A stretch of DNA of 64,000 nucleotides from Rhizobacter sp. AJA081-3 (lineage in GTDB: Bacteria; Pseudomonadota; Gammaproteobacteria; Burkholderiales; Burkholderiaceae_C), in NCBI RefSeq assembly GCF_017795745.1, contig NZ_CP059067.1, forward strand, positions 4,712,001 through 4,776,000. Direction: 5' to 3'. The notes under the pieces were generated by a model. It saw only the letters and a program-made list of their open reading frames with translations, was not told the origin of the DNA and did not search any database. This document shows positions 1 through 64,000 of this stretch, piece after piece. Positions within the stretch are counted from its first letter, which is position 1. The number at the start of each line of letters is the position of its first letter. The translations under genes were made by a program, and so were the position numbers.

Positions 1-165
1 CGGCGGCGCACCCTCGATCGCCTCGGGATGGCGGCGGCGCAGGCTGGCGAGCGTTCGCTGCGGGGTGGCGGCCGGCAGCAGCAATCCGGTGATGCCAGCC
101 GGCCCCCAGGCCAGCCCGCACGCGCCGATCGGCGTGTCGAACAGGGCGACGGCGACAGTGGGCAT
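1..165 (-). CDS. Methylated-DNA--protein-cysteine methyltransferase-like protein, N-terminal part (truncated by window edge)
   Basis: Only the first 55 codons lie in the window; the gene runs off the left edge. The start is the ATG at 165-163, and no good ribosome binding site precedes it. The peptide has the N-terminal pattern of Ogt/MGMT-type DNA repair proteins: a short hydrophobic strand, then FDTPIGACGLAW, where the protein would begin its beta-sheet domain, then a GITGLLLP strand and a basic helix. Such proteins remove alkyl groups from O6-alkylguanine by transfer to a cysteine in a PCHR motif, which would lie outside the window. The family call rests on this short segment only and could be wrong. 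Confidence 0.55.
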   Translation of the reverse strand, partial: MPTVAVALFDTPIGACGLAWGPAGITGLLLPAATPQRTLASLRRRHPEAIEGAPP

Positions 166-317
166 GCGCGGACGTGGCGGTCGTGACAGGGCATTGTGCA
201 CCGCCCTCGTGCCCGGTTGACCACCGTCAATCGACGCGGCGGCGCGAGCTGCGACGATGGACTTCGACTCGCCGCCCACATTGCGGCGGCAGCACCCATC
301 GACGAAGGGAACCCCCC

Positions 318-704
318 ATGACATTCCTCCACGCCGTGGTCTGGCTCGATCACAAGACCGCGCAGATCCTGCAGTTCGACGCCGAGCATGTGCAGGCGCA
401 GAAGGTGAAGGCGCACAGCCACCACACCGCCCAGCACGGCAGCGCAGTGCGCACCGAGCACGAGTTCTTCGGCGAAGTCTGCGACGCGCTGGCCGGTATC
501 TCGGAAATCCTGGTGACGGGGCCGCGCGTCGGCACGGCCGACTTCAAGCACTACGCCGAGAAGCACCGTGCCGAGACAGCCAAGCGCATCGTCGGCTACG
601 AGACGGTGGACCATCCGAGCGAGAACCAGCTGGTGGCCCACGCGCGACAGTACTTCCTCAAGTACGACCGCATGGCCGGCACACCGACGCCGACCCCGAC
701 CTGA
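318..704 (+). CDS. Small eRF1-domain-like protein (annotated elsewhere as translational machinery protein)
   Basis: A 128-residue cytoplasmic protein. The ATG at 318 follows an AAGGGA ribosome binding site. It opens with FLHAVVWLDHKTAQIL, has a histidine-rich stretch around residues 32-40 (HSHHTAQHG), then ILVTGPRVGTADFKHY and YETVDHPSENQLVAHARQYF. These segments match a small protein family common in Burkholderiales that is distantly related to domain 2/3 of archaeal and eukaryotic release factor eRF1. The GTG.x tract near residue 66 resembles the loop seen in host-attachment or eRF1-like proteins. No function is established; a role in ribosome rescue or stress is only inferred. It stands alone, convergent with glcB. 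Confidence 0.75.
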   Translation: MTFLHAVVWLDHKTAQILQFDAEHVQAQKVKAHSHHTAQHGSAVRTEHEFFGEVCDALAGISEILVTGPRVGTADFKHYAEKHRAETAKRIVGYETVDHPSENQLVAHARQYFLKYDRMAGTPTPTPT

Positions 705-725
705 CCCGCAGGCCGGGACGGGATC

Positions 726-2945
726 TCAAGCTACCGCCGCCGTCGTCTGCACGGTGGCCGACTTCACCTCCAGCCGCGCTTCGTGCAGCAGCGGCTCGGT
801 GTACCCGCTGGGCTGCGCCTTGCCCTTGAACACCAGGTCCAGCGCAGCGCGGTAGGCGCGGCTGGTGTCCCAGTTTCCGGCCATCGGCTGGTACAGCGGA
901 TCGCCGGCGTTCTGCTTGTCGACGACCTTCGCCATGCGGCGGAAGGTGGCGTTGACCTGCGACTTCGTCACCACGCCGTGCTGCAGCCAGTTGGCGATGT
1001 GCTGGCTGCTGATGCGCAGCGTGGCACGGTCTTCCATCAGGCCGACGTCGTGGATGTCGGGCACCTTCGAGCAGCCCACGCCCTGGTCGACCCAGCGCAC
1101 CACGTAGCCGAGGATGCCCTGGGCGTTGTTGTCCAGCTCCTGCTGCTTCTGCTCGTCGTTCCAGTCGGCCTTCTTCACCACCGGAATGGTCAGCAGGCCG
1201 GCCAGCAGCGTCTCGCGCTCGGCCTCGGCATCGACCTTCTCGAGTTCCTTCTGCACCTTGAACACGTCGACCTGGTGGTAGTGCAGCGCGTGCAGCGTGG
1301 CCGCCGTCGGGCTGGGCACCCAGGCGGTGTTGGCGCCGGCCTTCGGGTGGGCGATCTTCTGCTGCAGCATCGCCGCCATCAGGTCGGGCATCGCCCACAT
1401 GCCCTTGCCGATCTGCGCCTTGCCGCGCAGCCCACAGCTCAGCCCGACCAGCACGTTGTTGCGCTCGTAGGCCTGGATCCAGGCGCTCGCCTTCATGTCG
1501 CCCTTGCGCATCATCGGACCGGCCAGCATGGCGGTGTGCATCTCGTCGCCGGTGCGGTCGAGGAAGCCGGTGTTGATGAAGGCCACGCGCGACGCCGCGG
1601 CCGCGATGCAGGCCTTCAGGTTGACGCTGGTGCGGCGCTCCTCGTCCATGATGCCCAGCTTGACGGTGCTGTCGGGCAGGCCGAGCATCTTCTCGACGCG
1701 GCCGAACAGCTCGCTGGCGAAACCCACTTCGGCCGGGCCATGCATCTTCGGCTTGACGATGTAGACCGAGCCGGCGCGCGAGTTGACGATGCCGTTCTTG
1801 CCATGGCGCTGCAGGTCGTGCAGCGCGATCGTCGTCGTGATGACGGCGTCCATGATGCCTTCGGGGATCTCGCGCAGGTCATCGCCCCAGAGGATCGCCG
1901 GATTGGTCATCAGGTGGCCGACGTTGCGCACGAACAGCAGAGAGCGGCCGTGCAGCATCACGTCTTCGCCGCGCGGGCCGGTGTAGCGGCGATCGGGGTT
2001 GAGGCCGCGTGTGAACATCTGCCCACCCTTGCTGACCTCCTCGGTCAGCGTGCCCTCGACGATGCCCAGCCAGTTGCCGTAGGCCTGCACCTTGTCGGCC
2101 GCGTCGACCACGGCCACCGAGTCCTCGAGGTCGAGGATCGTCGACAGCGCCGACTCGAGCACCAGGTCGCTCACGCCGGCCGGATCGGTCTTGCCGATCG
2201 CGTGCTGCGCGTCGATGCGGATGTCCAGGTGCAGCCCGTGATGCGACAGCAGCACCGATGAAGGCGCGTCCATCTCGCCCTGGAAGCCGACGAACTGGGC
2301 CGGGTTCTTCAGGGCCACGGTGCTGCCGTTCTTCAGCGTCACGGCCAGGTTGTTGTCGACCACGCGGTAGGCCGTCGAGTCGATGTGCGAGCCCTTGGTC
2401 AACGGCACGCAGCGGTCGAGCACGTAGCGCGCGTACTCGATCACCTTGGCGCCACGCACGGGGTTGTAGCCCTTGCCGCGCTCGGCGCCGCCGGTCTCGG
2501 CCAGCGCGTCGGTGCCGTACAGCGCGTCGTACAGCGAGCCCCAGCGCGCATTGGCGGCATTCAGCGCATAGCGCGCGTTGGTGATCGGCACCACCAGCTG
2601 CGGGCCGGCCTGCAGCGCGAGCTCGGCATCGACCTTCTTCGTCGTCACCTTCACGCGCGCCGGGTGCGGCACCAGATAGCCGATCTTCTCGAGGAAGGCG
2701 CGGTACTTCTTCGGCGCGCTGATCGGGCCGGGGTTGGCGCGGTGCCAGGCATCGATCTCGGCCTGCAGGCGGTCGCGCTCGGCCAGCAGCGCGGCGTTCT
2801 TCGGCGCGAGGTCGGCGACGATGGCGTCGAAGCCGCGCCAGAAGTCGGCGCTGGCGATGCCCGTGCCGGGCAGCACGCGATCTTCGACGAAGCGGAACAG
2901 CGGCGTGGCCACGTGCAGGCGGTGGCAGGTGGTGCGATCGGTCAT
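726..2945 (-). CDS. glcB: Malate synthase G
   Basis: A 739-residue protein, close to the usual 720-730 of the G isoform. It condenses glyoxylate with acetyl-CoA to give malate in the cytoplasm and is the entry point for glycolate and glyoxylate carbon. Typical blocks are present: [20 protein letters not shown] in the N-terminal half, SGHLMTNP-type and ILDLEDSVA segments, the [16 protein letters not shown] block carrying active-site residues, [11 protein letters not shown], and [17 protein letters not shown]. It lies 16 bases downstream of the haloacid dehalogenase gene on the same strand, so the two form an operon, suggesting glyoxylate is made from a two-carbon halogenated or glycolate substrate. 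The start ATG at 2945-2943 is the only one that keeps the full N-terminus. Confidence 0.97.
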
Positions 2946-2961
2946 GTCGGTCCTCGGAGCG

Positions 2962-3663
2962 TCAGGGTTTCGGGAAGAAGTCGAGCACGTCGCGCAGCGT
3001 GCTGCCGATGCGCGTCGGCGCGGTGTCGAGCTGGTCGATGGGCAGCCCGGCGCGGTTCACCCACAGCGTGGTGTAGCCGTACCAGGTGGCGCCGATGGCG
3101 TCCCAGCCGTTGCTGGAGACGAACAGGATCTCGCGCGCCGGCAGGCCCAGCGCCTGCGGCCCCAGCGCATAGGCGGCCGGGTCGGTCTTGTACTTGCGCA
3201 GCGAATGCACGCTGATGACGTGCGCGAGCAGGCCGGAGAAGCCGGCGCTCTTGACGGCCACGCCGAGCATCTCGGGGTCGCCGTTGGACAGGATGCCGGC
3301 AGGGATACCGCGCTCCTTGAGCGCCTGCAGCACCTCGCGGTTCTCCGGGAAGGCGCTGAGGTGGCGGTACTGGTTCATCAGCCGGTCTTCGGCGCTGCGC
3401 TCCAGTTCGATGCCCAGCCGCTGCGCCGCAAAGCGCAGCCCGGCCCGTGTCAGGTCCCAGAACGGCCGGTACTGCCCGCTCATCGAGGTCAGCCGCGTGT
3501 ACTCGATCTGCTTGTCGCGCCAAAGCACGGCGAGCTTGTCGCCCAGGCCGGGAAACAACTGCTCGGCGAGCAGCCCGACGCTGTAGACGTCGAACAGCGT
3601 GCCGTAGGCGTCGAAGAGCACCGCGCGCGGCGCGGGCAGGCTGGCCCCGGATCTGGTTTCCAT
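2962..3663 (-). CDS. L-2-haloacid dehalogenase, HAD type II
   Basis: A 233-residue cytoplasmic hydrolase of the HAD superfamily, the usual length for type II haloacid dehalogenases. The nucleophile is Asp18 in [10 protein letters not shown]. The other catalytic residues of the family can be seen: the Arg of [12 protein letters not shown], Ser/Asn in [10 protein letters not shown], Lys and Tyr in [11 protein letters not shown], and the [10 protein letters not shown] loop with Ser, Asn and Asp. Because this whole set is kept, true dehalogenase activity (2-haloacid to 2-hydroxyacid with inversion) is likelier than a phosphatase role. Chloroacetate would give glycolate and then glyoxylate, the substrate of the malate synthase encoded next in the operon. 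A LysR regulator is divergent. Confidence 0.92.
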
Positions 3664-3767
3664 GACCAGAATCTATTTCATGCCAGCAGCGACATTAATA
3701 ACGCCAAAAGTCTTGGATTTGTGACGCCAGCGACGTAATCGATCGCGCGTGCGCATAATCCAGCAGC
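3664..3767. promoter_or_regulatory. Divergent control region between the dehalogenase-glcB operon and a lysR gene
   Basis: This 104-base gap separates two divergent transcription units and is clearly more AT-rich than its surroundings, with ATTAATAACGCCAAAAG near 3692-3708 and GGATTTGTGAC just after. A LysR-type gene next to its divergent target usually binds here at T-N11-A sites; several imperfect ones can be drawn but none stands out. No exact operator or promoter is claimed. Confidence 0.4.
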
Positions 3768-4697
3768 ATGGATCGGCTCAAGCAGATTGAATCGTTCGTG
3801 TCGGTGGCCGCCCGCGGCAGCCTGACCGCCGCGGCCCATGCCGAGGGCGTGGCCCCGGCGGTGATCGGCCGGCGCATTGATGCGCTCGAGGAGCGACTGG
3901 GCGTCAAGCTGCTGGTGCGCACCACGCGCAAGATCACCCTCACCCACGAAGGCAGCGCCTTCCTCGAGGATTGCCAGCGCCTGCTGGCCGACCTGGCGAA
4001 TGCCGAGGCCAGCGTCAGCGCCGGCGGCGTGAAAGCGAGTGGCTACTTGCGCGTGACGGCGCCTGCCGGCTTCGGCCGGCGCCACGTGGCGCCCCTGGTG
4101 CCGCGTTTCATCGAACAGCATCCCGACGTGAACGTGTCGCTCAACCTCAGCGACCGCGTGGTGGACATCGTCAACGAGAGCTACGACTGCGCCGTGCGCG
4201 TGGGCGACCTGCCCGACAGCAGCCTGATCAGCGTGCGCATGGCCGACAACCGCCGCCTGTGCGTGGCCACGCCGGCCTATCTGAAGCGGGCCGGCACGCC
4301 CAGGCACCCCAACGATCTGCTGCGCCACCAGTGCCTGACCCTGAGCTCCGACGCCAGCCAGACACGTGGCTGGGCCTTTGTTGTCGACGGAGCGGTCACC
4401 CACTTGCGTCCCAGCGGACGGCTCGACTGCAGCGACGGCCAGGTCTTGCACGACTGGTGTGCCGCCGGCCTGGGCCTGGCTTGGCGCTCGACCTGGGAGG
4501 TGGAGCAGGAGGTGGCCAGCGGCCGGCTGGTCAGCGTGCTCGACGACTTCGCGGCGCCGCCCAACGGCATCTATGCCGTCTTTCCGCACGCCAAGCACCT
4601 GCCGCTGCGCGTGCGCCTGTGGATCGACTTCCTCAAGCACACCTACGGCGACGCCGCCTACTGGCGCGGCAGCGCCGCGGCCACGCCGCGGGCATAA
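3768..4697 (+). CDS. LysR-family transcriptional regulator
   Basis: A 309-residue DNA-binding protein with the normal LysR layout. The winged helix-turn-helix occupies residues 1-60 (QIESFVSVAARGSLTAAAH, then RRIDALEERLGVKLLVRTTR). An effector-binding periplasmic-protein fold follows, with YLRVTAPAGFGRRHVAPLVP starting the first subdomain. It is transcribed away from the haloacid dehalogenase-malate synthase operon, so it probably controls that operon and itself; the inducer is unknown. The substrate-binding half resembles the large LysR subgroup with the RVTAP.xFG signature, whose members often sense aromatic or small organic compounds. Its TAA stop lies immediately before the hairpin that terminates the converging psiF-like gene. 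Confidence 0.93.
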   Translation: MDRLKQIESFVSVAARGSLTAAAHAEGVAPAVIGRRIDALEERLGVKLLVRTTRKITLTHEGSAFLEDCQRLLADLANAEASVSAGGVKASGYLRVTAPAGFGRRHVAPLVPRFIEQHPDVNVSLNLSDRVVDIVNESYDCAVRVGDLPDSSLISVRMADNRRLCVATPAYLKRAGTPRHPNDLLRHQCLTLSSDASQTRGWAFVVDGAVTHLRPSGRLDCSDGQVLHDWCAAGLGLAWRSTWEVEQEVASGRLVSVLDDFAAPPNGIYAVFPHAKHLPLRVRLWIDFLKHTYGDAAYWRGSAAATPRA

Positions 4698-4699
4698 AA

Positions 4700-4719
4700 A
4701 GCCGGGCCTCGGCCCGGCT
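4700..4719 (-). terminator. Rho-independent terminator of the PsiF-repeat gene
   Basis: The arms AGCCGGGCC and GGCCCGGCT are perfect complements around a 2-base TC spacer (the real loop will open one or two pairs). Read on the minus strand the hairpin is followed by TTTTTA, a U-tract, so it ends the PsiF-repeat transcript. It begins three bases after the TAA stop of the converging lysR gene and could also stop that transcript, although no U-tract follows in that direction. Confidence 0.75.
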
Positions 4720-4738
4720 CCCGTCGAGGTGAATCGAC

Positions 4739-5029
4739 TTACTTGCTGGCGGCGGCGGCCGGAGCGGCAGGCGCGGCGTCCTTGACGCACTTCTTGACGA
4801 AGCTGTTCTTGGCGGCACCGGCCAGCTTCTTCTCCTTAGCCTGCATCTCGCACGCAGCACCCGGGCCACTGCCCTTGGAGTCCTTCTCGCACTTCTTGAC
4901 GAAGCTGTTCTTGGCGGCGCCCGCCAGCTTCTTCTCAGCGGCCTTCGCTTCGCAGGTGGCGTCCGCCGCCATCGCGACCTGGGACAGGCCGGCCAGGCAC
5001 AGGGCGACGAGCGTGATGAGTTTCTTCAT
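4739..5029 (-). CDS. PsiF-repeat secreted protein
   Basis: A 96-residue protein with an N-terminal signal peptide (MKKLITLVALCLAGLSQVAMA, cleaved near AMA-AD). The mature part holds two nearly identical PsiF repeats, each with CEAKAAEKKLAGAAKNSF or CEMQAKEKKLAGAAKNSF followed by VKKC, so four cysteines lie in two pairs. An Ala/Pro-rich tail ends it. The start at 5029 has a GAGGAGA ribosome binding site; a longer frame upstream has none. E. coli PsiF is a phosphate-starvation-inducible protein of unknown role; whether this one responds to phosphate cannot be told. It is a single-gene unit ended by the hairpin at 4700-4719. Confidence 0.9.
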   Translation of the reverse strand: MKKLITLVALCLAGLSQVAMAADATCEAKAAEKKLAGAAKNSFVKKCEKDSKGSGPGAACEMQAKEKKLAGAAKNSFVKKCVKDAAPAAPAAAASK

Positions 5030-5192
5030 GGGGTTTCTCCTCGGTTTTCTCTCGGGGGCGTGATTGCCGGAGCGGATTGGAGCATGTGCCCCTGACCCCA
5101 GCAAGGTCATCAACGCACGCAGGTGTATCGCGGTGCACACGGCCGTGTGGCGCCTTCACGAAAGCGCCCACCGCGTGGTGGCGCGGCCCGGT

Positions 5193-6581
5193 TCAGAGGA
5201 TGCGCCGCGGGTGAGCCAGCGCCTCGTGGGCAGCGTGCAGGCGCCGCACCAGAACGCGGATGAAGCCCTCGTCGAACAGGTGCCGGCAGTTCGGGCTGAG
5301 CTGCGCCAGCGTCTGCGGCGTGAACGAGATGGTGGTGGCCGTCTCGGTGACGATCACGTCGGTGCTGTGGCGGCGCAGGTCGGGGCTGGGCGCCAGGTAA
5401 GCCATCTCGCCGACCGAGGTGCCGGCGCCGAGCTGGGCGACCTTCTGCCCGTCACGGAACACCTCCAGCTCGCCCTTGGCGATGATGTGGAAGGTGTTGC
5501 CCTCCTCGCCCTTGCGGTACAGCGCGTGGCCGAAGTCGTGGCGCTGCCACTTGGCGCGGTGCACCACCTCCCACAGTTCGACGTCGCCGAAGTTGGAGAA
5601 GAAGTCCAGTGAGCGCAGCAGGTTGAATCGCTCCGAGTCGAGCACGCCCTGCAGCTGGCCGCGTGGCACGTGCTGGTGGGTGATCAGCGCCGACAGCGCC
5701 TGCGCGAACTCGTCCCAATCGCGGTAGCGGTGGCCCGGGTCCTTGGCCAGCGCACGCTGGATGACCGCATCGACCGTCGGTGCCACACCGGTGCGCAGGT
5801 GGTGCAGCGACGGCGGCGTCTGGTGGTAGATCTGATGCATCATGGCCGACTGCACCTGCGCATCGAAGGGCGGCCGCCCGGCGATCAGGTGGTACAGCAC
5901 GGCGCCCAGCGAGTAGATGTCGGCACGGCAATCGAGCGCGGCGCCGTCGAGCTGCTCCGGTGACATGTAGGCCAGCGACCCGACGCGATACACCTGCGTC
6001 ACGTCGGAGGCGAGGTTGAGCACGCTGCCGAAGTCGGTGATCTTCACGTCGGTGATCGAGCCGTTGCTCAGCGTGACCAGCAGGTTGGCCGGTTTCACGT
6101 CGCGGTGGATCAGGCCCTGGCGGTACACGTAGCCCAGCGCCATCGCGCACTTGAAGCCGATTTCGACGATCAGCTCCAGCGACAGCAACTGGTCGGCCCG
6201 GCAGTAGGGGCGCAGCGTGCTGCCGGCCACGTACTCCATCACCAGATAGGGTTCTACCGGGTCGGGCACGGCATCGAAGATCTGCACCACGTTCGGGTGC
6301 TTCAGGCGCCCCACCAGCGCGGCCTCCGCGGCGAAGAAGCGCTCGAAGTAGCGGCCCTCCTGGGCGTCGGCCATGGCGACCGGGCGCACGCGCTTGATCG
6401 CCACGTCGAGGTCGAGGAAGTCGTCGTGGCAGAGGAAGACTTCGCTGGTGGCCCCTTCGCCCAGCTTGCTCAGCACGCGGTACTTGCCGATCAGGGCCGG
6501 CAGTTCCGCAGCGTCGGGTGCCGACGCGTCGGCACGGGGAGGGGGTTTCGAAGACATGGGCGCAGCCGGCAGCATGCGCAT
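5193..6581 (-). CDS. Ser/Thr protein kinase with C-terminal cyclic-nucleotide-binding domain
   Basis: A 462-residue cytoplasmic protein when started at the ATG at 6581, which has AAGGCG seven bases upstream; ATG 6557 is an alternative. The N-terminal kinase domain has the glycine loop LGEGATSEVF, VAIKRV with the ATP lysine, LIHRDVKPANLL, ITDFGSV and GSLAYMSPEQL, so it looks active. After about residue 310 a cyclic-nucleotide-binding fold follows: FFSNFGDVELWEVV, YRKGEEGNTFHIIAKGELEV, and GTSVGEMAYL, which matches the phosphate-binding cassette. There is no membrane segment. The design suggests a soluble kinase gated by cAMP or c-di-GMP-type ligands; target unknown. It is divergent from argS with 146 bases between the starts. 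Confidence 0.87.
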   Translation of the reverse strand: MRMLPAAPMSSKPPPRADASAPDAAELPALIGKYRVLSKLGEGATSEVFLCHDDFLDLDVAIKRVRPVAMADAQEGRYFERFFAAEAALVGRLKHPNVVQIFDAVPDPVEPYLVMEYVAGSTLRPYCRADQLLSLELIVEIGFKCAMALGYVYRQGLIHRDVKPANLLVTLSNGSITDVKITDFGSVLNLASDVTQVYRVGSLAYMSPEQLDGAALDCRADIYSLGAVLYHLIAGRPPFDAQVQSAMMHQIYHQTPPSLHHLRTGVAPTVDAVIQRALAKDPGHRYRDWDEFAQALSALITHQHVPRGQLQGVLDSERFNLLRSLDFFSNFGDVELWEVVHRAKWQRHDFGHALYRKGEEGNTFHIIAKGELEVFRDGQKVAQLGAGTSVGEMAYLAPSPDLRRHSTDVIVTETATTISFTPQTLAQLSPNCRHLFDEGFIRVLVRRLHAAHEALAHPRRIL

Positions 6582-6715
6582 GATTCCACGCCTTGGCCGC
6601 AGCGGCTCACCCGATCTGGCGCAGGAAACCGGTGCATTCCTGGGTGGCGGCGCCGAACGCGATTGCAACCGGTTGTGTACTCGGCGTGCCGCCCGTCCCC
6701 GCGAGGGGCCAAACG

Positions 6716-6721
6716 TAGAAT
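6716..6721 (+). promoter_or_regulatory. Putative -10 box of argS, very close to the start codon
   Basis: TAGAAT lies six bases before the argS ATG (TAGAAT, CTGCCC, ATG). Transcription would begin at or next to the start codon, and no Shine-Dalgarno sequence is present, so the argS message may be leaderless. No good -35 hexamer is seen at 16-18 bases upstream. Confidence 0.3.
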
Positions 6722-6727
6722 CTGCCC

Positions 6728-8440
6728 ATGATCCAAGCCAAACAGGACCTGCTCGCCGCGCTGGGCGCAGCGATCGCCGAGGTCAGCCCGGGTGCTGGCG
6801 TGGCCGCGGCGTTCGAGTCTCCCAAGCAGGCCGCGCATGGCGACCTGGCCTGCACCGCCGCCCTGCAGCTGGCGCGGCCGCTGAAGAAGAACCCGCGCGA
6901 AGTGGCCACGGCGCTGATCGAGGCGCTGAACCGCCAGCCGGCCGTGCAGCGCTGGGTGGCGTCGATGGACATCGCCGGGCCCGGCTTCGTCAACATCCGG
7001 CTGCGCGACAGCGCGCGCCAGGCCGTCGTGGCCGAGGTGATGCGCGGCGGCGACAGCTTCGGCCGCGCGCCGGCCAACGGCCGCCCCGTGATTGTCGAGT
7101 TCGTCTCCGCCAACCCGACCGGCCCGCTGCACGCCGGCCACACGCGCCAGGCCTGCCTGGGCGACGCGATCTGCAACCTGCTCGACTGGCAGGGCTGGAA
7201 CGTCACGCGCGAGTTCTATTACAACGACGCGGGCGTGCAGATCGCCACGCTGGCGGCATCCGTGCAGGCACGCCTGAAGGGCAGCAAGCCCGGCGAACCC
7301 GGCTGGCCGGAGACGGCCTACAACGGCGACTACATCGCCGACGTGGCGGCCGACTTCGCCGCGAAGAAGACCGTGCACGCCGACGACCGCGAATTCACCG
7401 CCTCGGGCGACCCCAACGACCTGGAAGGCATCCGCCAGTTCGCCGTGGCCTACCTGCGTCACGAGCAGGACCTGGACCTGAAGGCGCTGGGCGTGCACTT
7501 CGACCGCTACTACCTCGAGTCCAGCCTCTACCAGGACGGCCGCGTCGAAGATGCCGTGCGCCGCCTCGTCGCCGCCGGCAAGACCTACGAGGAAGGCGGC
7601 GCGCTGTGGCTGCGCAGCACCGACTACGGCGACGACAAGGACCGCGTGATGCGCAAGTCCGACGGCAACTACACCTACTTCGTGCCCGACGTCGCCTACC
7701 ACCTGGCCAAGTTCGAACGCGGCTTCGCCAAGGCGATCAACATCCAGGGCGGCGACCATCACGGCACCACCGCACGCGTGCGCGCCGGCGTGCAGGCGGC
7801 CGGCATGGGCGTGCCCGCCGGCTACCCCGACTACGTGCTGCACAAGATGGTCACGGTGATGAAGGGGGGCGAGGAGGTGAAGATCTCCAAGCGCGCCGGC
7901 AGCTACGTGACGCTGCGCGACCTGGTCGACTGGACCGGCCGCGATGCGGTGCGCTTCTTCATGCTCACGCGCAAGGCCGACACCGAGTTCGTGTTCGACG
8001 TCGACCTGGCGCTGAAGGCCAACGACGAGAATCCGGTCTTCTACGTGCAGTACGCGCACGCGCGCATCTGCTCGGTGATCCAGCAGTACGTCGACAAGGG
8101 CGGCGAGATGGGCGCGCTGGCCGGCGCCGACCTGGCGTTGCTCACGGCGCCCAGCGAGGCGGCCCTGATGCTCAAGCTGGCCGAGTTCCCGGCCATGCTC
8201 GCCGGTGCGGCGGCGGATCTCGCGCCGCACGACGTCGCGTTCTACCTGCGCGACGTGGCCGGCGCCTTCCACAGCTATTACGCCCACGAGCGCTTCCTGG
8301 TCGACGACGCCGAACTGGCGCGCGCGCGCATCGCGCTGTTGTCGGCGACGCGGCAGGTGCTGCGCAACGCACTGGCGGTGCTGGGCGTGTCGGCGCCGCA
8401 GCGCATGGACCGCGAACAACCCGCCCTGGAGACGGCATGA
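6728..8440 (+). CDS. argS: Arginyl-tRNA synthetase
   Basis: A 570-residue class I aminoacyl-tRNA synthetase that charges tRNA-Arg with arginine in the cytoplasm. The N-terminal Add1 domain covers roughly residues 1-95. The ATP-binding HIGH motif appears as LHAGHTR in [13 protein letters not shown], and the KMSKS-like loop as [15 protein letters not shown], a form common in ArgRS. The C-terminal DALR anticodon-binding domain begins near [13 protein letters not shown]. Length and motifs are normal. The next gene, for a SPOR-domain protein, starts inside the stop codon (ATGA), so the two are translationally coupled. Confidence 0.98.
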
Positions 8441-9051
8441 ACAGACAACGCGGCGGTTTCGCCATGGGCCTGATCGTCGGCCTGCTGATCGGCCTGGCGC
8501 TCGCGCTGGCCGTGGCCCTGTACGTCACCAAGGTGCCGGTGCCCTTCGTCAACAAGGTGCCGCAGCGCACCGCCGAGCAGGACGCGGCCGAGACCGAGAA
8601 GAACAAGAACTGGGACCCGAACGCACCGCTGTCCGCCAAGCCGGGGCAGCGCGCCAGCGGCGTGGTCGCAGCCAGCGCTCCGGCCGCCGCGCCGGCGCCG
8701 ACGGCTCCGGTGGCGGCGCTGCCCAAGGCCTCCGCGCCGGCCAGCGCACGCGACCCCGCTGCGATCCTTGGCGAGCGCACCCCCACCGCCGTCAAGCCGA
8801 CACCGGCAGCCGACCCGTTCAGCTACTTCGTGCAGGCCGGCGCCTTCGGCAAGCCCGAAGACGCCGAGCAGCAGCGTGCCCGGCTGGCGATGATGGGCTA
8901 CGAGGCCAAGGTCACCGAGAGAGAGCAGTCTGGCCGCACCATGTACCGCGTGCGCATCGGCCCGTTCCAGCGCAAGGACGACGCCGACGTGGCCAAGGAC
9001 AAGCTCGCCGGCGTGGGCGTGGAGTCGGCCCTGGTTCGTGTGCAGAAGTGA
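8437..9051 (+). CDS. SPOR-domain protein, membrane anchored (FtsN-like)
   Basis: A 204-residue inner-membrane protein. Residues 9-29 form a single transmembrane helix ([20 protein letters not shown]) with a short cytoplasmic N-terminus. [13 protein letters not shown] segment follows, then a long Ala/Pro linker, and the last 75 residues are a SPOR domain starting at [10 protein letters not shown], with MYRVRIGPF as its second strand. SPOR domains bind denuded glycan strands of septal peptidoglycan, so a role at the division site like that of FtsN is likely. The gene overlaps argS by ATGA, the arrangement seen in many betaproteobacteria, and dsbA follows 84 bases downstream. Confidence 0.92.
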
Positions 9052-9135
9052 TCCGCATCAAGCACGCTCACTGAACTTTCACGCCCGGCCGCGAGTCTGC
9101 CGAGACAATCGCACTCCATCGACCCCGAGGACAGA

Positions 9136-9786
9136 ATGAAGAACATGCATCGTCGCGAGTTTTCCGCCGCCCTGCTGGGCGCCAGCGCCCTGGCCGCCGG
9201 CCTGCCGGCAGCCGCCCAGGGTGGGCCGGTGGAAGGAACGCACTACGTGCGGCTGGGCCAGCCGCTGGCGGTGACGGCCCCGGCCGGCAAGGTCGAGGTG
9301 GTGGAGTTCTTCTGGTACGGCTGCCCGCACTGCAATGTCTTCGAGCCGATGCTCGATGCCTGGGCCAAGAAGCTCCCCGCCGATGTCTCCTTCCGCCGCG
9401 TGCCGGTCGCCTTCCGCGACGAGCCTTTCGGTACCCACCAGCGCATCTACTACGCGCTGGAGACGCTGAACCAGGTCGAGGCCATGCACCGCAAGGTGTT
9501 CTACGCCATCCACAACGACCGCCAGAAGCTCGACAAGCCCGCTGACATCGCCGCCTTCATGACGAAGAACGGCCTCGACGGCGCCAAGTTCGTCGAGGTG
9601 ATGAATTCCTTCGGCGTGCAGACCAAGGCGCGCCAGGCCAAACAACTGGCCGAGGCCTACAAGATCGACGGCGTGCCGGCGCTGGGCGTGCAGGGCCGCT
9701 TCTACACCTCGGGCAGCCTGGCCGGCTCACCGGAGCAGTCGCTGCGCGTCACCGACTTCCTAATCGAGCGCTCGCGCAAGGGGTGA
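9136..9786 (+). CDS. dsbA: Periplasmic thiol:disulfide oxidoreductase DsbA
   Basis: A 216-residue exported protein that introduces disulfide bonds in periplasmic proteins. The N-terminus (residues 1-28) is a signal peptide ending AAAQG; it contains an RRE and could use Tat or Sec. The thioredoxin fold carries the catalytic CPHC in FFWYGCPHCNVFEPM at about residues 63-66, and the cis-proline loop is GVPALGV. A helical insert between these is normal for DsbA. ATG 9136 is preceded by a GAGGACAGA stretch that serves as ribosome binding site. Two strong hairpins follow, so the transcript probably ends before lptA. Confidence 0.95.
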   Translation: MKNMHRREFSAALLGASALAAGLPAAAQGGPVEGTHYVRLGQPLAVTAPAGKVEVVEFFWYGCPHCNVFEPMLDAWAKKLPADVSFRRVPVAFRDEPFGTHQRIYYALETLNQVEAMHRKVFYAIHNDRQKLDKPADIAAFMTKNGLDGAKFVEVMNSFGVQTKARQAKQLAEAYKIDGVPALGVQGRFYTSGSLAGSPEQSLRVTDFLIERSRKG

Positions 9787-9793
9787 GCCCGGA

Positions 9794-9823
9794 CGTGAAA
9801 GCGCGCCTGCGCGCGCTTTCACG
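9794..9823 (+). terminator. Long hairpin downstream of dsbA
   Basis: Thirteen-base perfect arms, CGTGAAAGCGCGC and GCGCGCTTTCACG, flank a four-base loop CTGC. It starts eight bases after the dsbA stop. There is no U-tract on either side, so this is a terminator-like or mRNA-stabilising hairpin rather than a classical intrinsic terminator. Confidence 0.5.
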
Positions 9824-9835
9824 CCTGGCGAACGA

Positions 9836-9857
9836 CCGGCCGCATGCTTGCGGCCGG
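9836..9857 (+). repeat. Second hairpin in the dsbA-lptA gap
   Basis: Nine-base arms CCGGCCGCA and TGCGGCCGG flank TGCT, only twelve bases after the first hairpin. Two stem-loops in tandem separate dsbA from lptA. No U-tract follows. Confidence 0.4.
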
Positions 9858-9924
9858 GCTGGAAAGCGGCACTAGTCGCACCATCTCGACCCCAGACTTG
9901 TCTCGTCGCATCAAACCTGTGGGC

Positions 9925-9930
9925 TAGAAT
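9925..9930 (+). promoter_or_regulatory. Putative -10 box of the lptA-lptB-rpoN unit
   Basis: TAGAAT, preceded by GGGC, lies 14 bases before the lptA ATG in a less GC-rich patch. TTGTCT at 9898-9903 resembles a -35 box, but the 21-base spacer is too long, so the -35 element is uncertain. Confidence 0.3.
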
Positions 9931-9944
9931 GGCCTGCAAGTTTC

Positions 9945-10616
9945 ATGCCCTCGATGACAAGCACTCCGCTCCCCCTGCCACGGCACCTCGCCCGCCGCTT
10001 CTTCGGCGTCACGCTTCTGGCCGCGCTGTGGCTCGGCGCCCCGGCGGCCCACGCCGAGCGCGGCGACCGCTTCAAGCCGCTGAACGTCGAGGCCGACCAG
10101 CCCGGCCGCATCGACCTGCTCAACCAGCACGTGGTGTTCAACGGCAACGTGGTCGTCAGCAAAGGCACGATGACCATCCGTGCCGCCCGGATCGAGGTGC
10201 GCGAGACCCCTGACGGCTACCACAGCGCCATCGCCTTCGGCGCGCCCAACAAGCCGGCGACTTTCCGCCAGAAGCGCGACGGCGTGGACGAGTACATCGA
10301 CGGCGAGGCCGAGCGGCTGGAGTACGACGGCAAGACCGACACCATCCGCTTCGTCACCAACGCCGCAGTGCGGCGCCTGCGCGGCAGCGTGGTGGCCGAC
10401 GAGATCGCCGGCAACGTGGTCAGCTACGACAGCATCTCCGAGGTCTTCAGCGTCTCCGGCGGTGCCGCCGCGACGCCGGGCAACCCGGGCGGCCGGGTGC
10501 GCGCCGTGCTGACGCCGCGCGAAGGCAGCGCGGCGGCGGCTGAAGCGGCGGCGCAGGCCGCCTCCCAGCCGCCCGCGCCGCTGCGCCTGAGCCCGTCGCT
10601 CGGGGGATCGAAGTGA
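9945..10616 (+). CDS. lptA: LPS transport periplasmic protein LptA
   Basis: A 223-residue periplasmic bridge protein that carries lipopolysaccharide from the inner to the outer membrane. A signal peptide spans about residues 1-37 ([14 protein letters not shown] before ERGD). The OstA-like beta-jellyroll follows: [20 protein letters not shown], then [19 protein letters not shown] and [15 protein letters not shown]. An Ala-rich tail of about 35 residues is dispensable-looking. The ATG at 9945 gives a slightly long leader; ATG 9954 is an alternative. lptB overlaps its stop codon. The usual upstream neighbours lptC and kdsC are absent; dsbA stands there instead. Confidence 0.93.
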
Positions 10617-11389
10617 ACCCGTCCGCGGCCGTCGCCGGCTCGCCGCGCGTTCACCGCCTCGAGGCGCTCGGGCTGCAGAAGTCCTACGGCGTGCGCAAGG
10701 TGGTGAAGGACGTTCGCCTGGCCGTCGACAGCGGCGAGGTGGTCGGCCTGCTCGGCCCCAACGGCGCCGGCAAGACGACCAGCTTCTACATGATCGTCGG
10801 CCTGGTGCGCGCCGATGCCGGCGAGATCAGCATCGAGGGCCAGCGTGTCGAGCGGCTGCCGATCCATCTGCGCTCGCGCCTGGGCCTGTCGTACCTGCCG
10901 CAGGAGGCGTCGATCTTCCGCAAGCTCACGGTGGAGGAGAACATCCGCGCCGTGCTCGAACTGCAGGTCGATGCCGACGGCAAGGCGCTGCGCCCGGCGC
11001 AGATCGAGCAGATGCTCGACGGCCTGCTGCACGACCTGTCGATCGAGAAGCTACGCAGCGTGCCGGCCCCGGCGCTGTCGGGCGGCGAGCGGCGGCGCGT
11101 CGAGATCGCCCGCGCGCTGGCCACGCAGCCGCGCTTCATCCTGCTCGACGAGCCCTTTGCCGGTGTCGACCCGATCGCCGTGCTGGAGATCCAGCGCATC
11201 ATCCGTTTCCTCAAGGCACGCGGCATCGGCGTGCTGATCACCGACCACAACGTGCGCGAGACGCTGGGCATCTGCGACCGCGCCTACATCATCAGCGAGG
11301 GCACCGTGCTGGCCGAAGGCACGCCCTCCGAAATCGTCGAGAACGCGGACGTCCGCAAGGTCTATCTCGGCGAGCACTTCAGAATGTGA
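10613..11389 (+). CDS. lptB: LPS export ABC transporter ATPase LptB
   Basis: A 258-residue cytoplasmic ATPase that powers LPS extraction by LptFG. It starts at GTG 10613, overlapping the lptA stop (GTGA). Motifs are all present: Walker [10 protein letters not shown], the Q-loop in [12 protein letters not shown], signature [15 protein letters not shown], Walker [14 protein letters not shown] and the switch histidine in [17 protein letters not shown] at the C-terminus is typical of LptB. A short N-terminal extension of about ten residues is the only deviation. It is followed seven bases later by rpoN, the conserved lptA-lptB-rpoN order. Confidence 0.97.
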
Positions 11390-11396
11390 TCCCGCA

Positions 11397-12938
11397 ATGA
11401 AGCCTTCATTGCAAGTCCGGCTCTCGCAGCACCTGGCGCTGACGCCGCAGCTGCAGCAGTCGATCCGGCTGCTTCAGTTGTCCACGCTCGAACTCCACCA
11501 GGAAGTCGAGCAGATGCTGGAGCAGAACCCCTTCCTCGAGACCGACGACGAGGCGCCCGCGCCCTTCGAGCCGCTGACCGAGCGCCTGAGCCCGGCCGAA
11601 CACGCCGGCGAGCGCGAGACCGAGCGCGCCACGGACTCGAGCTCGGACGCCGCCGACGACACGCCGGCGCTGGACAGCGCCAACCTCGGCACCACCGAGC
11701 GCGACGACTGGGAGAACGGCACCGAGCGCGACGACTTCGACGGCATCGGCGAGATGCCGGGCAAGTCTTCCGGCCAGGGCGAGAGCGACGACTTCGACGG
11801 CGCCGAGCGCGACGCCGCGGTGATGACGCTGCAGGACCACCTGCGCGAGCAGGTCGGCGGCATGCGGCTGTCGGAGGAGGACGCGGCCTCGGTGCTGGTG
11901 CTGATCGAGTCGCTCACCGACGACGGCTACCTTGCCGATCCGATCGAGGAGATCGCGGCGCAGCTGCTCGGACCGGACAGCGACGACGAGGAACGCGAGG
12001 CCCTGGTCGACCGGCTGCGCTGCGGCCTGCGCTTCCTGCAGAGCATGGACCCGACCGGCGTGGGCGCGTCCAGCCTGGCCGAGTGCCTGACGCTGCAGCT
12101 GCGCGCCAAGCCGCGCAGCGAGGCGCAGATGGTGGCCATCATCGTCTGCAAGAACCACCTCGACCTGCTGGCGCGGCGCGACCTGAAGAAGCTGGTGGCC
12201 GCCACCGGCGCCGACGAGGAGATGCTCAAGGCCGCGCAGGCGCTGATCGTCTCGTGCGAGCCCAAGCCAGGCCGCCCGTTCGCGCGCGCGGAGGCCAACA
12301 TCATCGTGCCCGACGTGATCGTGCAGAAGTCGGGCCGCAACTGGAAGGTCACGCTCAACCCCGACGTGATGCCCAAGCTGCGCATCAACGACCTGTACGC
12401 CAACGCGATCCGCCAGGGCCGCGGCAGCAGCGGCGCGGGCCTGAACGGCGCCGGCCCCGGGCTGAACGCGCGGCTGCAGGAAGCGCGCTGGTTCATGAAG
12501 AACATCCTGCAGCGCTTCGACACCATCCAGCGGGTCTCGCAGGCCATCGTCGAGCGGCAGAAGAGCTTCTTCACGCACGGCGAGATCGCCATGAAGCCGC
12601 TGGTGCTGCGCGAGATCGCCGACGAGCTCGGCCTGCACGAATCGACCATCTCGCGGGTGACCACGGCCAAATACATGTCCACGCCCTTCGGCACCTTCGA
12701 GCTGAAGTACTTCTTCGGCTCCTCGCTGAACACCGATGCCGGCGGCAACGCCTCGAGCACCGCGGTGCGCGCGCTGATCAAGCAGCTCGTCGCGGCGGAA
12801 GACAACGCCAAGCCGCTGTCGGACAGCCAGATCTCGCAGATGCTCGAGGAACAGGGCATCCAGGTGGCGCGCCGCACGGTGGCCAAGTACCGCGAAGCGC
12901 TGAAGATCGCCCCGGCGAACCTGCGCAAAGCCATGTAG
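11397..12938 (+). CDS. rpoN: RNA polymerase sigma-54 factor
   Basis: A 513-residue alternative sigma factor for promoters that need an AAA+ activator. Region I is the usual Gln/Leu-rich helix (LSQHLALTPQLQQSIRLLQL, LELHQEVEQMLEQNPFLE). Region II is acidic and long (residues 45-140), as in other betaproteobacteria. The core-binding domain follows, then HTH sequences ending LHESTISRVTTAKYMSTPFG, and the RpoN box ARRTVAKYRE near the C-terminus. All essential parts are intact. The gene is downstream of lptB. The usual followers hpf, ptsN and hprK are not present; a THUMP methyltransferase gene follows instead. Confidence 0.98.
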   Translation: MKPSLQVRLSQHLALTPQLQQSIRLLQLSTLELHQEVEQMLEQNPFLETDDEAPAPFEPLTERLSPAEHAGERETERATDSSSDAADDTPALDSANLGTTERDDWENGTERDDFDGIGEMPGKSSGQGESDDFDGAERDAAVMTLQDHLREQVGGMRLSEEDAASVLVLIESLTDDGYLADPIEEIAAQLLGPDSDDEEREALVDRLRCGLRFLQSMDPTGVGASSLAECLTLQLRAKPRSEAQMVAIIVCKNHLDLLARRDLKKLVAATGADEEMLKAAQALIVSCEPKPGRPFARAEANIIVPDVIVQKSGRNWKVTLNPDVMPKLRINDLYANAIRQGRGSSGAGLNGAGPGLNARLQEARWFMKNILQRFDTIQRVSQAIVERQKSFFTHGEIAMKPLVLREIADELGLHESTISRVTTAKYMSTPFGTFELKYFFGSSLNTDAGGNASSTAVRALIKQLVAAEDNAKPLSDSQISQMLEEQGIQVARRTVAKYREALKIAPANLRKAM

Positions 12939-12951
12939 GCAAGGGCACGAG

Positions 12952-14193
12952 ATGCCGCTGCCCCTGTTCCTGCCCTGCGCGGCCGGCGTCGAGGAACTGC
13001 TCGCCGACGAGATCGCGCGCGTGCTGCCCGGCACGCGGCTGCATGTCTCGCGCGGCGGCGTGGCGCTGGAGGGCAATCCGCGCGAGGTGATGCTGCTCAA
13101 CCTCGAGTTGCGCCTCACCCAGCGCGTGCTCATCGAGGTGGCCGAGGGCCCGTACCACGACGAGCAGGACCTCTACCAGATGGCCATCGAGGTCGACTGG
13201 TCGCAGTGGATCACGCCGCAGCACACGCTGCGCCTGGACACCACGGCGACGAAGTGCCCGCTGAAAAGCCTGAACTTCGCCGCGCTGCGCATCAAGGACG
13301 CGGTGTGCGACCAGCTGCGCGAGGCCACCGGCGAGCGCCCCAGCGTCGACACGCGCCACCCGGACCTGCCGCTGCTGCTGCACCTCGGCCCCGAGCGCGC
13401 GTCGCTGTACGTCGACAGTTCCGGCGAGCCGCTGTTCAAGCGCGGCTGGCGCGAGGACAAGGGCGACGCGCCGCTCAAGGAGACGCTGGCGGCCGCCATG
13501 CTCGCCGCCGCCGGCTGGCGCGGCACGCCCGAGGCCGGCGGCGCGCTGCACGACCCTTGCTGCGGCTCCGGCACCATCGCCATCGAGGCCGCGCAGATCG
13601 CCTGCGGCATCGCGCCCGGCCTGCAGCGGCACTTCGCGTTCGAGCGGCTGCTGCCCTTCGCCGGCGAGGCCGAGCGCGCGCAGTGGCAGCAGCTCAAGCA
13701 GGAGGCCCAGGCGCGCATCCATGCCAGCGCCGTGCCCATCTTCGCCAGCGACGTGTCCTTCCGCATGGTCGACTTCGCGCGCCGCAACGCGCAGCGCGCC
13801 GGTGTCGAGGCGGCGATCACCTTCAACGGCGGCGATGCGCTGGAGCGTCCGGCCCCTGCGCTGCCCGAGGGCCTGCCAGGCACCGTGATGCTCAACCCGC
13901 CCTACGGCGAGCGCATCGAGATCGGCGGCAAGGCGGCGCGCGCCTCGGCGCAGGATCGAGACACCCCCAGCGACTTCTTCGCCCGCCTGGCCTCGCACTG
14001 GAAGCAGGCCTACACGCGCCACGGCGCGGGCTGGACGGCCTGGGTGCTCAGCCCCGACATGAAGCTGCCCAGCGCGATGCGCCTGAAGGAAAGCCGCCGC
14101 GTGCCAATGTGGAACGGGCCGATCGAGTGCCGCCTGTACCGCTTCGACCTCGTCGCCGGATCGGCGCGCGCCCCGAAGCGTGACGGCGCCTAG
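12952..14193 (+). CDS. THUMP-domain class I RNA methyltransferase (RlmL N-terminal type, YpsC-like)
   Basis: A 413-residue SAM-dependent methyltransferase. The N-terminal 160 residues hold a ferredoxin-like and THUMP RNA-binding region (LRLTQRVLIEVAEGPYHDE). The Rossmann part carries DPCCGSGTIAIEAAQIA as SAM motif I, FASDVSFRMVDFARRNA, and the catalytic NPPY in MLNPPYGERIEIGG, the signature of N2-guanine methyltransferases. It matches the first half of E. coli RlmL, which methylates G2445 of 23S rRNA, but lacks the second (RlmK) half, so 23S m2G2445 formation is the likely job. Its TAG stop overlaps the stop of the converging DUF4399 gene in the palindrome CTAG at 14190-14193. Confidence 0.92.
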   Translation: MPLPLFLPCAAGVEELLADEIARVLPGTRLHVSRGGVALEGNPREVMLLNLELRLTQRVLIEVAEGPYHDEQDLYQMAIEVDWSQWITPQHTLRLDTTATKCPLKSLNFAALRIKDAVCDQLREATGERPSVDTRHPDLPLLLHLGPERASLYVDSSGEPLFKRGWREDKGDAPLKETLAAAMLAAAGWRGTPEAGGALHDPCCGSGTIAIEAAQIACGIAPGLQRHFAFERLLPFAGEAERAQWQQLKQEAQARIHASAVPIFASDVSFRMVDFARRNAQRAGVEAAITFNGGDALERPAPALPEGLPGTVMLNPPYGERIEIGGKAARASAQDRDTPSDFFARLASHWKQAYTRHGAGWTAWVLSPDMKLPSAMRLKESRRVPMWNGPIECRLYRFDLVAGSARAPKRDGA

Positions 14194-14993
14194 CGCGCCA
14201 GCACCTTGACGGTCACCGGCGCGCCGCTGGCCATCACCGCGCCACCCGGTGCATTCGACACCAGTTCGAGCTTGAGCGTGTAGTCGCCCGGCGGCGGCTT
14301 CAGCCAGCCTTCGGTGGCGCCGTTGGCGAACGCGATGCGCTCGACCGCGCCGCCCTTGGTCTGCGCCACGAGCCGGAAATGCCCCACGCCGGCATCGGCG
14401 ATGTCGGTGTGGCTCACGTTCAGCCCCGAGGCATGGAACTGCACCCGGAACGGCACGGACAGCGCCTCGCCCTGGCGCGGCGAGAGCAGCTCGATGCCGG
14501 GCTTCACCAGCGCCTTCGCATCGAGCTTGTCGTTCTTCGCCGTGACGGTGACGGTCATCGGCTTGCTGTAGATGAAGAAGGGGATGTGCCTGTGGTCGGC
14601 CAGCAGGAGGCGCAGCGTGTACGTACCCGGCTTGAAGTCGAGCACCGCCTCCATCTGGCCCTTGCCGAAGTGGCGGTACTGGTCGTTGAAGGGCAGCGGC
14701 TGGGTGAAGTCCAGCGGCAGCTCGCGGTTGACCAGCAGGTGGTGGTGGCCGGTGTCGCGCACGTCCTTCGTGATCGCCGCCAGCCCCGAACGCGACAGGC
14801 CGAACTTGAGCACGAAGGGCGTCTCGATCCGGTCGCCGTCCTTCAGATTGGTGAAGTAGGTCTGCGGCTGCGGCAGCGGCGCGGGCAGCGTCACCCAGGG
14901 GTGCGCCGGATCGGCCGCGGCTGGGAACGCTGCGGCGAATGCCAGCCCCGCCACGACCAGCCCGCGGGCCAGCCGCGTCGCGGGGACCCTCAT
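14190..14993 (-). CDS. Secreted protein with a DUF4399 domain and a second related domain
   Basis: A 267-residue exported protein with a signal peptide at residues 1-27 (LAFAAAFPAAADP). The first domain (about 40-155) matches DUF4399: TYFTNLKDGDRIETPFVLKF, RDTGHHHLLVN, FGKGQMEAVL and LADHRHIPF, rich in histidine. The second half (about 168-265) repeats the plan in diverged form (LLSPRQGEALSVPFRVQF, DAGVGHFRLVAQTKGG, PGDYTLKLELV) but has lost the HHH motif. Function unknown; the histidine clusters could bind metal. Its ATG overlaps the stop of the upstream YidB-like gene, so the two are coupled. Confidence 0.87.
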   Translation of the reverse strand: MRVPATRLARGLVVAGLAFAAAFPAAADPAHPWVTLPAPLPQPQTYFTNLKDGDRIETPFVLKFGLSRSGLAAITKDVRDTGHHHLLVNRELPLDFTQPLPFNDQYRHFGKGQMEAVLDFKPGTYTLRLLLADHRHIPFFIYSKPMTVTVTAKNDKLDAKALVKPGIELLSPRQGEALSVPFRVQFHASGLNVSHTDIADAGVGHFRLVAQTKGGAVERIAFANGATEGWLKPPPGDYTLKLELVSNAPGGAVMASGAPVTVKVLAR

Positions 14994-15406
14994 CGGCCGA
15001 GCAACTGACCGAGTACCGCGCCCACGTCCAGGCCGCCGCCCTGCGGCAGCTGCCCGTTCGGCGTGAGCTGGTCCACCACCTGCGGCAGCATCTGCGAGAG
15101 CTGGCCGAGCAGGTCGCCGCCGGAGGCACCGGATCGTTGCGTCAGCTGGGCGAGGAAGTCATCGCCCAGCGCGCTGCCGAGCTGGTCCGGCGAGACGGGC
15201 AGGTTCTGGCCGGTGCCGACCCACGATCCGACCACGTCGCCCAGGCCGCCCTGCTGCAGCCTCGCCACCAGGTCGGCAAGGCCGCCGCCCTGGCCACCTT
15301 GCCCGCCCTGGGCCAGCATGCCGACAACGGCCTTGAGCAGATCGGCCTGGCCACCACCGCCCTGGCCCTGGCCGAGCGCGCCGATGACGGAATCGAGCAG
15401 TCCCAT
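14990..15406 (-). CDS. YidB-family (DUF937) protein
   Basis: A 138-residue protein of low complexity, rich in Gly, Gln and Leu. It begins MGLLDSVIGALGQGQGGGG and continues with ADLLKAVVGMLAQ, GGLADLVARLQQGGLGDVVG, SWVGTGQNLPVSPDQL and LAQLTQRSG, the pattern of the YidB/DUF937 family. The start at 15406 has a clear GGAGGT ribosome binding site. Function is unknown; homologues in E. coli are small soluble proteins. The gene is translationally coupled (ATGA) to the DUF4399 gene, and the two are separated from the MFS permease gene upstream by 55 bases. Confidence 0.88.
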   Translation of the reverse strand: MGLLDSVIGALGQGQGGGGQADLLKAVVGMLAQGGQGGQGGGLADLVARLQQGGLGDVVGSWVGTGQNLPVSPDQLGSALGDDFLAQLTQRSGASGGDLLGQLSQMLPQVVDQLTPNGQLPQGGGLDVGAVLGQLLGR

Positions 15407-15461
15407 GTGAACCTCCGCTGACTTGTTCTTGGAGACCGCATTCTGCGCGATGTCGGCGGAA

Positions 15462-16634
15462 TCAGGGCGCCACCGCACCGGCCCGCGGGCGCAACGCCAG
15501 CCAGCCCAGCGCCGCCGCGATCAGCAGCACCGGCACGATCGAGCCGAGGTTCAGCCAGGTCCAGCCCTGCGTGGTGATGAGCGCGCCCGAACCCAGCGAG
15601 GTGAGCGTCATCGTGGCCATCACCACCGTGTCCATCGCCGCTTGCGCGGTGGTCTTCTCCTCGGGGCGGTAGGCCTGTGTGAACAGGGTCGTGCCGCCGA
15701 TGTAGAGGAAGTTCCAGCCCACCCCCAGCGCGAACAGTGCCACCAGGAACTGCATCAGATCGACGCCGGACAGCGCCACCGCGATGCACAGCGCATTGAG
15801 CAGCACGCCGACCGCCATCACCGGCAGCGCGCCGAAGCGGCGGATCAGCGAACCGGTGAAGAAGCTCGGCACGAACATGCCCAGCACATGCCACTCGAGC
15901 ACCAGGGCCGCGCTGGAGAACGGGTGCGCGCACTGCGCCATGGCGATCGGCGTGGCCGCCATCAGCAGGTTCATCACGCCGTAGCCGAGCGCGCAGGCCA
16001 TCACCGCGACGATGAACACCGGCTGGCGCGCGATCTCGCGCAGAGGCCGGCCCGGGTGCGCGGCATTGGGCAGCGGCAGCGGCGGGAAGCGGATGAACGA
16101 CATCGTCAGCAGCGACAGCGCAGCGATGCCCACCAGAGAGGCATAGGCGCCGGCAAAGGCCACGGGCAGCGCATCGCGCGTCGCACTGGCCAGGTTGGGG
16201 CCGACCACCGCGCCGAGGATGCCGCCGGCCAGCACCCAGGAGATCGCGCGCTCCTTGAAGGCCGGCTCGACCAGCTCGGTGGCGGCGAAGCGGTACAGCG
16301 CGGCATTGGCGTTGTAGTAGCCGGCGACCATCGTCGCGGCGACGAGCAGCCAGAAGTTGTGCGACGAGGCCGCGTAGGCGCACAAGGCCGTGCTCGCCAT
16401 CGCCACCAGCAGACCGAGCTGGAAGGCCCGGCGCCGGCCGTAGGCGCGCTGGTGCCGCGCCACCAGCGAAGCGCACAGCGAACCGCCCGCCACGTAGCCG
16501 GCCACCGGCAGCGTGGCCATCCACGGCACCGGCGCAAGGCTCAGGCCGACCAGGCCGTTGATCGCGATGAAGGTGACGTTGTTGGTGAGCAGGAAGCCCT
16601 GGCACAGCGCGAGCAGCAGCAGCTGGAAGTTCAA
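15462..16634 (-). CDS. MFS permease
   Basis: A 390-residue inner-membrane transporter with about twelve predicted transmembrane helices. The first helix is LLLLALCQGFLLTNNVTFIA. Loop 2-3 has RHQRAYGRRRAFQLGLL, the basic MFS motif A equivalent, and the fifth helix region has AGGILGAVVGPNLAS, motif C-like, suggesting an exporter or antiporter. A large central loop is PLPLPNAAHPGRPLREIARQ. Substrate is unknown. The start at 16634 overlaps the rsmE stop, so it belongs to the unit mtnN, membrane protein, rsmE, MFS permease. Confidence 0.9.
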   Translation of the reverse strand: MNFQLLLLALCQGFLLTNNVTFIAINGLVGLSLAPVPWMATLPVAGYVAGGSLCASLVARHQRAYGRRRAFQLGLLVAMASTALCAYAASSHNFWLLVAATMVAGYYNANAALYRFAATELVEPAFKERAISWVLAGGILGAVVGPNLASATRDALPVAFAGAYASLVGIAALSLLTMSFIRFPPLPLPNAAHPGRPLREIARQPVFIVAVMACALGYGVMNLLMAATPIAMAQCAHPFSSAALVLEWHVLGMFVPSFFTGSLIRRFGALPVMAVGVLLNALCIAVALSGVDLMQFLVALFALGVGWNFLYIGGTTLFTQAYRPEEKTTAQAAMDTVVMATMTLTSLGSGALITTQGWTWLNLGSIVPVLLIAAALGWLALRPRAGAVAP

Positions 16635-17362
16635 GCGGATCCTTCAGACATCAAGGCAAGGTGGGCGAGCAGCGCCAGCGGCGCGGTGTCGGCGCGCAGG
16701 GTGCGCGGACCGAGGGACACGGGGGCGAAGCCGCGCAGGGCCGCCGCCGACTCCTCGGCGTCGCTCAGGCCGCCCTCGGGGCCGCTGAGCGCCGTCAGCT
16801 CGCGCAGTGCGGCGGCGACGGGCAGCGGCCCCGGCTCGCGCAGGCTGAGCAGCACTCGCGCGCCGTCGGAGCGCGCCGGCAAGGCGGCGAGCCAGTCAGC
16901 CAGCGTGCGCAGCGGCGCAATGCGCGGCACGCGTGTGCGGCCGCTCTGCTCGCAGGCCGACACCGCGACGGCCTGCCAGTGCTGCACCTTCTTGTCGGCG
17001 CGTTCACCGGCCAGGCGCAGCACCGAGCGCTCGCACATCAGCGGCTGGATCGCCTCGACGCCGAGCTCGCAGGCCTTCTCGACCAGGGTGTCCATGCGCT
17101 CGTTGGCGGGCACGCCCAGGGCCAGCGTGACGGCGACGCCGAGCTCGCGCGAGACGGGCGTGTGCGTGCCGACGCGCACCTTCACCTCGCGGCGACCCAT
17201 CTGCAGCACCTGCGCCGACCATTCGCCGCCCTCGCCGTTGAACAGCGTCAGCGGCGCGCCCGGCTGCAGGCGCAGCACCTGCACGTGGCGAGCCACAGCA
17301 TCGGGCAGGTCGAGATCGGCCCCGGCGTGCAGGGACAGGGGAACGTGGAAGCGGGGCGGCAC
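16631..17362 (-). CDS. rsmE: 16S rRNA (uracil-1498-N3) methyltransferase
   Basis: A 243-residue SPOUT-class methyltransferase that makes m3U1498 in 16S rRNA. No ATG precedes the homologous region; the GTG at 17362 is the best start and gives MPPRFHVPLSL, the standard RsmE beginning. The N-terminal PUA-like domain covers residues 1-70. The SPOUT core includes LALGVPANERMDTLVEKA, ACEQSGRTRVPRI and the knot sequence ALSGPEGGLSDAEE, the SAM-binding motif. The C-terminus LGPRTLRADTAPLALLAHLA is typical. It overlaps the MFS gene by four bases. Confidence 0.94.
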   Translation of the reverse strand: MPPRFHVPLSLHAGADLDLPDAVARHVQVLRLQPGAPLTLFNGEGGEWSAQVLQMGRREVKVRVGTHTPVSRELGVAVTLALGVPANERMDTLVEKACELGVEAIQPLMCERSVLRLAGERADKKVQHWQAVAVSACEQSGRTRVPRIAPLRTLADWLAALPARSDGARVLLSLREPGPLPVAAALRELTALSGPEGGLSDAEESAAALRGFAPVSLGPRTLRADTAPLALLAHLALMSEGSA

Positions 17363-17385
17363 GGGCGAGAGTGTGCCGCAGGTGC

Positions 17386-17892
17386 TCAGCCGCGGGCGCG
17401 GCGGCGCCACCACAGGCGCCAGCGCCGCAGGGCCGCGCGCAGTTGTCGCCACACCGGCAGGGCGTGCACCGCGGCCTTGACACGCTCCTTGGTGCGCCGC
17501 CACCAGCCCAGCGCAGCGGCGAACCAGGCGAACTGCATCAGCTGCGGCTCGGTGAGGATGAACAGCCGCCCGACCAGCGCGGTGCCGAGCAACTTGGCGG
17601 CGACGATGACGGCGATTCCCAGCGCCGCCTGGCCGGCGTGGATGGCCCACAGCGCGAGCAATTTCACGGGGAACAGCGCCACCGCCGGCACGAGGAAGGC
17701 CGCCAGTGCCCAGCGCGGCGTCAGCGTGCGGATGTGGGCTTCCAGGCGCGCCAGCGGCGGCCATGACGCCAGCCGGGCGGCCCAGGCGGTCAGCGGCCGC
17801 CAGCCCCATTCCTCGATGAACAGCACCGCCGCGGCCAGCGCGAGCAGCGCGCTGCGCACGGCGCGCCAGAGCCAGCGCAGCACCGTCTTCAC
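17386..17892 (-). CDS. Conserved membrane protein of unknown function
   Basis: A 168-residue protein starting with GTG directly after the TGA of mtnN. It has one N-terminal hydrophobic segment (LLALAAAVLFIEEWGWRPL), a more polar region with HIRTLTPRWALAAF, two more hydrophobic stretches (WALAAFLVPAVALFP and ALGIAVIVAAKLLGTALVG), and a strongly basic C-terminus (RRWRLWWRRRARG). The EEWGWRPL and RLFILTEPQL motifs recur in similar proteins of related betaproteobacteria, as far as I recall. I do not recognise a function. It lies between mtnN and rsmE in one transcription unit. Confidence 0.78.
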   Translation of the reverse strand: MKTVLRWLWRAVRSALLALAAAVLFIEEWGWRPLTAWAARLASWPPLARLEAHIRTLTPRWALAAFLVPAVALFPVKLLALWAIHAGQAALGIAVIVAAKLLGTALVGRLFILTEPQLMQFAWFAAALGWWRRTKERVKAAVHALPVWRQLRAALRRWRLWWRRRARG

Positions 17893-18651
17893 TCAGTCGA
17901 CGCGGCCCGACAGCCAGGTGCCGAGGATCTCGCGCGTGTAGACGCTCGCCACCTCGGCGATGAAGCGGTTGAAGTCGACATGCGCGCTGTCGTCGGCGCG
18001 GTCGGAGACGGTGCGGATCACCGCGAAGGGCCGGCCGAAATCGGCGCACACCTGGGCCAGCGCCGCGCCTTCCATCTCCACCGCCAGCGCGTCGGGCAGC
18101 GCGGCGCGCAGCGTGTCGCTCTCGGCGGCGGTGGCGACGAAGCGGTCGCCGCTGATCACCAGGCCCTCGTGCAGCAGCGGGCTGTCGATGCCGAAGTCGG
18201 CCAGGTGCGTCTCGCCGATGCGCTCGGCGGCATGGTTCAGGCAATGCAGCGCGGCGGCGGCCAGCGAATCGCTGAGGTCGCGGTCGGTGCCGAAGCGCGA
18301 GCGGCCGGTCAGCGGCACCTCGAAGCGCGGGAACAGCGGCGAGGCGTCCATGTCGTGCTGCAGCAGCTCGCGCGCGATCACCACGTCGCCCACGCGCACG
18401 CCGGTGCCGAGGCCGCCGGCCGCGCCGGTGAAGATGATGCGCTGCACGTCGATCTCCTGCAGCAGCAGCGCGGCGGTGGTGGCCGCGGCCACCTTGCCGA
18501 TGCCCGAGAGCACCATCACCACCGGCTGGCCCTGCATCTGGCCGAAGTGGAACTGGCGCCCGGCGAACTCGGCGCGTTGCGGCTTCTCGAGGGCGGGAAG
18601 CAGTGCACGAAGCTCCTCGTGCATCGCGCTGACGATGGCGATACGGCTCAT
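17893..18651 (-). CDS. mtnN: 5'-methylthioadenosine/S-adenosylhomocysteine nucleosidase
   Basis: A 252-residue cytoplasmic enzyme that cleaves adenine from methylthioadenosine, S-adenosylhomocysteine and 5'-deoxyadenosine, recycling SAM by-products. The N-terminus has the catalytic Glu in SAMHEELRALLPAL. Other family blocks are GAAGGLGTGVRVGDVVIA, ELLQHDMDASP, and VEMEGAALAQVCADFGRPF. The catalytic Asp is in RTVSDRADD. It is the first gene of a unit whose later member is rsmE, a SAM-using enzyme. A slightly longer loop around residues 120-150 is the only deviation from the E. coli enzyme (232 residues). Confidence 0.95.
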   Translation of the reverse strand: MSRIAIVSAMHEELRALLPALEKPQRAEFAGRQFHFGQMQGQPVVMVLSGIGKVAAATTAALLLQEIDVQRIIFTGAAGGLGTGVRVGDVVIARELLQHDMDASPLFPRFEVPLTGRSRFGTDRDLSDSLAAAALHCLNHAAERIGETHLADFGIDSPLLHEGLVISGDRFVATAAESDTLRAALPDALAVEMEGAALAQVCADFGRPFAVIRTVSDRADDSAHVDFNRFIAEVASVYTREILGTWLSGRVD

Positions 18652-18708
18652 GCGATCAGTGTCGCATGAGCTCGACTGGCCTTGCGATCAGGCCCTGTGG
18701 CTCCGGCT

Positions 18709-18727
18709 CACATTGCTGCGCAATGTG
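18709..18727. repeat. Short inverted repeat between mtnN and fadD
   Basis: Arms CACATTGC and GCAATGTG are perfect complements around TGC. It sits between the fadD stop and the mtnN start on the minus strand, 12 bases beyond the fadD terminator hairpin. It may be part of a tandem terminator structure. Confidence 0.35.
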
Positions 18728-18739
18728 ACCCTGCGCCGC

Positions 18740-18768
18740 AAGAGCCGACCGCCATGCGGTCAGCTCTT
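18740..18768 (-). terminator. Terminator-like hairpin that includes the fadD stop codon
   Basis: Arms AAGAGC-C-GACCGC and GCGGTC-A-GCTCTT pair around CAT; on the minus strand the odd pair is a T-G wobble, giving a 13-pair stem. The TGA stop of fadD (18762-18760) lies inside the stem. No U-tract follows, so efficiency is uncertain. Confidence 0.5.
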
Positions 18769-20433
18769 GTCCCGCAGCTCCCGGCGCAGGATCTTGCCCA
18801 CCGGCGTCTTCGGCAGCTCGGTGCGGAACTCGACGATCTTCGGCCGCTTGTAGCCCGTCAGGTGCGCCTCGCAGTAGGCGCGCACGTCGGCCTCGGTGAC
18901 GGCCGGGTTCTTCTTCACGATGACCAGCTTGACCGCCTCGCCCGCCTTCGCATCGGGCACGCCGATCGCAGCGCACTCGAGGATGCCGTCCATCTGCGTG
19001 ACCACGTCTTCCACCTCGTTCGGGTAGACGTTGAAGCCGCTGACCAGGATCATGTCCTTCTTGCGGTCGACGATCTTGAAGTAGCCGCGCTCGTCGACCA
19101 CGCCGATGTCGCCGGTGCGGAAGAAGCCGTCGGCCGTCATCACCTTGGCCGTTTCGTCGGGGCGTTGCCAGTAGCCGGCCATCACCTGCGGGCCCTTGAT
19201 CGCGATCTCGCCGGGCGTGCCCAGCGGCACTTCGCGGCCGTCGTCGTCGAGCAGCGTCAGCTCGGTATTGGGCATCGGCAATCCGATGTTGCCGCTGTAG
19301 GACGTGCTGTCCACCGGGTTGCAGGTCGCCGAGGGCGAGGTCTCCGACAGGCCGTAGCCCTCGACGATCGGGCAGCCGGTCTTCTCGAGCCACAGCTTGG
19401 CGGTGGCGCTCTGCACGGCCATGCCGCCACCCACCGAGATCACCAGGCTGCTCCAGTCGACCGTGCCGAAGTCGGCGTGGTTGGCCATCGCGTTGAACAG
19501 CGTGTTGACGGCTGGGAAGCTGTGGAACTTCTCGCGCGCCAGGTCCTTGAAGACGCCCGGCAGGTCGCGCGGGTTGGCGATCAGGATGTTGCAGCCGCCC
19601 ATGCGCATGGACAGCATCATGTTCGTGTTGAAGCCGAAGATGTGATAGATCGGCAGCGCACAGACGGTGTTGATCTGCTCGCCTTTCGGGATCTTCTTGA
19701 GCGCCGGCTGATACCAGGCCTCGGCCTGCAGGATGTTGGCCACCAGGTTGCGATGCAGCAGCACCGCGCCCTTGCTCACGCCGGTGGTGCCGCCGGTGTA
19801 CTGCAGCACCGCGATGTCGTCCGGGCCCACCTGCGCCGGCTTGAAGGTCTTGCCGCGGCCCTGCGAGAGCGCATCGTTGAATTTCACGGCGCCCGGCAGA
19901 TCGAAGGCCGGCACCATCTTCTTCACCTTGCGCACCACGTAGTTGACGATCAGCGACTTGGGGAAGCCCAGCATGTCGCCCAGCGCGGTGAGGATGACCT
20001 TCTTGGTCGGCACCGCGTTGATCACCTGCTGCATCGTGGTCGCGAAGTTCTCGACCATCAGCATGACCTTGGCGCCCGAGTCCTTCAGCTGGTGCTCGAG
20101 CTCGCGCGGCGTGTACAGCGGGTTGACGTTCACCACCACGTAGCCGGCGCGCAGGATGGCGGCCACCGCCACCGGGTACTGCGGCACGTTGGGCATCATG
20201 ATCGCCACGCGGTCGCCCTTGGCCAGGCCCAGCGACTGCAGGTAGGCCGCCAGCGCGCGCGATGCCTCGTCGACCTGCGCGAAGCTGATGGCCTTGCCCA
20301 TGAACTTGTAGGCCGGCAGCGAGGCGTACCTCTTCAGGCTCTCCTCGAGCAGCGCCACCAGCGAAGGGTATTGCTCGACGTCGATGTTCGCCGGCACGCC
20401 CGCGGGGTACTGCTTCAACCAGGTCTTTTCCAT
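18760..20433 (-). CDS. fadD: Long-chain fatty acid--CoA ligase
   Basis: A 557-residue AMP-forming acyl-CoA synthetase that activates fatty acids for beta-oxidation at the inner face of the membrane. The P-loop-like motif is YTGGTTGVSKGAVLLHRN, the second adenylate motif is VEGYGLSETSPSATCNP, and the hinge and lysine region is FKIVDRKKDMILVSGFNVYP, then TPVGKILRRELRDK with the catalytic lysine. Length is close to E. coli FadD (561). The ATG at 20433 has GGAGAGCGAGAG upstream and is preferred over ATG 20454. The gene is divergent from the GntR gene, and the GntR operator lies 143 bases before its start. Confidence 0.95.
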   Translation of the reverse strand: MEKTWLKQYPAGVPANIDVEQYPSLVALLEESLKRYASLPAYKFMGKAISFAQVDEASRALAAYLQSLGLAKGDRVAIMMPNVPQYPVAVAAILRAGYVVVNVNPLYTPRELEHQLKDSGAKVMLMVENFATTMQQVINAVPTKKVILTALGDMLGFPKSLIVNYVVRKVKKMVPAFDLPGAVKFNDALSQGRGKTFKPAQVGPDDIAVLQYTGGTTGVSKGAVLLHRNLVANILQAEAWYQPALKKIPKGEQINTVCALPIYHIFGFNTNMMLSMRMGGCNILIANPRDLPGVFKDLAREKFHSFPAVNTLFNAMANHADFGTVDWSSLVISVGGGMAVQSATAKLWLEKTGCPIVEGYGLSETSPSATCNPVDSTSYSGNIGLPMPNTELTLLDDDGREVPLGTPGEIAIKGPQVMAGYWQRPDETAKVMTADGFFRTGDIGVVDERGYFKIVDRKKDMILVSGFNVYPNEVEDVVTQMDGILECAAIGVPDAKAGEAVKLVIVKKNPAVTEADVRAYCEAHLTGYKRPKIVEFRTELPKTPVGKILRRELRDKS

Positions 20434-20575
20434 CTCTCGCTCTCCATGGACCAACGGGGATTCTGACGGAGCCCCATCCGCGGCCCCCTAGGGTGTTTCG
20501 ATACATGCATTCGCCGCCGGTCCACCCGGGTAATCCCGGCGTTGAGGCGCGGCGCGGCCGGCCCTATCCTTCATC

Positions 20576-20596
20576 AATTGGTCAGGCCACTTGACC
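20576..20596 (+). promoter_or_regulatory. Putative GntR operator, site 1 (upstream of the gntR gene of locus A)
   Basis: The element reads AATTGG, then TCAGG, then CCACTTGACC, ending 20 bases before the GntR ATG. Its 11-base core is a near-palindrome with half-sites TGGTC and GGCCA around an A. The same flanks with the reversed core occur upstream of the mannonate dehydratase gene at 34981-35001. The AATTGG-N5-CCA form agrees with operators of FadR-subfamily regulators such as UxuR and ExuR. The TTGACC part also resembles a -35 box. Binding by the adjacent GntR protein is inferred. Confidence 0.6.
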
Positions 20597-20616
20597 GCCT
20601 GAGTTTCCCACTCCCG

Positions 20617-21366
20617 ATGCCGCTGCAGACCATCGAGCCCCGCCGCCTGTACCGCCAGATCGCCGATCAGCTGCGCGTGCTGATCGACGGCGGCGAGTTT
20701 CCGGCCGGCGCCCGGCTGCCGCCCGAGCGTGATCTCGCGGTGCAGCTCGGCGTGTCGCGCCCCTCGGTGCGCGAGGCGCTGATCGCGCTGGAGGTCGAGG
20801 GCCGCGTCGAGGTGCGCATGGGCTCGGGCATCTACGTGCGCGCCGCCGACCCGGGCGCGCGCGCCGCAGCGCCGGCGCACGAGGCCGAGAGCCCGCTCGA
20901 GACCATCCGCGCGCGTCAGCTCATCGAGAGCGAGCTGGCCGCCTACGCGGCGCTGCACATGCGCCGGCCGCAGGTCGCCGGCTTGCGCGAGGCCATCGAG
21001 GTGATGGAGCAGGAGGCGGCCGCCAGCCACACCCCCACCGAGGGCGACCGTCTGTTCCACACGCGGATCGCCGAGGCCTGCGAGAACTCGGTGCTGCTGC
21101 GCGTGGTCAGCGAGCTGTTCGACGAGCGCCACAACCCGCTGTTCGAGCAGCTCGGCAGCCACTTCGAGACGGCGCACAGCTGGGCCGACGCGATCGAAGA
21201 GCACCGCGCCGTGGTCGACGCGATCGCCCACCAGTCGCCGCAGGGCGCCCGCGAAGCGATGGCACGCCACCTGGCCAATTCGCACGACCGCTTCATGGCG
21301 GGTTGGCAAGCCGAAACCGAGGCGCCGGCCAAGCCGGCATCCCGCAAGAGAAAGGCCGCACGATGA
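20617..21366 (+). CDS. GntR-family regulator, FadR/FCD subfamily
   Basis: A 249-residue repressor-type protein. ATG 20617 gives the usual start MPLQTIEPRRLYRQIADQL; upstream codons in frame do not look coding. The winged HTH is at residues 10-75 (FPAGARLPPERDLAVQLGVS, RPSVREALIALEVEGRVEVR). The FCD effector domain (about 95-235) has the metal ligands Asp and His of this family: EGDRLFHTRIAEACEN with Asp and His, and EEHRAVVDAI and ARHLANSHDRF with later histidines. A basic tail ends it. It heads the sugar-acid locus and overlaps the dehydrogenase gene by ATGA. The ligand is probably a sugar acid. It is not FadR in function merely because fadD is divergent. Confidence 0.92.
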   Translation: MPLQTIEPRRLYRQIADQLRVLIDGGEFPAGARLPPERDLAVQLGVSRPSVREALIALEVEGRVEVRMGSGIYVRAADPGARAAAPAHEAESPLETIRARQLIESELAAYAALHMRRPQVAGLREAIEVMEQEAAASHTPTEGDRLFHTRIAEACENSVLLRVVSELFDERHNPLFEQLGSHFETAHSWADAIEEHRAVVDAIAHQSPQGAREAMARHLANSHDRFMAGWQAETEAPAKPASRKRKAAR

Positions 21367-22391
21367 CACTCGCCTGCCGGATCCACGCCGCGAAGGACCT
21401 GCGGCTCGACGAGGTGGCCGATGCCGCGCTCGGCGACCACGAGGTCGAGATGCGCCTGGGCGCCGGCGGCATCTGCGGCTCCGACCTTCACTACTTCGGC
21501 CACGGCCGCGTCGGCGCCTTCGTGCTGCGCGAGCCGCTGATCCCGGGACACGAGGCCTCGGGCATCGTGCTGCGCACCGGTTCCGCGGTCACGCGCGTCA
21601 AGCCCGGCGACAAGGTGGCGGTGAACCCGTCGCACGCCTGCGGCCAGTGCGACTACTGCCTCGGCGGACGCTTCAACCTGTGCCGCAAGATGTTCTTTCT
21701 CGGCAGCGCCAGCGTGTTCCCGCATGCGCAGGGCCTGTTCCGCGAGCGTTTCGTGCTCGGGCAGGCCCAGCTCACGCCGGTGCACGAGGACATCTCGCTG
21801 GGCGAGCTGGCCTGCGCCGAGCCGCTGTCGATTGGCCTGCACGCGGTGCACCGCGCTGGCGTGCTGACCGGCAAGACGGTGCTCGTCACCGGCGGCGGCA
21901 CGATCGGCAGCATGTGCGTGATCGCCGCGCGGCTGGCCGGTGCCGCGCAGGTCATCGTCTGCGACATCGCCGACCGGCCGCTGACCATTGCGCAACAGGT
22001 GGGCGCCGACCGCGTCATCCGCAGCGACCAGATCGAAGCCGCTTCGCTGGCAGACATCGCCGACATCGCCATCGAGGCCGCCGGCAGCCCGGCCGCGCTG
22101 GCCACCTGCCTTTCGGCCACGCGCCGCGGCGGGCGCATCGTGCAGGTGGGCACGCTGCCCGCCGAAGGTGTGCAGTTCCCGGCCAACAGCATCATGGCGC
22201 GCGAGCTCGACTACGTCGGCGCCTTCCGCGCCGCACACGCCTTCGACTGGGCCGTGCAGTACCTGCGCACGCGCCGCGTCGACGTGCGGCCGCTGCTGTC
22301 GGCGCAGCTGCCGCTGTCGCGCGCCGCCGAAGCCTTCGCACTCGCCGCCGACCGCAGCCGCAGCACCAAGGTGCAGCTGGTCTGCGACTGA
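21363..22391 (+). CDS. Zinc-dependent L-idonate/L-gulonate 5-dehydrogenase-type enzyme
   Basis: A 342-residue medium-chain alcohol dehydrogenase. Catalytic zinc ligands are seen in GGICGSDLHYFGHG (Cys) and PGHEASG (His-Glu). The structural zinc has four cysteines in CGQCDYCLGGRFNLC. The nucleotide-binding motif is VLVTGGGTIGSMCVIAARL, and the Asp of IVCDIADRP suggests NAD preference. It resembles L-idonate 5-dehydrogenase, which makes 5-ketogluconate; in other bacteria relatives oxidise L-gulonate to fructuronate. The second activity would link directly to the fructuronate reductase and mannonate dehydratase of locus B. Substrate is therefore inferred. It is coupled to gntR and followed 59 bases later by dctP. 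Confidence 0.87.
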   Translation: MTLACRIHAAKDLRLDEVADAALGDHEVEMRLGAGGICGSDLHYFGHGRVGAFVLREPLIPGHEASGIVLRTGSAVTRVKPGDKVAVNPSHACGQCDYCLGGRFNLCRKMFFLGSASVFPHAQGLFRERFVLGQAQLTPVHEDISLGELACAEPLSIGLHAVHRAGVLTGKTVLVTGGGTIGSMCVIAARLAGAAQVIVCDIADRPLTIAQQVGADRVIRSDQIEAASLADIADIAIEAAGSPAALATCLSATRRGGRIVQVGTLPAEGVQFPANSIMARELDYVGAFRAAHAFDWAVQYLRTRRVDVRPLLSAQLPLSRAAEAFALAADRSRSTKVQLVCD

Positions 22392-22450
22392 GCCTTCCTC
22401 ATTCAACCGCAACACGCCGCCAGAGCGTTCAACCCCCCAGGAGACAGACC

Positions 22451-23422
22451 ATGAAACTCGTTTGGAAGGGCCTGCTGGCCTCCCTCACCCTCGCCGCCGC
22501 CGGCGGTGCCTTCGCGCAGACCAAGCAGCTCAAGTGGGCGCACGTCTACGAGACCAGCGAGCCGTACCACACCGAATCGGTGTGGGCCGCCGCCGAGATC
22601 AAGAAGCGCAGCAACGGCAAGTTCGACATCCAGGTCTTCCCCGCCTCGTCGCTGGGCAAGGAGACCGACATCAACCAGGGCATGACGCTCGGCACGGTCG
22701 ACATGATCATCAGCGGCACCTCGTTCGCCGCACGCAGCTACCCGCGCCTGGGCATCGCCTACTACCCGTTCATCTTCCGCGACGGCGAGCACCTGCTGGC
22801 CTACGCGAAGAGCGACGTGTTCAAGGAGATGGTCGAGGGCTACCGCGCCAAGACCGGCATCCAGATCACCGCGTACACCTACTACGGCGCGCGCCACACT
22901 ACGGCGCAGAAGCCGTTCACCGACTGCGCCGGCATGAAGGGCATCAAGATCCGCGTGCCCGACGTGCCCGCCTATCGCGCCACGCCTGAGGCCTGCGGCG
23001 CCAACCCGACGCCGATCGCCTTCGCCGAGGTCTACCTGGCGCTGCAGAACGGCACCGTCGACGCGCAGGAGAACCCGCTGACCACCATCGAGGCGAAGAA
23101 GTTCTACGAGGTGCAGAAGCACATCATGCTGACCGGCCACATCGTCGACGGCCTGACCACGCAGATCGCGCCGCACGTGTGGAACACGCTCTCCGACGCC
23201 GAGAAGAAGATGTTCACCGAGGTCACGCAGGAGGCCGCGGCGCGTGCCAGCGCGCAGATCAAGAAGCGCGAGTCGGAGCTGGTCGACGAGTTCAAGAAGA
23301 AGGGCCTGGGCGTGCACCAGATCAACCGCCAGAGCTTCGTCGACGCGGTGCTGAAGAACAAGTCCGTCGAGTCGCTCGGCCACGATCGCAAGGACTACGA
23401 CCGCATCGTCTCGATCAAGTGA
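22451..23422 (+). CDS. dctP: TRAP transporter substrate-binding protein (DctP family)
   Basis: A 323-residue periplasmic protein with a signal peptide (MKLVWKGLLASLTLAAAGGA, ending FAQ). The DctP fold is marked by LKWAHVYETSEPYHTESVW, FPASSLGKETDINQGMTLG, and the carboxylate-binding arginine region GMKGIKIRVPDVPAY. PTPIAFAEVYLALQNGTVDA is the typical second substrate segment. It captures an organic acid for uptake by the DctQM pair encoded next. Its neighbours suggest a hexonate or uronate. AGGAGA precedes ATG 22451. Confidence 0.95.
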   Translation: MKLVWKGLLASLTLAAAGGAFAQTKQLKWAHVYETSEPYHTESVWAAAEIKKRSNGKFDIQVFPASSLGKETDINQGMTLGTVDMIISGTSFAARSYPRLGIAYYPFIFRDGEHLLAYAKSDVFKEMVEGYRAKTGIQITAYTYYGARHTTAQKPFTDCAGMKGIKIRVPDVPAYRATPEACGANPTPIAFAEVYLALQNGTVDAQENPLTTIEAKKFYEVQKHIMLTGHIVDGLTTQIAPHVWNTLSDAEKKMFTEVTQEAAARASAQIKKRESELVDEFKKKGLGVHQINRQSFVDAVLKNKSVESLGHDRKDYDRIVSIK

Positions 23423-23423
23423 C

Positions 23424-23987
23424 ATGGATATCGATGCCCTGCCCAAGGTGATGGGGGACGACGGCGAGTTCCACGCCACGGACGAAGCCGTCGACCTGTC
23501 GCACACCACCATCGAGGGCTGGGTCTCGCTGGCGATCTTCTGGGCGCTCGGCGCGGTGGTGTTCTACCAGTTCTTCACCCGCTACGCGCTCAACAACTCG
23601 GCCTCCTGGACCGAGGAGATCGCCCGCTACCTGCTGATCGGCACCGTGTTCGTGGGCGCGTCGATCGGCGTGGCGAAGAACAACCACATCCAGGTCGACC
23701 TGCTGTACCGCTACCTGCCGGCACCGTTGTGCCGCGCGATGTCCCTGGTGGTCGACGTGCTGCGCATCGCGTTCTTCGCCGCCATGGTGGTGCTGACGGC
23801 GCAGATGATGCAGAAGATGGGCAGCTACCAGATGACGATCATCGACCTGCCGATGAACATCGTCTACGGCGTGTGCCTGTTCGGCCTGGCGATGATGGCG
23901 CTGCGCTCCGTGTGGGTGATGAAGGTGCACGTGCAGCGCGGCTACAGCGTGCTCGAGCGGCCCGAGACGACGATGGAAGACCGCTGA
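23424..23987 (+). CDS. dctQ: TRAP transporter small membrane subunit (DctQ family)
   Basis: A 187-residue inner-membrane protein with four predicted helices, typical of DctQ. A longish cytoplasmic N-terminus of about 30 residues precedes the first helix. The family motif SWTEEIARYLLIGTVFVGAS lies in the second helix region, followed by KNNHIQVDLLYRYLP. It starts one base after the dctP stop and is followed by dctM after one base, so the three subunits are made from one message. With DctM it uses the sodium gradient to import the substrate delivered by DctP. Confidence 0.94.
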   Translation: MDIDALPKVMGDDGEFHATDEAVDLSHTTIEGWVSLAIFWALGAVVFYQFFTRYALNNSASWTEEIARYLLIGTVFVGASIGVAKNNHIQVDLLYRYLPAPLCRAMSLVVDVLRIAFFAAMVVLTAQMMQKMGSYQMTIIDLPMNIVYGVCLFGLAMMALRSVWVMKVHVQRGYSVLERPETTMEDR

Positions 23988-23988
23988 C

Positions 23989-25383
23989 ATGCTCAAGATC
24001 ATCTTCCTCGTGCTGATGGCCAGCGGCCTGCCGGTGGCCATCGCGATGGCCGGCTCCTCATTGATCTACATCCTGGTCTCGGGCAACCAGCCGGCGCTGA
24101 CGGTGGTGCACCGCATGATCGGCGGCATCGACAGCTTCCCGCTGCTGGCGGTGCCCTTCTTCATCCTGGCCGGCAACCTGATGAACAACGCCGGCATCAC
24201 CAACCGCATCTACAACTTCGCGCTGGCGCTGGTGGGCTGGCTCAAGGGCGGCCTGGGCCACGTCAACGTGGTCGGCTCGGTGATCTTCGCCGGCATGAGC
24301 GGCACCGCCATCGCCGACGCAGCCGGCCTGGGCACCATCGAGATCAAGGCGATGAAGGACCACGGCTACGCCACCGAGTTCGCCGTCGGCGTGACGGCTG
24401 CGTCGGCCACGCTCGGCCCGATCATCCCGCCCTCGCTGCCCTTCGTCATCTACGCGATGATGGCCAACGTGTCGGTGGGCGCGCTGTTCCTCGCCGGCAT
24501 CCTGCCCGGCGTGCTGATGGCGCTGCTGATGATGATCACGGTGGCCTACTTCGCGCACAAGAACGGCTGGGGTGGCGACGTCAAGTTCTCCGGCTCGCGC
24601 TTCGGCAAGGCGCTGATCGAGATGGCGGTGGTGGCCGGCTGGCCGCTGGCGGTGTGGGGCCTGGTACAGGCAGGCATGCAGCCGCAGCTGACCGTGGCGG
24701 TGGCGCTGGTGGTGCTGTTCGCCGCCGACCGCTACTTCGGCTTCCAGGCGGTGCTGCCGATCATGACGCCGGTGCTGCTGATCGGCGGCATGACGACCGG
24801 GCTGTTCACGCCCACCGAAGGCGCCATCGCCGCCTGCGTGTGGTCGATGGTGCTGGGCCTGGCCTGGTACCGCACGATGCGCTGGAAGATGTTCGTCAAG
24901 GTCTGCCTCGACACGGTGGAGACCACCGCCACGGTGATGTTCATCGTCGCCGCCGCCTCGATCTTCGGCTGGATGCTCACCGCCACCGGCGTCACTGCGC
25001 AGATCGCCGCCTGGGTGCTGGCGGTGACCAAGGAGCCGTGGCTGTTCCTGCTGATGGCCAACCTGCTGATGCTGTTCGTCGGCTGCTTCCTCGAGCCGAC
25101 CGCGGCGATCACCATCCTCGTGCCCATCCTGCTGCCGATCGCGCGGCAGCTCGGCGTCGACCCGGTGCATTTCGGGCTGATCATGGTGCTCAACCTGATG
25201 ATCGGCCTGCTGCACCCGCCGATGGGCATGGTGCTGTTCGTGCTGGCGCGGGTGGCCAAGCTCAGCGTCGAGCGCACCACGATGGCCATCCTGCCCTGGC
25301 TCGTGCCGCTGCTGGGCAGCCTGATCCTGCTGACCTACGTGCCCTCGATCTCGATGTGGCTGCCGCGCACGATGGGCCTGTGA
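23989..25383 (+). CDS. dctM: TRAP transporter large membrane subunit (DctM family)
   Basis: A 464-residue channel-forming subunit with about twelve hydrophobic segments, longer than many DctM proteins (about 430). Typical parts are LLAVPFFILAGNLMNNAGIT, GSVIFAGMSGTAIADAAGLG, the conserved ASATLGPIIPPSLPFVIYAM, and GLFTPTEGAIAACVWSMVLG near the middle. The C-terminal half has VGCFLEPTAAITILVPILLP and GLLHPPMGMVLF, matching the second sodium-binding region. It completes the DctPQM transporter and is followed after 37 bases by the SDR gene of the same locus. Confidence 0.96.
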   Translation: MLKIIFLVLMASGLPVAIAMAGSSLIYILVSGNQPALTVVHRMIGGIDSFPLLAVPFFILAGNLMNNAGITNRIYNFALALVGWLKGGLGHVNVVGSVIFAGMSGTAIADAAGLGTIEIKAMKDHGYATEFAVGVTAASATLGPIIPPSLPFVIYAMMANVSVGALFLAGILPGVLMALLMMITVAYFAHKNGWGGDVKFSGSRFGKALIEMAVVAGWPLAVWGLVQAGMQPQLTVAVALVVLFAADRYFGFQAVLPIMTPVLLIGGMTTGLFTPTEGAIAACVWSMVLGLAWYRTMRWKMFVKVCLDTVETTATVMFIVAAASIFGWMLTATGVTAQIAAWVLAVTKEPWLFLLMANLLMLFVGCFLEPTAAITILVPILLPIARQLGVDPVHFGLIMVLNLMIGLLHPPMGMVLFVLARVAKLSVERTTMAILPWLVPLLGSLILLTYVPSISMWLPRTMGL

Positions 25384-25420
25384 ATCCGACTCGTTTTCCG
25401 TTTCGACCCAGGAGAAGACC

Positions 25421-26176
25421 ATGACCCAACGACTGGCCGGCAAGACGGCCTTCGTCACTGCCGCCGGGCAAGGCATCGGCCGCGCCGTCGCCGAGGCTTT
25501 CGTGCGCGAAGGCGCCGCGGTGATCGCCACCGACCTCAACGAGGCGTTGCTCGCCACGCTGCAAGGCACGCCCGGCGTGACCACGCGCCGCCTCGACGTG
25601 CTCGACCCGGCGGCCATCACCGCCGCAGCGAAGAGCGCCGGCGCGGTCGACATCCTCTTCAACGGCGCCGGCTTCGTGCACGCCGGCTCGGTGCTCGACT
25701 GCACCGAGGAGGAATGGGCCTTCGCCTTCGACCTCAACGTGCGCTCGCAATTCCGCACCATCAAGGCCTTCGTGCCCGGCATGCTGGCCAAGGGCGGCGG
25801 CTCGATCATCAACGTGGCCTCGGTGGCCGGCAGCATCAAGGGAGCGCCGAACCGCTTCGTCTACGGCACCACCAAGGCGGCGGTGATCGGCCTGACCAAG
25901 GCGGTGGCGGCCGACTTCATCACCAAGGGCGTGCGCTGCAACGCGATCTGCCCGGGCACGGTGGAGTCGCCCTCGCTGCGCGACCGCATCGCGGCGCAGG
26001 CCCAGGCGAGCGGCCAGACGCTGGCGCAGGTCGAGGCCGCGTTCATCTCACGCCAGCCGATGGGCCGGCTCGGCCGCGTGGAAGAAATCGCCGCGCTGGC
26101 GGTGTATCTTGCGAGCGACGAATCGTCCTTCACCACCGGCACCGCCCAGGTCATCGACGGCGGCTGGTCCAACTAA
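25421..26176 (+). CDS. SDR oxidoreductase, 2-keto-3-deoxy-L-fuconate dehydrogenase-like
   Basis: A 251-residue classical short-chain dehydrogenase. The cofactor motif is [15 protein letters not shown] with Asp in [10 protein letters not shown], pointing to NAD. The catalytic triad lies in [11 protein letters not shown] (Ser) and VYGTTKAAV (Tyr, Lys). [15 protein letters not shown] follows. The sequence resembles dehydrogenases that oxidise C4 of 2-keto-3-deoxy sugar acids (fuconate or rhamnonate route). With the next gene, a fumarylacetoacetase-fold hydrolase, it would form the diketo-acid branch in which a 2,4-diketo-3-deoxy acid is split to pyruvate and a hydroxyacid. A good AGGAGAAG site precedes ATG 25421. 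Confidence 0.9.
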
Positions 26177-26191
26177 CCTGAAGAGAAGAAC

Positions 26192-27058
26192 ATGAAGTTG
26201 ATGCGATATGGCGCCAAGGGCGCCGAGAAGCCTGCCCTCGTCGACGCGCAGGGCCATGTGCGCGATCTGTCCGGCGTGCTCGCCGACATCACCGCGCACA
26301 CCGTCACGCCCAAGGGGCTGGACCGCCTGCGCGCGCTCGACCCGAGCACATTGCCGCTGGTCGAGAAGCCCGGGCGCATCGCGCCGCCGTGGAGCGGCTG
26401 CGAGAAGTTCCTGTGCATCGGCCTGAACTACGCCGACCACGCGGCGGAGTCGAACCTGCCGATCCCGAAGGAACCGATCCTCTTCATGAAGCCGATCAGC
26501 GCCCGCGTCGGCCCGAACGACCCGGTGGTGCTGCCGCAGGGCTCGGTGAAGAGCGACTGGGAGGTCGAGCTCGGCGTGGTCATCGGCAGCAAGGCACGCT
26601 ATGTGTCGGAGGCCGAGGCGCTCAGCCACGTGGCCGGCTACTGCGTCATCAACGACGTGTCGGAGCGCGAGTACCAGATCGAGCGCGGCGGCACCTGGGA
26701 CAAGGGCAAGGGCTGCGACACCTTCGGCCCGGTGGGCCCGTGGTTGGTCACCAGCGACGAAGTGGGCGACCCGCAGAACCTGGCCATGTTCCTGGAGGTC
26801 AACGGACACCGCTTCCAGAACGGCAGCACCAAGACGATGATCTTCGGCGTGGCGCAGTTGGTGAGCTACGTCAGCCGCTTCATGACGCTGTACCCCGGCG
26901 ACCTGATCTCCACCGGCACGCCGCCGGGCGTGGGCATGGGCGTGAAGCCGAGCCCGGTGTTCCTGAAGGCCGGCGACACCATCAGGCTGGGCATCGAGAA
27001 GCTGGGCGAGCAGAACCAGAAGGTCTACGCCTGGGACCCGGCGATCATCGACGGCTGA
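26192..27058 (+). CDS. Fumarylacetoacetase-family hydrolase, 2,4-diketo-3-deoxy-sugar-acid hydrolase-like
   Basis: A 288-residue FAH-fold hydrolase. The N-terminal domain has KLMRYGAKGAEKPALVDAQG and IGLNYADHAAESNLPIP. The metal-binding catalytic domain has SDWEVELGVVIG with its Glu pair, IERGGTWDKGKGCDTFGPVG and FMTLYPGDLISTGTPPGVGMG. These features fit the branch that hydrolyses 2,4-diketo-3-deoxy-L-fuconate or -rhamnonate to pyruvate and lactate. The partner SDR is encoded 15 bases upstream, and the UxaA-type dehydratase four bases downstream. The same fold is used by ureidoglycolate lyase, but the neighbours favour the sugar-acid role. Confidence 0.92.
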   Translation: MKLMRYGAKGAEKPALVDAQGHVRDLSGVLADITAHTVTPKGLDRLRALDPSTLPLVEKPGRIAPPWSGCEKFLCIGLNYADHAAESNLPIPKEPILFMKPISARVGPNDPVVLPQGSVKSDWEVELGVVIGSKARYVSEAEALSHVAGYCVINDVSEREYQIERGGTWDKGKGCDTFGPVGPWLVTSDEVGDPQNLAMFLEVNGHRFQNGSTKTMIFGVAQLVSYVSRFMTLYPGDLISTGTPPGVGMGVKPSPVFLKAGDTIRLGIEKLGEQNQKVYAWDPAIIDG

Positions 27059-27062
27059 CTCG

Positions 27063-28586
27063 ATGAGCGCCTTCATCCGCATCCACCCGGCCGACGATGT
27101 CGTTATCGCCAAGCAGCAGTTGATCGGCGGCACGCTGCTGGAGGGTGAAGGTGTCACCGTGGCCGGGCTGATCCCGCCCGGCCACAAGGTGGCCGTGAGG
27201 TCGATCCGCGCCGGAGCGCCGGTGCGGCGCTACAACCAGATCATCGGCACCGCCCGCGTCGACATCGCGCCCGGCCAGCACGTGCACACGCACAACCTGG
27301 AGTTCGCCAGCTTCGCGCGCGACTACGCAGTGGGCACCAGCGTGCAGCCGACCGAGTACGCGGCCGAGCCGGCCAGCTTCATGGGCATCGTGCGCCCCGA
27401 CGGGCGCGTGGCCACGCGCAACTACCTCGGCGTGCTGACCTCGGTGAACTGCTCGGCCACCGCGGCGCGCGCGATCGCCGACCACTTCCGCCGCGACGTC
27501 AACCCGCGGGCGCTGGAGCGATTCCCGAACGTCGACGGCGTGGTCGCGCTGACGCACGGCGCCGGCTGCGCGACGGCCAGCGACGGCGAGCCGCTGCAGA
27601 TCCTGCGCCGCACGCTGGGCGGCTACGCACGCCATGCCAACTTCGCCGGTGTGCTGATGGTGGGCCTGGGCTGCGAGACCAACCAGATCTCCGGCCTGCT
27701 CGAGCAGGAAGGCCTGCAGGAGGGCTCTCAGCTGCAGACCTTCAGCATCCAGGACAGCGGCGGCACGAAGAAGACGGTGGCCAAGGGCATCGAGCTGATC
27801 GAGTGGATGCTGGAAGAGGCCAACCGCGTCCAGCGCCAGCCGGTGCCGGCCAGCCACATCACCGTGGGCCTGCAGTGCGGCGGCTCCGACGGCTATTCCG
27901 GCATCAGCGCCAACCCGGCGCTGGGCGCCGCGGTGGACCGCCTGGTGCGCCATGGCGGCACGGCCATCCTGTCCGAATCTCCCGAGGTCTACGGCGGCGA
28001 GCACCTGCTGACGCGGCGCGCCGTGTCGCAGCAGGTCGCCGACAAGCTGGTCGCCCGACTCAAGTGGTGGGAAGACTACTGCGCGCGCAACGGCGGCGAG
28101 ATGGACAACAACCCCTCGGCCGGCAACAAGGCCGGCGGCCTGACCACCATCCTCGAGAAGAGCCTGGGCGCGATCGCCAAGAGCGGCACGACCAACCTGG
28201 TCGAGGTCTACGAGTACGCGCAACCCGTCACGGCCAAGGGCCTCGTCTTCATGGACACGCCCGGCTACGACCCGGTGTCGGCCACCGGGCAGGTGGCCGG
28301 CGGCGCCAACCTGATCTGCTTCACCACCGGCCGAGGCTCGGCTTACGGCTGCGCGCCCTCGCCGTCGCTGAAGCTGAGCACCAACACGGCCCTGTGGCTC
28401 AAGCAGGAAGACGACATCGACATCAACTGTGGCGAGGTGGTCGACGGCACGGCCAGCATCGACGAACTGGGCGAGCGCATCTTCCGCCTGATGCTGGAGA
28501 CGGCCTCCGGCCGCCAGACCAAGAGCGAGGGGCACGGCTACGGCCAGAGCGAGTTCGTGCCCTGGCAACTCGGCGCGGTCATGTAG
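27063..28586 (+). CDS. UxaA/GarD-family sugar-acid dehydratase (altronate dehydratase-like)
   Basis: A 507-residue dehydratase, full length for UxaA (495) or GarD (523). Residues 1-90 form the SAF domain (IRIHPADDVVIAKQQLIGG, GHKVAVRSIRAGAPVRRYNQ). The catalytic part begins FMGIVRPDGRVATRNYLGVL and contains THGAGCATASDG, MVGLGCETNQISGL with a Cys, and LQCGGSDGYSGISANPALG. NNPSAGNKAGGLTTILEKSL is also conserved. The enzyme dehydrates an aldonate to a 2-keto-3-deoxy acid, using iron or manganese. Altronate is the classical substrate, but the SDR and hydrolase beside it suggest another sugar acid. It is the last gene of locus A. Confidence 0.92.
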   Translation: MSAFIRIHPADDVVIAKQQLIGGTLLEGEGVTVAGLIPPGHKVAVRSIRAGAPVRRYNQIIGTARVDIAPGQHVHTHNLEFASFARDYAVGTSVQPTEYAAEPASFMGIVRPDGRVATRNYLGVLTSVNCSATAARAIADHFRRDVNPRALERFPNVDGVVALTHGAGCATASDGEPLQILRRTLGGYARHANFAGVLMVGLGCETNQISGLLEQEGLQEGSQLQTFSIQDSGGTKKTVAKGIELIEWMLEEANRVQRQPVPASHITVGLQCGGSDGYSGISANPALGAAVDRLVRHGGTAILSESPEVYGGEHLLTRRAVSQQVADKLVARLKWWEDYCARNGGEMDNNPSAGNKAGGLTTILEKSLGAIAKSGTTNLVEVYEYAQPVTAKGLVFMDTPGYDPVSATGQVAGGANLICFTTGRGSAYGCAPSPSLKLSTNTALWLKQEDDIDINCGEVVDGTASIDELGERIFRLMLETASGRQTKSEGHGYGQSEFVPWQLGAVM

Positions 28587-28604
28587 CGGTCGGCGCCCGT
28601 CACA

Positions 28605-28622
28605 CCCTGTTGCTGGACAGGG
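28605..28622 (+). terminator. Weak hairpin after the UxaA-type gene
   Basis: Arms CCCTGT and ACAGGG pair around TGCTGG, 18 bases after the dehydratase stop. No U-tract follows. It could end the locus A transcript. Confidence 0.3.
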
Positions 28623-28670
28623 CTGGGCGGCTGCGCGAGGATGGGGCCGCCGTCCACGGAGGGGGTCACC

Positions 28671-29105
28671 ATGACGCGCGCACTTCGTTCCCTGCTTCGC
28701 GCCATCGCTGCGCTCGGCCTGGCCGTGTCTCTGTCGGCACAGGCCGCCGGCGTCTCCCGGGCCGACGCGCAGAAGGTGCGCGCGGTCATCCAGGCCCAGC
28801 TCGCTGCCTTCGCGGCCGACGACGCGCGGCGCGCCTTCTCGTTCGCAGCGCCCGGCATCCGCCAGATGTTCGGCACGCCGCAGCGCTTTCTCGACATGGT
28901 GCGCGAGGGCTACCCGGTGGTCTACCGGCCGGCCTCGGTCGGCTTCCTGAAGCCCGAAGCCAACGGTCGCACGGTCATCCAGGCCGTCGAGATGGCCGAT
29001 GGCGAGGGCACGCTGTGGGTCGCCGTCTATCAGCTCGAGCGCCACAAGGGTGCCTGGCGCATCACCGGCTGCGAGCTGGTGCCCAGCGACGGCAAGGTGA
29101 TCTGA
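28671..29105 (+). CDS. Secreted DUF4864 protein
   Basis: A 144-residue exported protein. The signal peptide (LRAIAALGLAVSLSAQAAG) ends near residue 26. The mature domain has DAQKVRAVIQAQLAAFAADD, AFSFAAPGIRQMFGTPQRF, MVREGYPVVYRPASVGF and AWRITGCELVPSDG, which match DUF4864, an NTF2-like small fold. Function unknown; relatives are often annotated as putative periplasmic proteins. GGAGGGGG precedes ATG 28671. It stands alone between locus A and the ABC transporter genes and does not look part of either. Confidence 0.87.
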   Translation: MTRALRSLLRAIAALGLAVSLSAQAAGVSRADAQKVRAVIQAQLAAFAADDARRAFSFAAPGIRQMFGTPQRFLDMVREGYPVVYRPASVGFLKPEANGRTVIQAVEMADGEGTLWVAVYQLERHKGAWRITGCELVPSDGKVI

Positions 29106-29249
29106 TTCACCGCCGCGCAGCCAAGCTCACCATCTCGGGGCAGGCCATGCACCAGCAGGGCTGCTGATCGCACCGCGCCGGACAGGACATCAGCCCGCCT
29201 TCCTGGGCAGGGCACATGGCACGGCCTATGCATCACTCATCGCAAGCGC

Positions 29250-29269
29250 AGTGACGGCCGTCCGTCACT
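29250..29269. repeat. Perfect inverted repeat upstream of the ABC transporter operon
   Basis: Arms AGTGACGG and CCGTCACT flank CCGT, 113 bases before the substrate-binding protein start. In this 276-base gene-free gap it is the clearest structure. It could be an operator or a terminator of the preceding gene (TTT follows on the plus strand). Confidence 0.35.
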
Positions 29270-29381
29270 TTCCGGTTGGCGTGCCGAACTCAGTGCGTGC
29301 GTGCTCGCAGAATGAGTCGGCCAACGGGTTCGTCCCATTTCTTGCGTGGCTCGCAGGCACCTGGCTTCAGGAGTCGAGACG

Positions 29382-30443
29382 ATGTGCGAGCGCCATGGCA
29401 ACACCCATTCCCAACTGAGTTCCCTGTCCCGCCGGGGATTCCTCAAATCCTCTTCGGCCACCGCGGTGTCGGTGGCCCTGCCCGCGGGGCTGGCCGCCGC
29501 GCTGGGCGCGACGGACGCGGCAGCAGCCACCACCCTCAAGGCCACGCACGGCGCGGGCCTGTGCAACCTGGGCATCTTCCTCGCGAAGAAGCGTGAGCTG
29601 GCCAAGGCCGACGGCGTCGAGCTCGACTTCGTCGTCACGCCGACCACCACCGACGTGGTCACGCTGTTCGGCTCCGGCCAGGTGGACATCTCGGTGATTC
29701 CCTATTCCAACTTCCTCACCCTGGTGGACGCCGGCGCACCCGTGCGCATGGTGGCCGGCGCCGGCGTCGAGGGCTGCATCCTGATCGGCCGCGACGGCAT
29801 CAAGACCGCCGCCGACCTGAAGGGCAAGACCATCGGCACCTTCCAGGCCGACACGCTGGAGGTACTGCCCTACGACTACCTGAAGAAGGCCGGCATGTCG
29901 TTCAAGGACGTGAAGATGGCCTACTTCAACACCTCGCCCGAGCTGGCCGCCGCCTTCATCAACGGCGGCATCGATGCGGTCTGCCACATCGAGCCCTACG
30001 CCACGCAGTGCCTGACCTCGCGCAAGGGCGCCACGGTGCTGACCGACGGGCGCGACGTCTACGGCCGCAACTACGCCGACTGCGTGCTGGCCGCGCGCAT
30101 CCCGCTGATCGAGAAGAACCCGCAGGCGATCAAGGCCGTCATCAAGGCGATGTTCGTCGCGCAGAGCCAGGCAGAGAAGGACCCGGCCGCGGCGCTGAAG
30201 GACACCGTCGGCACCTATTACAAGACCTCGCTCGAGGCGGCCACGCTGGCGCAGAGCAAGCAGCCGGTGATGATCGATCAGCGGCACAACGCGAAGTTCT
30301 TCGCCGAGCGCGGCCAGTCGATGATGGAGATGGGCTACGTGAAGAAGCCCATGCCGGCCAGCGCGCTCGACTGGAGCCTGATCGAGCAGGTGATCAAGGA
30401 GAACAAGCCGCTGTACGACTCGCTCAGGCTGAAGGCGGCCTGA
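29382..30443 (+). CDS. ABC transporter substrate-binding protein, NMT1/SsuA-like
   Basis: A 353-residue periplasmic protein with a Tat signal: SRRGFLKSSSATAVSVALP around residues 17-35. The mature NMT1-like domain has LKATHGAGLCNLGIFLAKK, TTTDVVTLFGSGQVDISVIP, AADLKGKTIGTF and IDAVCHIEPYATQCL. Such proteins bind nitrate, sulfonates, pyrimidine precursors or other small polar compounds. The ATG at 29382 has AGGAG nine bases upstream and gives the shortest leader that keeps the twin arginines. The permease, ATPase and an amidohydrolase follow in one operon, so the ligand is probably a substrate of that enzyme. Confidence 0.9.
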   Translation: MCERHGNTHSQLSSLSRRGFLKSSSATAVSVALPAGLAAALGATDAAAATTLKATHGAGLCNLGIFLAKKRELAKADGVELDFVVTPTTTDVVTLFGSGQVDISVIPYSNFLTLVDAGAPVRMVAGAGVEGCILIGRDGIKTAADLKGKTIGTFQADTLEVLPYDYLKKAGMSFKDVKMAYFNTSPELAAAFINGGIDAVCHIEPYATQCLTSRKGATVLTDGRDVYGRNYADCVLAARIPLIEKNPQAIKAVIKAMFVAQSQAEKDPAAALKDTVGTYYKTSLEAATLAQSKQPVMIDQRHNAKFFAERGQSMMEMGYVKKPMPASALDWSLIEQVIKENKPLYDSLRLKAA

Positions 30444-30451
30444 GGCGCGCC

Positions 30452-31366
30452 ATGGCTGCCGTTCCTGCCATGGTGGAGCCTGCCGTGCCCCTGGCCCCGC
30501 CGGTGGCCGCCGCCGCGCGGCAGCGCCCCTCGGCGCTGCTCGCGCGGCTGCGCTCCGCGCTGTGGGCCTGCGCCTCGGTCGGGCTGTTCGTCGGGGTGTG
30601 GGAGTTCTCCTGGTGGCGCGGCTGGGCCGACCCGCTGCTGCTGCCGCCGCCGCACCTGTTCCTGGCGAACCTGGCCGACCAGTTCCGCTTCTTCGACCCG
30701 AACGGCGACCGCGCCGGCGCGCTGTCCTCGGGCGGCAGCCTCGGCTCGGTGCTCGGCGTGATCGCCTGGACCTCGCTGCGCGTGACGGCCGGGCTGGCGC
30801 TGGGCTTCGTGCTCTCGCTGGCGGTGGGCGTGGGCATCCGCTACTTCGGCGTGTTCGGCAAGCTCACGCTGCCGACCATCACGCTGCTCGCGCCGATCTC
30901 GCCGGTCGCCTGGCTGCCGGTGGCGGTGTTCATGTTCGGCATCGGCAACCCGCCGGCGGTGTTCCTGGTCTTCATCTCGGTGTTCTTCGTGATGGTGCTG
31001 TCCACGCTGTCGCAGATCGACGCGGTGCCGGCGAGCTACCTGCGCGTGGCGCGCATCATGGGCGCCACCAAGCGGCAGCTGTTCCGCCACGTCATCCTGC
31101 CGGCCATCCTGCCGGGCCTGTTCGTGACGCTGCGGCTGAACCTGTTCGCCGCCTGGATGGTGGTGCTGATCGCCGAAGCCGTGGGCGTGGGCTCCGGCCT
31201 CGGCCAGGTGGTGATGATGGCGCGCAACACCTTCAACGCCAGCCTGGTGTTCTTCACGATGACGCTGATCGGCCTGGCCGGCTTCGCCTTCGACCAGGCA
31301 CTGCGCTGGGTGCAGCGCCGCGTGCTGTGGTGGGTGGGCCCTTCCGCCGCCGCGGGAGGCCTGTGA
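30452..31366 (+). CDS. ABC transporter permease, SsuC/TauC type
   Basis: A 304-residue inner-membrane subunit with six or seven predicted helices. A Pro/Ala-rich cytoplasmic N-terminus of about 35 residues precedes WACASVGLFVGVWEFSWW. The EAA loop that contacts the ATPase is in YLRVARIMGATKRQLFRHVI, then LPAILPGLFVTLRLNLFAAW. GVGSGLGQVVMMARNTFNAS is typical of the nitrate, sulfonate and taurine permease group. It starts eight bases after the binding-protein gene and its stop overlaps the ATPase start (TGATG). Confidence 0.95.
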   Translation: MAAVPAMVEPAVPLAPPVAAAARQRPSALLARLRSALWACASVGLFVGVWEFSWWRGWADPLLLPPPHLFLANLADQFRFFDPNGDRAGALSSGGSLGSVLGVIAWTSLRVTAGLALGFVLSLAVGVGIRYFGVFGKLTLPTITLLAPISPVAWLPVAVFMFGIGNPPAVFLVFISVFFVMVLSTLSQIDAVPASYLRVARIMGATKRQLFRHVILPAILPGLFVTLRLNLFAAWMVVLIAEAVGVGSGLGQVVMMARNTFNASLVFFTMTLIGLAGFAFDQALRWVQRRVLWWVGPSAAAGGL

Positions 31367-32151
31367 TGGGCAGCGCCATTCAACTGAACCGCGTCACCAA
31401 GATCTGGAACGAGGGCGAGCCCGGCGCGGTCACCGCAGTCGAGTCGCTCTCGCTGCAGGTCGGCGAAGGCGAGTTCGTCGTGCTGCTCGGCCCCTCGGGC
31501 TGCGGCAAGAGCAGCCTGCTGTACATGCTGGCCGGGCTGGAGCAGCCCAGCGCCGGCGAGTTGCTGTGTGATGGCAGGCGCGTCGCCGGCCCGGCGCCCG
31601 AGCGCAGCATGATCTTCCAGGAGGCCTCGCTCTACCCCTGGCTCACCGTGCTCGACAACGTCGCTCTCGGGCTGCGGCTGCAGGGGGTGGAACGGGCCGA
31701 GCGCGAAACCCGCGCCCAGGCCCTGCTGCGCCAGGTCGGCCTGGGCGACATGGGCCAGCGGCGGCCGCACGAACTCTCCGGCGGCATGCGCCAGCGTGTC
31801 GCGCTGGCCCGCGCACTGGCGATGAAGCCCAGGGTGCTGCTGATGGACGAGCCCTTCGCCGCGCTCGACGTGCAGACGCGCGCCCGCATGCAGGGCCACC
31901 TGCTCGAAGTGTGGCGCGCCAGCGGCGCCAGCGTGCTGCTGGTGACGCACTCGATCGACGAGGCGCTCGCGCTGGCCGACCGCATCGTCGTCTTCACCGC
32001 CCGGCCGGGGCGCGTGAAGCACGAGGTGAGCGTCGAGCTGCCGCGCCCGCGCAACCCCCACGACCTGCGAATGGTCGACCTGCACCGCCAGCTCACCGAG
32101 CTGCTGGCCGACGAGGTCGACCGCGCCTTCCTCGAACAGGAAACCCGATGA
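31366..32151 (+). CDS. ABC transporter ATP-binding protein, SsuB/TauB type
   Basis: A 261-residue cytoplasmic ATPase for the permease encoded upstream. Walker A is GPSGCGKSSL, the Q-loop is in MIFQEASLYPWLTV, the signature is LSGGMRQRVALARAL, Walker B is VLLMDEPFAALD and the switch histidine is in LLVTHSIDEAL. FTARPGRVKHEVSVELPRPR is the C-terminal form seen in the nitrate/sulfonate group. Start and stop overlap its neighbours on both sides, so translation is coupled from the permease to the amidohydrolase. Confidence 0.96.
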   Translation: MGSAIQLNRVTKIWNEGEPGAVTAVESLSLQVGEGEFVVLLGPSGCGKSSLLYMLAGLEQPSAGELLCDGRRVAGPAPERSMIFQEASLYPWLTVLDNVALGLRLQGVERAERETRAQALLRQVGLGDMGQRRPHELSGGMRQRVALARALAMKPRVLLMDEPFAALDVQTRARMQGHLLEVWRASGASVLLVTHSIDEALALADRIVVFTARPGRVKHEVSVELPRPRNPHDLRMVDLHRQLTELLADEVDRAFLEQETR

Positions 32152-33689
32152 CCGTCTCCCTCGTCTCGGCCCGCTGGATCGTCACCGGCGTGGCCGATCG
32201 GCACACGCCCGTGATCCACTCGGACGCCGCCCTCGCCCACGACAACGGCCGCGTCATCGCGGTCGGCCCGGCGGCACAGATGCGCGCCGCCTACCCCGGC
32301 GCGAGCGAAACCCGCTACCCGCAGCACATGATGCTGCCGGGCTTCGTCAACAGCCACCACCACGTCGGCATGACCCCGCTGCAGCTGGGCTCGCCCGACT
32401 ACGCGCTGGAGCTGTGGTTCGCCAGCCGGCTGTCGGCACGCGACATCGACCCCTACCTCGACACGCTGTACTCGGCGTTCGAGATGCTGGCCTCCGGCGT
32501 GACCACGGTGCAGCACATCCACGGCTGGATGCGCGGGCCCTACAGCCATGTGCACGACACGGCGTCGGCGGTGCTGAACGCCTACCGCGACATCGGCATG
32601 CGCGCCTCGTACTGCTTCGCGGTGCGCGAGCAGAACCGCTTCGTCTACGAGGCCGACGAAGACTTCTGCGCCCGCCTGCCGCCCGAGGTGGGCGCGGCGA
32701 TGGCCGCGCACCTGAAGGCGCAGGCCATGCCCTTCGCCGACTTCATGCAGCTGTTCGACGACCTGGTGGCCGAGAACCGCTCCGAGCTCACGCGCATGCA
32801 GCTGGCACCGGCCAACCTGCACTGGGTCAGCGACGACGGCCTGCTGGCGATGAAGGAGAAGGCCGACGCCGCCGGCGTGCCGATGCACATGCATCTGCTC
32901 GAGACGGCGATGCAGAAGGCGTACGCGAAGCGCCGCACCGGCACCACCGCCGTCAAGCACCTGCACAAGCTCGGCCTGCTCGGCCCGAAGCTCACGCTCG
33001 GCCACGGCGTCTGGCTGACCGAGGAGGACATCGAGCTCGCCGCCCACACCGGCACTTGCATCTGCCACAACTGCAGCAGCAACTTCCGCCTGCGCAGCGG
33101 CCTGCTGCCGCTGATGGAATACGAGAAGCGCGGCATCACCGTCGGCATGGGCCTGGACGAGGCCGGCCTCAACGACGACCGCGACATGCTGCAGGAGCTG
33201 CGCCTGGCGCTGAACGTGCACCGCGTGCCCGGGCTCGACGACGACGAGGTGCCCAGCTGCCCGCAGGTGCTTCGCATGGCCACCGAACACGGCGCCCACA
33301 CCACCGCCTTCGGCGCCGACATCGGCCGGCTCGACGCGGGCCGCTACTTCGACGCCGTGGTGATCGACTTCGACCGCGCCATGTACCCCTACCAGGACGA
33401 CGACATCCCGCCGCTGGACGCGCTGATCCAGCGCGCCAAGACCCAGCACGTGGCGGCCGTGATGGTCGGCGGCGAACTGGTCTGCGAGAACGGCCGCTTC
33501 ACCCGCATCGACCGCGACGCGACGCTGGAGAAGCTCGCCCAGGCGCTGTCGAAGCCGCGCACCGAGGCCGAGAACCACCGGCGCTGGCTGCGCCGCGAAG
33601 TCTTCCCGCAGGTGAAGAACTTCTACCGCCACTACCTCGACGAGGAACCTGCTCGCGAGCCGTTCTACGGGAATTCTTCTCGCCGCTGA
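32148..33689 (+). CDS. Amidohydrolase/deaminase-family enzyme of unknown substrate
   Basis: A 513-residue metal-dependent hydrolase of the ATZ/TRZ/guanine-deaminase branch. The metal-binding HxH appears in MLPGFVNSHHHVGMTPLQLG. Further ligands are in MHMHLLETAM, LGHGVWLTEEDI and GMGLDEAGLNDDRDM, with the final Asp. The last third carries the composite beta-sandwich typical of this fold. The enzyme should hydrolyse or deaminate an N-heterocycle or amide. Its start overlaps the ABC ATPase stop, so uptake and hydrolysis of one compound are linked. The substrate cannot be read from sequence. Confidence 0.92.
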   Translation: MTVSLVSARWIVTGVADRHTPVIHSDAALAHDNGRVIAVGPAAQMRAAYPGASETRYPQHMMLPGFVNSHHHVGMTPLQLGSPDYALELWFASRLSARDIDPYLDTLYSAFEMLASGVTTVQHIHGWMRGPYSHVHDTASAVLNAYRDIGMRASYCFAVREQNRFVYEADEDFCARLPPEVGAAMAAHLKAQAMPFADFMQLFDDLVAENRSELTRMQLAPANLHWVSDDGLLAMKEKADAAGVPMHMHLLETAMQKAYAKRRTGTTAVKHLHKLGLLGPKLTLGHGVWLTEEDIELAAHTGTCICHNCSSNFRLRSGLLPLMEYEKRGITVGMGLDEAGLNDDRDMLQELRLALNVHRVPGLDDDEVPSCPQVLRMATEHGAHTTAFGADIGRLDAGRYFDAVVIDFDRAMYPYQDDDIPPLDALIQRAKTQHVAAVMVGGELVCENGRFTRIDRDATLEKLAQALSKPRTEAENHRRWLRREVFPQVKNFYRHYLDEEPAREPFYGNSSRR

Positions 33690-33803
33690 ATGCCCTCGCC
33701 AGCGCTGGCACGAAGTTCGCACAAGGAGGTTCATTCGAACCAATCGGGGCCGTTTCACCCGTCAAAGTGCCGTTTAGCGGCGCACGGAGTGACCGGAAAC
33801 CAC

Positions 33804-33926
33804 ATGAACGACAAGAATCGTCACCGCGCGACGCCCACGCCCAAGGGCTATCTGCCGAACTGGGCGCTCGTGCTGTGCATCGCCAGCGCCTTCGTGCTCG
33901 TCGCCCTGGCGCGCTCGATCGTCTGA
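33804..33926 (+). CDS. Putative 40-residue single-span membrane protein
   Basis: The frame gives a basic, hydrophilic N-terminus (MNDKNRHRATPTPKGYLP) and one hydrophobic helix NWALVLCIASAFVLVALARS. No strong ribosome binding site is seen, only GGAAACC. No function can be given. It lies in the 300-base space between the amidohydrolase and creA genes. Coding is likely because the helix is clear and the frame is bounded by AT-poor sequence, but not certain. Confidence 0.5.
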   Translation: MNDKNRHRATPTPKGYLPNWALVLCIASAFVLVALARSIV

Positions 33927-33989
33927 ACCGGGTCGCTGCGGCCTGACCCGGCCTCGGGTACGCTCGGCTCCATCGCCACGGAGCCCGAG

Positions 33990-34460
33990 ATGACGAAGTC
34001 CTTGATTGCCGCCCTCGCGCTGGCCGCCTGCGCCGCCAGCTCGCGCGCCGAACCGGTCGGCGAGGTCGACACGGTGTTCAAGTGGATCGGCCCCGACCAC
34101 AAGATCGTCGTCGATGCCTACGACGACCCCGACGTGGCCGGCGTGACCTGCTACGTCTCGCGCGCCAAGACCGGCGGCATCAAGGGCGGTCTGGGCCTGG
34201 CCGAGGACAAGGCCGAAGCCTCGATCGCCTGCCGCCAGACCGGCCCGATCAGCTTCCCCAAGCCGCTGCGCCAGCAGGACGAGATGTTCAGCGAGCGCAT
34301 CTCTCTGGTCTTCAAGAAGCTGCGCGTCGTGCGCATGGTCGACAAGCCGCGCAACACGCTGGTCTACCTGACCTACTCCGACCGCGTCATCGAAGGCTCG
34401 CCGCAGAACAGCGTGACCGCGGTGCCGGTGGACCGCGGCACGCCGATCCCGCTGCGCTGA
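33990..34460 (+). CDS. creA: CreA-family periplasmic protein
   Basis: A 156-residue exported protein. The signal peptide covers about residues 1-20 ([20 protein letters not shown]). The mature part fits CreA well: [60 protein letters not shown], and [20 protein letters not shown]. The cysteines in VTCYVS and IACRQT probably form a disulfide. CreA is widespread in proteobacteria but its function is unknown. ATG 33990 follows GGAGCCCGAG. The AHSA1 gene begins nine bases downstream. Confidence 0.92.
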
Positions 34461-34469
34461 GGAGACGCC

Positions 34470-34928
34470 ATGCAGACCGACCTCGTGATCTCCCGCCTGT
34501 TGAATGCGCCGCGCGCCGCACTGTGGCGGGCCTGGACGGAACCCGCCTTGCTGGCGGAGTGGTGGTGCCCGAAGCCCTGGACCACCCAGGTCAAGGCCTT
34601 CGAACTGCGCCCCGGCGGCGATTTCCACACCTTCATGCAGGGGCCTGACGGCGGCACCAGCGACAACCCGGGCTCGTTCCTGGAGATCGTGCCCGGGGCC
34701 CGGCTCGTCTTCACGTCGCAACTGACCGGGGGCTGGCGGCCGGCCACGCCCTGGATGGCCTTCACGGCCGTCATCAGCCTCGCCGATGAACTGGGCGGCA
34801 CGCGCTACGTGGCCACCGTGATGCACCCGGACGAGGCGACACGGGCGCGCCATGAGGAGCTCGGCTTCTTCGAGGGGCTGGAACCGGCCATCGACCAGCT
34901 CGAGGCGACCGCCCGCCAGATTCCCTGA
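34470..34928 (+). CDS. AHSA1/SRPBCC-family protein
   Basis: A 152-residue cytoplasmic protein of the START-like SRPBCC fold. It begins DLVISRLLNAPRAALWRAWT and continues EPALLAEWWCPKPWTTQVKA, LRPGGDFHTFMQGPDG, GSFLEIVPGARLVFTSQL and TRYVATVMHPDEATRARHEE. The WW and P.W motifs in the first third are usual for this family, which binds hydrophobic ligands or acts as a cochaperone-like domain. Function unknown. It shares a short transcript with creA and ends 53 bases before the operator of locus B. Confidence 0.9.
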   Translation: MQTDLVISRLLNAPRAALWRAWTEPALLAEWWCPKPWTTQVKAFELRPGGDFHTFMQGPDGGTSDNPGSFLEIVPGARLVFTSQLTGGWRPATPWMAFTAVISLADELGGTRYVATVMHPDEATRARHEELGFFEGLEPAIDQLEATARQIP

Positions 34929-34980
34929 GAGGTCGCGCTAGAGGAAAACGCGAATGGGAGGCAGCAGGGCAGGCCCGCAA

Positions 34981-35001
34981 AATTGGCCTGACCACTTGAC
35001 C
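34981..35001 (+). promoter_or_regulatory. Putative GntR operator, site 2 (upstream of mannonate dehydratase)
   Basis: The element reads AATTGG, then CCTGA, then CCACTTGACC, ending 11 bases before the ATG at 35013. The outer parts are identical to site 1 at 20576-20596; the inner five bases differ, and the 11-base core TGGCCTGACCA is the exact reverse complement of the site 1 core. Control of locus B by the GntR protein of locus A is inferred from this. Confidence 0.6.
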
Positions 35002-35012
35002 ACTGCCCTCCG

Positions 35013-36224
35013 ATGAAGATCACCGCCGCGCGCGTCATCGTCTGCTGCCCCGGGCGCAACTTCGTCACCCTGAAGATCGAGACCGACCAGGGCCTGACGG
35101 GCCTGGGCGATGCCACGCTCAACGGGCGCGAGCTCGCGGTGGTGAGCTACCTGACGGACCATGTCATCCCCTGCCTGATCGGCCGCGACGCGCACCAGAT
35201 CGAGGACATCTGGCAATACCTCTACCGCGGCGCCTACTGGCGGCGCGGGCCGGTGACGATGAGCGCCATCGCCGCCGTCGACACCGCGCTGTGGGACCTG
35301 AAGGCCAAGGCCGCCGGCATGCCGCTGTACCAGTTGCTCGGCGGCGCCAGCCGCACCGGCGTGATGGTCTACGGGCATGCCAACGGCCGCGACATCGAAC
35401 AGACCGTCGACGAGGTGCTGCGCTACAAGGAAGAAGGCTACAAGGCGATCCGCGCGCAGAGCGGCGTGCCGGGGCTGGAGAAGGTCTACGGCGTCGGCCG
35501 CGGCACGATGTTCTACGAGCCGGCCGATGCCGACCTGCCGAGCGAGCACGACTGGTCGACCGAGAAGTACCTGCGCCACACGCCCCAACTGTTCGAGGCG
35601 GTGCGCGCCGCCGTCGGCCCCGACACCCACCTGCTGCACGACGTGCACCACCGCCTCACGCCGATCGAGGCGGCGCGCCTGGGCAAGGACCTGGAGCCCC
35701 ATCGCCTGTTCTGGATGGAAGACGCCACGCCGGCGGAGAACCAGGAGGCCTTCCGCCTGATCCGCCAGCACACCACCACGCCGCTGGCGGTGGGCGAGGT
35801 GTTCAACACCATCTGGGACTGCAAGGACCTGATCCAGAACCAGCTGATCGACTACATCCGCACGACCGTCGTGCACGCCGGCGGCATCACCCACCTGCGG
35901 CGCATCGCCGACCTGGCAGCGATGTACCAGGTGCGTACCGGCAGCCATGGCGCGACGGACCTGTCGCCGGTGTGCATGGGCGCGGCGCTGCACTTCGACC
36001 TGTGGGTGCCGAACTTCGGCATCCAGGAGTACATGCGTCACACCGAGGAGACGGACGCGGTGTTCCCTCATGCGTACACCTTCGAGGACGGCTTCCTGCA
36101 CCCCGGCGAGACACCCGGCCACGGCGTCGAGATCGACGAAGCGCTGGCCGCGAGGTACCCCTACCAGCGCGCCTACCTGCCGGTGAACCGGCAGCAGCAC
36201 GACGGCACGCTGTGGCACTGGTGA
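35013..36224 (+). CDS. manD: D-mannonate dehydratase, enolase superfamily (ManD type)
   Basis: A 403-residue enolase-superfamily enzyme that dehydrates D-mannonate to 2-keto-3-deoxy-D-gluconate using Mg2+. Comparing from memory with the characterised Novosphingobium ManD, all active-site residues fall at the same numbers: Asn37, His122, Arg147, Tyr159, metal ligands Asp210, Glu236 and Glu262, plus His212, Arg283, His312, Asp316, Glu339 and a terminal Trp403. Residue 314 is Ala ([10 protein letters not shown]), the state linked to lower-efficiency members. It heads locus B: fructuronate reductase-type, Ldh-type and KDG kinase genes follow with overlaps. The GntR-like site lies just upstream. 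Confidence 0.95.
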
Positions 36225-37624
36225 CTGCATTGGCGGACAAGGCCGGCCTGAGCGCCGGCATCGTGCACCTCGGGCTGGGCGCTTTCGCTCGCGCCCACCT
36301 GATCCCCGCCACCGAAGCGGCCATGGCCGCCAGCGGCGAGCGCGACTGGGGCGTGCTCGGCGTGTCTTTGCGCCATGCCGACGTGCGCGATGCGCTTGAG
36401 TCGAGCCGCTTCGACTACACCCTCGCGCTGCGCGACGCCGACGCGCACGGCACGCCGCGCGAGCGGCGCGAGCGGCTGCGTACGCTGCTCGGCGTGCTGG
36501 TCGCACCGGAAGACCCGCAGGCGGTGCTGGACGCCATCGCCGCACCGGCCACGCGCATCGTCAGCCTGACGGTCACCGAGAAGGGTTACCACCACGACCC
36601 CGCCACCGGCGCCTTGAAGCGCGACGACCCCGGCCTCGCCCACGACCTCGCGCACCCGCATTCGCCGCGCACGACGCTCGGCTTCCTGGTGCACGGCCTG
36701 GCGCTGCGACATGCGCGCGGGCTCGGCCCCGTGACCCTGCTGTCCTGCGACAACCTGCCCAGCAACGGCGCCACGCTGCGCGGCCTGGTGCTGGCCTTCG
36801 CGGCGCAGGTGGATGCGCGGCTGGCGGACTGGATCGCCAGCACCTGCCGCTTCCCGAACGACATGGTCGACCGCATCGTGCCGCGCAACGACGACCTCAC
36901 GGTGGTGACGGCCGAGCCCTTCTTCGACTGGGCCATCGAGGACGACTTCGCCGCCGGCCGGCCCGACTGGACGGTCTACGGCGCCCGCTTCGTCGTGCAG
37001 GCCGAACCCTTCGAGAAGCTCAAGCTGCGCATGGTCAACGGCGCCCACTCGACCATCGCCTACCTCGGCGTGGTGGCCGGCTGGGCCACGGTGGACTGCG
37101 CCATCCGCGAGCCGGCACTGCGGCGGGCCGTCGACGCGATGATGCGCGAGGAGATCGAGCCGACGCTGCACGGCCTGGCCGACCTGGACCTCGCCGCCTA
37201 CCGTGCCCGGCTGCTCGATCGTTTCGCCAACCCGGCGCTGGCGCACCGGACTCGGCAGATCGCCATGGACGGTTCGCAGAAGATCCCGCAGCGCTGGCTC
37301 GGCACGGTGCGCGACCGGCTGGCCGCTGGCGCGCCCATCGACCGGCTCGCGCTCGCGGTGGCGGCGTGGCTTCACTTCCTGCAAGGCGTCGACGAAGCCG
37401 GGAAGCCTTACCAGATCAACGACCCGCTGGCCGCAGAGCTGGCGGCGCTGCAGGCGCGCGCCGCCACCCAGGCGGACGAGATCGCGCGTGTGGCCACGTT
37501 GTGCGACTTCGCGCCGGTGTTCGGCGCGCTCGGCGGGGACCGGCGCTTCATCGAGGCCGTGGCGCGCCACACAGCGAGCCTGCGCGAACGCGGCGTGCTC
37601 TCCACGCTGGAGTCACTGCAATGA
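36221..37624 (+). CDS. Mannitol dehydrogenase-family protein, probable D-fructuronate (mannonate) oxidoreductase
   Basis: A 467-residue polyol-type long-chain dehydrogenase. It starts at GTG 36221, overlapping the ManD stop. The N-terminal Rossmann domain has [20 protein letters not shown] and [11 protein letters not shown]-like [12 protein letters not shown]. The catalytic signature is [18 protein letters not shown] with Lys, Asn and His. The C-terminal half has [18 protein letters not shown], and [13 protein letters not shown]. UxuB-type enzymes of this family reduce fructuronate to mannonate, the substrate of the ManD encoded just upstream, so this is the preferred role. Mannitol or arabinitol oxidation cannot be excluded. 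Confidence 0.9.
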
Positions 37625-38667
37625 GCGAAGCGCTCCTGCACGCCAGCGCCGAGACGCTCACCGACTGGGCCCTCGCCTGCCTGCGCCACTTCGAGCTGCC
37701 CGAGGACGACGCGCGCTGCCTCGCCGAAAGCCTGGTGCAGACCAGCCTGTGGGGCATCGACTCGCATGGCATCGCGCGCCTCACTCATTACCTGAACCGA
37801 CTCACGCACGGCTCCATCCAGGCGCGGCCCGACATCGTCGTCACGCGCAGCGGCCCGGGCACCGCGCAAGTCGCGGGCGATCGTGGCCTGGGGATCGTCG
37901 TCGCGCACCGCGCCAACCGCGTGGCCATCGAGCTGGCGCGAGAGAACGGCATCGGCGCGGTCGGCGTGAGCGATTCGTCGCACTGCGGCGCGGTCGGCCT
38001 GTACAGCCGCGTCGCGGCGCGCGAGGGGCTGATCGGCATGGCCTTCACGCATTCGGACAAGATCGCCGCGCCCTTCGGCGGGCACCGGCCCTTCCTCGGC
38101 ACCAACCCGATCTCGCTGGCCTTCCCGCGCGAGGGTGGCGAGCCGGTCTGCCTGGACATGGCCACCACCTCGATCCCCTGGAACCGCGTGATGAACGCGC
38201 GCCGCGAAGGCACCGCCATCGCACCCGGCGTGGCCGTGGACGCCGAAGGCCGCGATACCACCGACGCGCAGACCGCCAACGCGCTGCGCCCGCTGGGCGG
38301 GCCCGACTACGGCCACAAGGGCTACGGCCTGGCGCTGATCGTCGAGCTGCTGTGCGGGCCGCTGAACGGCAACCCCTACGGCCCGCAGATCGGCCCGATG
38401 TACGCCGAGCTGGAGCGGCCGCGGCGCATCGGCGCCTTCTTCGTCGCCATCGACCCGAAACGCTTCGCCGGCGGGCCGATGTTCGCGGCCACCGTCGAAC
38501 ACATGGCGCGCGCGCTGGCCGCCGAGCCGGGCGCGCCGCTGATGCCCGGCGATCCGGAGCTGGCAGCGCAAGCGAAGCGGCGCATCGACGGCATCCCGAT
38601 CGAGCCGGGCCTCGCCGCCGAGATGCGCTCGTGGAGCACGCGTCTCGGTGTAGCCTCGCCGCTATGA
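37621..38667 (+). CDS. Ldh-family (malate/L-lactate/ureidoglycolate type) NAD(P) oxidoreductase
   Basis: A 348-residue oxidoreductase of the LDH2/MDH2 family, distinct from classical lactate dehydrogenase. It contains SLWGIDSHGIARLTHYLNRL with the conserved His, GVSDSSHCGAVGLYSRVAA, FGGHRPFLGTNPISLAFPRE, GPDYGHKGYGLALIVELLCG. Enzymes of this family reduce 2-keto acids such as diketogulonate or act on malate, sulfolactate and other 2-hydroxyacids. Its place between fructuronate reductase- and KDG kinase-type genes favours a sugar-acid substrate. The ATG at 37621 overlaps the stop of the previous gene. Confidence 0.9.
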   Translation: MSEALLHASAETLTDWALACLRHFELPEDDARCLAESLVQTSLWGIDSHGIARLTHYLNRLTHGSIQARPDIVVTRSGPGTAQVAGDRGLGIVVAHRANRVAIELARENGIGAVGVSDSSHCGAVGLYSRVAAREGLIGMAFTHSDKIAAPFGGHRPFLGTNPISLAFPREGGEPVCLDMATTSIPWNRVMNARREGTAIAPGVAVDAEGRDTTDAQTANALRPLGGPDYGHKGYGLALIVELLCGPLNGNPYGPQIGPMYAELERPRRIGAFFVAIDPKRFAGGPMFAATVEHMARALAAEPGAPLMPGDPELAAQAKRRIDGIPIEPGLAAEMRSWSTRLGVASPL

Positions 38668-39614
38668 CGACGCCCCCCCTGGACGTGATCACGCTCGGCG
38701 AGACCATGGTCTCGTTCGCCGCGCACGAGGCCGGGCCGCTGGACGCGGCGGCTACCTTCACCAAGATCGTCGCCGGTGCCGAAAGCAACGTCGGTGTGGG
38801 CCTGGCGCGGCTCGGGCTGAAGGTGGCCTGGGTCAGCCGGCTCGGCGACGATTCCTTCGGCCGCTACATCCGCCGCGCGCTCGAAGCCGAGGGCATCGAC
38901 TGCACGGCGGTGGCCACCGACCCCACGCGGCCCACCGGCTTCATGCTCAAGTCGCGCGCGCTCGAAGGGCAGGACCCGGTGGTCGAGTACTTCCGCCGCG
39001 GGTCGGCCGCCAGCGCGCTGTCGGTGGCCGACTTCGACGAAGCGCGCTTTCTCTCGGCGCGGCACCTGCACGTCACCGGCATCACCCCGGCGCTGTCGCC
39101 AAGCTGCGCCGAGCTGGTCGAGCACGCGATGGCGGCGATGCGTGCGGCCGGCCGCACGGTGTCGTTCGACCCCAACCTGCGCCCGAAGCTGTGGCCGAGC
39201 CGCGAGGCGATGGCCGCGCACCTGAACCGCCTGGCCGGCCTGGCCGACTGGGTGCTGCCCGGCATCGCCGAGGGCCGCACGCTGACCGGGCTGGACACGC
39301 CGGAAGACATCGCCGCCTTCTACCTCGACCGGGGTGCGCGCGCGGTGCTGATCAAGCTCGGTGCCGAGGGCGCCTACTGGCGCACGCGCGAGGGTGCGGG
39401 CCGCGTTCCGGGCGTGCAGGTGACGAACATCGTCGACACCGTCGGCGCGGGCGATGCCTTCGCCGCCGGCGCGCTCAGCGGTCGGCTGGAGGGGCTGGAC
39501 TGGCCGCAGGCGCTGGCGCGCGCGAACTGGGTCGGCGCGCAGGTGATCCAGGTCGTCGGCGACATGGACGGGCTGCCGCGGCGCGACCGCCTGCCCGCCG
39601 CGCTGCGCGGCTGA
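38664..39614 (+). CDS. kdgK: 2-keto-3-deoxygluconate kinase (PfkB family)
   Basis: A 316-residue ribokinase-fold kinase. ATG 38664 overlaps the previous stop (ATGA). The N-terminus has ITLGETMVSFAAHEAGPLDA and VAGAESNVGVGLARLGLK with the sugar-binding Gly/Asn. The ATP/anion-hole signature is NIVDTVGAGDAFAAGALSG, with the catalytic Asp in GAGDAF. These are the PfkB signatures of KDG kinase. It phosphorylates KDG from the mannonate dehydratase to KDPG, which then needs an aldolase encoded elsewhere. It is the last gene of locus B. Confidence 0.92.
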   Translation: MTTPPLDVITLGETMVSFAAHEAGPLDAAATFTKIVAGAESNVGVGLARLGLKVAWVSRLGDDSFGRYIRRALEAEGIDCTAVATDPTRPTGFMLKSRALEGQDPVVEYFRRGSAASALSVADFDEARFLSARHLHVTGITPALSPSCAELVEHAMAAMRAAGRTVSFDPNLRPKLWPSREAMAAHLNRLAGLADWVLPGIAEGRTLTGLDTPEDIAAFYLDRGARAVLIKLGAEGAYWRTREGAGRVPGVQVTNIVDTVGAGDAFAAGALSGRLEGLDWPQALARANWVGAQVIQVVGDMDGLPRRDRLPAALRG

Positions 39615-39685
39615 GCACGCCGGGCCCCGGTTCGCGGGTGTGGCGCCAGTGGCCCGCGCAAACGCTTTTCGATAGTCTGCGGCGC

Positions 39686-42112
39686 ATGCCTGCCACCCCC
39701 GTGAACGCCCAAGCCGAACGGGATGCGCTGGCGCTGTTCGACACCGCGCTCGATGTCTCGCCCGGCGCGCGCGAGGCCTGGCTCGGCGAACGCTGCGCGG
39801 GGGACGAGGCCTTGCTGGCGCGGGTGCGTGCGCTGCTGCATGCCGACGCTGCGGGCAGCGTGCTCGTCGCGGGCAGCGTGGTCGAGGGTGTCGCCGCCGG
39901 TGGCGGCTCCGTCCTTCCGCCCGCCCAGGTCGGCCCCTACCGCCTCGAGGAGCTGATCGGCAGCGGCGGCATGGGCGCGGTCTACCGCGCCAGCCGCAAC
40001 GACGGCCTGTTCGAGCAGACGGTGGCCATCAAGTTCGTGCGCCCCCTCGGCGGCCGGGTTCCGGTCGAGGCCTTGATCGATGCCGAACGCCGCCTGCTCG
40101 CGCGCATGCAGCATCCGGGCATTGCGCGCATCCTCGACGGCGGCACCACCGCCGACGGCCTTCACTACCTCGTCATGGAGTTCGTGCGGGGCCTGCCGAT
40201 CGACGAGCACGCGACGCGACACGACCTCGATGCGCGCCGGCGCGTCGCGCTGCTGCGCGAGGTCTGCGATGCGGTGGCCGACGCCCATCGCCATCTCGTG
40301 CTGCACTGCGACCTCAAGCCGGCCAACATCCTCGTCGACGAATCGGGCGCGCCGAAGCTGATCGACTTCGGCATCGCACGGCTGCGCGATGTGATCGACC
40401 CCGCGCTGCCGCACGGCTTCACGCGCGACTACGCGAGCCCGCAGCGACTGGCCGGCGAACCGCCGACGGTGGCCGACGACGTCTATGCGCTGGGCGTGCT
40501 GCTGGTGGAGTTGCTGACGGGGCAACGGCCCGGCAACGCGGCATCCGCCGGGCCCGACGGCGCGCTCGACACCGAGCTCGCCGCCATCGCCCGGCAGGCG
40601 CTCGCCGAGTCCGCACAGGCGCGCTACGCCAGCGTCGACGCCTTCGCCGCCGACCTGCAGCGCTGGCTCGCCCTCCTGCCCGTCGCCGCGCTTCCCGGCC
40701 ACTGGCGCTATCGTGCGCGCAAGATGGTCCAGCGGCACCCCTGGCGCGTGGCGGCCGGCGCGCTGTCGCTCGGCGGCCTGGTGGTGGCGCTGGCCGTGAT
40801 CGCCACGCTCTATGCGCGTGCCGATGCCGCCCGGCGCGACGCCGAGCAGCGTTTCGGCGAGGTGCGTTCGCTGGCGAACTACATGCTCTTCGACCTGGAC
40901 GCGCGGCTGGAATCGACCCCCGGCACGACGGCCATCCGGCGCGGCCTGGTGGAGCGCAGCCAGCAGTACCTCGACACGCTCGCCGGCACGGCCGGCGACC
41001 GGCCGGAGCTGCAGCGCGAGGTGGCCGTCGGCCTCGGGCGGCTGGCCGAGATCCAGGGCGGCTGGGCGATCCCCAACCTGGGCGAACGCGCCGCGGCCCG
41101 GCCCACCTTCGAACGCGCCGAAGCGATGCTCACCGCGCTGGTGCAGCGCCGCCCGGGCGAATGGGCCTGGCGGCGCGACCTCGGCCGCGTCCAGCAGCGG
41201 CTGGGCGACTTCTACGGCGGCGTCGACAACGATGCGAGAAAGCAGCTGGCCAAGTCGCGCGAGGCCGAGGCGAACCTGCAGCGCGCGCTCGACGCCGCCG
41301 TGGCCATGAATGCCACGGCCCGCGACCAGGCCGAACTGCACACGCTGCTCAGCAGTGCGCGGCTGGCGCAGGCCTTCGCGATGGACTGGATCGACGAGTC
41401 GCCCGCCGCCATCGCGCTGGCCACGGCCGAGGAAGCGCGGCTGCTAGCCCTGCCCGATGCTCTGCGCGGCGAGATGGACTTCGGCTACCGCGCCGGCCGC
41501 GCCGCCGGGCAGCTCGGCGACTCGCTGTTCTTCCTCGACCGCTTCGAGGAATCGCTGGCCGCCTACCGGCGTGCCCAGCAAGCTTATGCGCAGGCGCTGG
41601 AGCGCACGCCGAACGACCGACGCCTGCTCGACGGCTCCGCGGTGAGCCGCTGGGCCTCGTCGCTGGCGCTGAGTGAGCTCGGCCGGCACGGCGAGGCGCT
41701 GGGCGACAACGACACCGGGCTGGCGATGGTCACCCGCCTGATCGCGCTCGACCCCGGCAATGACAACGCACAGCGCCTGATGCTGATCCTGCGCAGCGAC
41801 CGATCCATGCTGCTGGGCCGCCTGTCGCGACACGACGAGGCGATCGCGCTGGCCGAGGACGTGCTGCGCGAACGTCGCGCCCGCGCGATGCGCGCGCCCG
41901 ACATCTCCGAGCCGGCGCGCGATGCCGTGGTGCCGCTGCATGCGCTGGCCGACCTGTACTGGCGCCAGGGCGACGCGGCGGCCGCCTGCGCCGCCTCGCG
42001 CCGCGCGATCGCCGCCTGGGCCGAGTACGAGAAGCGCTGGGGGCTGACGGAGCTCGACCGCAAGCAGAACGCCGAGAAGGAGCGCGAGGCGGGGCAGCGC
42101 TGCAGCCGCTGA
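39686..42112 (+). CDS. Transmembrane Ser/Thr protein kinase with C-terminal tetratricopeptide-like region
   Basis: An 808-residue kinase. An N-terminal 85-residue leader with ALFDTALDVSPGAREAWLGE precedes the kinase domain, as in many bacterial kinases paired with ECF sigma factors. The glycine loop GSGGMGAVYRA is near residue 92, AIKFVRP holds the ATP lysine. The catalytic loop reads LHCDLKPANIL near 206, with Cys in place of the usual Arg, and DFGIARL near 227. One transmembrane helix spans about 352-375 (ALSLGGLVVALAVIATLY). The extracytoplasmic part is TPR-like: repeats such as LADLYWRQGDAAAACAASRR. It faces a convergent ECF sigma gene nine bases away. Confidence 0.93.
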   Translation: MPATPVNAQAERDALALFDTALDVSPGAREAWLGERCAGDEALLARVRALLHADAAGSVLVAGSVVEGVAAGGGSVLPPAQVGPYRLEELIGSGGMGAVYRASRNDGLFEQTVAIKFVRPLGGRVPVEALIDAERRLLARMQHPGIARILDGGTTADGLHYLVMEFVRGLPIDEHATRHDLDARRRVALLREVCDAVADAHRHLVLHCDLKPANILVDESGAPKLIDFGIARLRDVIDPALPHGFTRDYASPQRLAGEPPTVADDVYALGVLLVELLTGQRPGNAASAGPDGALDTELAAIARQALAESAQARYASVDAFAADLQRWLALLPVAALPGHWRYRARKMVQRHPWRVAAGALSLGGLVVALAVIATLYARADAARRDAEQRFGEVRSLANYMLFDLDARLESTPGTTAIRRGLVERSQQYLDTLAGTAGDRPELQREVAVGLGRLAEIQGGWAIPNLGERAAARPTFERAEAMLTALVQRRPGEWAWRRDLGRVQQRLGDFYGGVDNDARKQLAKSREAEANLQRALDAAVAMNATARDQAELHTLLSSARLAQAFAMDWIDESPAAIALATAEEARLLALPDALRGEMDFGYRAGRAAGQLGDSLFFLDRFEESLAAYRRAQQAYAQALERTPNDRRLLDGSAVSRWASSLALSELGRHGEALGDNDTGLAMVTRLIALDPGNDNAQRLMLILRSDRSMLLGRLSRHDEAIALAEDVLRERRARAMRAPDISEPARDAVVPLHALADLYWRQGDAAAACAASRRAIAAWAEYEKRWGLTELDRKQNAEKEREAGQRCSR

Positions 42113-42121
42113 TCGCCCGGC

Positions 42122-42679
42122 TCAAGGCCCCAGCGCGTCGTGCAGCCAGGCGCGGGCTGCGCGCCAGCGGCGCTTGACCGTGGCGGCCGAGCTACCGTCG
42201 AGCAGCGCGATCTCCTCGACCGTCATGCCGCCGAAGTAGCGACGCTCGACCAGCAGCGCCAGCTCCGGAGACACCTCGGCCAGGCGCTCCAGCGCTTCGT
42301 GCAGCGCCTCGACGTCGAGATCCGAGCGTGGCTCATCGGCAATCGTCGACACCAGCGTGACCTGCACGCCGGCGTCGCGCCGCGCCGCGCCCTCGTGGCG
42401 CACGTGGTCGAGCAGCACCTGCCGCATCACCTGGCCGGAGTAGGCGAGGAAGTGGGCACGGTCGCGTGCCGAGACATGGTCCTGCCCCATCAGCTTGAGC
42501 GCGGCGCCGTGGACGAGCTCGGTCGGCGCCAGCTGGTGGCGCATGCGGTCGCCGGCCAGCATCCGCCGCGCCAGGCGGCGCAGCTCCTGATAGACAGCGG
42601 CCAGCAGCGCATCGCGCGCGTGCGCGTCGCCGTCGGCGGCCTGGCGCAGCAGCTCGGTGACGGCGGGTTCAGGGTTCAT
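42122..42679 (-). CDS. ECF-subfamily sigma-70 factor (TIGR02999/ECF43-like)
   Basis: A 185-residue sigma factor with regions sigma2 and sigma4 only. Region 2 includes ELRRLARRMLAGDRMRHQLA, PTELVHGAALKLMGQDH and FLAYSGQVMRQVLLDHVRHE, the form seen in the planctomycete-like ECF group that is genetically linked to Ser/Thr kinases. Region 4 has ELALLVERRYFGGMTVEEIA and SSAATVKRRWRAARAWLHDA as the HTH. ATG 42679 is preferred; a GTG at 42703 is possible. No anti-sigma factor is seen beside it. The kinase gene converges on it, so phosphorylation of the sigma factor is a likely control, as in related Xanthomonas and Vibrio systems. Confidence 0.92.
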   Translation of the reverse strand: MNPEPAVTELLRQAADGDAHARDALLAAVYQELRRLARRMLAGDRMRHQLAPTELVHGAALKLMGQDHVSARDRAHFLAYSGQVMRQVLLDHVRHEGAARRDAGVQVTLVSTIADEPRSDLDVEALHEALERLAEVSPELALLVERRYFGGMTVEEIALLDGSSAATVKRRWRAARAWLHDALGP

Positions 42680-42787
42680 CGCGGGCCGTGGTGTGCGGCT
42701 CACTCTAGCCCAGCCGCGGCCGCCGTTACAAAAAAGATCGGCACGGCGTGATCCGTTCTCAACGGGTTTTGCGCCTCTACCAGGACA

Positions 42788-42808
42788 GGCGGGCCATGGG
42801 TGCCCGCC
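42788..42808 (+). repeat. Hairpin in the leader of the secreted-protein gene
   Basis: Arms GGCGGGC and GCCCGCC pair around seven bases, ending 21 bases before the ATG at 42830. A GAGGAGG site lies between. It might affect translation or mRNA stability of the gene. Confidence 0.25.
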
Positions 42809-42829
42809 GTCCCGGACCGAGGAGGCCCC

Positions 42830-43453
42830 ATGTCCCCGAACTCAAGCCGTCTGCCTCTGATCGCCGCCGCCCTTGTCGTGCTGACCGGGCCCGCCGCCGC
42901 GCAGGACTACGACGCGATGCTCCGGCAGCAGATCCAGCTGATGAACGCGAACATCGCGCGCGGTCAGCAGATGGTCGAGAACAACGTGCGCCAGCGCATG
43001 GCCGACCCGCAGGTGCAGGCCGGCTACCGGCAGCACCTGGCGCAGATGCGCGCCGCCGGCCGCCCACCGATGGACTACCCGACCTACACCTACAACTGGA
43101 TCTACACGAACGGCTACTCCGCGCAGGGCATCGCCCATGCGCGCGCCACCGAGGCCGGCATCGCCAGCGCCGAGCAGGCCAAGGTCCAGCAGCTGCGCGA
43201 GGCCGAGCGCCAGCGCGGCGCGGCACAGCAGCAGCAGCGCGACAGCTACGCACGCAACCAGCAGGAGGCCGGCCGCCAGCTCACCGGCCAGAGCACCTAC
43301 CTCGCGCCGAACGGTGCGGCCCTCGTGCTGCCGCACACCTGGCAGCCGAACACGCAGCACGTGCACCAGGGCCAGACCTACCGCGTGGACGCCAGCGGCC
43401 AGTACCAGGTGCTGGCAGCCAACGGCTGGTGGGTCCCGCTGCAAGCACGCTGA
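42830..43453 (+). CDS. Secreted protein of unknown function
   Basis: A 207-residue exported protein. The signal peptide ends near residue 25 (LIAAALVVLTGPAAAQDY). The mature part is rich in Gln, Arg and Ala: QQIQLMNANIARGQQMVEN and a coiled-coil-prone AEQAKVQQLREAERQRG region near the middle, with tyrosines in YPTYTYNWIYTNGYSAQG. The C-terminal part has VLPHTWQPNTQHVHQGQTYR and WWVPL, resembling a small beta domain that may bind a ligand. I do not recognise the family. A GAGGAGG site precedes the ATG. It lies downstream of, and divergent from, the ECF sigma gene, so it may be one of its targets. Confidence 0.82.
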   Translation: MSPNSSRLPLIAAALVVLTGPAAAQDYDAMLRQQIQLMNANIARGQQMVENNVRQRMADPQVQAGYRQHLAQMRAAGRPPMDYPTYTYNWIYTNGYSAQGIAHARATEAGIASAEQAKVQQLREAERQRGAAQQQQRDSYARNQQEAGRQLTGQSTYLAPNGAALVLPHTWQPNTQHVHQGQTYRVDASGQYQVLAANGWWVPLQAR

Positions 43454-43485
43454 GCCCCGGCCCATCACCCCAAGGAGGAACGACG

Positions 43486-43911
43486 ATGACACACCCCCCG
43501 CTGAAACGCGCCGCGCGACTGGCGCTGACCGCCCTGCTCTCTGCCATGGTGCTCGCCCCGCTGAGCGCCCAGGCACAGACCTGGGAATACAAGTCCTACA
43601 AGAGGAGCCTGGGCGGCCAGTACAACAAGGAAAACTTCGTCGTGGGCACCATCAAGCTGGAGGAGAAGGACGGCAAGGCGACGTTCTTCACCAACGCCGG
43701 CGTCATGGATGCCTGCCGCCGCGCCGAGGTGCCGGCGCAGGTGACTCGCACCGACGCCGAGATCACCATCGAGCCGGAGATCTCGCTGGCCGGCTGCGAG
43801 AAGTTCCGCCTCGTCATCCGCACCGACGGCAGCGGCGGCCGCCGCGAGCTTTGGCGCAACGACAAGTGGGTCGACTCGAAGTGGGACCACGGGCTGACGC
43901 CCAAGCAGTGA
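43486..43911 (+). CDS. Secreted protein of unknown function, beta-rich
   Basis: A 141-residue exported protein. The signal peptide is LTALLSAMVLAPLSAQAQ (residues 14-31). The mature part is WEYKSYKRSLGGQYNKENF, VGTIKLEEKDGKATFFTNAG, CRRAEVPAQVTRTDAEITIE, LAGCEKFRLVIRTDGSGG, with two cysteines likely to pair. No known domain is recognised. An AAGGAGG site precedes ATG 43486, 32 bases after the neighbouring secreted-protein gene, so both may share a transcript. A hairpin follows at 43916. Confidence 0.82.
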   Translation: MTHPPLKRAARLALTALLSAMVLAPLSAQAQTWEYKSYKRSLGGQYNKENFVVGTIKLEEKDGKATFFTNAGVMDACRRAEVPAQVTRTDAEITIEPEISLAGCEKFRLVIRTDGSGGRRELWRNDKWVDSKWDHGLTPKQ

Positions 43912-43915
43912 TCGA

Positions 43916-43935
43916 TGCGCCGCCTTCGCGGCGCA
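43916..43935. terminator. Hairpin between converging secreted-protein and pntB genes
   Basis: Arms TGCGCCGC and GCGGCGCA flank CTTC. It sits in the 31-base gap between the stops at 43911 and 43943. No U-tract is seen on either side, so it is a probable bidirectional terminator with low certainty. Confidence 0.5.
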
Positions 43936-43942
43936 GCGCCGC

Positions 43943-45358
43943 TCAGCTGTTGAGCGCGGCCTGCACCTCGTCGAGCATCTTCTTCGCGTCGCCGAACAGC
44001 ATCCGGTTGTTCTCCTTGTAGAACAGCGGATTGTCGACGCCGGCATAGCCCGAGGCCATGCTGCGCTTCATCACGATCGAGGTCTTGGCCTTCCACACTT
44101 CCAGCACCGGCATGCCGGCGATCGGGCTGGAGGGATCTTCCTGCGCGGCCGGGTTCACGATGTCGTTGGCACCGATGACCATGGCCACGTCGGTGGCCGG
44201 GAAGTCCTCGTTGATCTCGTCCATCTCGAGCACGATGTCGTAGGGCACCTTGGCCTCGGCGAGCAGCACGTTCATGTGGCCCGGCATGCGGCCGGCCACC
44301 GGGTGGATGCCGAAGCGCACGTTGACGCCCTTGGCGCGCAGGATCTTGGTGATCTCGCACACCACGTGCTGGGCCTGTGCCACCGCCATGCCGTAGCCCG
44401 GCACGATGACGACGTTCTTCGCGTCCTTGAGCAGCTCGGCCGTCTCCACCGCGCTGATCGGCGTCACCTCGCCGGCCGGCTGCGCGGCACCGCCGGCTCC
44501 GGCCGGGGCGGGCGCACCGCCGCCGAAGCCACCGGCGATCACGCTGATGAAGTTGCGGTTCATCGCGCGGCACATGATGTACGAGAGGATCGCACCCGAG
44601 GAGCCGACCAGCGCGCCGATGACGATCAGCAGGTCGTTGCCGAGCATGAAGCCGGTGGCCGCCGCCGCCCATCCGGAGTAGCTGTTGAGCATCGAGACGA
44701 CCACCGGCATGTCGGCGCCGCCGATGGCCATGACCATGTGGATGCCGAACAGCAGCGCGATCACCGTCATCACGAGCAGCGGCGTCAAACCCGCCTGCAT
44801 GGTCTCGGCCTGCAGGAAGGCACGGCCGAACCAGACCACGAGCAGCAGGGCGACCAGGTTCATCCAGTGCCGGCCCGGCAGCAGCATCGGCTTGCCGCCG
44901 ATCTTGCCCGACAGCTTGCCGAAGGCGATCACCGAGCCCGAGAAGGTGATGGCGCCGATCAGGATGCCGATGTAGACCTCGCCCTCGTGGATGGCCTTCT
45001 CGGCCGGCGTGGCGAAGACGATCGAGGTGTCGACGTAGCTCGCGAAGCCGACCAGGCAGGCCGCCAGGCCCACCAGGCTGTGCATCAGCGCGACGAGCTC
45101 GGGCATCTGCGTCATCTGCACCTTCTTCGCGGCGTACAGACCGATGCTGCCGCCGATGACGAGGGCGCCGATGATCCAGGCGTAGCCGGCCGGCGTGACG
45201 CGTGGGCTGAGCACGGTGGCGATCACCGCGATCGCCATGCCGATCATGCCGAACAGGTTGCCGCGGCGGGCGGTCTCCGGGTTGGCGAGCCCTCCGAGGC
45301 TGAGGATGAAGAGGATGGTGGCGCCGATGTAGGCGACGGTGGCGAGACTGGCGGTCAT
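43943..45358 (-). CDS. pntB: NAD(P) transhydrogenase subunit beta
   Basis: A 471-residue inner-membrane protein, the proton-translocating and NADP-binding subunit. About nine helices come first (residues 1-260), from [20 protein letters not shown] onward. The NADP-binding domain III has [58 protein letters not shown] and [20 protein letters not shown]. It pairs with PntA, encoded 10 bases upstream, to make NADPH from NADH and the proton gradient. A low-complexity Gly/Ala linker ([14 protein letters not shown]) before domain III is slightly longer than usual. Confidence 0.98.
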
Positions 45359-45368
45359 CTTCGTGGCC

Positions 45369-46946
45369 TCACTTGCGGAACATGGCCAGCATGCGACGCG
45401 TCACCGCGAAGCCGCCGAACATGTTGATGGCGGTCAGCACGAGCGCGAGCACGGCCATGCCGAGGATCAGGGCATTCGGCCGGTCGGCGCCGGCGCCCTC
45501 GAGCGGCGGCGCGATCTGGATCAGCGCGCCGATGGCGATGATCGAGGAGATCGCGTTGGTCACGCTCATCAGCGGCGTGTGCAGCGAGGGCGTGACGTTC
45601 CAGATCACCATGTAGCCGATGAAGCAGGCCAGCACGAACACCGTGAAGTGCGACAGGAACGAAGCCGGCGCGAACATGCCAACGACGAACAGCGCGAGCG
45701 CGCCGACGCCGAAGGTGATGGCCAGCGACTTGGCCGACATCGGCTCGCTGGCGCCATGGCCGTGGCCCTTGGCGGCAGGTGCCGCCACCGCGGCGGGTTT
45801 GGGCGCGGGCGCCGGCAGCTTGAGCGGCGGCGCCGGCCAGGTGATGGCGCCGTCCTTGATGACCGTGAGGCCGCGGATGGCGTCGTCTTCCATGTTGACG
45901 TTGACGACGCCGTCCTTGGTCTTGCACAGCTCCTCGGTCAGGCGCAGCAGATTGTTCGAGTAGAGGGTCGAGGACTGCTTGGCCAGCCGGCTGACCAGAT
46001 CCGTGTAGCCGACGATGGTGACGCCGTGCTTGACCACCGATTGGCCGGGTTCGGTCAGCTCGCAGTTGCCGCCCTGCTCGGCCGCCATGTCGACGATCAC
46101 GCTGCCGGGTTTCATGCTCCTCACCATCTCGGCGGTGATGAGTTTCGGCGCGGGCTTGCCCGGGATCAGCGCGGTGGTGATGATGATGTCGACCTCGCGC
46201 GCCTGCTTGGCGTACATCTCGCGCTGCGCCTGCTGGAAGCCTTCGCTCATGACCTTGGCGTAGCCGCCGCCGCCGGAGCCTTCTTCCTCGTAGTCGACCT
46301 TGACAAACTCGCCGCCCAGCGAAACCACCTGGTCAGCCACCTCGGCGCGCGTGTCGTTGGCGCGCACGATGGCGCCCAGCCCCGCGGCCGTGCCGATCGC
46401 GGCCAGGCCCGCCACGCCGGCACCGGCGATGAACACCTTGGCCGGCGGGATCTTGCCCGCGGCCGTGATCTGGCCGTTGAAGAAGCGGCCGAAGGCGTTG
46501 GCCGCCTCGATCACCGCGCGGTAGCCGGCGACGCCGGCCATCGAGGTCAGCGCATCCATCTTCTGCGCGCGCGACAGCTGGCGCGGCAGCGCGTCGATCG
46601 CCAGCACGGTGGCTTTCCTGGCCGCGAGCGCCTGCATCAGCTCCGGGTTCTGCGCCGGCCAGACGAAGCCGACCAGCGCACCGCCTTCGCGCATCAGCGC
46701 CACCTCGTCGAGGCTGGGCGGGCGCACCTTGAAGACGATGTCGCTCTTCGCCCAGAGCTCGGCGGCGCTGCCGATCACCTCGGCCCCGGCGGTGCGGTAG
46801 GTGTCGTCGTCGAAGTTCGCCGCGGCGCCGGCGCCGCTCTGCACGGCCACCGAGAAGCCCAGCTTGACCAGCTTCTCGACCACGTCGGGCACGGTCGCGA
46901 CGCGCTTTTCCCCAACCGCCGTCTCCAGCGGGACTCCAATCAGCAT
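45369..46946 (-). CDS. pntA: NAD(P) transhydrogenase subunit alpha
   Basis: A 525-residue fused alpha subunit (E. coli 510). ATG 46946 has GAGGAG upstream. Domain I binds [63 protein letters not shown], and [21 protein letters not shown] linker rich in Ala, Pro and Lys follows (residues about 400-425), then three or four membrane helices ([19 protein letters not shown], ...[19 protein letters not shown]). The fused form is typical of proteobacteria. It is divergent from the Nudix gene and shares an operon with pntB. Confidence 0.97.
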
Positions 46947-47034
46947 GGGATGCTCCTCGGTCCTTGTTATGTGCGGATTCTGGCATTCTCCACGGCCCAC
47001 CGGCCCGATTCGGTGCCTGACTAACATCTCAGCC

Positions 47035-47532
47035 ATGACTGAACGTTGGAAGCCCAGTGTCACCGTCGCCGCGATCATCGAGCGCGACGGCCGCTACCTG
47101 CTCGTCGAGGAGCACACCCCGGAAGGGCTGAAGCTGAACAACCCGGCCGGCCACCTGGACCCGGGCGAGAGCCCGCAGCAGGGCGTGGAGCGCGAGGCGC
47201 TGGAGGAAACGGCCCGGGTCTTCACGCCCGACCGGCTGGTCGGCGTCTACCTGTCGCGCTTCCGGCGGCCGGCCACGGGGGAGGATGTGACCTACGTGCG
47301 TTTCGCCTTCGGCGGCACGGTGGGAGAAGCGGATGCGTCACGCGCGCTGGACGATGGCATCGTGCGCACGCTGTGGATGACGCTGGACGAGGTGCGCGCA
47401 AGCCGGATGCGACACCGCAGCGGGCTGGTGCAACGCTGCATCGAGGACCATGCATCCGGGCGGCGGCTGCCGCTGGACACGATCACGACCGATCCGACGG
47501 TCTACACGCCGGAGATCAAGCCGGGCGGCTGA
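47035..47532 (+). CDS. Nudix hydrolase
   Basis: A 165-residue pyrophosphohydrolase. The Nudix box is near residues 38-60: [20 protein letters not shown] followed by TARV; Gly, Glu, Arg-Glu and Glu-Glu are all kept, with Ala where Gly is usual at the end. The rest has [20 protein letters not shown] and [20 protein letters not shown]. Homologues in betaproteobacteria act on nucleoside diphosphate derivatives, sometimes on HMP-PP or phosphatase-like substrates; the exact one is unknown. The start overlaps nothing and is divergent from pntA (88 bases between starts). Confidence 0.93.
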
Positions 47533-47565
47533 GCGCTGCGGCCCGGCCCGCCGGCGGAGCGTGGA

Positions 47566-47763
47566 TTACTTGCCGAGCGGCGCCTTGCCGGTCGGGTCTT
47601 TCCAGTCGCGGTAGTGGGGCAGGTCGCCCAGGCCGCTGTCGAGCTTCTCGCCCTGCACCTGCACCGTGGGTGCCGAGGCGGTGTCGGCCGGCGCGGCGCC
47701 GGCGGGAACGAGCGTGACGGCGCCCAGGGCGCTGGCCAGGACGGGGATCCAGAGGGCTTTCAT
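47566..47763 (-). CDS. Small secreted protein of unknown function
   Basis: A 65-residue precursor. The signal peptide MKALWIPVLASALGAVTLVP ends near AGAAPADT. The short mature part has APTVQVQGEKLDSGLGDLPH and YRDWKDPTGKAPLGK, which may be an assembled beta-strand peptide. ATG 47763 has GAAGGAA upstream. It converges with the Nudix gene, 33 bases apart. No family is recognised; the similar DLPHYRDWKDPTG tail occurs in small secreted proteins of related bacteria, as far as I recall. Confidence 0.68.
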   Translation of the reverse strand: MKALWIPVLASALGAVTLVPAGAAPADTASAPTVQVQGEKLDSGLGDLPHYRDWKDPTGKAPLGK

Positions 47764-47906
47764 CGCGGTTCCTTCTTCCACCGGAGGGCGGTGAAGGGAC
47801 TCTAGTCACCGGGCCGGCGGAATGACTGGAACAAGATCACAGTTGCATAGCCTTGCGTCGCGCGAAAGGCCTCTGTCCGTGACGATGTGCGCGATCGGCG
47901 GCCAGG

Positions 47907-48752
47907 TCAGGTGCGCAAGGTGGCCACGGCGTCCATCGTCAGCCAGCCTTCGTGGTCCTGCGCCCACAGCCGCACGGTGTCGCCCTCGCGCTGGCCGTTG
48001 ACTCGCAAGGGGTGCAGGTCGAAGGTCGGCCGCACGGCCTTGAAGCGGAAGCCGGCCACGTCGGCGTCGGGCAGTTCGCGGCGCAGCAGGTCCATCAGCA
48101 GCGTGGCGATCAGCGGGCCATGCACGACCAGGCCCGGGTAGCCCTCGACCTCGGTGACGTAGCGGCGGTCGTAGTGGATGCGGTGGCCGTTGAAGGTGAG
48201 CGCGGAGTAGCGGAACAGCAGCACGTCGTCGGGCACGATCTCGCGCTGCCAGGCGGCGCCCTGCGGCGCCGGTTGAGGTGGCGGCTCAATGTCGCCCGGC
48301 TGCTTCGCATCGCGGTAGACGATGTCGTGGAACTCGACCAGCGCCGGCTCCTCCGCGCCGCCGACGCGGATCTCGTGGCGCACCTTCACGAAGACGAGCG
48401 GGCCGCTTCGTCCCTCCTTGGCCGTCACATCGGCGATCGTCGAGCTGCGCTCTGCACGGTCGCCTACGCGCAGCGGCGCGCGGAACTCGAACTGGCTGCC
48501 TGCCCACATGCGCCGCGGCAGCGGCACCGGCGGCAGGAAGCCGCCGCGCTTCGCGTGGCCGTCGGGGCCGAGTTCGCTCTGGCGATGCAGCGGCAGGAAG
48601 TACAACCAGTGCCACAGCGGCGGCAGCGCCGTGCCCAGCGCCACGTCCCAGGCCGGGTGGTCCAGCGTGGCCTTTAGCGCGGCCACCGGCGTAGCGCCGA
48701 ACACGTCGTGGCGCGTCTCGCTGCGGCCGATCCAGTCGGAGAAGTCGTCCAT
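47907..48752 (-). CDS. MaoC/hot-dog hydratase, mesaconyl-C4-CoA hydratase-like
   Basis: A 281-residue double hot-dog fold protein. It begins [20 protein letters not shown], then [40 protein letters not shown], and [10 protein letters not shown]. The MaoC active-site region is [20 protein letters not shown], with the Asn-His-His/Asp cluster, then [20 protein letters not shown]. The sequence fits FAS1-like dehydratase proteins annotated as mesaconyl-C4-CoA hydratase or itaconyl-CoA hydratase. It may hydrate a CoA ester of a short dicarboxylic acid or an aromatic breakdown product. It is divergent from mnmA with 38 bases between the starts. Confidence 0.87.
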
Positions 48753-48778
48753 GCCGACAGTGTGCCGCGGCCCCGCCG

Positions 48779-48784
48779 GATAAT
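48779..48784 (+). promoter_or_regulatory. Putative -10 box of mnmA, very close to the start codon
   Basis: GATAAT lies six bases before the mnmA ATG (GATAAT, CCCGCC, ATG), the same spacing as at argS. No Shine-Dalgarno sequence is present. A CGACAG at about 48755-48760 could be a weak -35. A leaderless message is possible. Confidence 0.3.
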
Positions 48785-48790
48785 CCCGCC

Positions 48791-49897
48791 ATGGGCAAAC
48801 AACGGGTCGTCGTCGGGCTGTCCGGCGGCGTCGACTCCGCCGTCAGCGCCTGGCTGCTCAAGCAGCAAGGGCACGAGGTCGTCGGCATCTTCATGAAGAA
48901 CTGGGAGGACGACGACGACTCCGAGTACTGCTCGAGCAACGTCGACTTCGTCGATGCCGCCGCGGTGGCCGACGTGATCGGCATCGAGATCGAGCACGTC
49001 AACTTCGCCGCCGACTACAAGGACCGCGTCTTCGCCGAGTTCCTGCGCGAGTACCAGGCCGGCCGCACGCCCAACCCCGACGTGCTGTGCAACGCCGAGA
49101 TCAAGTTCAAGGCCTTCCTCGACCATGCGATGCGGCTGGGCGCGCAGAAGATCGCCACCGGGCACTACGCCCGCGTGCGCGAACGCGCGGGACAGTTCGA
49201 ATTGCTCAAGGGCCTGGATCCGCTGAAGGACCAGAGCTACTTCCTGCACCGGCTGAACCAGGCGCAGCTGGCCAAGACGCTGTTCCCGGTGGGCGAGCTG
49301 CCCAAGACCGAGGTTCGCCGCCTGGCCGAGGAGATCGGCCTGCCGAATGCGAAGAAGAAGGACTCGACCGGCATCTGCTTCATCGGCGAGCGGCCGTTCC
49401 GCGAGTTCCTCAACCGTTACCTCGCCAACACGCCCGGGCCGATCAAGGACGACCGCGGCCGCACGATCGGCGAGCACGTGGGCCTGAGCTTCTACACGCT
49501 CGGCCAGCGCAAGGGCATCGGCATCGGCGGGCTGAAGGAGCGCGGCGCGGCCAAGGGCGGCAGCGAGCACGAACCTTGGTTCGTGGCGCGCAAGGACATG
49601 GCGGCGAACACGCTTCATGCGGTGCAGGGCCACGATCACCCCTGGCTGCTTTCGCCGGCGCTGCATGCCGACGATGCGAGCTGGGTGGCCGGGCAGCCGC
49701 CCGCGGCGGGCACGTACGGCGCGAAGACACGCTACCGGCAGGCCGACGCCGCCTGCGCTTTCGAGGCCGATGGCACAAGGGCCTTCTCGCTGCGTTTCGG
49801 CGAACCGCAGTGGGCCGTCACGCCGGGCCAGTCGGCGGTGCTCTACGACGGCGAGGTCTGCCTGGGCGGCGGCGTGATCGACGCAGCGCTCGTTTGA
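48791..49897 (+). CDS. mnmA: tRNA 2-thiouridylase MnmA
   Basis: A 368-residue PP-loop enzyme that makes 2-thiouridine at the wobble position of tRNA-Glu, -Gln and -Lys. The PP-loop is [20 protein letters not shown]. The catalytic cysteines are in [18 protein letters not shown] and [12 protein letters not shown], which form the active-site disulfide or persulfide pair. Later features are [17 protein letters not shown] and a C-terminal RNA-binding beta-barrel ending [14 protein letters not shown]. Length and motifs are normal. It converges with the CAP-domain gene, one base apart. Confidence 0.98.
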
Positions 49898-49898
49898 C

Positions 49899-50564
49899 TC
49901 AGCGCGGCCGCGCCAGGTCCATCGTCCAGTAGTTGGAGTAGGTGGTGGCCTGGCTGCCCCTGACGATGCACGCCATGCCGATCTGCGTGAAGTTCGGGTT
50001 CATGATGTTCGCGCAGTGGCCGTCGCTGGCCATCCAGCCGTCCATCACGATGTTCACCGTGCCGTAGCCGGCGGCGATGTTCTCGCCCAGGGCGCTCCAG
50101 GCGTAGCCGGTGGCATTGACGCGCGTGCTCAGCGTGCTGCCGTTCGAGCCGGTGTGCGAGAAGAAGTTGTTCGTCACCATGTCCTGCGAGTGCGCGGCTG
50201 CGGCCTGCGTGAGCTGAGTGCTCCAGGTCAGCGGCCCGGCCGGCGCGAAGCTGCCCCGCGCCCCGCAGGTGGCCCCCGCGGCACGCAGCTGGTTGACGCG
50301 CGCCAGCGTGCTGGCCACGAAATCGGGCAAGGCGCAGGTGGTGTCGGCCGACGGCGCAGGTGCAGGTGCAGGTGCAGGTGCAGGTGCAGGTGCAGGTGCA
50401 GGTGCAGGTGCGGGTGCAGGTGCGGGTGCCGGAGCCGGAGCCGGGACAGGCACCGGCGCACCGGCGTTACTCTCGGGCGCCGCGGTATCGCCGCCGCCAC
50501 CGCAAGCGGACACGAGTGCCGCGAGCCACAGCGTGGCCAGGCGACGGGAAGTGGGGGATGACAT
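49899..50564 (-). CDS. CAP/SCP-domain lipoprotein with a Pro-Ala repeat linker
   Basis: A 221-residue protein. A lipoprotein signal with cysteine at VSAC (LAALVSACGGGGD) suggests membrane anchoring; an ATG at 50564 is the best start. Next is a Pro-Ala repeat linker (about residues 38-80, PAPAPAP) encoded by a hexanucleotide tandem repeat. The CAP domain runs from DFVASTLARVNQLRAAGATC: WSTQLTQAAAAHSQDM, NNFFSHTGSNGSTLSTRVN, GENIAAGYGTVNIVMDGWMA, GHCANIMNPNFTQIGMA and YWTMDLA. The His-Glu-His style residues (SHTG, GENI, GHCANI) are kept. Function outside the cell is unknown. Confidence 0.92.
   Translation of the reverse strand: MSSPTSRRLATLWLAALVSACGGGGDTAAPESNAGAPVPVPAPAPAPAPAPAPAPAPAPAPAPAPAPAPAPSADTTCALPDFVASTLARVNQLRAAGATCGARGSFAPAGPLTWSTQLTQAAAAHSQDMVTNNFFSHTGSNGSTLSTRVNATGYAWSALGENIAAGYGTVNIVMDGWMASDGHCANIMNPNFTQIGMACIVRGSQATTYSNYWTMDLARPR
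50359..50430. repeat. Hexanucleotide tandem repeat (GGTGCA) inside the CAP-domain gene
   Basis: Twelve units of GGTGCN follow one another; the first eight are exact GGTGCA and the rest vary in the last base. Two GGAGCC units follow. Read on the minus strand they encode alternating Pro and Ala. Units are six bases, so gain or loss of a unit keeps the frame and changes the linker length. Confidence 0.95.
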
Positions 50565-50764
50565 GGGCGGCAAGGCTAGCCATCCGTGCCCGGCACAGGG
50601 GTGAAGAACGGTAAGCACCCGTCTCGAAGCCTGCACGGGCGTGACATGCACCACGGCACCCGGGCGAACTCAAGTCCCTGCCTGCGCTTCCGATAGTCAT
50701 CATGCGGTGCCCCCTACGAGGCATCGATTCGCCCGTCCCGGCCCTGCCGCATCCCGTGCCCTTC

Positions 50765-51367
50765 ATGCCTGCCGTCCGCCTTGCCCTGTTGCTCGCCGCC
50801 GCCGCCCCGCTCGTGCAGGCGGCGCCCTTGAGCGTCACCGTCACCGACGCGGCGGGCAAGCCGCTGGCCGATGCGGTCGTGATGCTCGAGCCAGCCACAG
50901 GCAAGGCGCCGGTCAAGCCACTGCCCGACGTCGAGATCTCGCAAGCCAAGCGGCAGTTCAACCCGCGCGTGACGTTGATCACGGTGGGCACCAGGGTCGC
51001 CTTCCCGAATTTCGACACGGTGCGCCACCACGTCTATTCGTTCTCGCAGGCGAAGACCTTCGAGCTCAAGCTCTATGCCGGAGTGCCGGCCGCACCGATC
51101 GTCTTCGACAAGCCCGGCCTGGCCGTGCTCGGCTGCAACATCCACGACCGCATGGCGGCCTGGGTGGTGGTGGCTGACACGCCCTGGTTCGCGCGCACCG
51201 CGGCCGACGGCACGGCGCGCATCGATGGCGCACCTGCGGGCGCCTACCGCCTGGCCGCCTGGCACCCGGGCCTGCCGGCCAACAGCGCGCCCGTCGTGCA
51301 GAACCTGCTGATCGGCAGCAGCGAGCAGCGCGAGACGGTGCAACTCGCTGTGGACGCCGCGCCATGA
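50765..51367 (+). CDS. Secreted cupredoxin-like protein (often annotated as methylamine utilization protein)
   Basis: A 200-residue exported protein with signal peptide MPAVRLALLLAAAAPLVQAA at the start chosen (ATG 50765). The mature part begins with a carboxypeptidase-regulatory-like strand pattern (LSVTVTDAAGKPLADAVVML). A blue-copper-type region follows: TRVAFPNFDTVRHHVYSFSQ with His, and LAVLGCNIHDRMAAWVVVAD, which gives Cys-x-x-His-x-x-Met, the spacing of type-1 copper ligands. The C-terminal strand has AYRLAAWHPGLPANS. The stop overlaps the GGDEF/EAL gene, suggesting joint function. Copper binding is inferred from the motif only. Confidence 0.87.
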   Translation: MPAVRLALLLAAAAPLVQAAPLSVTVTDAAGKPLADAVVMLEPATGKAPVKPLPDVEISQAKRQFNPRVTLITVGTRVAFPNFDTVRHHVYSFSQAKTFELKLYAGVPAAPIVFDKPGLAVLGCNIHDRMAAWVVVADTPWFARTAADGTARIDGAPAGAYRLAAWHPGLPANSAPVVQNLLIGSSEQRETVQLAVDAAP

Positions 51368-53811
51368 CCACCCTGCGGCATCGCGCCACACGCTGGTTCC
51401 ACGCGTCGCTGGGCGCGCGCGTGGTCGCACTGTTCCTCGGCCTGCTGGCGCTGGTGCAGATTGCCAGCTTCAGTGCCATCAGCGTCGGACTGAACGGGCA
51501 TGCGCGCAGCACCCTGCCCGACCAGCTGGCGGTCGGCGAACGCGTGCTGAAAGCACTGCTCGACCAGCGCGCCCAGACGCTGACCGAGGCCGCCCGCGTG
51601 CTCGCCGCCGACTACGGCTTCCGCGAAGCGGTGCTGTCGGGCGACCGGCCGACCATCGGCTCGGTGCTCGAGAACCACGGCGAGCGCATCGGCGCCACCG
51701 AGGTGGCCCTGCTGGGCACCGACTTCTCGCTGATCGCCACCGCCGGCCACGGCATGGAACGCAGCGACCTCGCCCCCGCCGCTGCGGCGCTGGCCGCCCT
51801 GCCGGCGCACAGCAGTGGCACCAGCGGCCTGGTGCTCGTGCAGGGCCGGCCTCACCAGCTCGTGCTGGTGCCCATGAAGGCGCCGTTGCAGGTCGGCTGG
51901 GTGGCGATGGGATTCCCGCTCGACGACCGGCTGGGCAAGGACATGCGGCAGCTCTCGGCGCTGCACCTGACGCTGCTCGCACGCGAGCAGGCCGAGGCGC
52001 CGTGGCACAGCATGCTCAGCACGCTCTCTCCGGCCGCCGCGCAACGCCTGGCCGGGCAGGACTGGCCGGCCCAGCCGCCGGGCATGACGCCGGTGCTCGT
52101 GGACGGCGAGGAGTTCGGCGTCCGCGGCCGCTGGCTGACGGCACTGGGCGAGCCGCGCGCCGGTGCGGAGCCGGGCGCCGCGGTGCTGGCGCTGGTGTCG
52201 CTGTCCATCGACGCCGCCACGCGCACGCCGCGCGACCTTCAATACGGCCTGCTGGCGATCACGCTGCTGGCCTTCGGCATCTTCGCCGTCGGCAGCCTGT
52301 ACACCACGCGCCGCGTCACCACGCCGCTGCGCCAGCTGACGCAGGCCGCCGAGCGGCTCGGCTCGGGCGACTACGACACGCCGATGCGCGGCCTGGGACG
52401 CAGCGACGAGATCGGCCAGCTCGCGCAGTCGTTCGAGGCCATGCGCGTCAGCGTGGCCGAGCAGCAGGCGCAGAACCTGCGCCTGGCCTACTGGGACACG
52501 CTCACCGGGCTGCCCAACCGTGCGCAGTTCGGCAAGGCGGTCGCACAGGCCATCGCCGATGCCGGCGAGTCGCGCGCGCCGGTGGCCGTGCTGATGCTCG
52601 ACCTCGATCGTTTCAAGCATGTCAACGACGTGCTCGGCTACCACTTCGGCGACCTGCTGCTGCAGGCCGTGGGCGAGCGCCTGACGCAGCAGGTGATGCG
52701 CGACGGCGACCTGGTGGCGCGGCTGTCGGGCGACGAGTTCGCGGTGCTGCTGCGATCGGGCGACGCGGCGCTGGCCGACTCGGTGGCGCAGCGCATCGCG
52801 CGCGCCTTCGAGCAGCCGCTCACGCTGCAGGAGCAGAAGGTCGACATGGGCGCGGGCATCGGCATCGCCTGCTGGCCCGAGCATGCAGCCGACGCCGACA
52901 CACTGATCAACCGTGCCGAGGTGGCCATGTACGCCGCCAAGCACCGTGGCAGCGGCATGCTCATGTACGACCCGGCGCTCGACGCTGCCAGCGCGCAGAC
53001 CTTGACGCTGCTCGGCGAGCTGCGCCAGGCGGTGGAGCATGGCGAGCTGCGCCTGTTCCTGCAACCCAAGCTGGCGCTGGGCACCGGCGCGGTGGTCGGT
53101 GCCGAGGCGCTGCTGCGCTGGCAGCATCCGACGCGCGGCCTGGTGCCGCCGATCCAGTTCATCCCCTTCGCCGAGCAGACCGGCTTCATCCGCACGCTCA
53201 CGATGTGGGTGTTCGAAGCCTCCGCGCAGGCCTGGCGCGACCTGCACGCCGACGGCACGGTGCTGGTGCTGTCGGTCAACCTGTCGACCCGCGACCTGCT
53301 CGACCAGGACCTGCCGGCCAAGTTCGAGCGACTGCTGCTCAAGCACCGCGTGCCGGCCGAGGCCTTCTGCCTGGAGATCACCGAGAGCGCGATCATGGTC
53401 GACCCGCAGCGCTCGCTGGACACGCTCAAGCGCCTGTCGGGCATGGGCTTCAAGCTGTCGATCGACGACTTCGGCACCGGCCACTCGTCGTTCGCGCAGC
53501 TCGGCGGCCTGCCGGTCGACGAGCTGAAGATCGACAAGTCCTTCGTGATGGCCATGGAGAGCGACCCGAAGCAGGCCAGGATCGTGCAGTCGATCATCGA
53601 CATGGCGCACACGCTGGACCTCACCGTGGTCGCCGAGGGTGTGGAAGACGCCAAGGCCTGGGACCTGCTGCGTGACCTGCGCTGCGACCAGGCGCAGGGT
53701 TACCACATGGGCAAGCCGATGCCGGCCAACGATTTCCTGGCCTGGTCGGCACGCTGGGTCGAGCGGCGCCGCATGCCCGGCGCCCCGGCCGCGACGACCC
53801 TGTTGCACTGA
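51364..53811 (+). CDS. Membrane sensor with HAMP, GGDEF and EAL domains
   Basis: An 815-residue inner-membrane signalling protein. A helix at about residues 14-37 and another at about 294-312 flank a periplasmic sensor region of about 250 residues. A HAMP linker (313-366) follows, then GGDEF and EAL domains. The GGDEF signature reads RLSGDEFAVLL, with Ser for the first Gly, near residue 456. The EAL domain has AEALLRWQHP near 580, FCLEITESAIM, IDDFGTGHSS, and KIDKSFV, so phosphodiesterase activity looks intact. It probably degrades c-di-GMP, with the altered GGDEF perhaps binding GTP. It is coupled to a cupredoxin-like gene. Confidence 0.96.
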   Translation: MTTLRHRATRWFHASLGARVVALFLGLLALVQIASFSAISVGLNGHARSTLPDQLAVGERVLKALLDQRAQTLTEAARVLAADYGFREAVLSGDRPTIGSVLENHGERIGATEVALLGTDFSLIATAGHGMERSDLAPAAAALAALPAHSSGTSGLVLVQGRPHQLVLVPMKAPLQVGWVAMGFPLDDRLGKDMRQLSALHLTLLAREQAEAPWHSMLSTLSPAAAQRLAGQDWPAQPPGMTPVLVDGEEFGVRGRWLTALGEPRAGAEPGAAVLALVSLSIDAATRTPRDLQYGLLAITLLAFGIFAVGSLYTTRRVTTPLRQLTQAAERLGSGDYDTPMRGLGRSDEIGQLAQSFEAMRVSVAEQQAQNLRLAYWDTLTGLPNRAQFGKAVAQAIADAGESRAPVAVLMLDLDRFKHVNDVLGYHFGDLLLQAVGERLTQQVMRDGDLVARLSGDEFAVLLRSGDAALADSVAQRIARAFEQPLTLQEQKVDMGAGIGIACWPEHAADADTLINRAEVAMYAAKHRGSGMLMYDPALDAASAQTLTLLGELRQAVEHGELRLFLQPKLALGTGAVVGAEALLRWQHPTRGLVPPIQFIPFAEQTGFIRTLTMWVFEASAQAWRDLHADGTVLVLSVNLSTRDLLDQDLPAKFERLLLKHRVPAEAFCLEITESAIMVDPQRSLDTLKRLSGMGFKLSIDDFGTGHSSFAQLGGLPVDELKIDKSFVMAMESDPKQARIVQSIIDMAHTLDLTVVAEGVEDAKAWDLLRDLRCDQAQGYHMGKPMPANDFLAWSARWVERRRMPGAPAATTLLH

Positions 53812-53854
53812 GGGTTCGCGGCAGAATCGGGCCTTCCGCAAACCGGAGCCCGCC

Positions 53855-54328
53855 ATGTCCGACCACTTCGCCACCGTGCACTGGCAGCGCGGCGAGCAGC
53901 CCTTCAGCGACCGCCGCTACAGCCGGCGCCACGAGTTGCACTTCGACGGCGGCGCCGTCGTGGCCGGCTCCTCGTCACCGCATTCGGTGCGCGAGCCCTA
54001 CTCGGACGCGAGCGCGGTCGACCCCGAGGAAGCCTTCGTCGCTTCGCTGTCGAGCTGCCACATGCTGTGGTTCCTCGACCTGGCCTGCCGCGCCGGCTGG
54101 GTGGTGGACGACTACCGCGATGCGGCCGTCGGCCAGATGGCCAAGGACGAGCGCGGCCGCATGTCGATCACGGTCGTCACGCTGCGCCCGGCCGTGCGCT
54201 TTGCCGGCGACAAGCGCCCGGACGCCGCCGAGATCGCCCGCCTGCACCACGCGGCCCACGAGGAGTGTTTCATCGCCAACTCGGTTCGCAGCGACGTGCG
54301 CTGCGCACCGGTCATAGAGGAAGACTGA
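53855..54328 (+). CDS. OsmC-family peroxidase-like protein
   Basis: A 157-residue cytoplasmic protein of the OsmC fold. The peroxidatic Cys is in FVASLSSCHMLWFLDLACRA, and the second in HAAHEECFIANSVRSDV. ATVHWQRGEQPFSDRRYSRR begins the chain, and PEEAFVASLSSC has the conserved Glu. It should reduce organic hydroperoxides with lipoyl or thiol donors. A PaiB-type FMN protein gene follows two bases after its stop, in the same transcript. ATG 53855 is preceded by CCGGAGCCCGCC, a weak ribosome binding site. Confidence 0.9.
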   Translation: MSDHFATVHWQRGEQPFSDRRYSRRHELHFDGGAVVAGSSSPHSVREPYSDASAVDPEEAFVASLSSCHMLWFLDLACRAGWVVDDYRDAAVGQMAKDERGRMSITVVTLRPAVRFAGDKRPDAAEIARLHHAAHEECFIANSVRSDVRCAPVIEED

Positions 54329-54330
54329 GC

Positions 54331-54963
54331 ATGTACCTGCCCAAGCACTTCGAGGAGACGCGTGTCGAGGTCATGCACGCGCTCATGGCCGCGCATCCGC
54401 TCGGCCTGCTGGTGACGAACGGCGCCGACGGCCTGCAGGCGAACAGCATCCCCTTCATGGTCGACCCGAACCCGGCGCCGAACGGCACGATGATCGCCCA
54501 CGTGGCGCGCGCCAACCCGCTGTGGCGCGAGTCGGCCGGCACGCCGGTGCTGGTGGTCTTCCAGGGCCCGCAGGCCTACGTGAGCCCGAGCGGCTATCCC
54601 AGCAAGGCCGAGCACGGCAAGGTGGTGCCGACCTGGAACTACATCATGGTGCAGGCGCGCGGCAGGCTGCGCGCGATCGACGATGCGGCGCATCTGCATG
54701 CGCTGGTATCGCGGCTGACGGCCACGCACGAGGCGGGGCGCAACAAGCCCTGGGCGGTGGACGACGCGCCGCGCGACTACATCGACGCGACGCTGAAGGC
54801 CATCGTCGGCATCGAGATCGAGATCGAGGCGCTGGTGGGCAAGTGGAAAGTCAGCCAGAACCGCGGCACCGCCGATCGCCAGGGCGTGGCCCGCATGCTG
54901 GCGGCCGAGGGCGGCGAGGCCGCCGAGGTCGCGCAGCAGGTGATGCGGCCGGGGCGGGCCTGA
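54331..54963 (+). CDS. FMN-binding protein, PaiB family
   Basis: A 210-residue split-barrel flavoprotein. It has MYLPKHFEETRVEVMHALMA, GLLVTNGADGLQANSIPFMV, HVARANPLWRESAGTPVLVV and VSPSGYPSKAEHGKVVPTWNY, the last being the PaiB signature. KPWAVDDAPRDYIDATLKAI and KVSQNRGTADRQGVA follow. PaiB of Bacillus affects protease and sporulation genes; in proteobacteria the family is annotated as negative transcriptional regulator, but DNA binding is not evident here. Two bases separate it from the OsmC gene, and it converges with the Fis-type regulator. Confidence 0.9.
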   Translation: MYLPKHFEETRVEVMHALMAAHPLGLLVTNGADGLQANSIPFMVDPNPAPNGTMIAHVARANPLWRESAGTPVLVVFQGPQAYVSPSGYPSKAEHGKVVPTWNYIMVQARGRLRAIDDAAHLHALVSRLTATHEAGRNKPWAVDDAPRDYIDATLKAIVGIEIEIEALVGKWKVSQNRGTADRQGVARMLAAEGGEAAEVAQQVMRPGRA

Positions 54964-54987
54964 CGAACCGCGGACCCTCAAGACCAC

Positions 54988-56331
54988 TCAATCGGCGGCA
55001 CCGACTCGCTCTTCGCGCAACCAGCGGTACAAGGTTCGCTCGGATACGCCCAGCTTGCGTGCCGCCGCGCTGCGATTGCCCCGATGTGCCGCCAGCACCT
55101 TCGCGACCTGTGAACGGTCGCTGCCCCGCGGCGTCGCCGCCGCCGAATCTGGCTCAGGGTCGGCGGATGCGGCGTGCTGATCGCCGGGCTCCGCCGCAAG
55201 TCGCGCCAGCATCCGCGCATCGATCAGCCCGTCTGCGGCCTGCGCGGCGCCGCGGCTGACGAGCTGGCGCAACTCCCGCACGTTGCCCAGCCAGGGTTGC
55301 AGTCGCAGCCATTCCAGTGCATCGGGCGTCAGCCTGGGCACGACACCTGTCTGCTCGCGGAGCTGGTTCAGAAAGTGGCCGGCCAGGAGTTCGATGTCAT
55401 CGACACGTTCGCGCAAGGGCGGCAGCGTGACCTTGAGCCCGGCGATCCGGTAGTAAAGGTCGGCCCGGAAGCGCCCCGCCTGGACTTCGGTGAGCAGGTC
55501 CCGGTGCGTCGCGCAGATGACGCGGACGTCGACCCGCTTGGGGCTGCCCTCGCCGAGCCGGCGCAGCTCGCCCGTCTCGAGCACCCGCAGCAATTTCGCC
55601 TGAACCTCGGGCGCCAGTTCGCAGACGTGATCGAGCAGCACGGTGCCGCCGTGGGCCTGTTCGAACAGCCCCGCGCGAGTGCTCATCGCGCCGAAGTACG
55701 CGCCCCGCACGTGGCCGAACAGCTCGTCTTCGGCGAGCGCCGCCGGCAGGGTTGCGCAGTCCACGGTCACGAAGGGCCGATCGGCGCGCGGCGAGCTGGC
55801 ATGCACATGCCTGGCCGCGAGCTCCTTGCCGACGCCGGTCTCGCCGAGCAGCAGGACGGGAAGCGTGAAGCGCGCCGCACGCGCCAGATCGGCCAGCGCG
55901 ATGACGAAGGCCTGGCTGCTCCCGAGCAGTGACTCCTCCGAAGGCGCCGGTGCGACCGGGCGCGACTGCAGCGGCGTGATCGACTCACCGAGCAGCAGCT
56001 GGCCCCCCAGCCTGACCGGATAGCCCACGATGCGCACGACATCCTGCCGCGCGCCACAACCGTAGTGCACATGCACGACTTCGGTCGACTCGCCGGTGGA
56101 CATCACGGCCTGCAGGGGGCAGGCCTCGCCATGCTCGTGGCAGGGCGACGACCGGTGGTGCGACACCTGGTGGCAGTGGAAGCCCTCGATCTGCTTTGGC
56201 GTCAGACCGTACAGCGCGGCGTAGTGATTGTTGGCCGCGACGATGCGATAACGAGCATCGATGAGCACGAACGGATCCGCTCGCGCCTCGATCAGCGAAC
56301 GCAGATCGGCTACATCGGACTTTGCTGACAT
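54988..56331 (-). CDS. PAS/AAA+/Fis-type regulator, NtrC-like, with altered GAFTGA and Walker B motifs
   Basis: A 447-residue regulator. The N-terminal PAS-like domain (1-130) has Cys and His in GFHCHQVSHHRSSPCHEHGE then ACPL. The AAA+ domain has Walker A GETGVGKE (163-170), DELFGHVRGAYFGA with GAYFGA at 210-215 instead of GAFTGA, and LLDHV at 232-236 where LLDE is usual (Asp234, His235). ICATHRDL, FRADLYYRIAGL (arginine finger) and LGNVRELRQLV are normal. The Fis HTH (NRSAAARKLGVSERTLYRWL) ends it. ATG 56331 is the best start. It is divergent from mtoX. The altered motifs may weaken or abolish activation of sigma-54. Confidence 0.92.
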   Translation of the reverse strand: MSAKSDVADLRSLIEARADPFVLIDARYRIVAANNHYAALYGLTPKQIEGFHCHQVSHHRSSPCHEHGEACPLQAVMSTGESTEVVHVHYGCGARQDVVRIVGYPVRLGGQLLLGESITPLQSRPVAPAPSEESLLGSSQAFVIALADLARAARFTLPVLLLGETGVGKELAARHVHASSPRADRPFVTVDCATLPAALAEDELFGHVRGAYFGAMSTRAGLFEQAHGGTVLLDHVCELAPEVQAKLLRVLETGELRRLGEGSPKRVDVRVICATHRDLLTEVQAGRFRADLYYRIAGLKVTLPPLRERVDDIELLAGHFLNQLREQTGVVPRLTPDALEWLRLQPWLGNVRELRQLVSRGAAQAADGLIDARMLARLAAEPGDQHAASADPEPDSAAATPRGSDRSQVAKVLAAHRGNRSAAARKLGVSERTLYRWLREERVGAAD

Positions 56332-56342
56332 GCAAGCCACAA

Positions 56343-56368
56343 TGTCATGACACATCAACAGTGTCATG
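56343..56368. promoter_or_regulatory. Probable binding site of the Fis-type regulator
   Basis: TGTCATGACA at 56343-56352 is a perfect 10-base palindrome. It overlaps a 23-base inverted repeat, CATGACAC, seven bases, GTGTCATG (56346-56368). Three TGTCATG-type half-sites therefore lie in 26 bases, between the regulator and mtoX genes. Such paired TGTCA sites are typical for NtrC-type activators. Confidence 0.5.
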
Positions 56369-56500
56369 CGGGTAATCCAGCAATCTTCATGCAGCTCGCG
56401 CCGCCAGCTCGGCACACTGCAGCCTCCATGCGGCGGCACACTCGGCTTCCCAGCGGGCCTGCGTCGCACGGGCCCGCGCCAACAAGCCGAGGAGACCGTC

Positions 56501-57838
56501 ATGACACTGCACCGTTCGATCGCTGCACTTTCCCGCTCGATCGTCGTCGCGGGCATCGCCGCCGCGTTCGCCCCCGCCCAGGCCGACGAGACCTGCAATT
56601 CGCCCTACATGGCCAAGCTGCTGACGGGCCAGGAGGACTACGTCCATGTCTGGACGCTCGGCGTCAAGGGCATGGGCGACGGCAACGACAAGCTGGTGAC
56701 GATCGATGCCAACCCGAAGTCGAAGCAGTACGGCAAGGTCATCCACAAGATCGTGCTGCCGGGCCGGGGCGAGGCGCATCACATGGGCTTCACCGACGAC
56801 CGGCGCTTCCTGTGGGCCGGACGCCTGGACGACAACAAGATCTTCGTCTTCGACATGAGCCGCCCGGACAAGCCTCGCCTGACGAAGACGATCACCAACC
56901 TGGTCGCGAAGACCGGCTTCGTCGGCCCGCACACGTTCTACGCCATGCCCGGCCGCATGCTCGTGCAGGCCCTGTCGAACGCCAAGGACCACGGCGGGCA
57001 GACCGGGCTGGTGATGTTCAACAACAAGGGCGACATCATCGAGAAGTACCCGATGCCCACGACCGACATCGGCGGCACCCAGGGCGACGGCTACGGCTAC
57101 GACATCGCGATCAACCCGGCCAAGAACGTGATGCTGACGTCCAGCTTCACCGGCTGGAACAACTACATGATGGATCTGGGCAAGCTCATCAAGGACGGCG
57201 AGGCCATGAAGCGCTTCGGCAACACCATGGTGGCGTGGGACGTGAAGGCGATGAAGCCCTTGAAGGTCATGAGCGTTCCCGGGGCGCCGCTGGAGATCCG
57301 CTGGTCGCTGAAGGAAGGCGACAACTGGGCCATCACCGCGACGGCGCTGACCTCCAAGCTCTGGCTGATCAAGCAGGACGCGAAGGGCGAGTGGCAGGCC
57401 AAGGACGTCGCGACGATCGGCGATCCGTCCAAGGTGCCTCTGCCGGTGGACATCAGCATCACTGCCGACGGCAAGGGCCTGTGGGTCAACACCTTCATGG
57501 ACGGCACGACGCGCTACTTCGACCTCACCAACCCGGAGCAGCCGAAGCAGACGTACACGATGAACACCGGCCGCCAGGTCAACATGGTGTCGCAGAGCTG
57601 GGACGGCAAGCGCCTCTACATCACATCGTCCCTGCTCGCCAACTGGGACAAGAAGGGCGAGGACAACGAGCAGGTGCTGCGCGCCTACGACTGGGACGGG
57701 AAGGCCCTGAAGCAGCGCTTCGAGGTCGACTTCGCCAAGCTCAAGCTGGGACGCGCACACCACATGAAGTTCACCGCACGCCCCGCCGGCCAGGAGCTCG
57801 CAGCGGCCGGTACGCTGATGGCCCGCGCACCGAAGTGA
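56501..57838 (+). CDS. mtoX: Methanethiol oxidase-like selenium-binding protein (SBP56/MtoX family)
   Basis: A 445-residue protein with a signal peptide (ALSRSIVVAGIAAAFAPAQA, residues 9-28), so periplasmic. It belongs to the SBP56 family: DETCNSPYMAKLLTGQEDYV, IHKIVLPGRGEAHHMGFTDD, GPHTFYAMPGRMLVQALS, SSFTGWNNYMMDLGKL, and KLKLGRAHHMKFTARPAG. The histidines in EAHHMG, GPHTFY and RAHHMK are candidate copper ligands. Known MtoX enzymes oxidise methanethiol to formaldehyde, sulfide and peroxide, and sit with SCO and MauG genes, as here. The ATG at 56501 has GAGGAGA. Substrate assignment is inferred from family and cluster. Confidence 0.9.
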   Translation: MTLHRSIAALSRSIVVAGIAAAFAPAQADETCNSPYMAKLLTGQEDYVHVWTLGVKGMGDGNDKLVTIDANPKSKQYGKVIHKIVLPGRGEAHHMGFTDDRRFLWAGRLDDNKIFVFDMSRPDKPRLTKTITNLVAKTGFVGPHTFYAMPGRMLVQALSNAKDHGGQTGLVMFNNKGDIIEKYPMPTTDIGGTQGDGYGYDIAINPAKNVMLTSSFTGWNNYMMDLGKLIKDGEAMKRFGNTMVAWDVKAMKPLKVMSVPGAPLEIRWSLKEGDNWAITATALTSKLWLIKQDAKGEWQAKDVATIGDPSKVPLPVDISITADGKGLWVNTFMDGTTRYFDLTNPEQPKQTYTMNTGRQVNMVSQSWDGKRLYITSSLLANWDKKGEDNEQVLRAYDWDGKALKQRFEVDFAKLKLGRAHHMKFTARPAGQELAAAGTLMARAPK

Positions 57839-58518
57839 GACGCCGGCAGTTCGTGGCGGCTGCCGCGCTCGCGCCCTGGGGCGTGCGCGCGGCAAGCGAT
57901 GCGCCGAACGGGCCGCAAGGCGCGGCCCGCGTGGACACCGCGCGCCTGCCTGCGCCGGGCACCTATTCACTGCCGCGGATCATGGATGCGCCCACCGGCC
58001 TCGTGCTCGACACGAAGGGCCGCGCCCATCGGTTCCACGGGCTGCTGCGCGGGAGACTGAGCGTCGTCTCCTTCATCTACAGCTACTGCCGCGACCCGCT
58101 CGGGTGCCCGCGGGCCTGGGCCGTGCTGGAGGATCTGCAGGCGGCCTTGCGTGCCGATCCCGGCCTGTCCGGCCGCACGCAGATCGTCAGCCTGAGCTTC
58201 GACCCGAGCCACGACACCCCCGAAGTCATGCGGCTTCTCGCCGGCTCGCGCGCCACCGATCCGGCCGTGCGCTGGCAGTTCCTGACCACCGCCTCGGTGG
58301 GCGCGCTGCTGCCGCTGCTGCGCGGCTTCGGGCAGGACGTCAGCATCGAGACCGATGCCGCCGGCCGCCAGACCCGCACCTTGAACCACCTGTTGAAGGT
58401 GTTTCTCGTCGATGCCGAACTCCAGGTTCGCGAGATCTACAGCGTGGCGACACTCGACCCGCAGGCGCTGCTGAACGACATCCGCACGCTGGACCTCGAA
58501 CGGCGGCCGCCCCGATGA
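57835..58518 (+). CDS. SCO-family copper chaperone, CX5C variant
   Basis: A 227-residue exported thioredoxin-fold protein. GTG 57835 overlaps the mtoX stop (GTGA) and gives a Tat-type leader RRRQFVAAAALAPWGVRA. The fold is seen in SVVSFIYSYCRDPLGCPRAW, SLSFDPSHDTPEVMRLL and LNHLLKVFLVD. The two cysteines are 85 and 91, spaced CX5C rather than CX3C, and His185 is the third copper ligand. SCO proteins deliver copper; here the client is probably MtoX. The stop overlaps the mauG-like gene by ATGA. Confidence 0.9.
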   Translation: MRRRQFVAAAALAPWGVRAASDAPNGPQGAARVDTARLPAPGTYSLPRIMDAPTGLVLDTKGRAHRFHGLLRGRLSVVSFIYSYCRDPLGCPRAWAVLEDLQAALRADPGLSGRTQIVSLSFDPSHDTPEVMRLLAGSRATDPAVRWQFLTTASVGALLPLLRGFGQDVSIETDAAGRQTRTLNHLLKVFLVDAELQVREIYSVATLDPQALLNDIRTLDLERRPPR

Positions 58519-59612
58519 AGCGCGCCGGGATGGCCGGCCTGCTCGTCGGGCTGGTGCTGCTGCCGCTCGCCGCGACCTGCGTCGCCGGCACGCTCGGCCT
58601 GCCGCCCCTGCCGGGGCCGGCCCCGGCGCCAGCGCTGGCCGAGCTGGGCCGGCAGCTGTTCTTCGATCGTCGCCTGTCGGTCAACGGCACGCTGTCTTGC
58701 GCCATGTGCCACGTGCCCGAGCAGGGCTTCACCGTCAACGAACTGCGCACCTCGGTCGGCATGGAAGGCATCAGCCTGCGGCGCAACGCACCGACCCTGC
58801 TGAATGTCGCCTACGTGCGCGAGCTCTTCGTCGACGGCCGCTCTGCCAGCCTCGAGGCCCAGGCGCTCATGCCGGTCGTCCATCCGGACGAGATGGCCAA
58901 TCCGGACCTGCGATCGGTGATGCGCCGCATCGCGTCGATGGCGGAGTACAGGAAGACCTTCCTGCGCGCCTTCGGCTCCACGACCCCCACGCCGCAGCGG
59001 GTGTCGGCCGCGCTGGCGGCGTTCGAGCGAACCTTGCTTGCCGGGGACTCGCCATTCGACCGCTGGCACTACGCCGGCAAGACGAAAGCGATCGATGAGC
59101 GCGCGCGTCGCGGCTACGCCCTCTTCATGGCGCAGGGCTGCGCGCAGTGCCACCCGATCGGCGCGCGCGATGCGCTCTTCAGCGACGGCCTGTTCCACAA
59201 CACAGGGGTGCAGGCGCGCAGTGACGCGCGGCGCGACAGCGCCGCGAGCTTCACGCTGACCCCCGGGCTGCAGGCCCACCTCGATGCGGACGCGCTGCGG
59301 CGCATCGGCGTGCCCGACCTGCCCGACGACGGCCGCTACGAGGTGACGCGGCGCGAAGCCGATCGGCGAGCCTTCCGCACACCGAGCCTGCGCAACGTCG
59401 CGCTCACAGCGCCCTACATGCACGACGGCTCCCTGGCGACGCTCCACGAGGTCATCGACTTCTATGCCCAGGGCGGCTCACCGGATGATCCACGCCAGGA
59501 CGCGCGCATCAAGCCGCTCGCACTCAGTGCGGACGACCGCGCCTGCCTGGTCGAATTCCTGGAAGCGCTCACGTCGGAAAGCCTCTCGCCAGGACGGTAT
59601 CGCGCGCGATAG
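58515..59612 (+). CDS. Di-heme cytochrome c peroxidase/MauG family protein
   Basis: A 365-residue periplasmic cytochrome. An N-terminal hydrophobic leader (MAGLLVGLVLLPLAATCVAG) precedes two CXXCH heme sites: CAMCH at 62-66 and CAQCH at 209-213. The region between has RNAPTLLNVAYVRELFVDGR, and RAFRTPSLRNVALTAPYMHD near the C-terminus, a pattern of MauG/CcpA proteins. MauG itself builds a tryptophan-derived cofactor; in MtoX clusters the same kind of protein is thought to help maturation. It ends the operon mtoX-sco-mauG and faces the ssb terminator. Confidence 0.92.
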   Translation: MKRAGMAGLLVGLVLLPLAATCVAGTLGLPPLPGPAPAPALAELGRQLFFDRRLSVNGTLSCAMCHVPEQGFTVNELRTSVGMEGISLRRNAPTLLNVAYVRELFVDGRSASLEAQALMPVVHPDEMANPDLRSVMRRIASMAEYRKTFLRAFGSTTPTPQRVSAALAAFERTLLAGDSPFDRWHYAGKTKAIDERARRGYALFMAQGCAQCHPIGARDALFSDGLFHNTGVQARSDARRDSAASFTLTPGLQAHLDADALRRIGVPDLPDDGRYEVTRREADRRAFRTPSLRNVALTAPYMHDGSLATLHEVIDFYAQGGSPDDPRQDARIKPLALSADDRACLVEFLEALTSESLSPGRYRAR

Positions 59613-59628
59613 GGGCGGGAGCAGAAAG

Positions 59629-59660
59629 AAGGGCTCGTGGCGCCAAGGCCGCGAGCCCTT
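59629..59660 (-). terminator. Shared terminator between mauG-like and ssb genes
   Basis: Arms AAGGGCTCG and CGAGCCCTT, extended by a few inner pairs, form a strong stem. Read on the minus strand it is followed by TTCTTTCT, so it ends the ssb transcript; on the plus strand only ATTCG follows, so it may also end the mauG transcript less efficiently. Confidence 0.65.
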
Positions 59661-59684
59661 ATTCGACGCTGTCGGAAGTACGTT

Positions 59685-60188
59685 CTAGAACGGGATGTCG
59701 TCGTCCATGTTGTCGAAGCCGGTGGCCGGCTTCGATGCGGGCTTGCTGGCGGCAGGTCGCGCGGCCGGCGCCTGGCGTTGCCCGCCACCACCACCGCCGC
59801 CGCCGTGCTCTTCACCGCGGTCGTCGCCGCCGCCACCGCCGCCGCCCATGCCTTCACGGCCGCCGAGCATCTGCATCTCGGTGGCGATGACTTCGGTGGT
59901 GTACTGCTCCTTGCCTTCCTTGTCGGTCCACTTGCGCGTCTTCAGGCGGCCCTCGACGTAGACCGAGCGGCCCTTCTTCAGGTACTCGCCGGCGATCTCG
60001 GCCAGCGGTCGTTAGAAGACCACCCGGTGCCATTCGGTCTCTTCCTGCTTGTCGCCGGATTCCTTGTTCTTCCACTGCCGCGTGGTGGCCACGCTGACAT
60101 TGCATACCGCGTTGCCGTTGGGCGTGTAGCGCACCTCGGGGTCGCGGCCGAGGTTGCCGATGATCTGGACTTTGTTCAACGAGGCCAT
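59685..60188 (-). pseudogene. ssb: Single-stranded DNA-binding protein gene with an in-frame TAA at codon 59
   Basis: The frame reads [20 protein letters not shown], then [20 protein letters not shown] and [10 protein letters not shown], then TAA (60014-60012), then [40 protein letters not shown] and the acidic tip DDDIPF. The total of 168 codons and the OB-fold match SSB. Around the stop the bases are TTC TAA CGA CCG CTG; removing the second A of TAA and adding a C restores VVFYDRLAEIA. Such a pair of offset single-base changes suggests sequence error or a recent broken copy. SSB is essential, so a real disruption needs another ssb elsewhere. Confidence 0.88.
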
Positions 60189-60265
60189 GCTGCGCTCTCC
60201 GCTGGGGAAATAGGGTGTTCGGGGCTGGTGTGCCGCGATTATCGCCCTGCGTGCCCCGCCGCACC

Positions 60266-60294
60266 CTCCCCCGGCACGGGGCTCCGCGGGGGAG
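60266..60294 (-). terminator. Hairpin downstream of the histidine kinase gene
   Basis: Arms CTCCCCCG and CGGGGGAG pair around 13 bases, 18 bases after the kinase stop on the minus strand. No U-tract follows. It probably ends the two-component transcript, just before the ssb leader. Confidence 0.4.
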
Positions 60295-60311
60295 TCGCCA
60301 GCTTCCCCCGA

Positions 60312-61601
60312 TCAGGGGTGCCGCGGCAGCCGCACGCTGACGACGTGGCGGCCGTCGCGCCGCGCGAAATCCAGCTTGCCGCCCATTCGCGCGACCACCC
60401 GCGCCACGATCGCCAGGCCCAGGCCGGTGCCCGGCGTACCGCGCGCCGCGTCGCCGCGGGCGAAAGCCTGCAGCAGGCCCTCGCGCTGCGCCTGCGGCAC
60501 GCCAGCGCCGGCGTCGCTGACCTCGATCAGCGCCGAGTCGCCTTCCTCGCGCACCAGCAGTTGCACCGGCGGCTTGCCGTGCTTGAAGGCGTTGTCGAGC
60601 AGGTTGGCGACGAGCCGCTCGACCAGCAGCGGGTGGCTGCGCACCAGCATCAGCGTGGGCGGGGCGTCGACCTGCAGTTCGGCCGCGCCGTGGCCGGTGG
60701 CCCCGGCGGCGGCGCGGGCCAGCGCGGCCAGGTCGGCGTTCTGGTCGAGCGAGAGTTCGCCGGCGCGCACATGATCGAGAAAGCTCTCGATCAACCGGTC
60801 GGCCACCTGGGTGTTGCGCACGATCGCCTCGCGCCAGTGCGCCGAGTCGGGCTCCTCGGGCAGCAGCCCGGCGGCCATGCGGATGCGCGCCAGCGGGCTG
60901 CGCAGGTCGTGCGACACGCCAGCCAGCAGGAGTGCGCGCTCGCGTTCGTGGCGCTCGAAGCGCTGCAGCAGTTCGTCATAGGCGGACTCGATGGCGGCGA
61001 GCTCGGGCGAGGCGCCATCGATGGGTGCGGCAGTGCGCGTGGGTTCGCCGGGCCGCTGCGACTGCATGCGAGCGCGCAGCTCCTCCAGCGGCCGGGTCAG
61101 CCGGCGCGTGAAGTACCAGCTCACCGCCACCAGCAGCAGCGCGCTGATCAGCACCGCCAGCAGCAGGCGGCCGGGGATCCGCGGCAGCAGCGCGATGTCG
61201 GTCAGGCCGAACCAGCGCAGGGCGCCGTCGGCCGTGCGCAGCTGCAGCCACAGCACGGCACCGCCGGCACCGCGGGCGATCACCGCGTCCTGCACCTTGA
61301 GGCCCCGGCGTGCGAGTTCGTCGTCCAGCGCGGCCATGCGCGGCGCGCCCACCGGTGCGCGCCAGGCCGGCGAAGGCCGTTTGTCGCTTCGCAGCAGCTC
61401 GCGAGGCACGGCAGGCATCGGCCCGTCGGCACCCACCGCCTGGCGCAGCGCCGGGGCCCAGCGCTCGGCCACCAGCCGTGCCACCGCAACGTTGCGCTCC
61501 ACGTAGACCAGCACGCCGAACACGACCAGCAACGCGATGGCCACCAAGACCTGCAGCAGCAGCAGGCGCGCGAACAGGCTGTCGAAACGCGGCAGCTTCA
61601 C
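60312..61601 (-). CDS. Sensor histidine kinase, OmpR-partner type
   Basis: A 429-residue inner-membrane kinase. Helix 1 is about residues 12-34 (ARLLLLQVLVAIALLVVFGV) and helix 2 about 142-163, with a 105-residue periplasmic loop between. A short HAMP follows (RRLTRPLEELRARMQ). The phosphoacceptor is His231 in AGVSHDLRSPLARI. The ATPase part has VERLVANLLDNAFKHGK (N box), SDAGAGVP (G1) and PGTGLGLAIVARVV (G2). It resembles EnvZ/RstB-type kinases in length and plan. It pairs with the response regulator encoded 18 bases upstream on the same transcript; its signal is unknown. Confidence 0.94.
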   Translation of the reverse strand: MKLPRFDSLFARLLLLQVLVAIALLVVFGVLVYVERNVAVARLVAERWAPALRQAVGADGPMPAVPRELLRSDKRPSPAWRAPVGAPRMAALDDELARRGLKVQDAVIARGAGGAVLWLQLRTADGALRWFGLTDIALLPRIPGRLLLAVLISALLLVAVSWYFTRRLTRPLEELRARMQSQRPGEPTRTAAPIDGASPELAAIESAYDELLQRFERHERERALLLAGVSHDLRSPLARIRMAAGLLPEEPDSAHWREAIVRNTQVADRLIESFLDHVRAGELSLDQNADLAALARAAAGATGHGAAELQVDAPPTLMLVRSHPLLVERLVANLLDNAFKHGKPPVQLLVREEGDSALIEVSDAGAGVPQAQREGLLQAFARGDAARGTPGTGLGLAIVARVVARMGGKLDFARRDGRHVVSVRLPRHP

Positions 61602-61619
61602 GATGCGCCCGGTGCCCGC

Positions 61620-62312
61620 TCAGCGGGGCACGAAGACATAACCCTCGCCGCGCACGGTGTCGATCCAGTCCTTGCCGGGGCTGGCCTCACGGAGCTTGCG
61701 GCGCAGCCGCGCCACCTGCACGTCGACAGTGCGGTCCAGCGGCTTGTAGCTGCCGGCCTGCACCGCCTCGCTGAGCGCCTCGCGCGACAGCGCCTGCCCC
61801 GGCGCGCGCGCCAGTGCAGCGAGCAGCTTGTATTCGACACTGGTCAGCGCCACCGCGCGTTCATCGGCCAGCACCTCGCGCCGGAGCATGTCGATGCGAA
61901 GGCCCTCGAAGCGCAGCAGCGCGCCGTCGCTGCGGCCCGGCGCCTGGCGGCGCAGCAAGGCGCGCACGCGCGCCACCAGCTCACGCGGCTCGAAGGGCTT
62001 GGAGAGATAGTCGTCGGCACCGATCTCCAGGCCGAGCACGCGGTCCATCGGATCGCCGCGCGCGGTGAACATCACCAGCCCCAGGCCGGGCTGCGCAGCG
62101 CGCCAGCGGCGGCACAGGTCGTAACCGTTGGCGTCGGGCAGCATGACGTCGAGCAGCACCGCGTCGGGGCGCTGCTCGGCCAGTGCCCGTTCGCCGTCGC
62201 CGCCGGTCAGCACCGCATGCACCGCCCAGCCCTCGCGGCCCAGCAGCTCGGCGACCATCGCCGACAGCTCGGCGTCGTCGTCGACGATCAGGACCAGCGG
62301 TTTGGCACTCAT
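61620..62312 (-). CDS. OmpR-family response regulator
   Basis: A 230-residue regulator. The receiver domain has Asp cluster VLIVDDDAEL near residues 9-13, phosphoacceptor Asp55 in AVLLDVMLPDANG, Thr in VMFTARGDP, and Lys in YLSKPFEPREL. The winged-helix output has RREVLADERAVALTSVEYKL, RAPGQALSREALSEAVQ and DRTVDVQVARLRRKLREAS. It is the first gene of the two-component operon and is divergent from a Cys-rich secreted-protein gene, 136 bases away, which may be its target. ATG 62312 fits. Confidence 0.95.
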   Translation of the reverse strand: MSAKPLVLIVDDDAELSAMVAELLGREGWAVHAVLTGGDGERALAEQRPDAVLLDVMLPDANGYDLCRRWRAAQPGLGLVMFTARGDPMDRVLGLEIGADDYLSKPFEPRELVARVRALLRRQAPGRSDGALLRFEGLRIDMLRREVLADERAVALTSVEYKLLAALARAPGQALSREALSEAVQAGSYKPLDRTVDVQVARLRRKLREASPGKDWIDTVRGEGYVFVPR

Positions 62313-62448
62313 GCGGCGGCAGTGTAGGGCGCGGAAACATCCTGTTCCCTTGCATTGCAGAACTGTCGCAATTCGTCGCGCCGCATGTGCTTCCATCGTG
62401 TCACGTGGCGCGTTCAATGGACACCTGCCACTGCACGAGGAACCAAAC

Positions 62449-62784
62449 ATGCGATTGCCACCCCAACTGCTGGCCGCGCTGGGACTGCTGATCGGCGCAT
62501 CGGCCGTGTTTGCCGCCGATGCACCCGCCGGCACCTGCCGCGACGACGCGAAGAAGCATTGCGCCTCGGTGCAGCCGGGCGGCGGACGTCTGATGACTTG
62601 CCTGAAGGACAAGCAGTCCGAGTTGTCCTCCGCCTGCCAGGCGGCGCTGCCGGTGATGGAGCGCTGCGCGCAGGAAGTGAAGTCCGCCTGCGGCACGTCC
62701 GGCAAGCGCGGCATGCGCGAATGCCTGCGCAGCCAGTCCGACAAGATCAGCCCCGAATGCCGCAGCCTCGCGCCCCAGCGCTGA
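62449..62784 (+). CDS. Secreted Cys-rich repeat protein
   Basis: A 111-residue protein with a signal peptide (LLAALGLLIGASAVFAADA, ends near residue 23). The mature part has six or more cysteines in the pattern of Cys-rich (GLG1/ESL-1-type) repeats: CRDDAKKHCASVQPGGGRLM, TCLKDKQSELSSACQAALPV, ERCAQEVKSACGTSGKRGMR and ECLRSQSDKISPECRSL. Such proteins appear next to two-component systems in several betaproteobacteria; function is unknown. ATG 62449 has GAGGA upstream. It is divergent from the response regulator gene. Confidence 0.88.
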   Translation: MRLPPQLLAALGLLIGASAVFAADAPAGTCRDDAKKHCASVQPGGGRLMTCLKDKQSELSSACQAALPVMERCAQEVKSACGTSGKRGMRECLRSQSDKISPECRSLAPQR

Positions 62785-62825
62785 GGCCCCGGTTCATCCC
62801 ACCCCTCTTTTCTCAGGAGTCCGAT

Positions 62826-63764
62826 ATGAAGAAGAACGCAAACGCCCGCCTCGCCCTGATCCCTGCCGCCGCCTTGCTGGCGCTGCTGGCTGCCTGCGGT
62901 GGCGGCGGCGACGACGCCGGCACGCCCGTCACCGGCGTGACCGAATCGCAGGCGCAGGCGATGAGCGCCAACAGTGCCGTCGTGCCCAGCGAGACCACCG
63001 ATGCTGCGACGACGCTGCTCAGCACCACGCAAGCGGTGGTGGCCGGCGGCACGGCGAGCCAGACCTACAACTGCGTCGGCGGCGGCACGGCGATGTTCAC
63101 CGCCACCGGCGGCAGCCTGGGCAGCCTGACCAACGGGCAGCTCGACGCCGGCGAGATCTACAGCGTGACCTACACCAACTGCGTCGGCAGCGCGGGCGCG
63201 GCCAGCCTGAACGGCAGCGCGACGCTGACGGTGGTGTCGGCCGCGGCCGGCGCGGTGGAAGTGACCACGAGCACCAGCGGCATCGTCATCACGCTGCCGC
63301 AGCGCGTGCTGACGCTCAACGGCACCTCCACGCTGTCGCAGACGGTGGTGACCAGCGGCGCCAGCACCACGACGACCAACCACTGGACCTCGCCGCAAAT
63401 CGTGGTGACCAGCCAGCGCAATGCGCGCAACAGCACCTTCACGCTGACCGGCATCGACATCACCCGCAGCATCACCACCACCAACGGCGTGATCAGCGCG
63501 CGCAGCAGCAGCGGTACGCACACGATGAATGCGGTGCTGCCCAATGGCAACTGGACCGTCACCACCGCCACCAACGGCACGGTGAGCTTCGACGCCAACG
63601 GCGTGCCGACGCAGGGCGCCTGGACGATCACCCTGCCGAACAACCGCATTGGCGTGAGCGTGGTGCCCGGCACGCTGACCGTGACGGTGGACTTCGGCGC
63701 CGACGGCTCGATCGACCGCACCTACACCTTCACCAGCGCGACGATCGGCGCCGAGGCGGGCTGA
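62826..63764 (+). CDS. Secreted lipoprotein of unknown function, Ser/Thr-rich
   Basis: A 312-residue protein. The signal ends LLALLAACGGGGDDAG, with a lipobox LAAC, so it should be a membrane lipoprotein. The mature part is rich in Thr, Ser and Val, with repeated strands such as LTLNGTSTLSQTVVTSGAST, FTLTGIDITRSITTTNGVIS and SFDANGVPTQGAWTITLPNN, a beta-rich fold resembling surface adhesins. One pair of cysteines (YNCVGGG and YTNCVGS) may be bonded. No family is recognised. It begins 41 bases after the Cys-rich gene and may share its transcript. Confidence 0.82.
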   Translation: MKKNANARLALIPAAALLALLAACGGGGDDAGTPVTGVTESQAQAMSANSAVVPSETTDAATTLLSTTQAVVAGGTASQTYNCVGGGTAMFTATGGSLGSLTNGQLDAGEIYSVTYTNCVGSAGAASLNGSATLTVVSAAAGAVEVTTSTSGIVITLPQRVLTLNGTSTLSQTVVTSGASTTTTNHWTSPQIVVTSQRNARNSTFTLTGIDITRSITTTNGVISARSSSGTHTMNAVLPNGNWTVTTATNGTVSFDANGVPTQGAWTITLPNNRIGVSVVPGTLTVTVDFGADGSIDRTYTFTSATIGAEAG

Positions 63765-63820
63765 TCGATCCAGGCCCGGGAGCGGGCTGCGACAATCGCG
63801 GCTCACTCCCGCCGCCTGCC

Positions 63821-64000
63821 GTGCCCGTCTCCGAAGCCACCCCGACTGCCCCCACTGCCAGCACCACCGGCGGCGCGCCGCTGGCGATCCTGCAGCAGGT
63901 GTTCGGCTACCCCGCCTTCCGCGGCCAGCAGCAGGACATCATCCAGCACGTCAGCGCCGGCGGCGACGCGCTGGTGCTCATGCCCACCGGCGGCGGCAAG
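63821..64000 (+). CDS. recQ: RecQ DNA helicase, N-terminal part (truncated by window edge)
   Basis: Only 60 codons lie in the window. The GTG at 63821 gives a low-complexity start (VPVSEATPTAPTAS) and then the helicase core: LQQVFGYPAFRGQQQDIIQH and DALVLMPTGGGK, which holds the Walker A motif of RecQ. RecQ unwinds recombination intermediates in the RecF pathway. The start could be slightly different, and the catalytic DExH box and zinc domain are beyond the window. Gap 63765-63820 has a GACAATCG stretch that might be a -10 element. Confidence 0.88.
   Translation, partial: MPVSEATPTAPTASTTGGAPLAILQQVFGYPAFRGQQQDIIQHVSAGGDALVLMPTGGGK

Follow-up and report, generated by a model that had tools for sequence, protein, structure and literature searches.

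Gene content of the two loci

Within the analyzed window, i.e., the whole 64,000-nt stretch of the Rhizobacter sp. AJA081-3 genome (contig NZ_CP059067.1), two operons presumably involved in sugar-acid utilization were distinguished: operon A, headed by a gntR regulatory gene and closed by a gene encoding a "garD-like" dehydratase-family enzyme, and operon B, headed by manD. The positions of the genes and of the accompanying putative regulatory elements are presented in Table 1; the start codons of the operon B genes located after manD were chosen in this analysis.

Table 1. Features of operons A and B and of the region between them.
Feature	Position	Strand	Remarks
Putative sigma-70-like gntR promoter	20542..20570	+	TTGAGG (20542-20547), 17 nt, TATCCT (20565-20570); 8/12 consensus matches
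Operator 1 (putative), AATTGGTCAGGCCACTTGACC	20576..20596	+	TGGYNNNRCCA upstream of 45/45 matches to the GntR protein
gntR	20617..21366	+	FadR/FCD-type GntR regulator, 249 aa; PF00392 + PF07729
Zn-dependent alcohol dehydrogenase, L-idonate 5-dehydrogenase-like	21366..22391	+	NF007375, 301.6 bits, below the cut-off of 469
TRAP transporter dctP, dctQ, dctM	22454..25383	+	dctP 22454-23422, dctQ 23424-23987, dctM 23989-25383
SDR dehydrogenase, FAH-family hydrolase	25421..27058	+	SDR 25421-26176, FAH 26192-27058; FAH scores 466.1 against the cut-off of 500 of the 2,4-didehydro-3-deoxy-L-rhamnonate hydrolase model
Galactarate/altronate dehydratase-family enzyme ("garD-like")	27063..28586	+	last gene of operon A; TIGR03248, 407.2 bits, cut-off 730.85
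Intervening genes	28641..34928	+	DUF4864, SsuABC-like ABC transporter, amidohydrolase, creA, AHSA1
Operator 2 (putative), AATTGGCCTGACCACTTGACC	34981..35001	+	seen in 3 same-genus genomes
manD, D-mannonate dehydratase	35013..36224	+	NF043051, 761.6 bits, above the cut-off of 550
Fructuronate reductase/mannitol dehydrogenase family	about 36227-37624	+	operon B
Ldh_2-family dehydrogenase	about 37621-38667	+	operon B
PfkB-family, KDG-kinase-like	about 38664-39614	+	operon B; genes after manD span 36227..39614

Both domains of the GntR protein, PF00392 (75.1 bits) and PF07729 (85 bits), exceed their gathering scores, and the FCD domain confirms that the protein is of the FadR type. The initial annotation had cited UxuR and ExuR as examples of FadR-subfamily repressors; the protein is of the FadR/FCD type, but the scores with the best NCBIfam models, i.e., ExuR (NF008571, 145 bits, cut-off 396) and UxuR (NF007588, 144.3 bits, cut-off 442), fall far below both curated cut-offs.

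Operons A and B lie next to each other in the sister genome G091, each preceded by an operator-like site. None of the genes separating them in the window was found between the two loci of that genome, and creA alone was found there in another relative, G193 (tblastn, 1e-15, extracted stretches). A search of six relatives for the intervening amidohydrolase, run without a positive control, gave no match at E ≤ 1e-60.

Two matching elements upstream of gntR and manD

Direct reading of the sequence revealed that operators 1 and 2 both read AATTGG-N5-CCACTTGACC, while their 11-base cores, TGGTCAGGCCA (20579-20589) and TGGCCTGACCA (34984-34994), are exact reverse complements of each other. The letters, coordinates, identical outer parts and reverse-complement cores given in the initial annotation proved exact on re-reading, as did the placement of both elements just before start codons: operator 1 begins 5 nt past the −10-like element and ends 20 nt ahead of the gntR ATG (20617), and 11 nt lie between the end of operator 2 and the manD ATG (35013). 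In each site one box is complete (TGGT or ACCA) and the opposite half reads GCCA or TGGC; both sites have the 3-nt GT-to-AC spacing (TGGYNNNRCCA) that is typical of the FadR subfamily.

TGGYNNNRCCA occurs four times in the window, and TTGGYNNNRCCA is confined there to operators 1 and 2. No other match with up to three mismatches was found in the window (0.19 expected; at least two matches in 1 of 100 shuffles), and in the 5.40-Mb genome the only two exact matches are the operators themselves. Allowing up to three mismatches gave 20 matches in the genome, fewer than the 40 of the reversed control; what stands out is therefore limited to the exact pair and two linked sites at 2682098 and 2682130. 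Three genomic matches with a single mismatch were also obtained.

The putative gntR promoter was not reported by the automatic scan (threshold 9/12), and G091 carries TTGAGC-N17-TATCCT at the same place. At manD the automatic scan found no promoter, a point against an operator at this gene; a weak ATGGGM-N18-CARAAT is common to three genomes. Automatic terminator scans gave nothing at either operator. As TTGACC resembles the TTGACA hexamer, the CTTGACC stretch might be read as a −35 element or another promoter part rather than as part of an operator, which we regard as very improbable. Only 11 or 20 nt separate its end from the ATG, too few for a −10 element and a start point, and it was rejected as a −35 box for this reason; moreover, the −10-like element at gntR lies upstream of it, and at one related locus (L035) both arms are built from the same 10 bases, GGTCAAGTGG-CCTGA-CCACTTGACC, as expected of an operator half-site.

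The significance of the pair was assessed against 15 order-3 Markov resamples of the window. An identical 6+N5+10 word was shared by 380 pairs of places, versus 54-73 in the resamples; with the additional requirement of a reverse-complement core, one pair was observed versus 0-3 (mean about 0.7). The pair by itself is within chance expectation and not significant, and the argument is therefore carried by the position of the elements before start codons and by their conservation in relatives.

Conservation and specificity of the motif

In a comparison sample of 200 family genomes, TGGYNNNRCCA was located 22-102 nt before the matched start in all 45 matches to the GntR protein (found in 44 genomes). 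The strict 21-base motif yielded 43 matches in 37 of the 200 genomes, compared with a single one for the reversed control pattern. Their neighbors were gntR of the window's kind (36), manD (3), the pathway SDR gene (2), TRAP dctP (1), and a paralogous gntR (1). Scripted coordinates placed 33 of the 36 matches before gntR genes of the 45-match set (one in the opposite orientation), as well as the three preceding manD. Translation followed by BLAST/Pfam was used to assign the remaining three of the 36, which precede gntR genes 45-51% identical to that of the window, the match located between the paralogous gntR and an Amidohydro_2 gene, the two near the pathway SDR gene, and the one before dctP. 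Numerous occurrences beside unrelated genes, named in the initial annotation as evidence against a common regulator, were looked for and not found: 41 of the 43 matches lie before gntR of the window's kind, manD or the pathway SDR gene; the other two lie before TRAP dctP and beside the paralogous gntR.

The operator precedes manD in all three same-genus genomes, and none was found at up to 300 nt from 18 further manD orthologues, that of G162 among them; this restriction to three genomes of a single genus counts against the manD site. An alignment of 44 gntR loci revealed invariant A at −7, C at −1, and C at +11 from the dyad; the invariance of TGG and CCA is not evidence, since both were required by the search pattern. 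The reading of the two elements as a chance match of two promoter regions, which would agree with the similar number of reverse-core pairs in the resampled windows, is ruled out by this conservation (45/45 regulator loci, 3/3 same-genus manD loci, and 43 strict matches versus 1), and its probability appears negligible.

Comparison with known systems

The consensus of the ExuR and UxuR operators is of the AATTGG type. The letters of this consensus were not found in the accessible parts of PMC9369180 and PMC12842492. According to the accessible part of the study of FadR-subfamily operators (Suvorova et al. 2015, PMC4494728), these sites consist of TKGT/ACMA boxes, usually with 3-nt spacing, accompanied by weaker extra half-sites 7-12 nt from the center. 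The window sites are similar in box type, GT-AC spacing, the extra weaker half-site, and the location beside the operon of the regulator. They differ in that each has GC for GT or AC in one half, which counts against reading them as operators of this protein. Their 3-nt spacing is the value given there for ExuR, in contrast to 2 nt for the UxuR operator.

E. coli ExuR and UxuR also give the best NCBIfam matches of the GntR protein, and two paralogues are present in both organisms; the differences are that the scores reach about one third of the cut-offs, the dehydratase is an enolase-family ManD, and the transporter is of the TRAP type. UxuR represses uxuAB, encoding mannonate dehydratase and its partner (PMC9369180, accessible part). 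In the L-gulonate cluster of Haemophilus influenzae, a TRAP transporter, L-gulonate dehydrogenase, UxuB, mannonate dehydratase, and KdgK, a set comparable with that of the window, are co-induced, and uxuR was measured as well; its dehydratase is UxuA, not ManD, and the accessible part of the source (PMC5788505) makes no mention of an SDR-FAH-garD-like trio. The latter trio of operon A (dehydratase family, SDR, FAH) resembles non-phosphorylative Route III clusters, described in the accessible part of PMC6336799 as containing a COG2721 dehydratase, a COG1028 dehydrogenase, and a COG3970 hydrolase; the COG correspondence is our reading. Unlike in Route III, the trio is joined to a hexuronate-type branch.

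Predicted regulon

Judging from sequence comparison, the two elements are very probably repressor sites for the GntR protein encoded at 20617-21366, uniting operons A and B in one regulon. The initial proposal of a single GntR regulon spanning both loci is thus supported by the site at every regulator match and every same-genus manD and by the excess of strict-motif matches over the control. The model builds on the sequence itself, its conservation, the specificity of the motif, and gene content and order in relatives. A GntR dimer would bind the pseudo-palindrome AATTGG-YCWGR-CCACTTG. With operator 1 starting 5 nt past the −10-like element of gntR, a bound dimer would stop operon A from being transcribed, which would constitute autorepression, and at operator 2 the protein would likewise repress manD, from a presumed promoter, and the rest of operon B. 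We infer repression rather than activation from this arrangement, and a metabolite of the hexuronate/aldonate pathway may release the protein. Operons A and B, adjacent in the sister genome, would remain one regulon here, with about 6 kb of other genes between them.

A possible, though doubtful, alternative is that the operators are common to two paralogous GntRs, that of the window and that encoded at genome position 2682219, with cross-regulation or heterodimers. The intergenic region of the paralogue (46% identical), which belongs to a gntR/ABC-transporter locus, holds two near-identical sites before the gene, TGGTAAGGCCA and TGGCCTTACCA (the linked sites at 2682098, with 2 mismatches, and 2682130, with 3), TGGYNNNRCCA is present upstream in 15 of 17 paralogue-group loci, and cross-regulation and heterodimers are described for E. 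coli ExuR/UxuR (PMC9369180, accessible part). However, the site can exist without the paralogue: among the 44 genomes that have the window-type gntR, 38, including G091 with both its operators, gave no match to the paralogue (E ≤ 1e-75). In addition, A replaces the C of the operators in the paralogue's own sites in the window genome, a difference that might permit discrimination. Because of the near-identical sites at the paralogous locus, the assignment of the window's GntR protein to the operators is that of a candidate.

The prediction names a candidate operator and regulator of a sugar-acid regulon in the family, together with candidate member genes; no literature describing it was recognized among titles and abstract openings (subscription papers and supplements being beyond reach). 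The series from a single cluster through neighboring operons with an operator each to operons separated by 6 kb, the order of which we infer, may serve for studying the survival of a regulon after operon break-up. Apart from these uses, this is ordinary regulation.

Orientation of the core and accompanying elements

The reversed core, initially presented as remarkable, is an ordinary freedom of a pseudo-palindrome, i.e., one of its two common states. A special core inversion was rejected, as at least 15 core-state changes were found among 30 orthologues and G091 has identical, not reversed, cores at its two sites. Both TKGT and ACMA boxes are present in 19 of the 44 gntR sites of relatives (TCAGA, TCTGA, TCTTA, and TCATA cores); the cores of 25 are asymmetric, and TGGTMA is preserved on one side of every one of these, whichever the orientation.

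Tentatively, an asymmetric core may follow a one-intact-half rule, which would explain the equivalence of "reversed" cores, and pieces leaving the gntR operon may tend to have an operator of their own. Such copies were found before manD in all three genomes of the window's genus, before TRAP dctP and SDR-FAH (the latter on another contig) in G005, and, in G082, before an SDR gene lying some 3 kb away from gntR. Against this tendency, site-less manD genes lie 1.9 Mb from gntR in G162 and on other contigs in G118 and G186. Exceptions to the one-intact-half rule are CCAGA before dctP in G005 and TCTTG in L126, and tree-based independent-pair tests of the rule were unable to reach significance.

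In 20 of the 44 loci, the window not being among them, a second element, AGGGTTTTGCCGGATG, lies 50-52 bp before the dyad with a score of at least 12/16. Its slightly degenerate form occurs at eight places in seven of ten chosen relatives, and one of these places, as judged by eye, precedes a single-stranded-DNA-binding-protein-like gene.

Two operons with operator-like sites

Both elements reported in the initial annotation, one ahead of gntR and the other ahead of manD, were recovered at the same positions and with exactly matching sequence. Judging by gene spacing and strand, operon A and operon B are each probably a single transcription unit. The gene set resembles the L-gulonate cluster of H. 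influenzae (PMC5788505) joined to a Route III-like trio (PMC6336799). The closest named record is of a protein 98% identical, in a metagenome-assembled genome of Piscinibacter sp. The island genes were not found at the corresponding place in the sister genome G091.

Features of the two loci and of related operator-like sites
Feature	Coordinates	Content or context
Site 1 (putative operator 1)	20576-20596	Precedes gntR
gntR	ATG 20617	First gene of operon A
Operon A	20617-28586	gntR, Zn-dependent L-idonate 5-dehydrogenase-like, dctP-dctQ-dctM, SDR, FAH hydrolase, galactarate/altronate dehydratase-family gene
Island	28641-34928	Between operons A and B: DUF4864, SsuABC-like transporter, TRZ/ATZ-type amidohydrolase, creA, AHSA1
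AAACGNGNATGGG, spacer, CARAAT	~34946-34983	Ahead of manD operator
Site 2 (putative operator 2)	34981-35001	Precedes manD
manD	ATG 35013	First gene of operon B
Operon B	35013-39614	manD, fructuronate reductase/mannitol dehydrogenase-family, Ldh_2, PfkB/KDG-kinase-like
Paralogue sites	C1:2682098-2682150	Same genome; L003 from 1501, L086 from 5099
Site with core CCAGA	G005:C1:562609-562629	Ahead of TRAP dctP

Taken by itself, the window does not show an operator pair exceeding chance. In it, 380 pairs of places agree in their 16 outer bases around an N5 gap, compared with 54-73 in 15 order-3 Markov resamples, and when a reverse-complement core was also required, one pair was found versus 0-3 in the same resamples. 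In the whole genome, the exact 16-base pattern occurs twice; with up to three mismatches it gave 20 matches versus 40 for the reversed control, which leaves just two conspicuous pairs, the exact one and the linked one at 2682098/2682130. The degenerate pattern with one mismatch gave 7 matches versus 1 (the two window sites, two sites beside a paralogous gntR and three others).

Conservation and specificity of the putative operator

Searches of 200 family genomes with the GntR protein (E<=1e-60) revealed 45 matches in 44 genomes; one of these matches (G119:C20) is a member of the paralogue group. The operator-type pattern TGGYNNNRCCA was present 22-102 nt upstream of the matched start in all 45 (the scan spanned 200 nt, and a few loci had a second, farther match). 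It was also found at 12 of 13 named loci, some of them probably the same organisms as the family genomes, with one mismatch in the remaining L107; a Vibrio locus with 21% identity, the fourteenth, was not included. In the dyad-centred alignment of 44 loci (without G119:C20), three positions never vary (A at -7, C at -1, C at +11), and the right side shows strong conservation of CTTG and CCA; conservation of TGGY and RCCA is no evidence, as the search pattern demanded them. The L035 site reads GGTCAAGTGG-CCTGA-CCACTTGACC, which shows that CCACTTGACC is able to make both arms.

The strict pattern RAYTGGYCWKRCCACYTGNCC gave 43 matches in 37 of the 200 genomes and a single reversed-control match. 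According to scripted coordinates, 33 of the 43 precede gntR matches (one of them, from G119, with the opposite orientation) and three precede manD. The remaining seven, assigned by translation, BLAST and Pfam, lie before gntR genes 45-51% identical (three; G031, G009 and G052), near the pathway SDR (two; G005, 73%, and G082, 55% identical), before DctP (G005) and, in G164, in the interval that separates a paralogue-group gntR from an Amidohydro_2 gene. The comparative sequence evidence supports the earlier proposal that both loci would belong to one GntR regulon.

A second conserved element, AGGGTTTTGCCGGATG, lies at a fixed 50-52 bp before the operator dyad in 20 of the 44 loci (including L034, L036-L040 and L042-L047), in many of them followed downstream by a TAACCCTTA-like block. 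Elements of this type were seen 8 times, in 7 of 10 selected genomes, and this may possibly be a site for a second regulator.

Core states and the paralogous GntR

The window's TCAGG and CCTGA cores, previously described as reversed, are two common core states: among the 44 gntR sites we found TCAGG (9), CCTGA (9), TCAGA (8), TCTGA (8), CCTTA (7), TCTTA (2) and TCATA (1). G193 shares this combination, and in G091 both sites have TCAGA. At least 15 core changes were mapped on a tree of 30 of the 44 orthologues (those with longer fetched loci; L033 was left out). TGGTMA is retained on one side in 25 of 25 asymmetric cores, but the tree test had too few independent pairs to demonstrate a one-intact-half rule. 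Exceptions to this tendency are CCAGA, seen at the G005 dctP site, and TCTTG.

The genome encodes a second GntR, 46% identical to that of the window, whose gene is oriented divergently to those of a sugar ABC transporter (ATPase, permease and periplasmic binding protein). Their intergenic region carries two near-identical sites 32 bp apart, whose cores (TAAGG and CCTTA) are again reversed relative to each other. TGGYNNNRCCA sites occur at 15 of 17 paralogue-group loci, in a scan reaching from 350 nt upstream of the matched start to 60 nt downstream of it. It is plausible that both proteins recognize the same sites, although 38 of the 44 genomes with a window-type gntR gave no paralogue match at E<=1e-75.

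The putative manD operator across genomes

ManD matches (E<=1e-150) were found in 21 of the 200 genomes. An AATTGG-type site precedes manD in all three same-genus genomes and in none of the 18 others within 300 nt, three of which had only looser, unlike matches. Eight of these 18 site-less manD genes are located <=12 kb from gntR (six downstream on the same strand; those of G133 and G199 upstream), the G162 copy is 1.9 Mb away, and the G068, G118 and G186 copies are on another contig; six genomes had no gntR match at the threshold. In G078, manD starts 10 nt after the last codon of the garD-like gene and a single site serves the cluster. In G091, the gap from the garD-like gene to manD is about 385 nt, with a site before each operon, and in G193 creA lies between the two operons. 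We infer that one ancestral cluster may have acquired a second operator and then, in the window's lineage, the island.

Promoter-like sequences and proposed regulation

A promoter-like TTGAGG-17-TATCCT sequence, kept in G091, ends 5 nt before operator 1, so that this site would cover the presumed start point, a position that fits a repressor; a promoter scan with a stricter threshold did not report this sequence. Binding by GntR, repression and response to an effector would be predicted by analogy with the FadR subfamily (PMC4494728) and ExuR/UxuR (PMC9369180). Upstream of manD, the promoter scan found nothing, and a weak ATGGGM-N18-CARAAT is common to three genomes. The AAACGNGNATGGG-spacer-CARAAT arrangement ahead of the manD operator, present likewise in G091 and G193, is possibly a weak promoter or an activator site.
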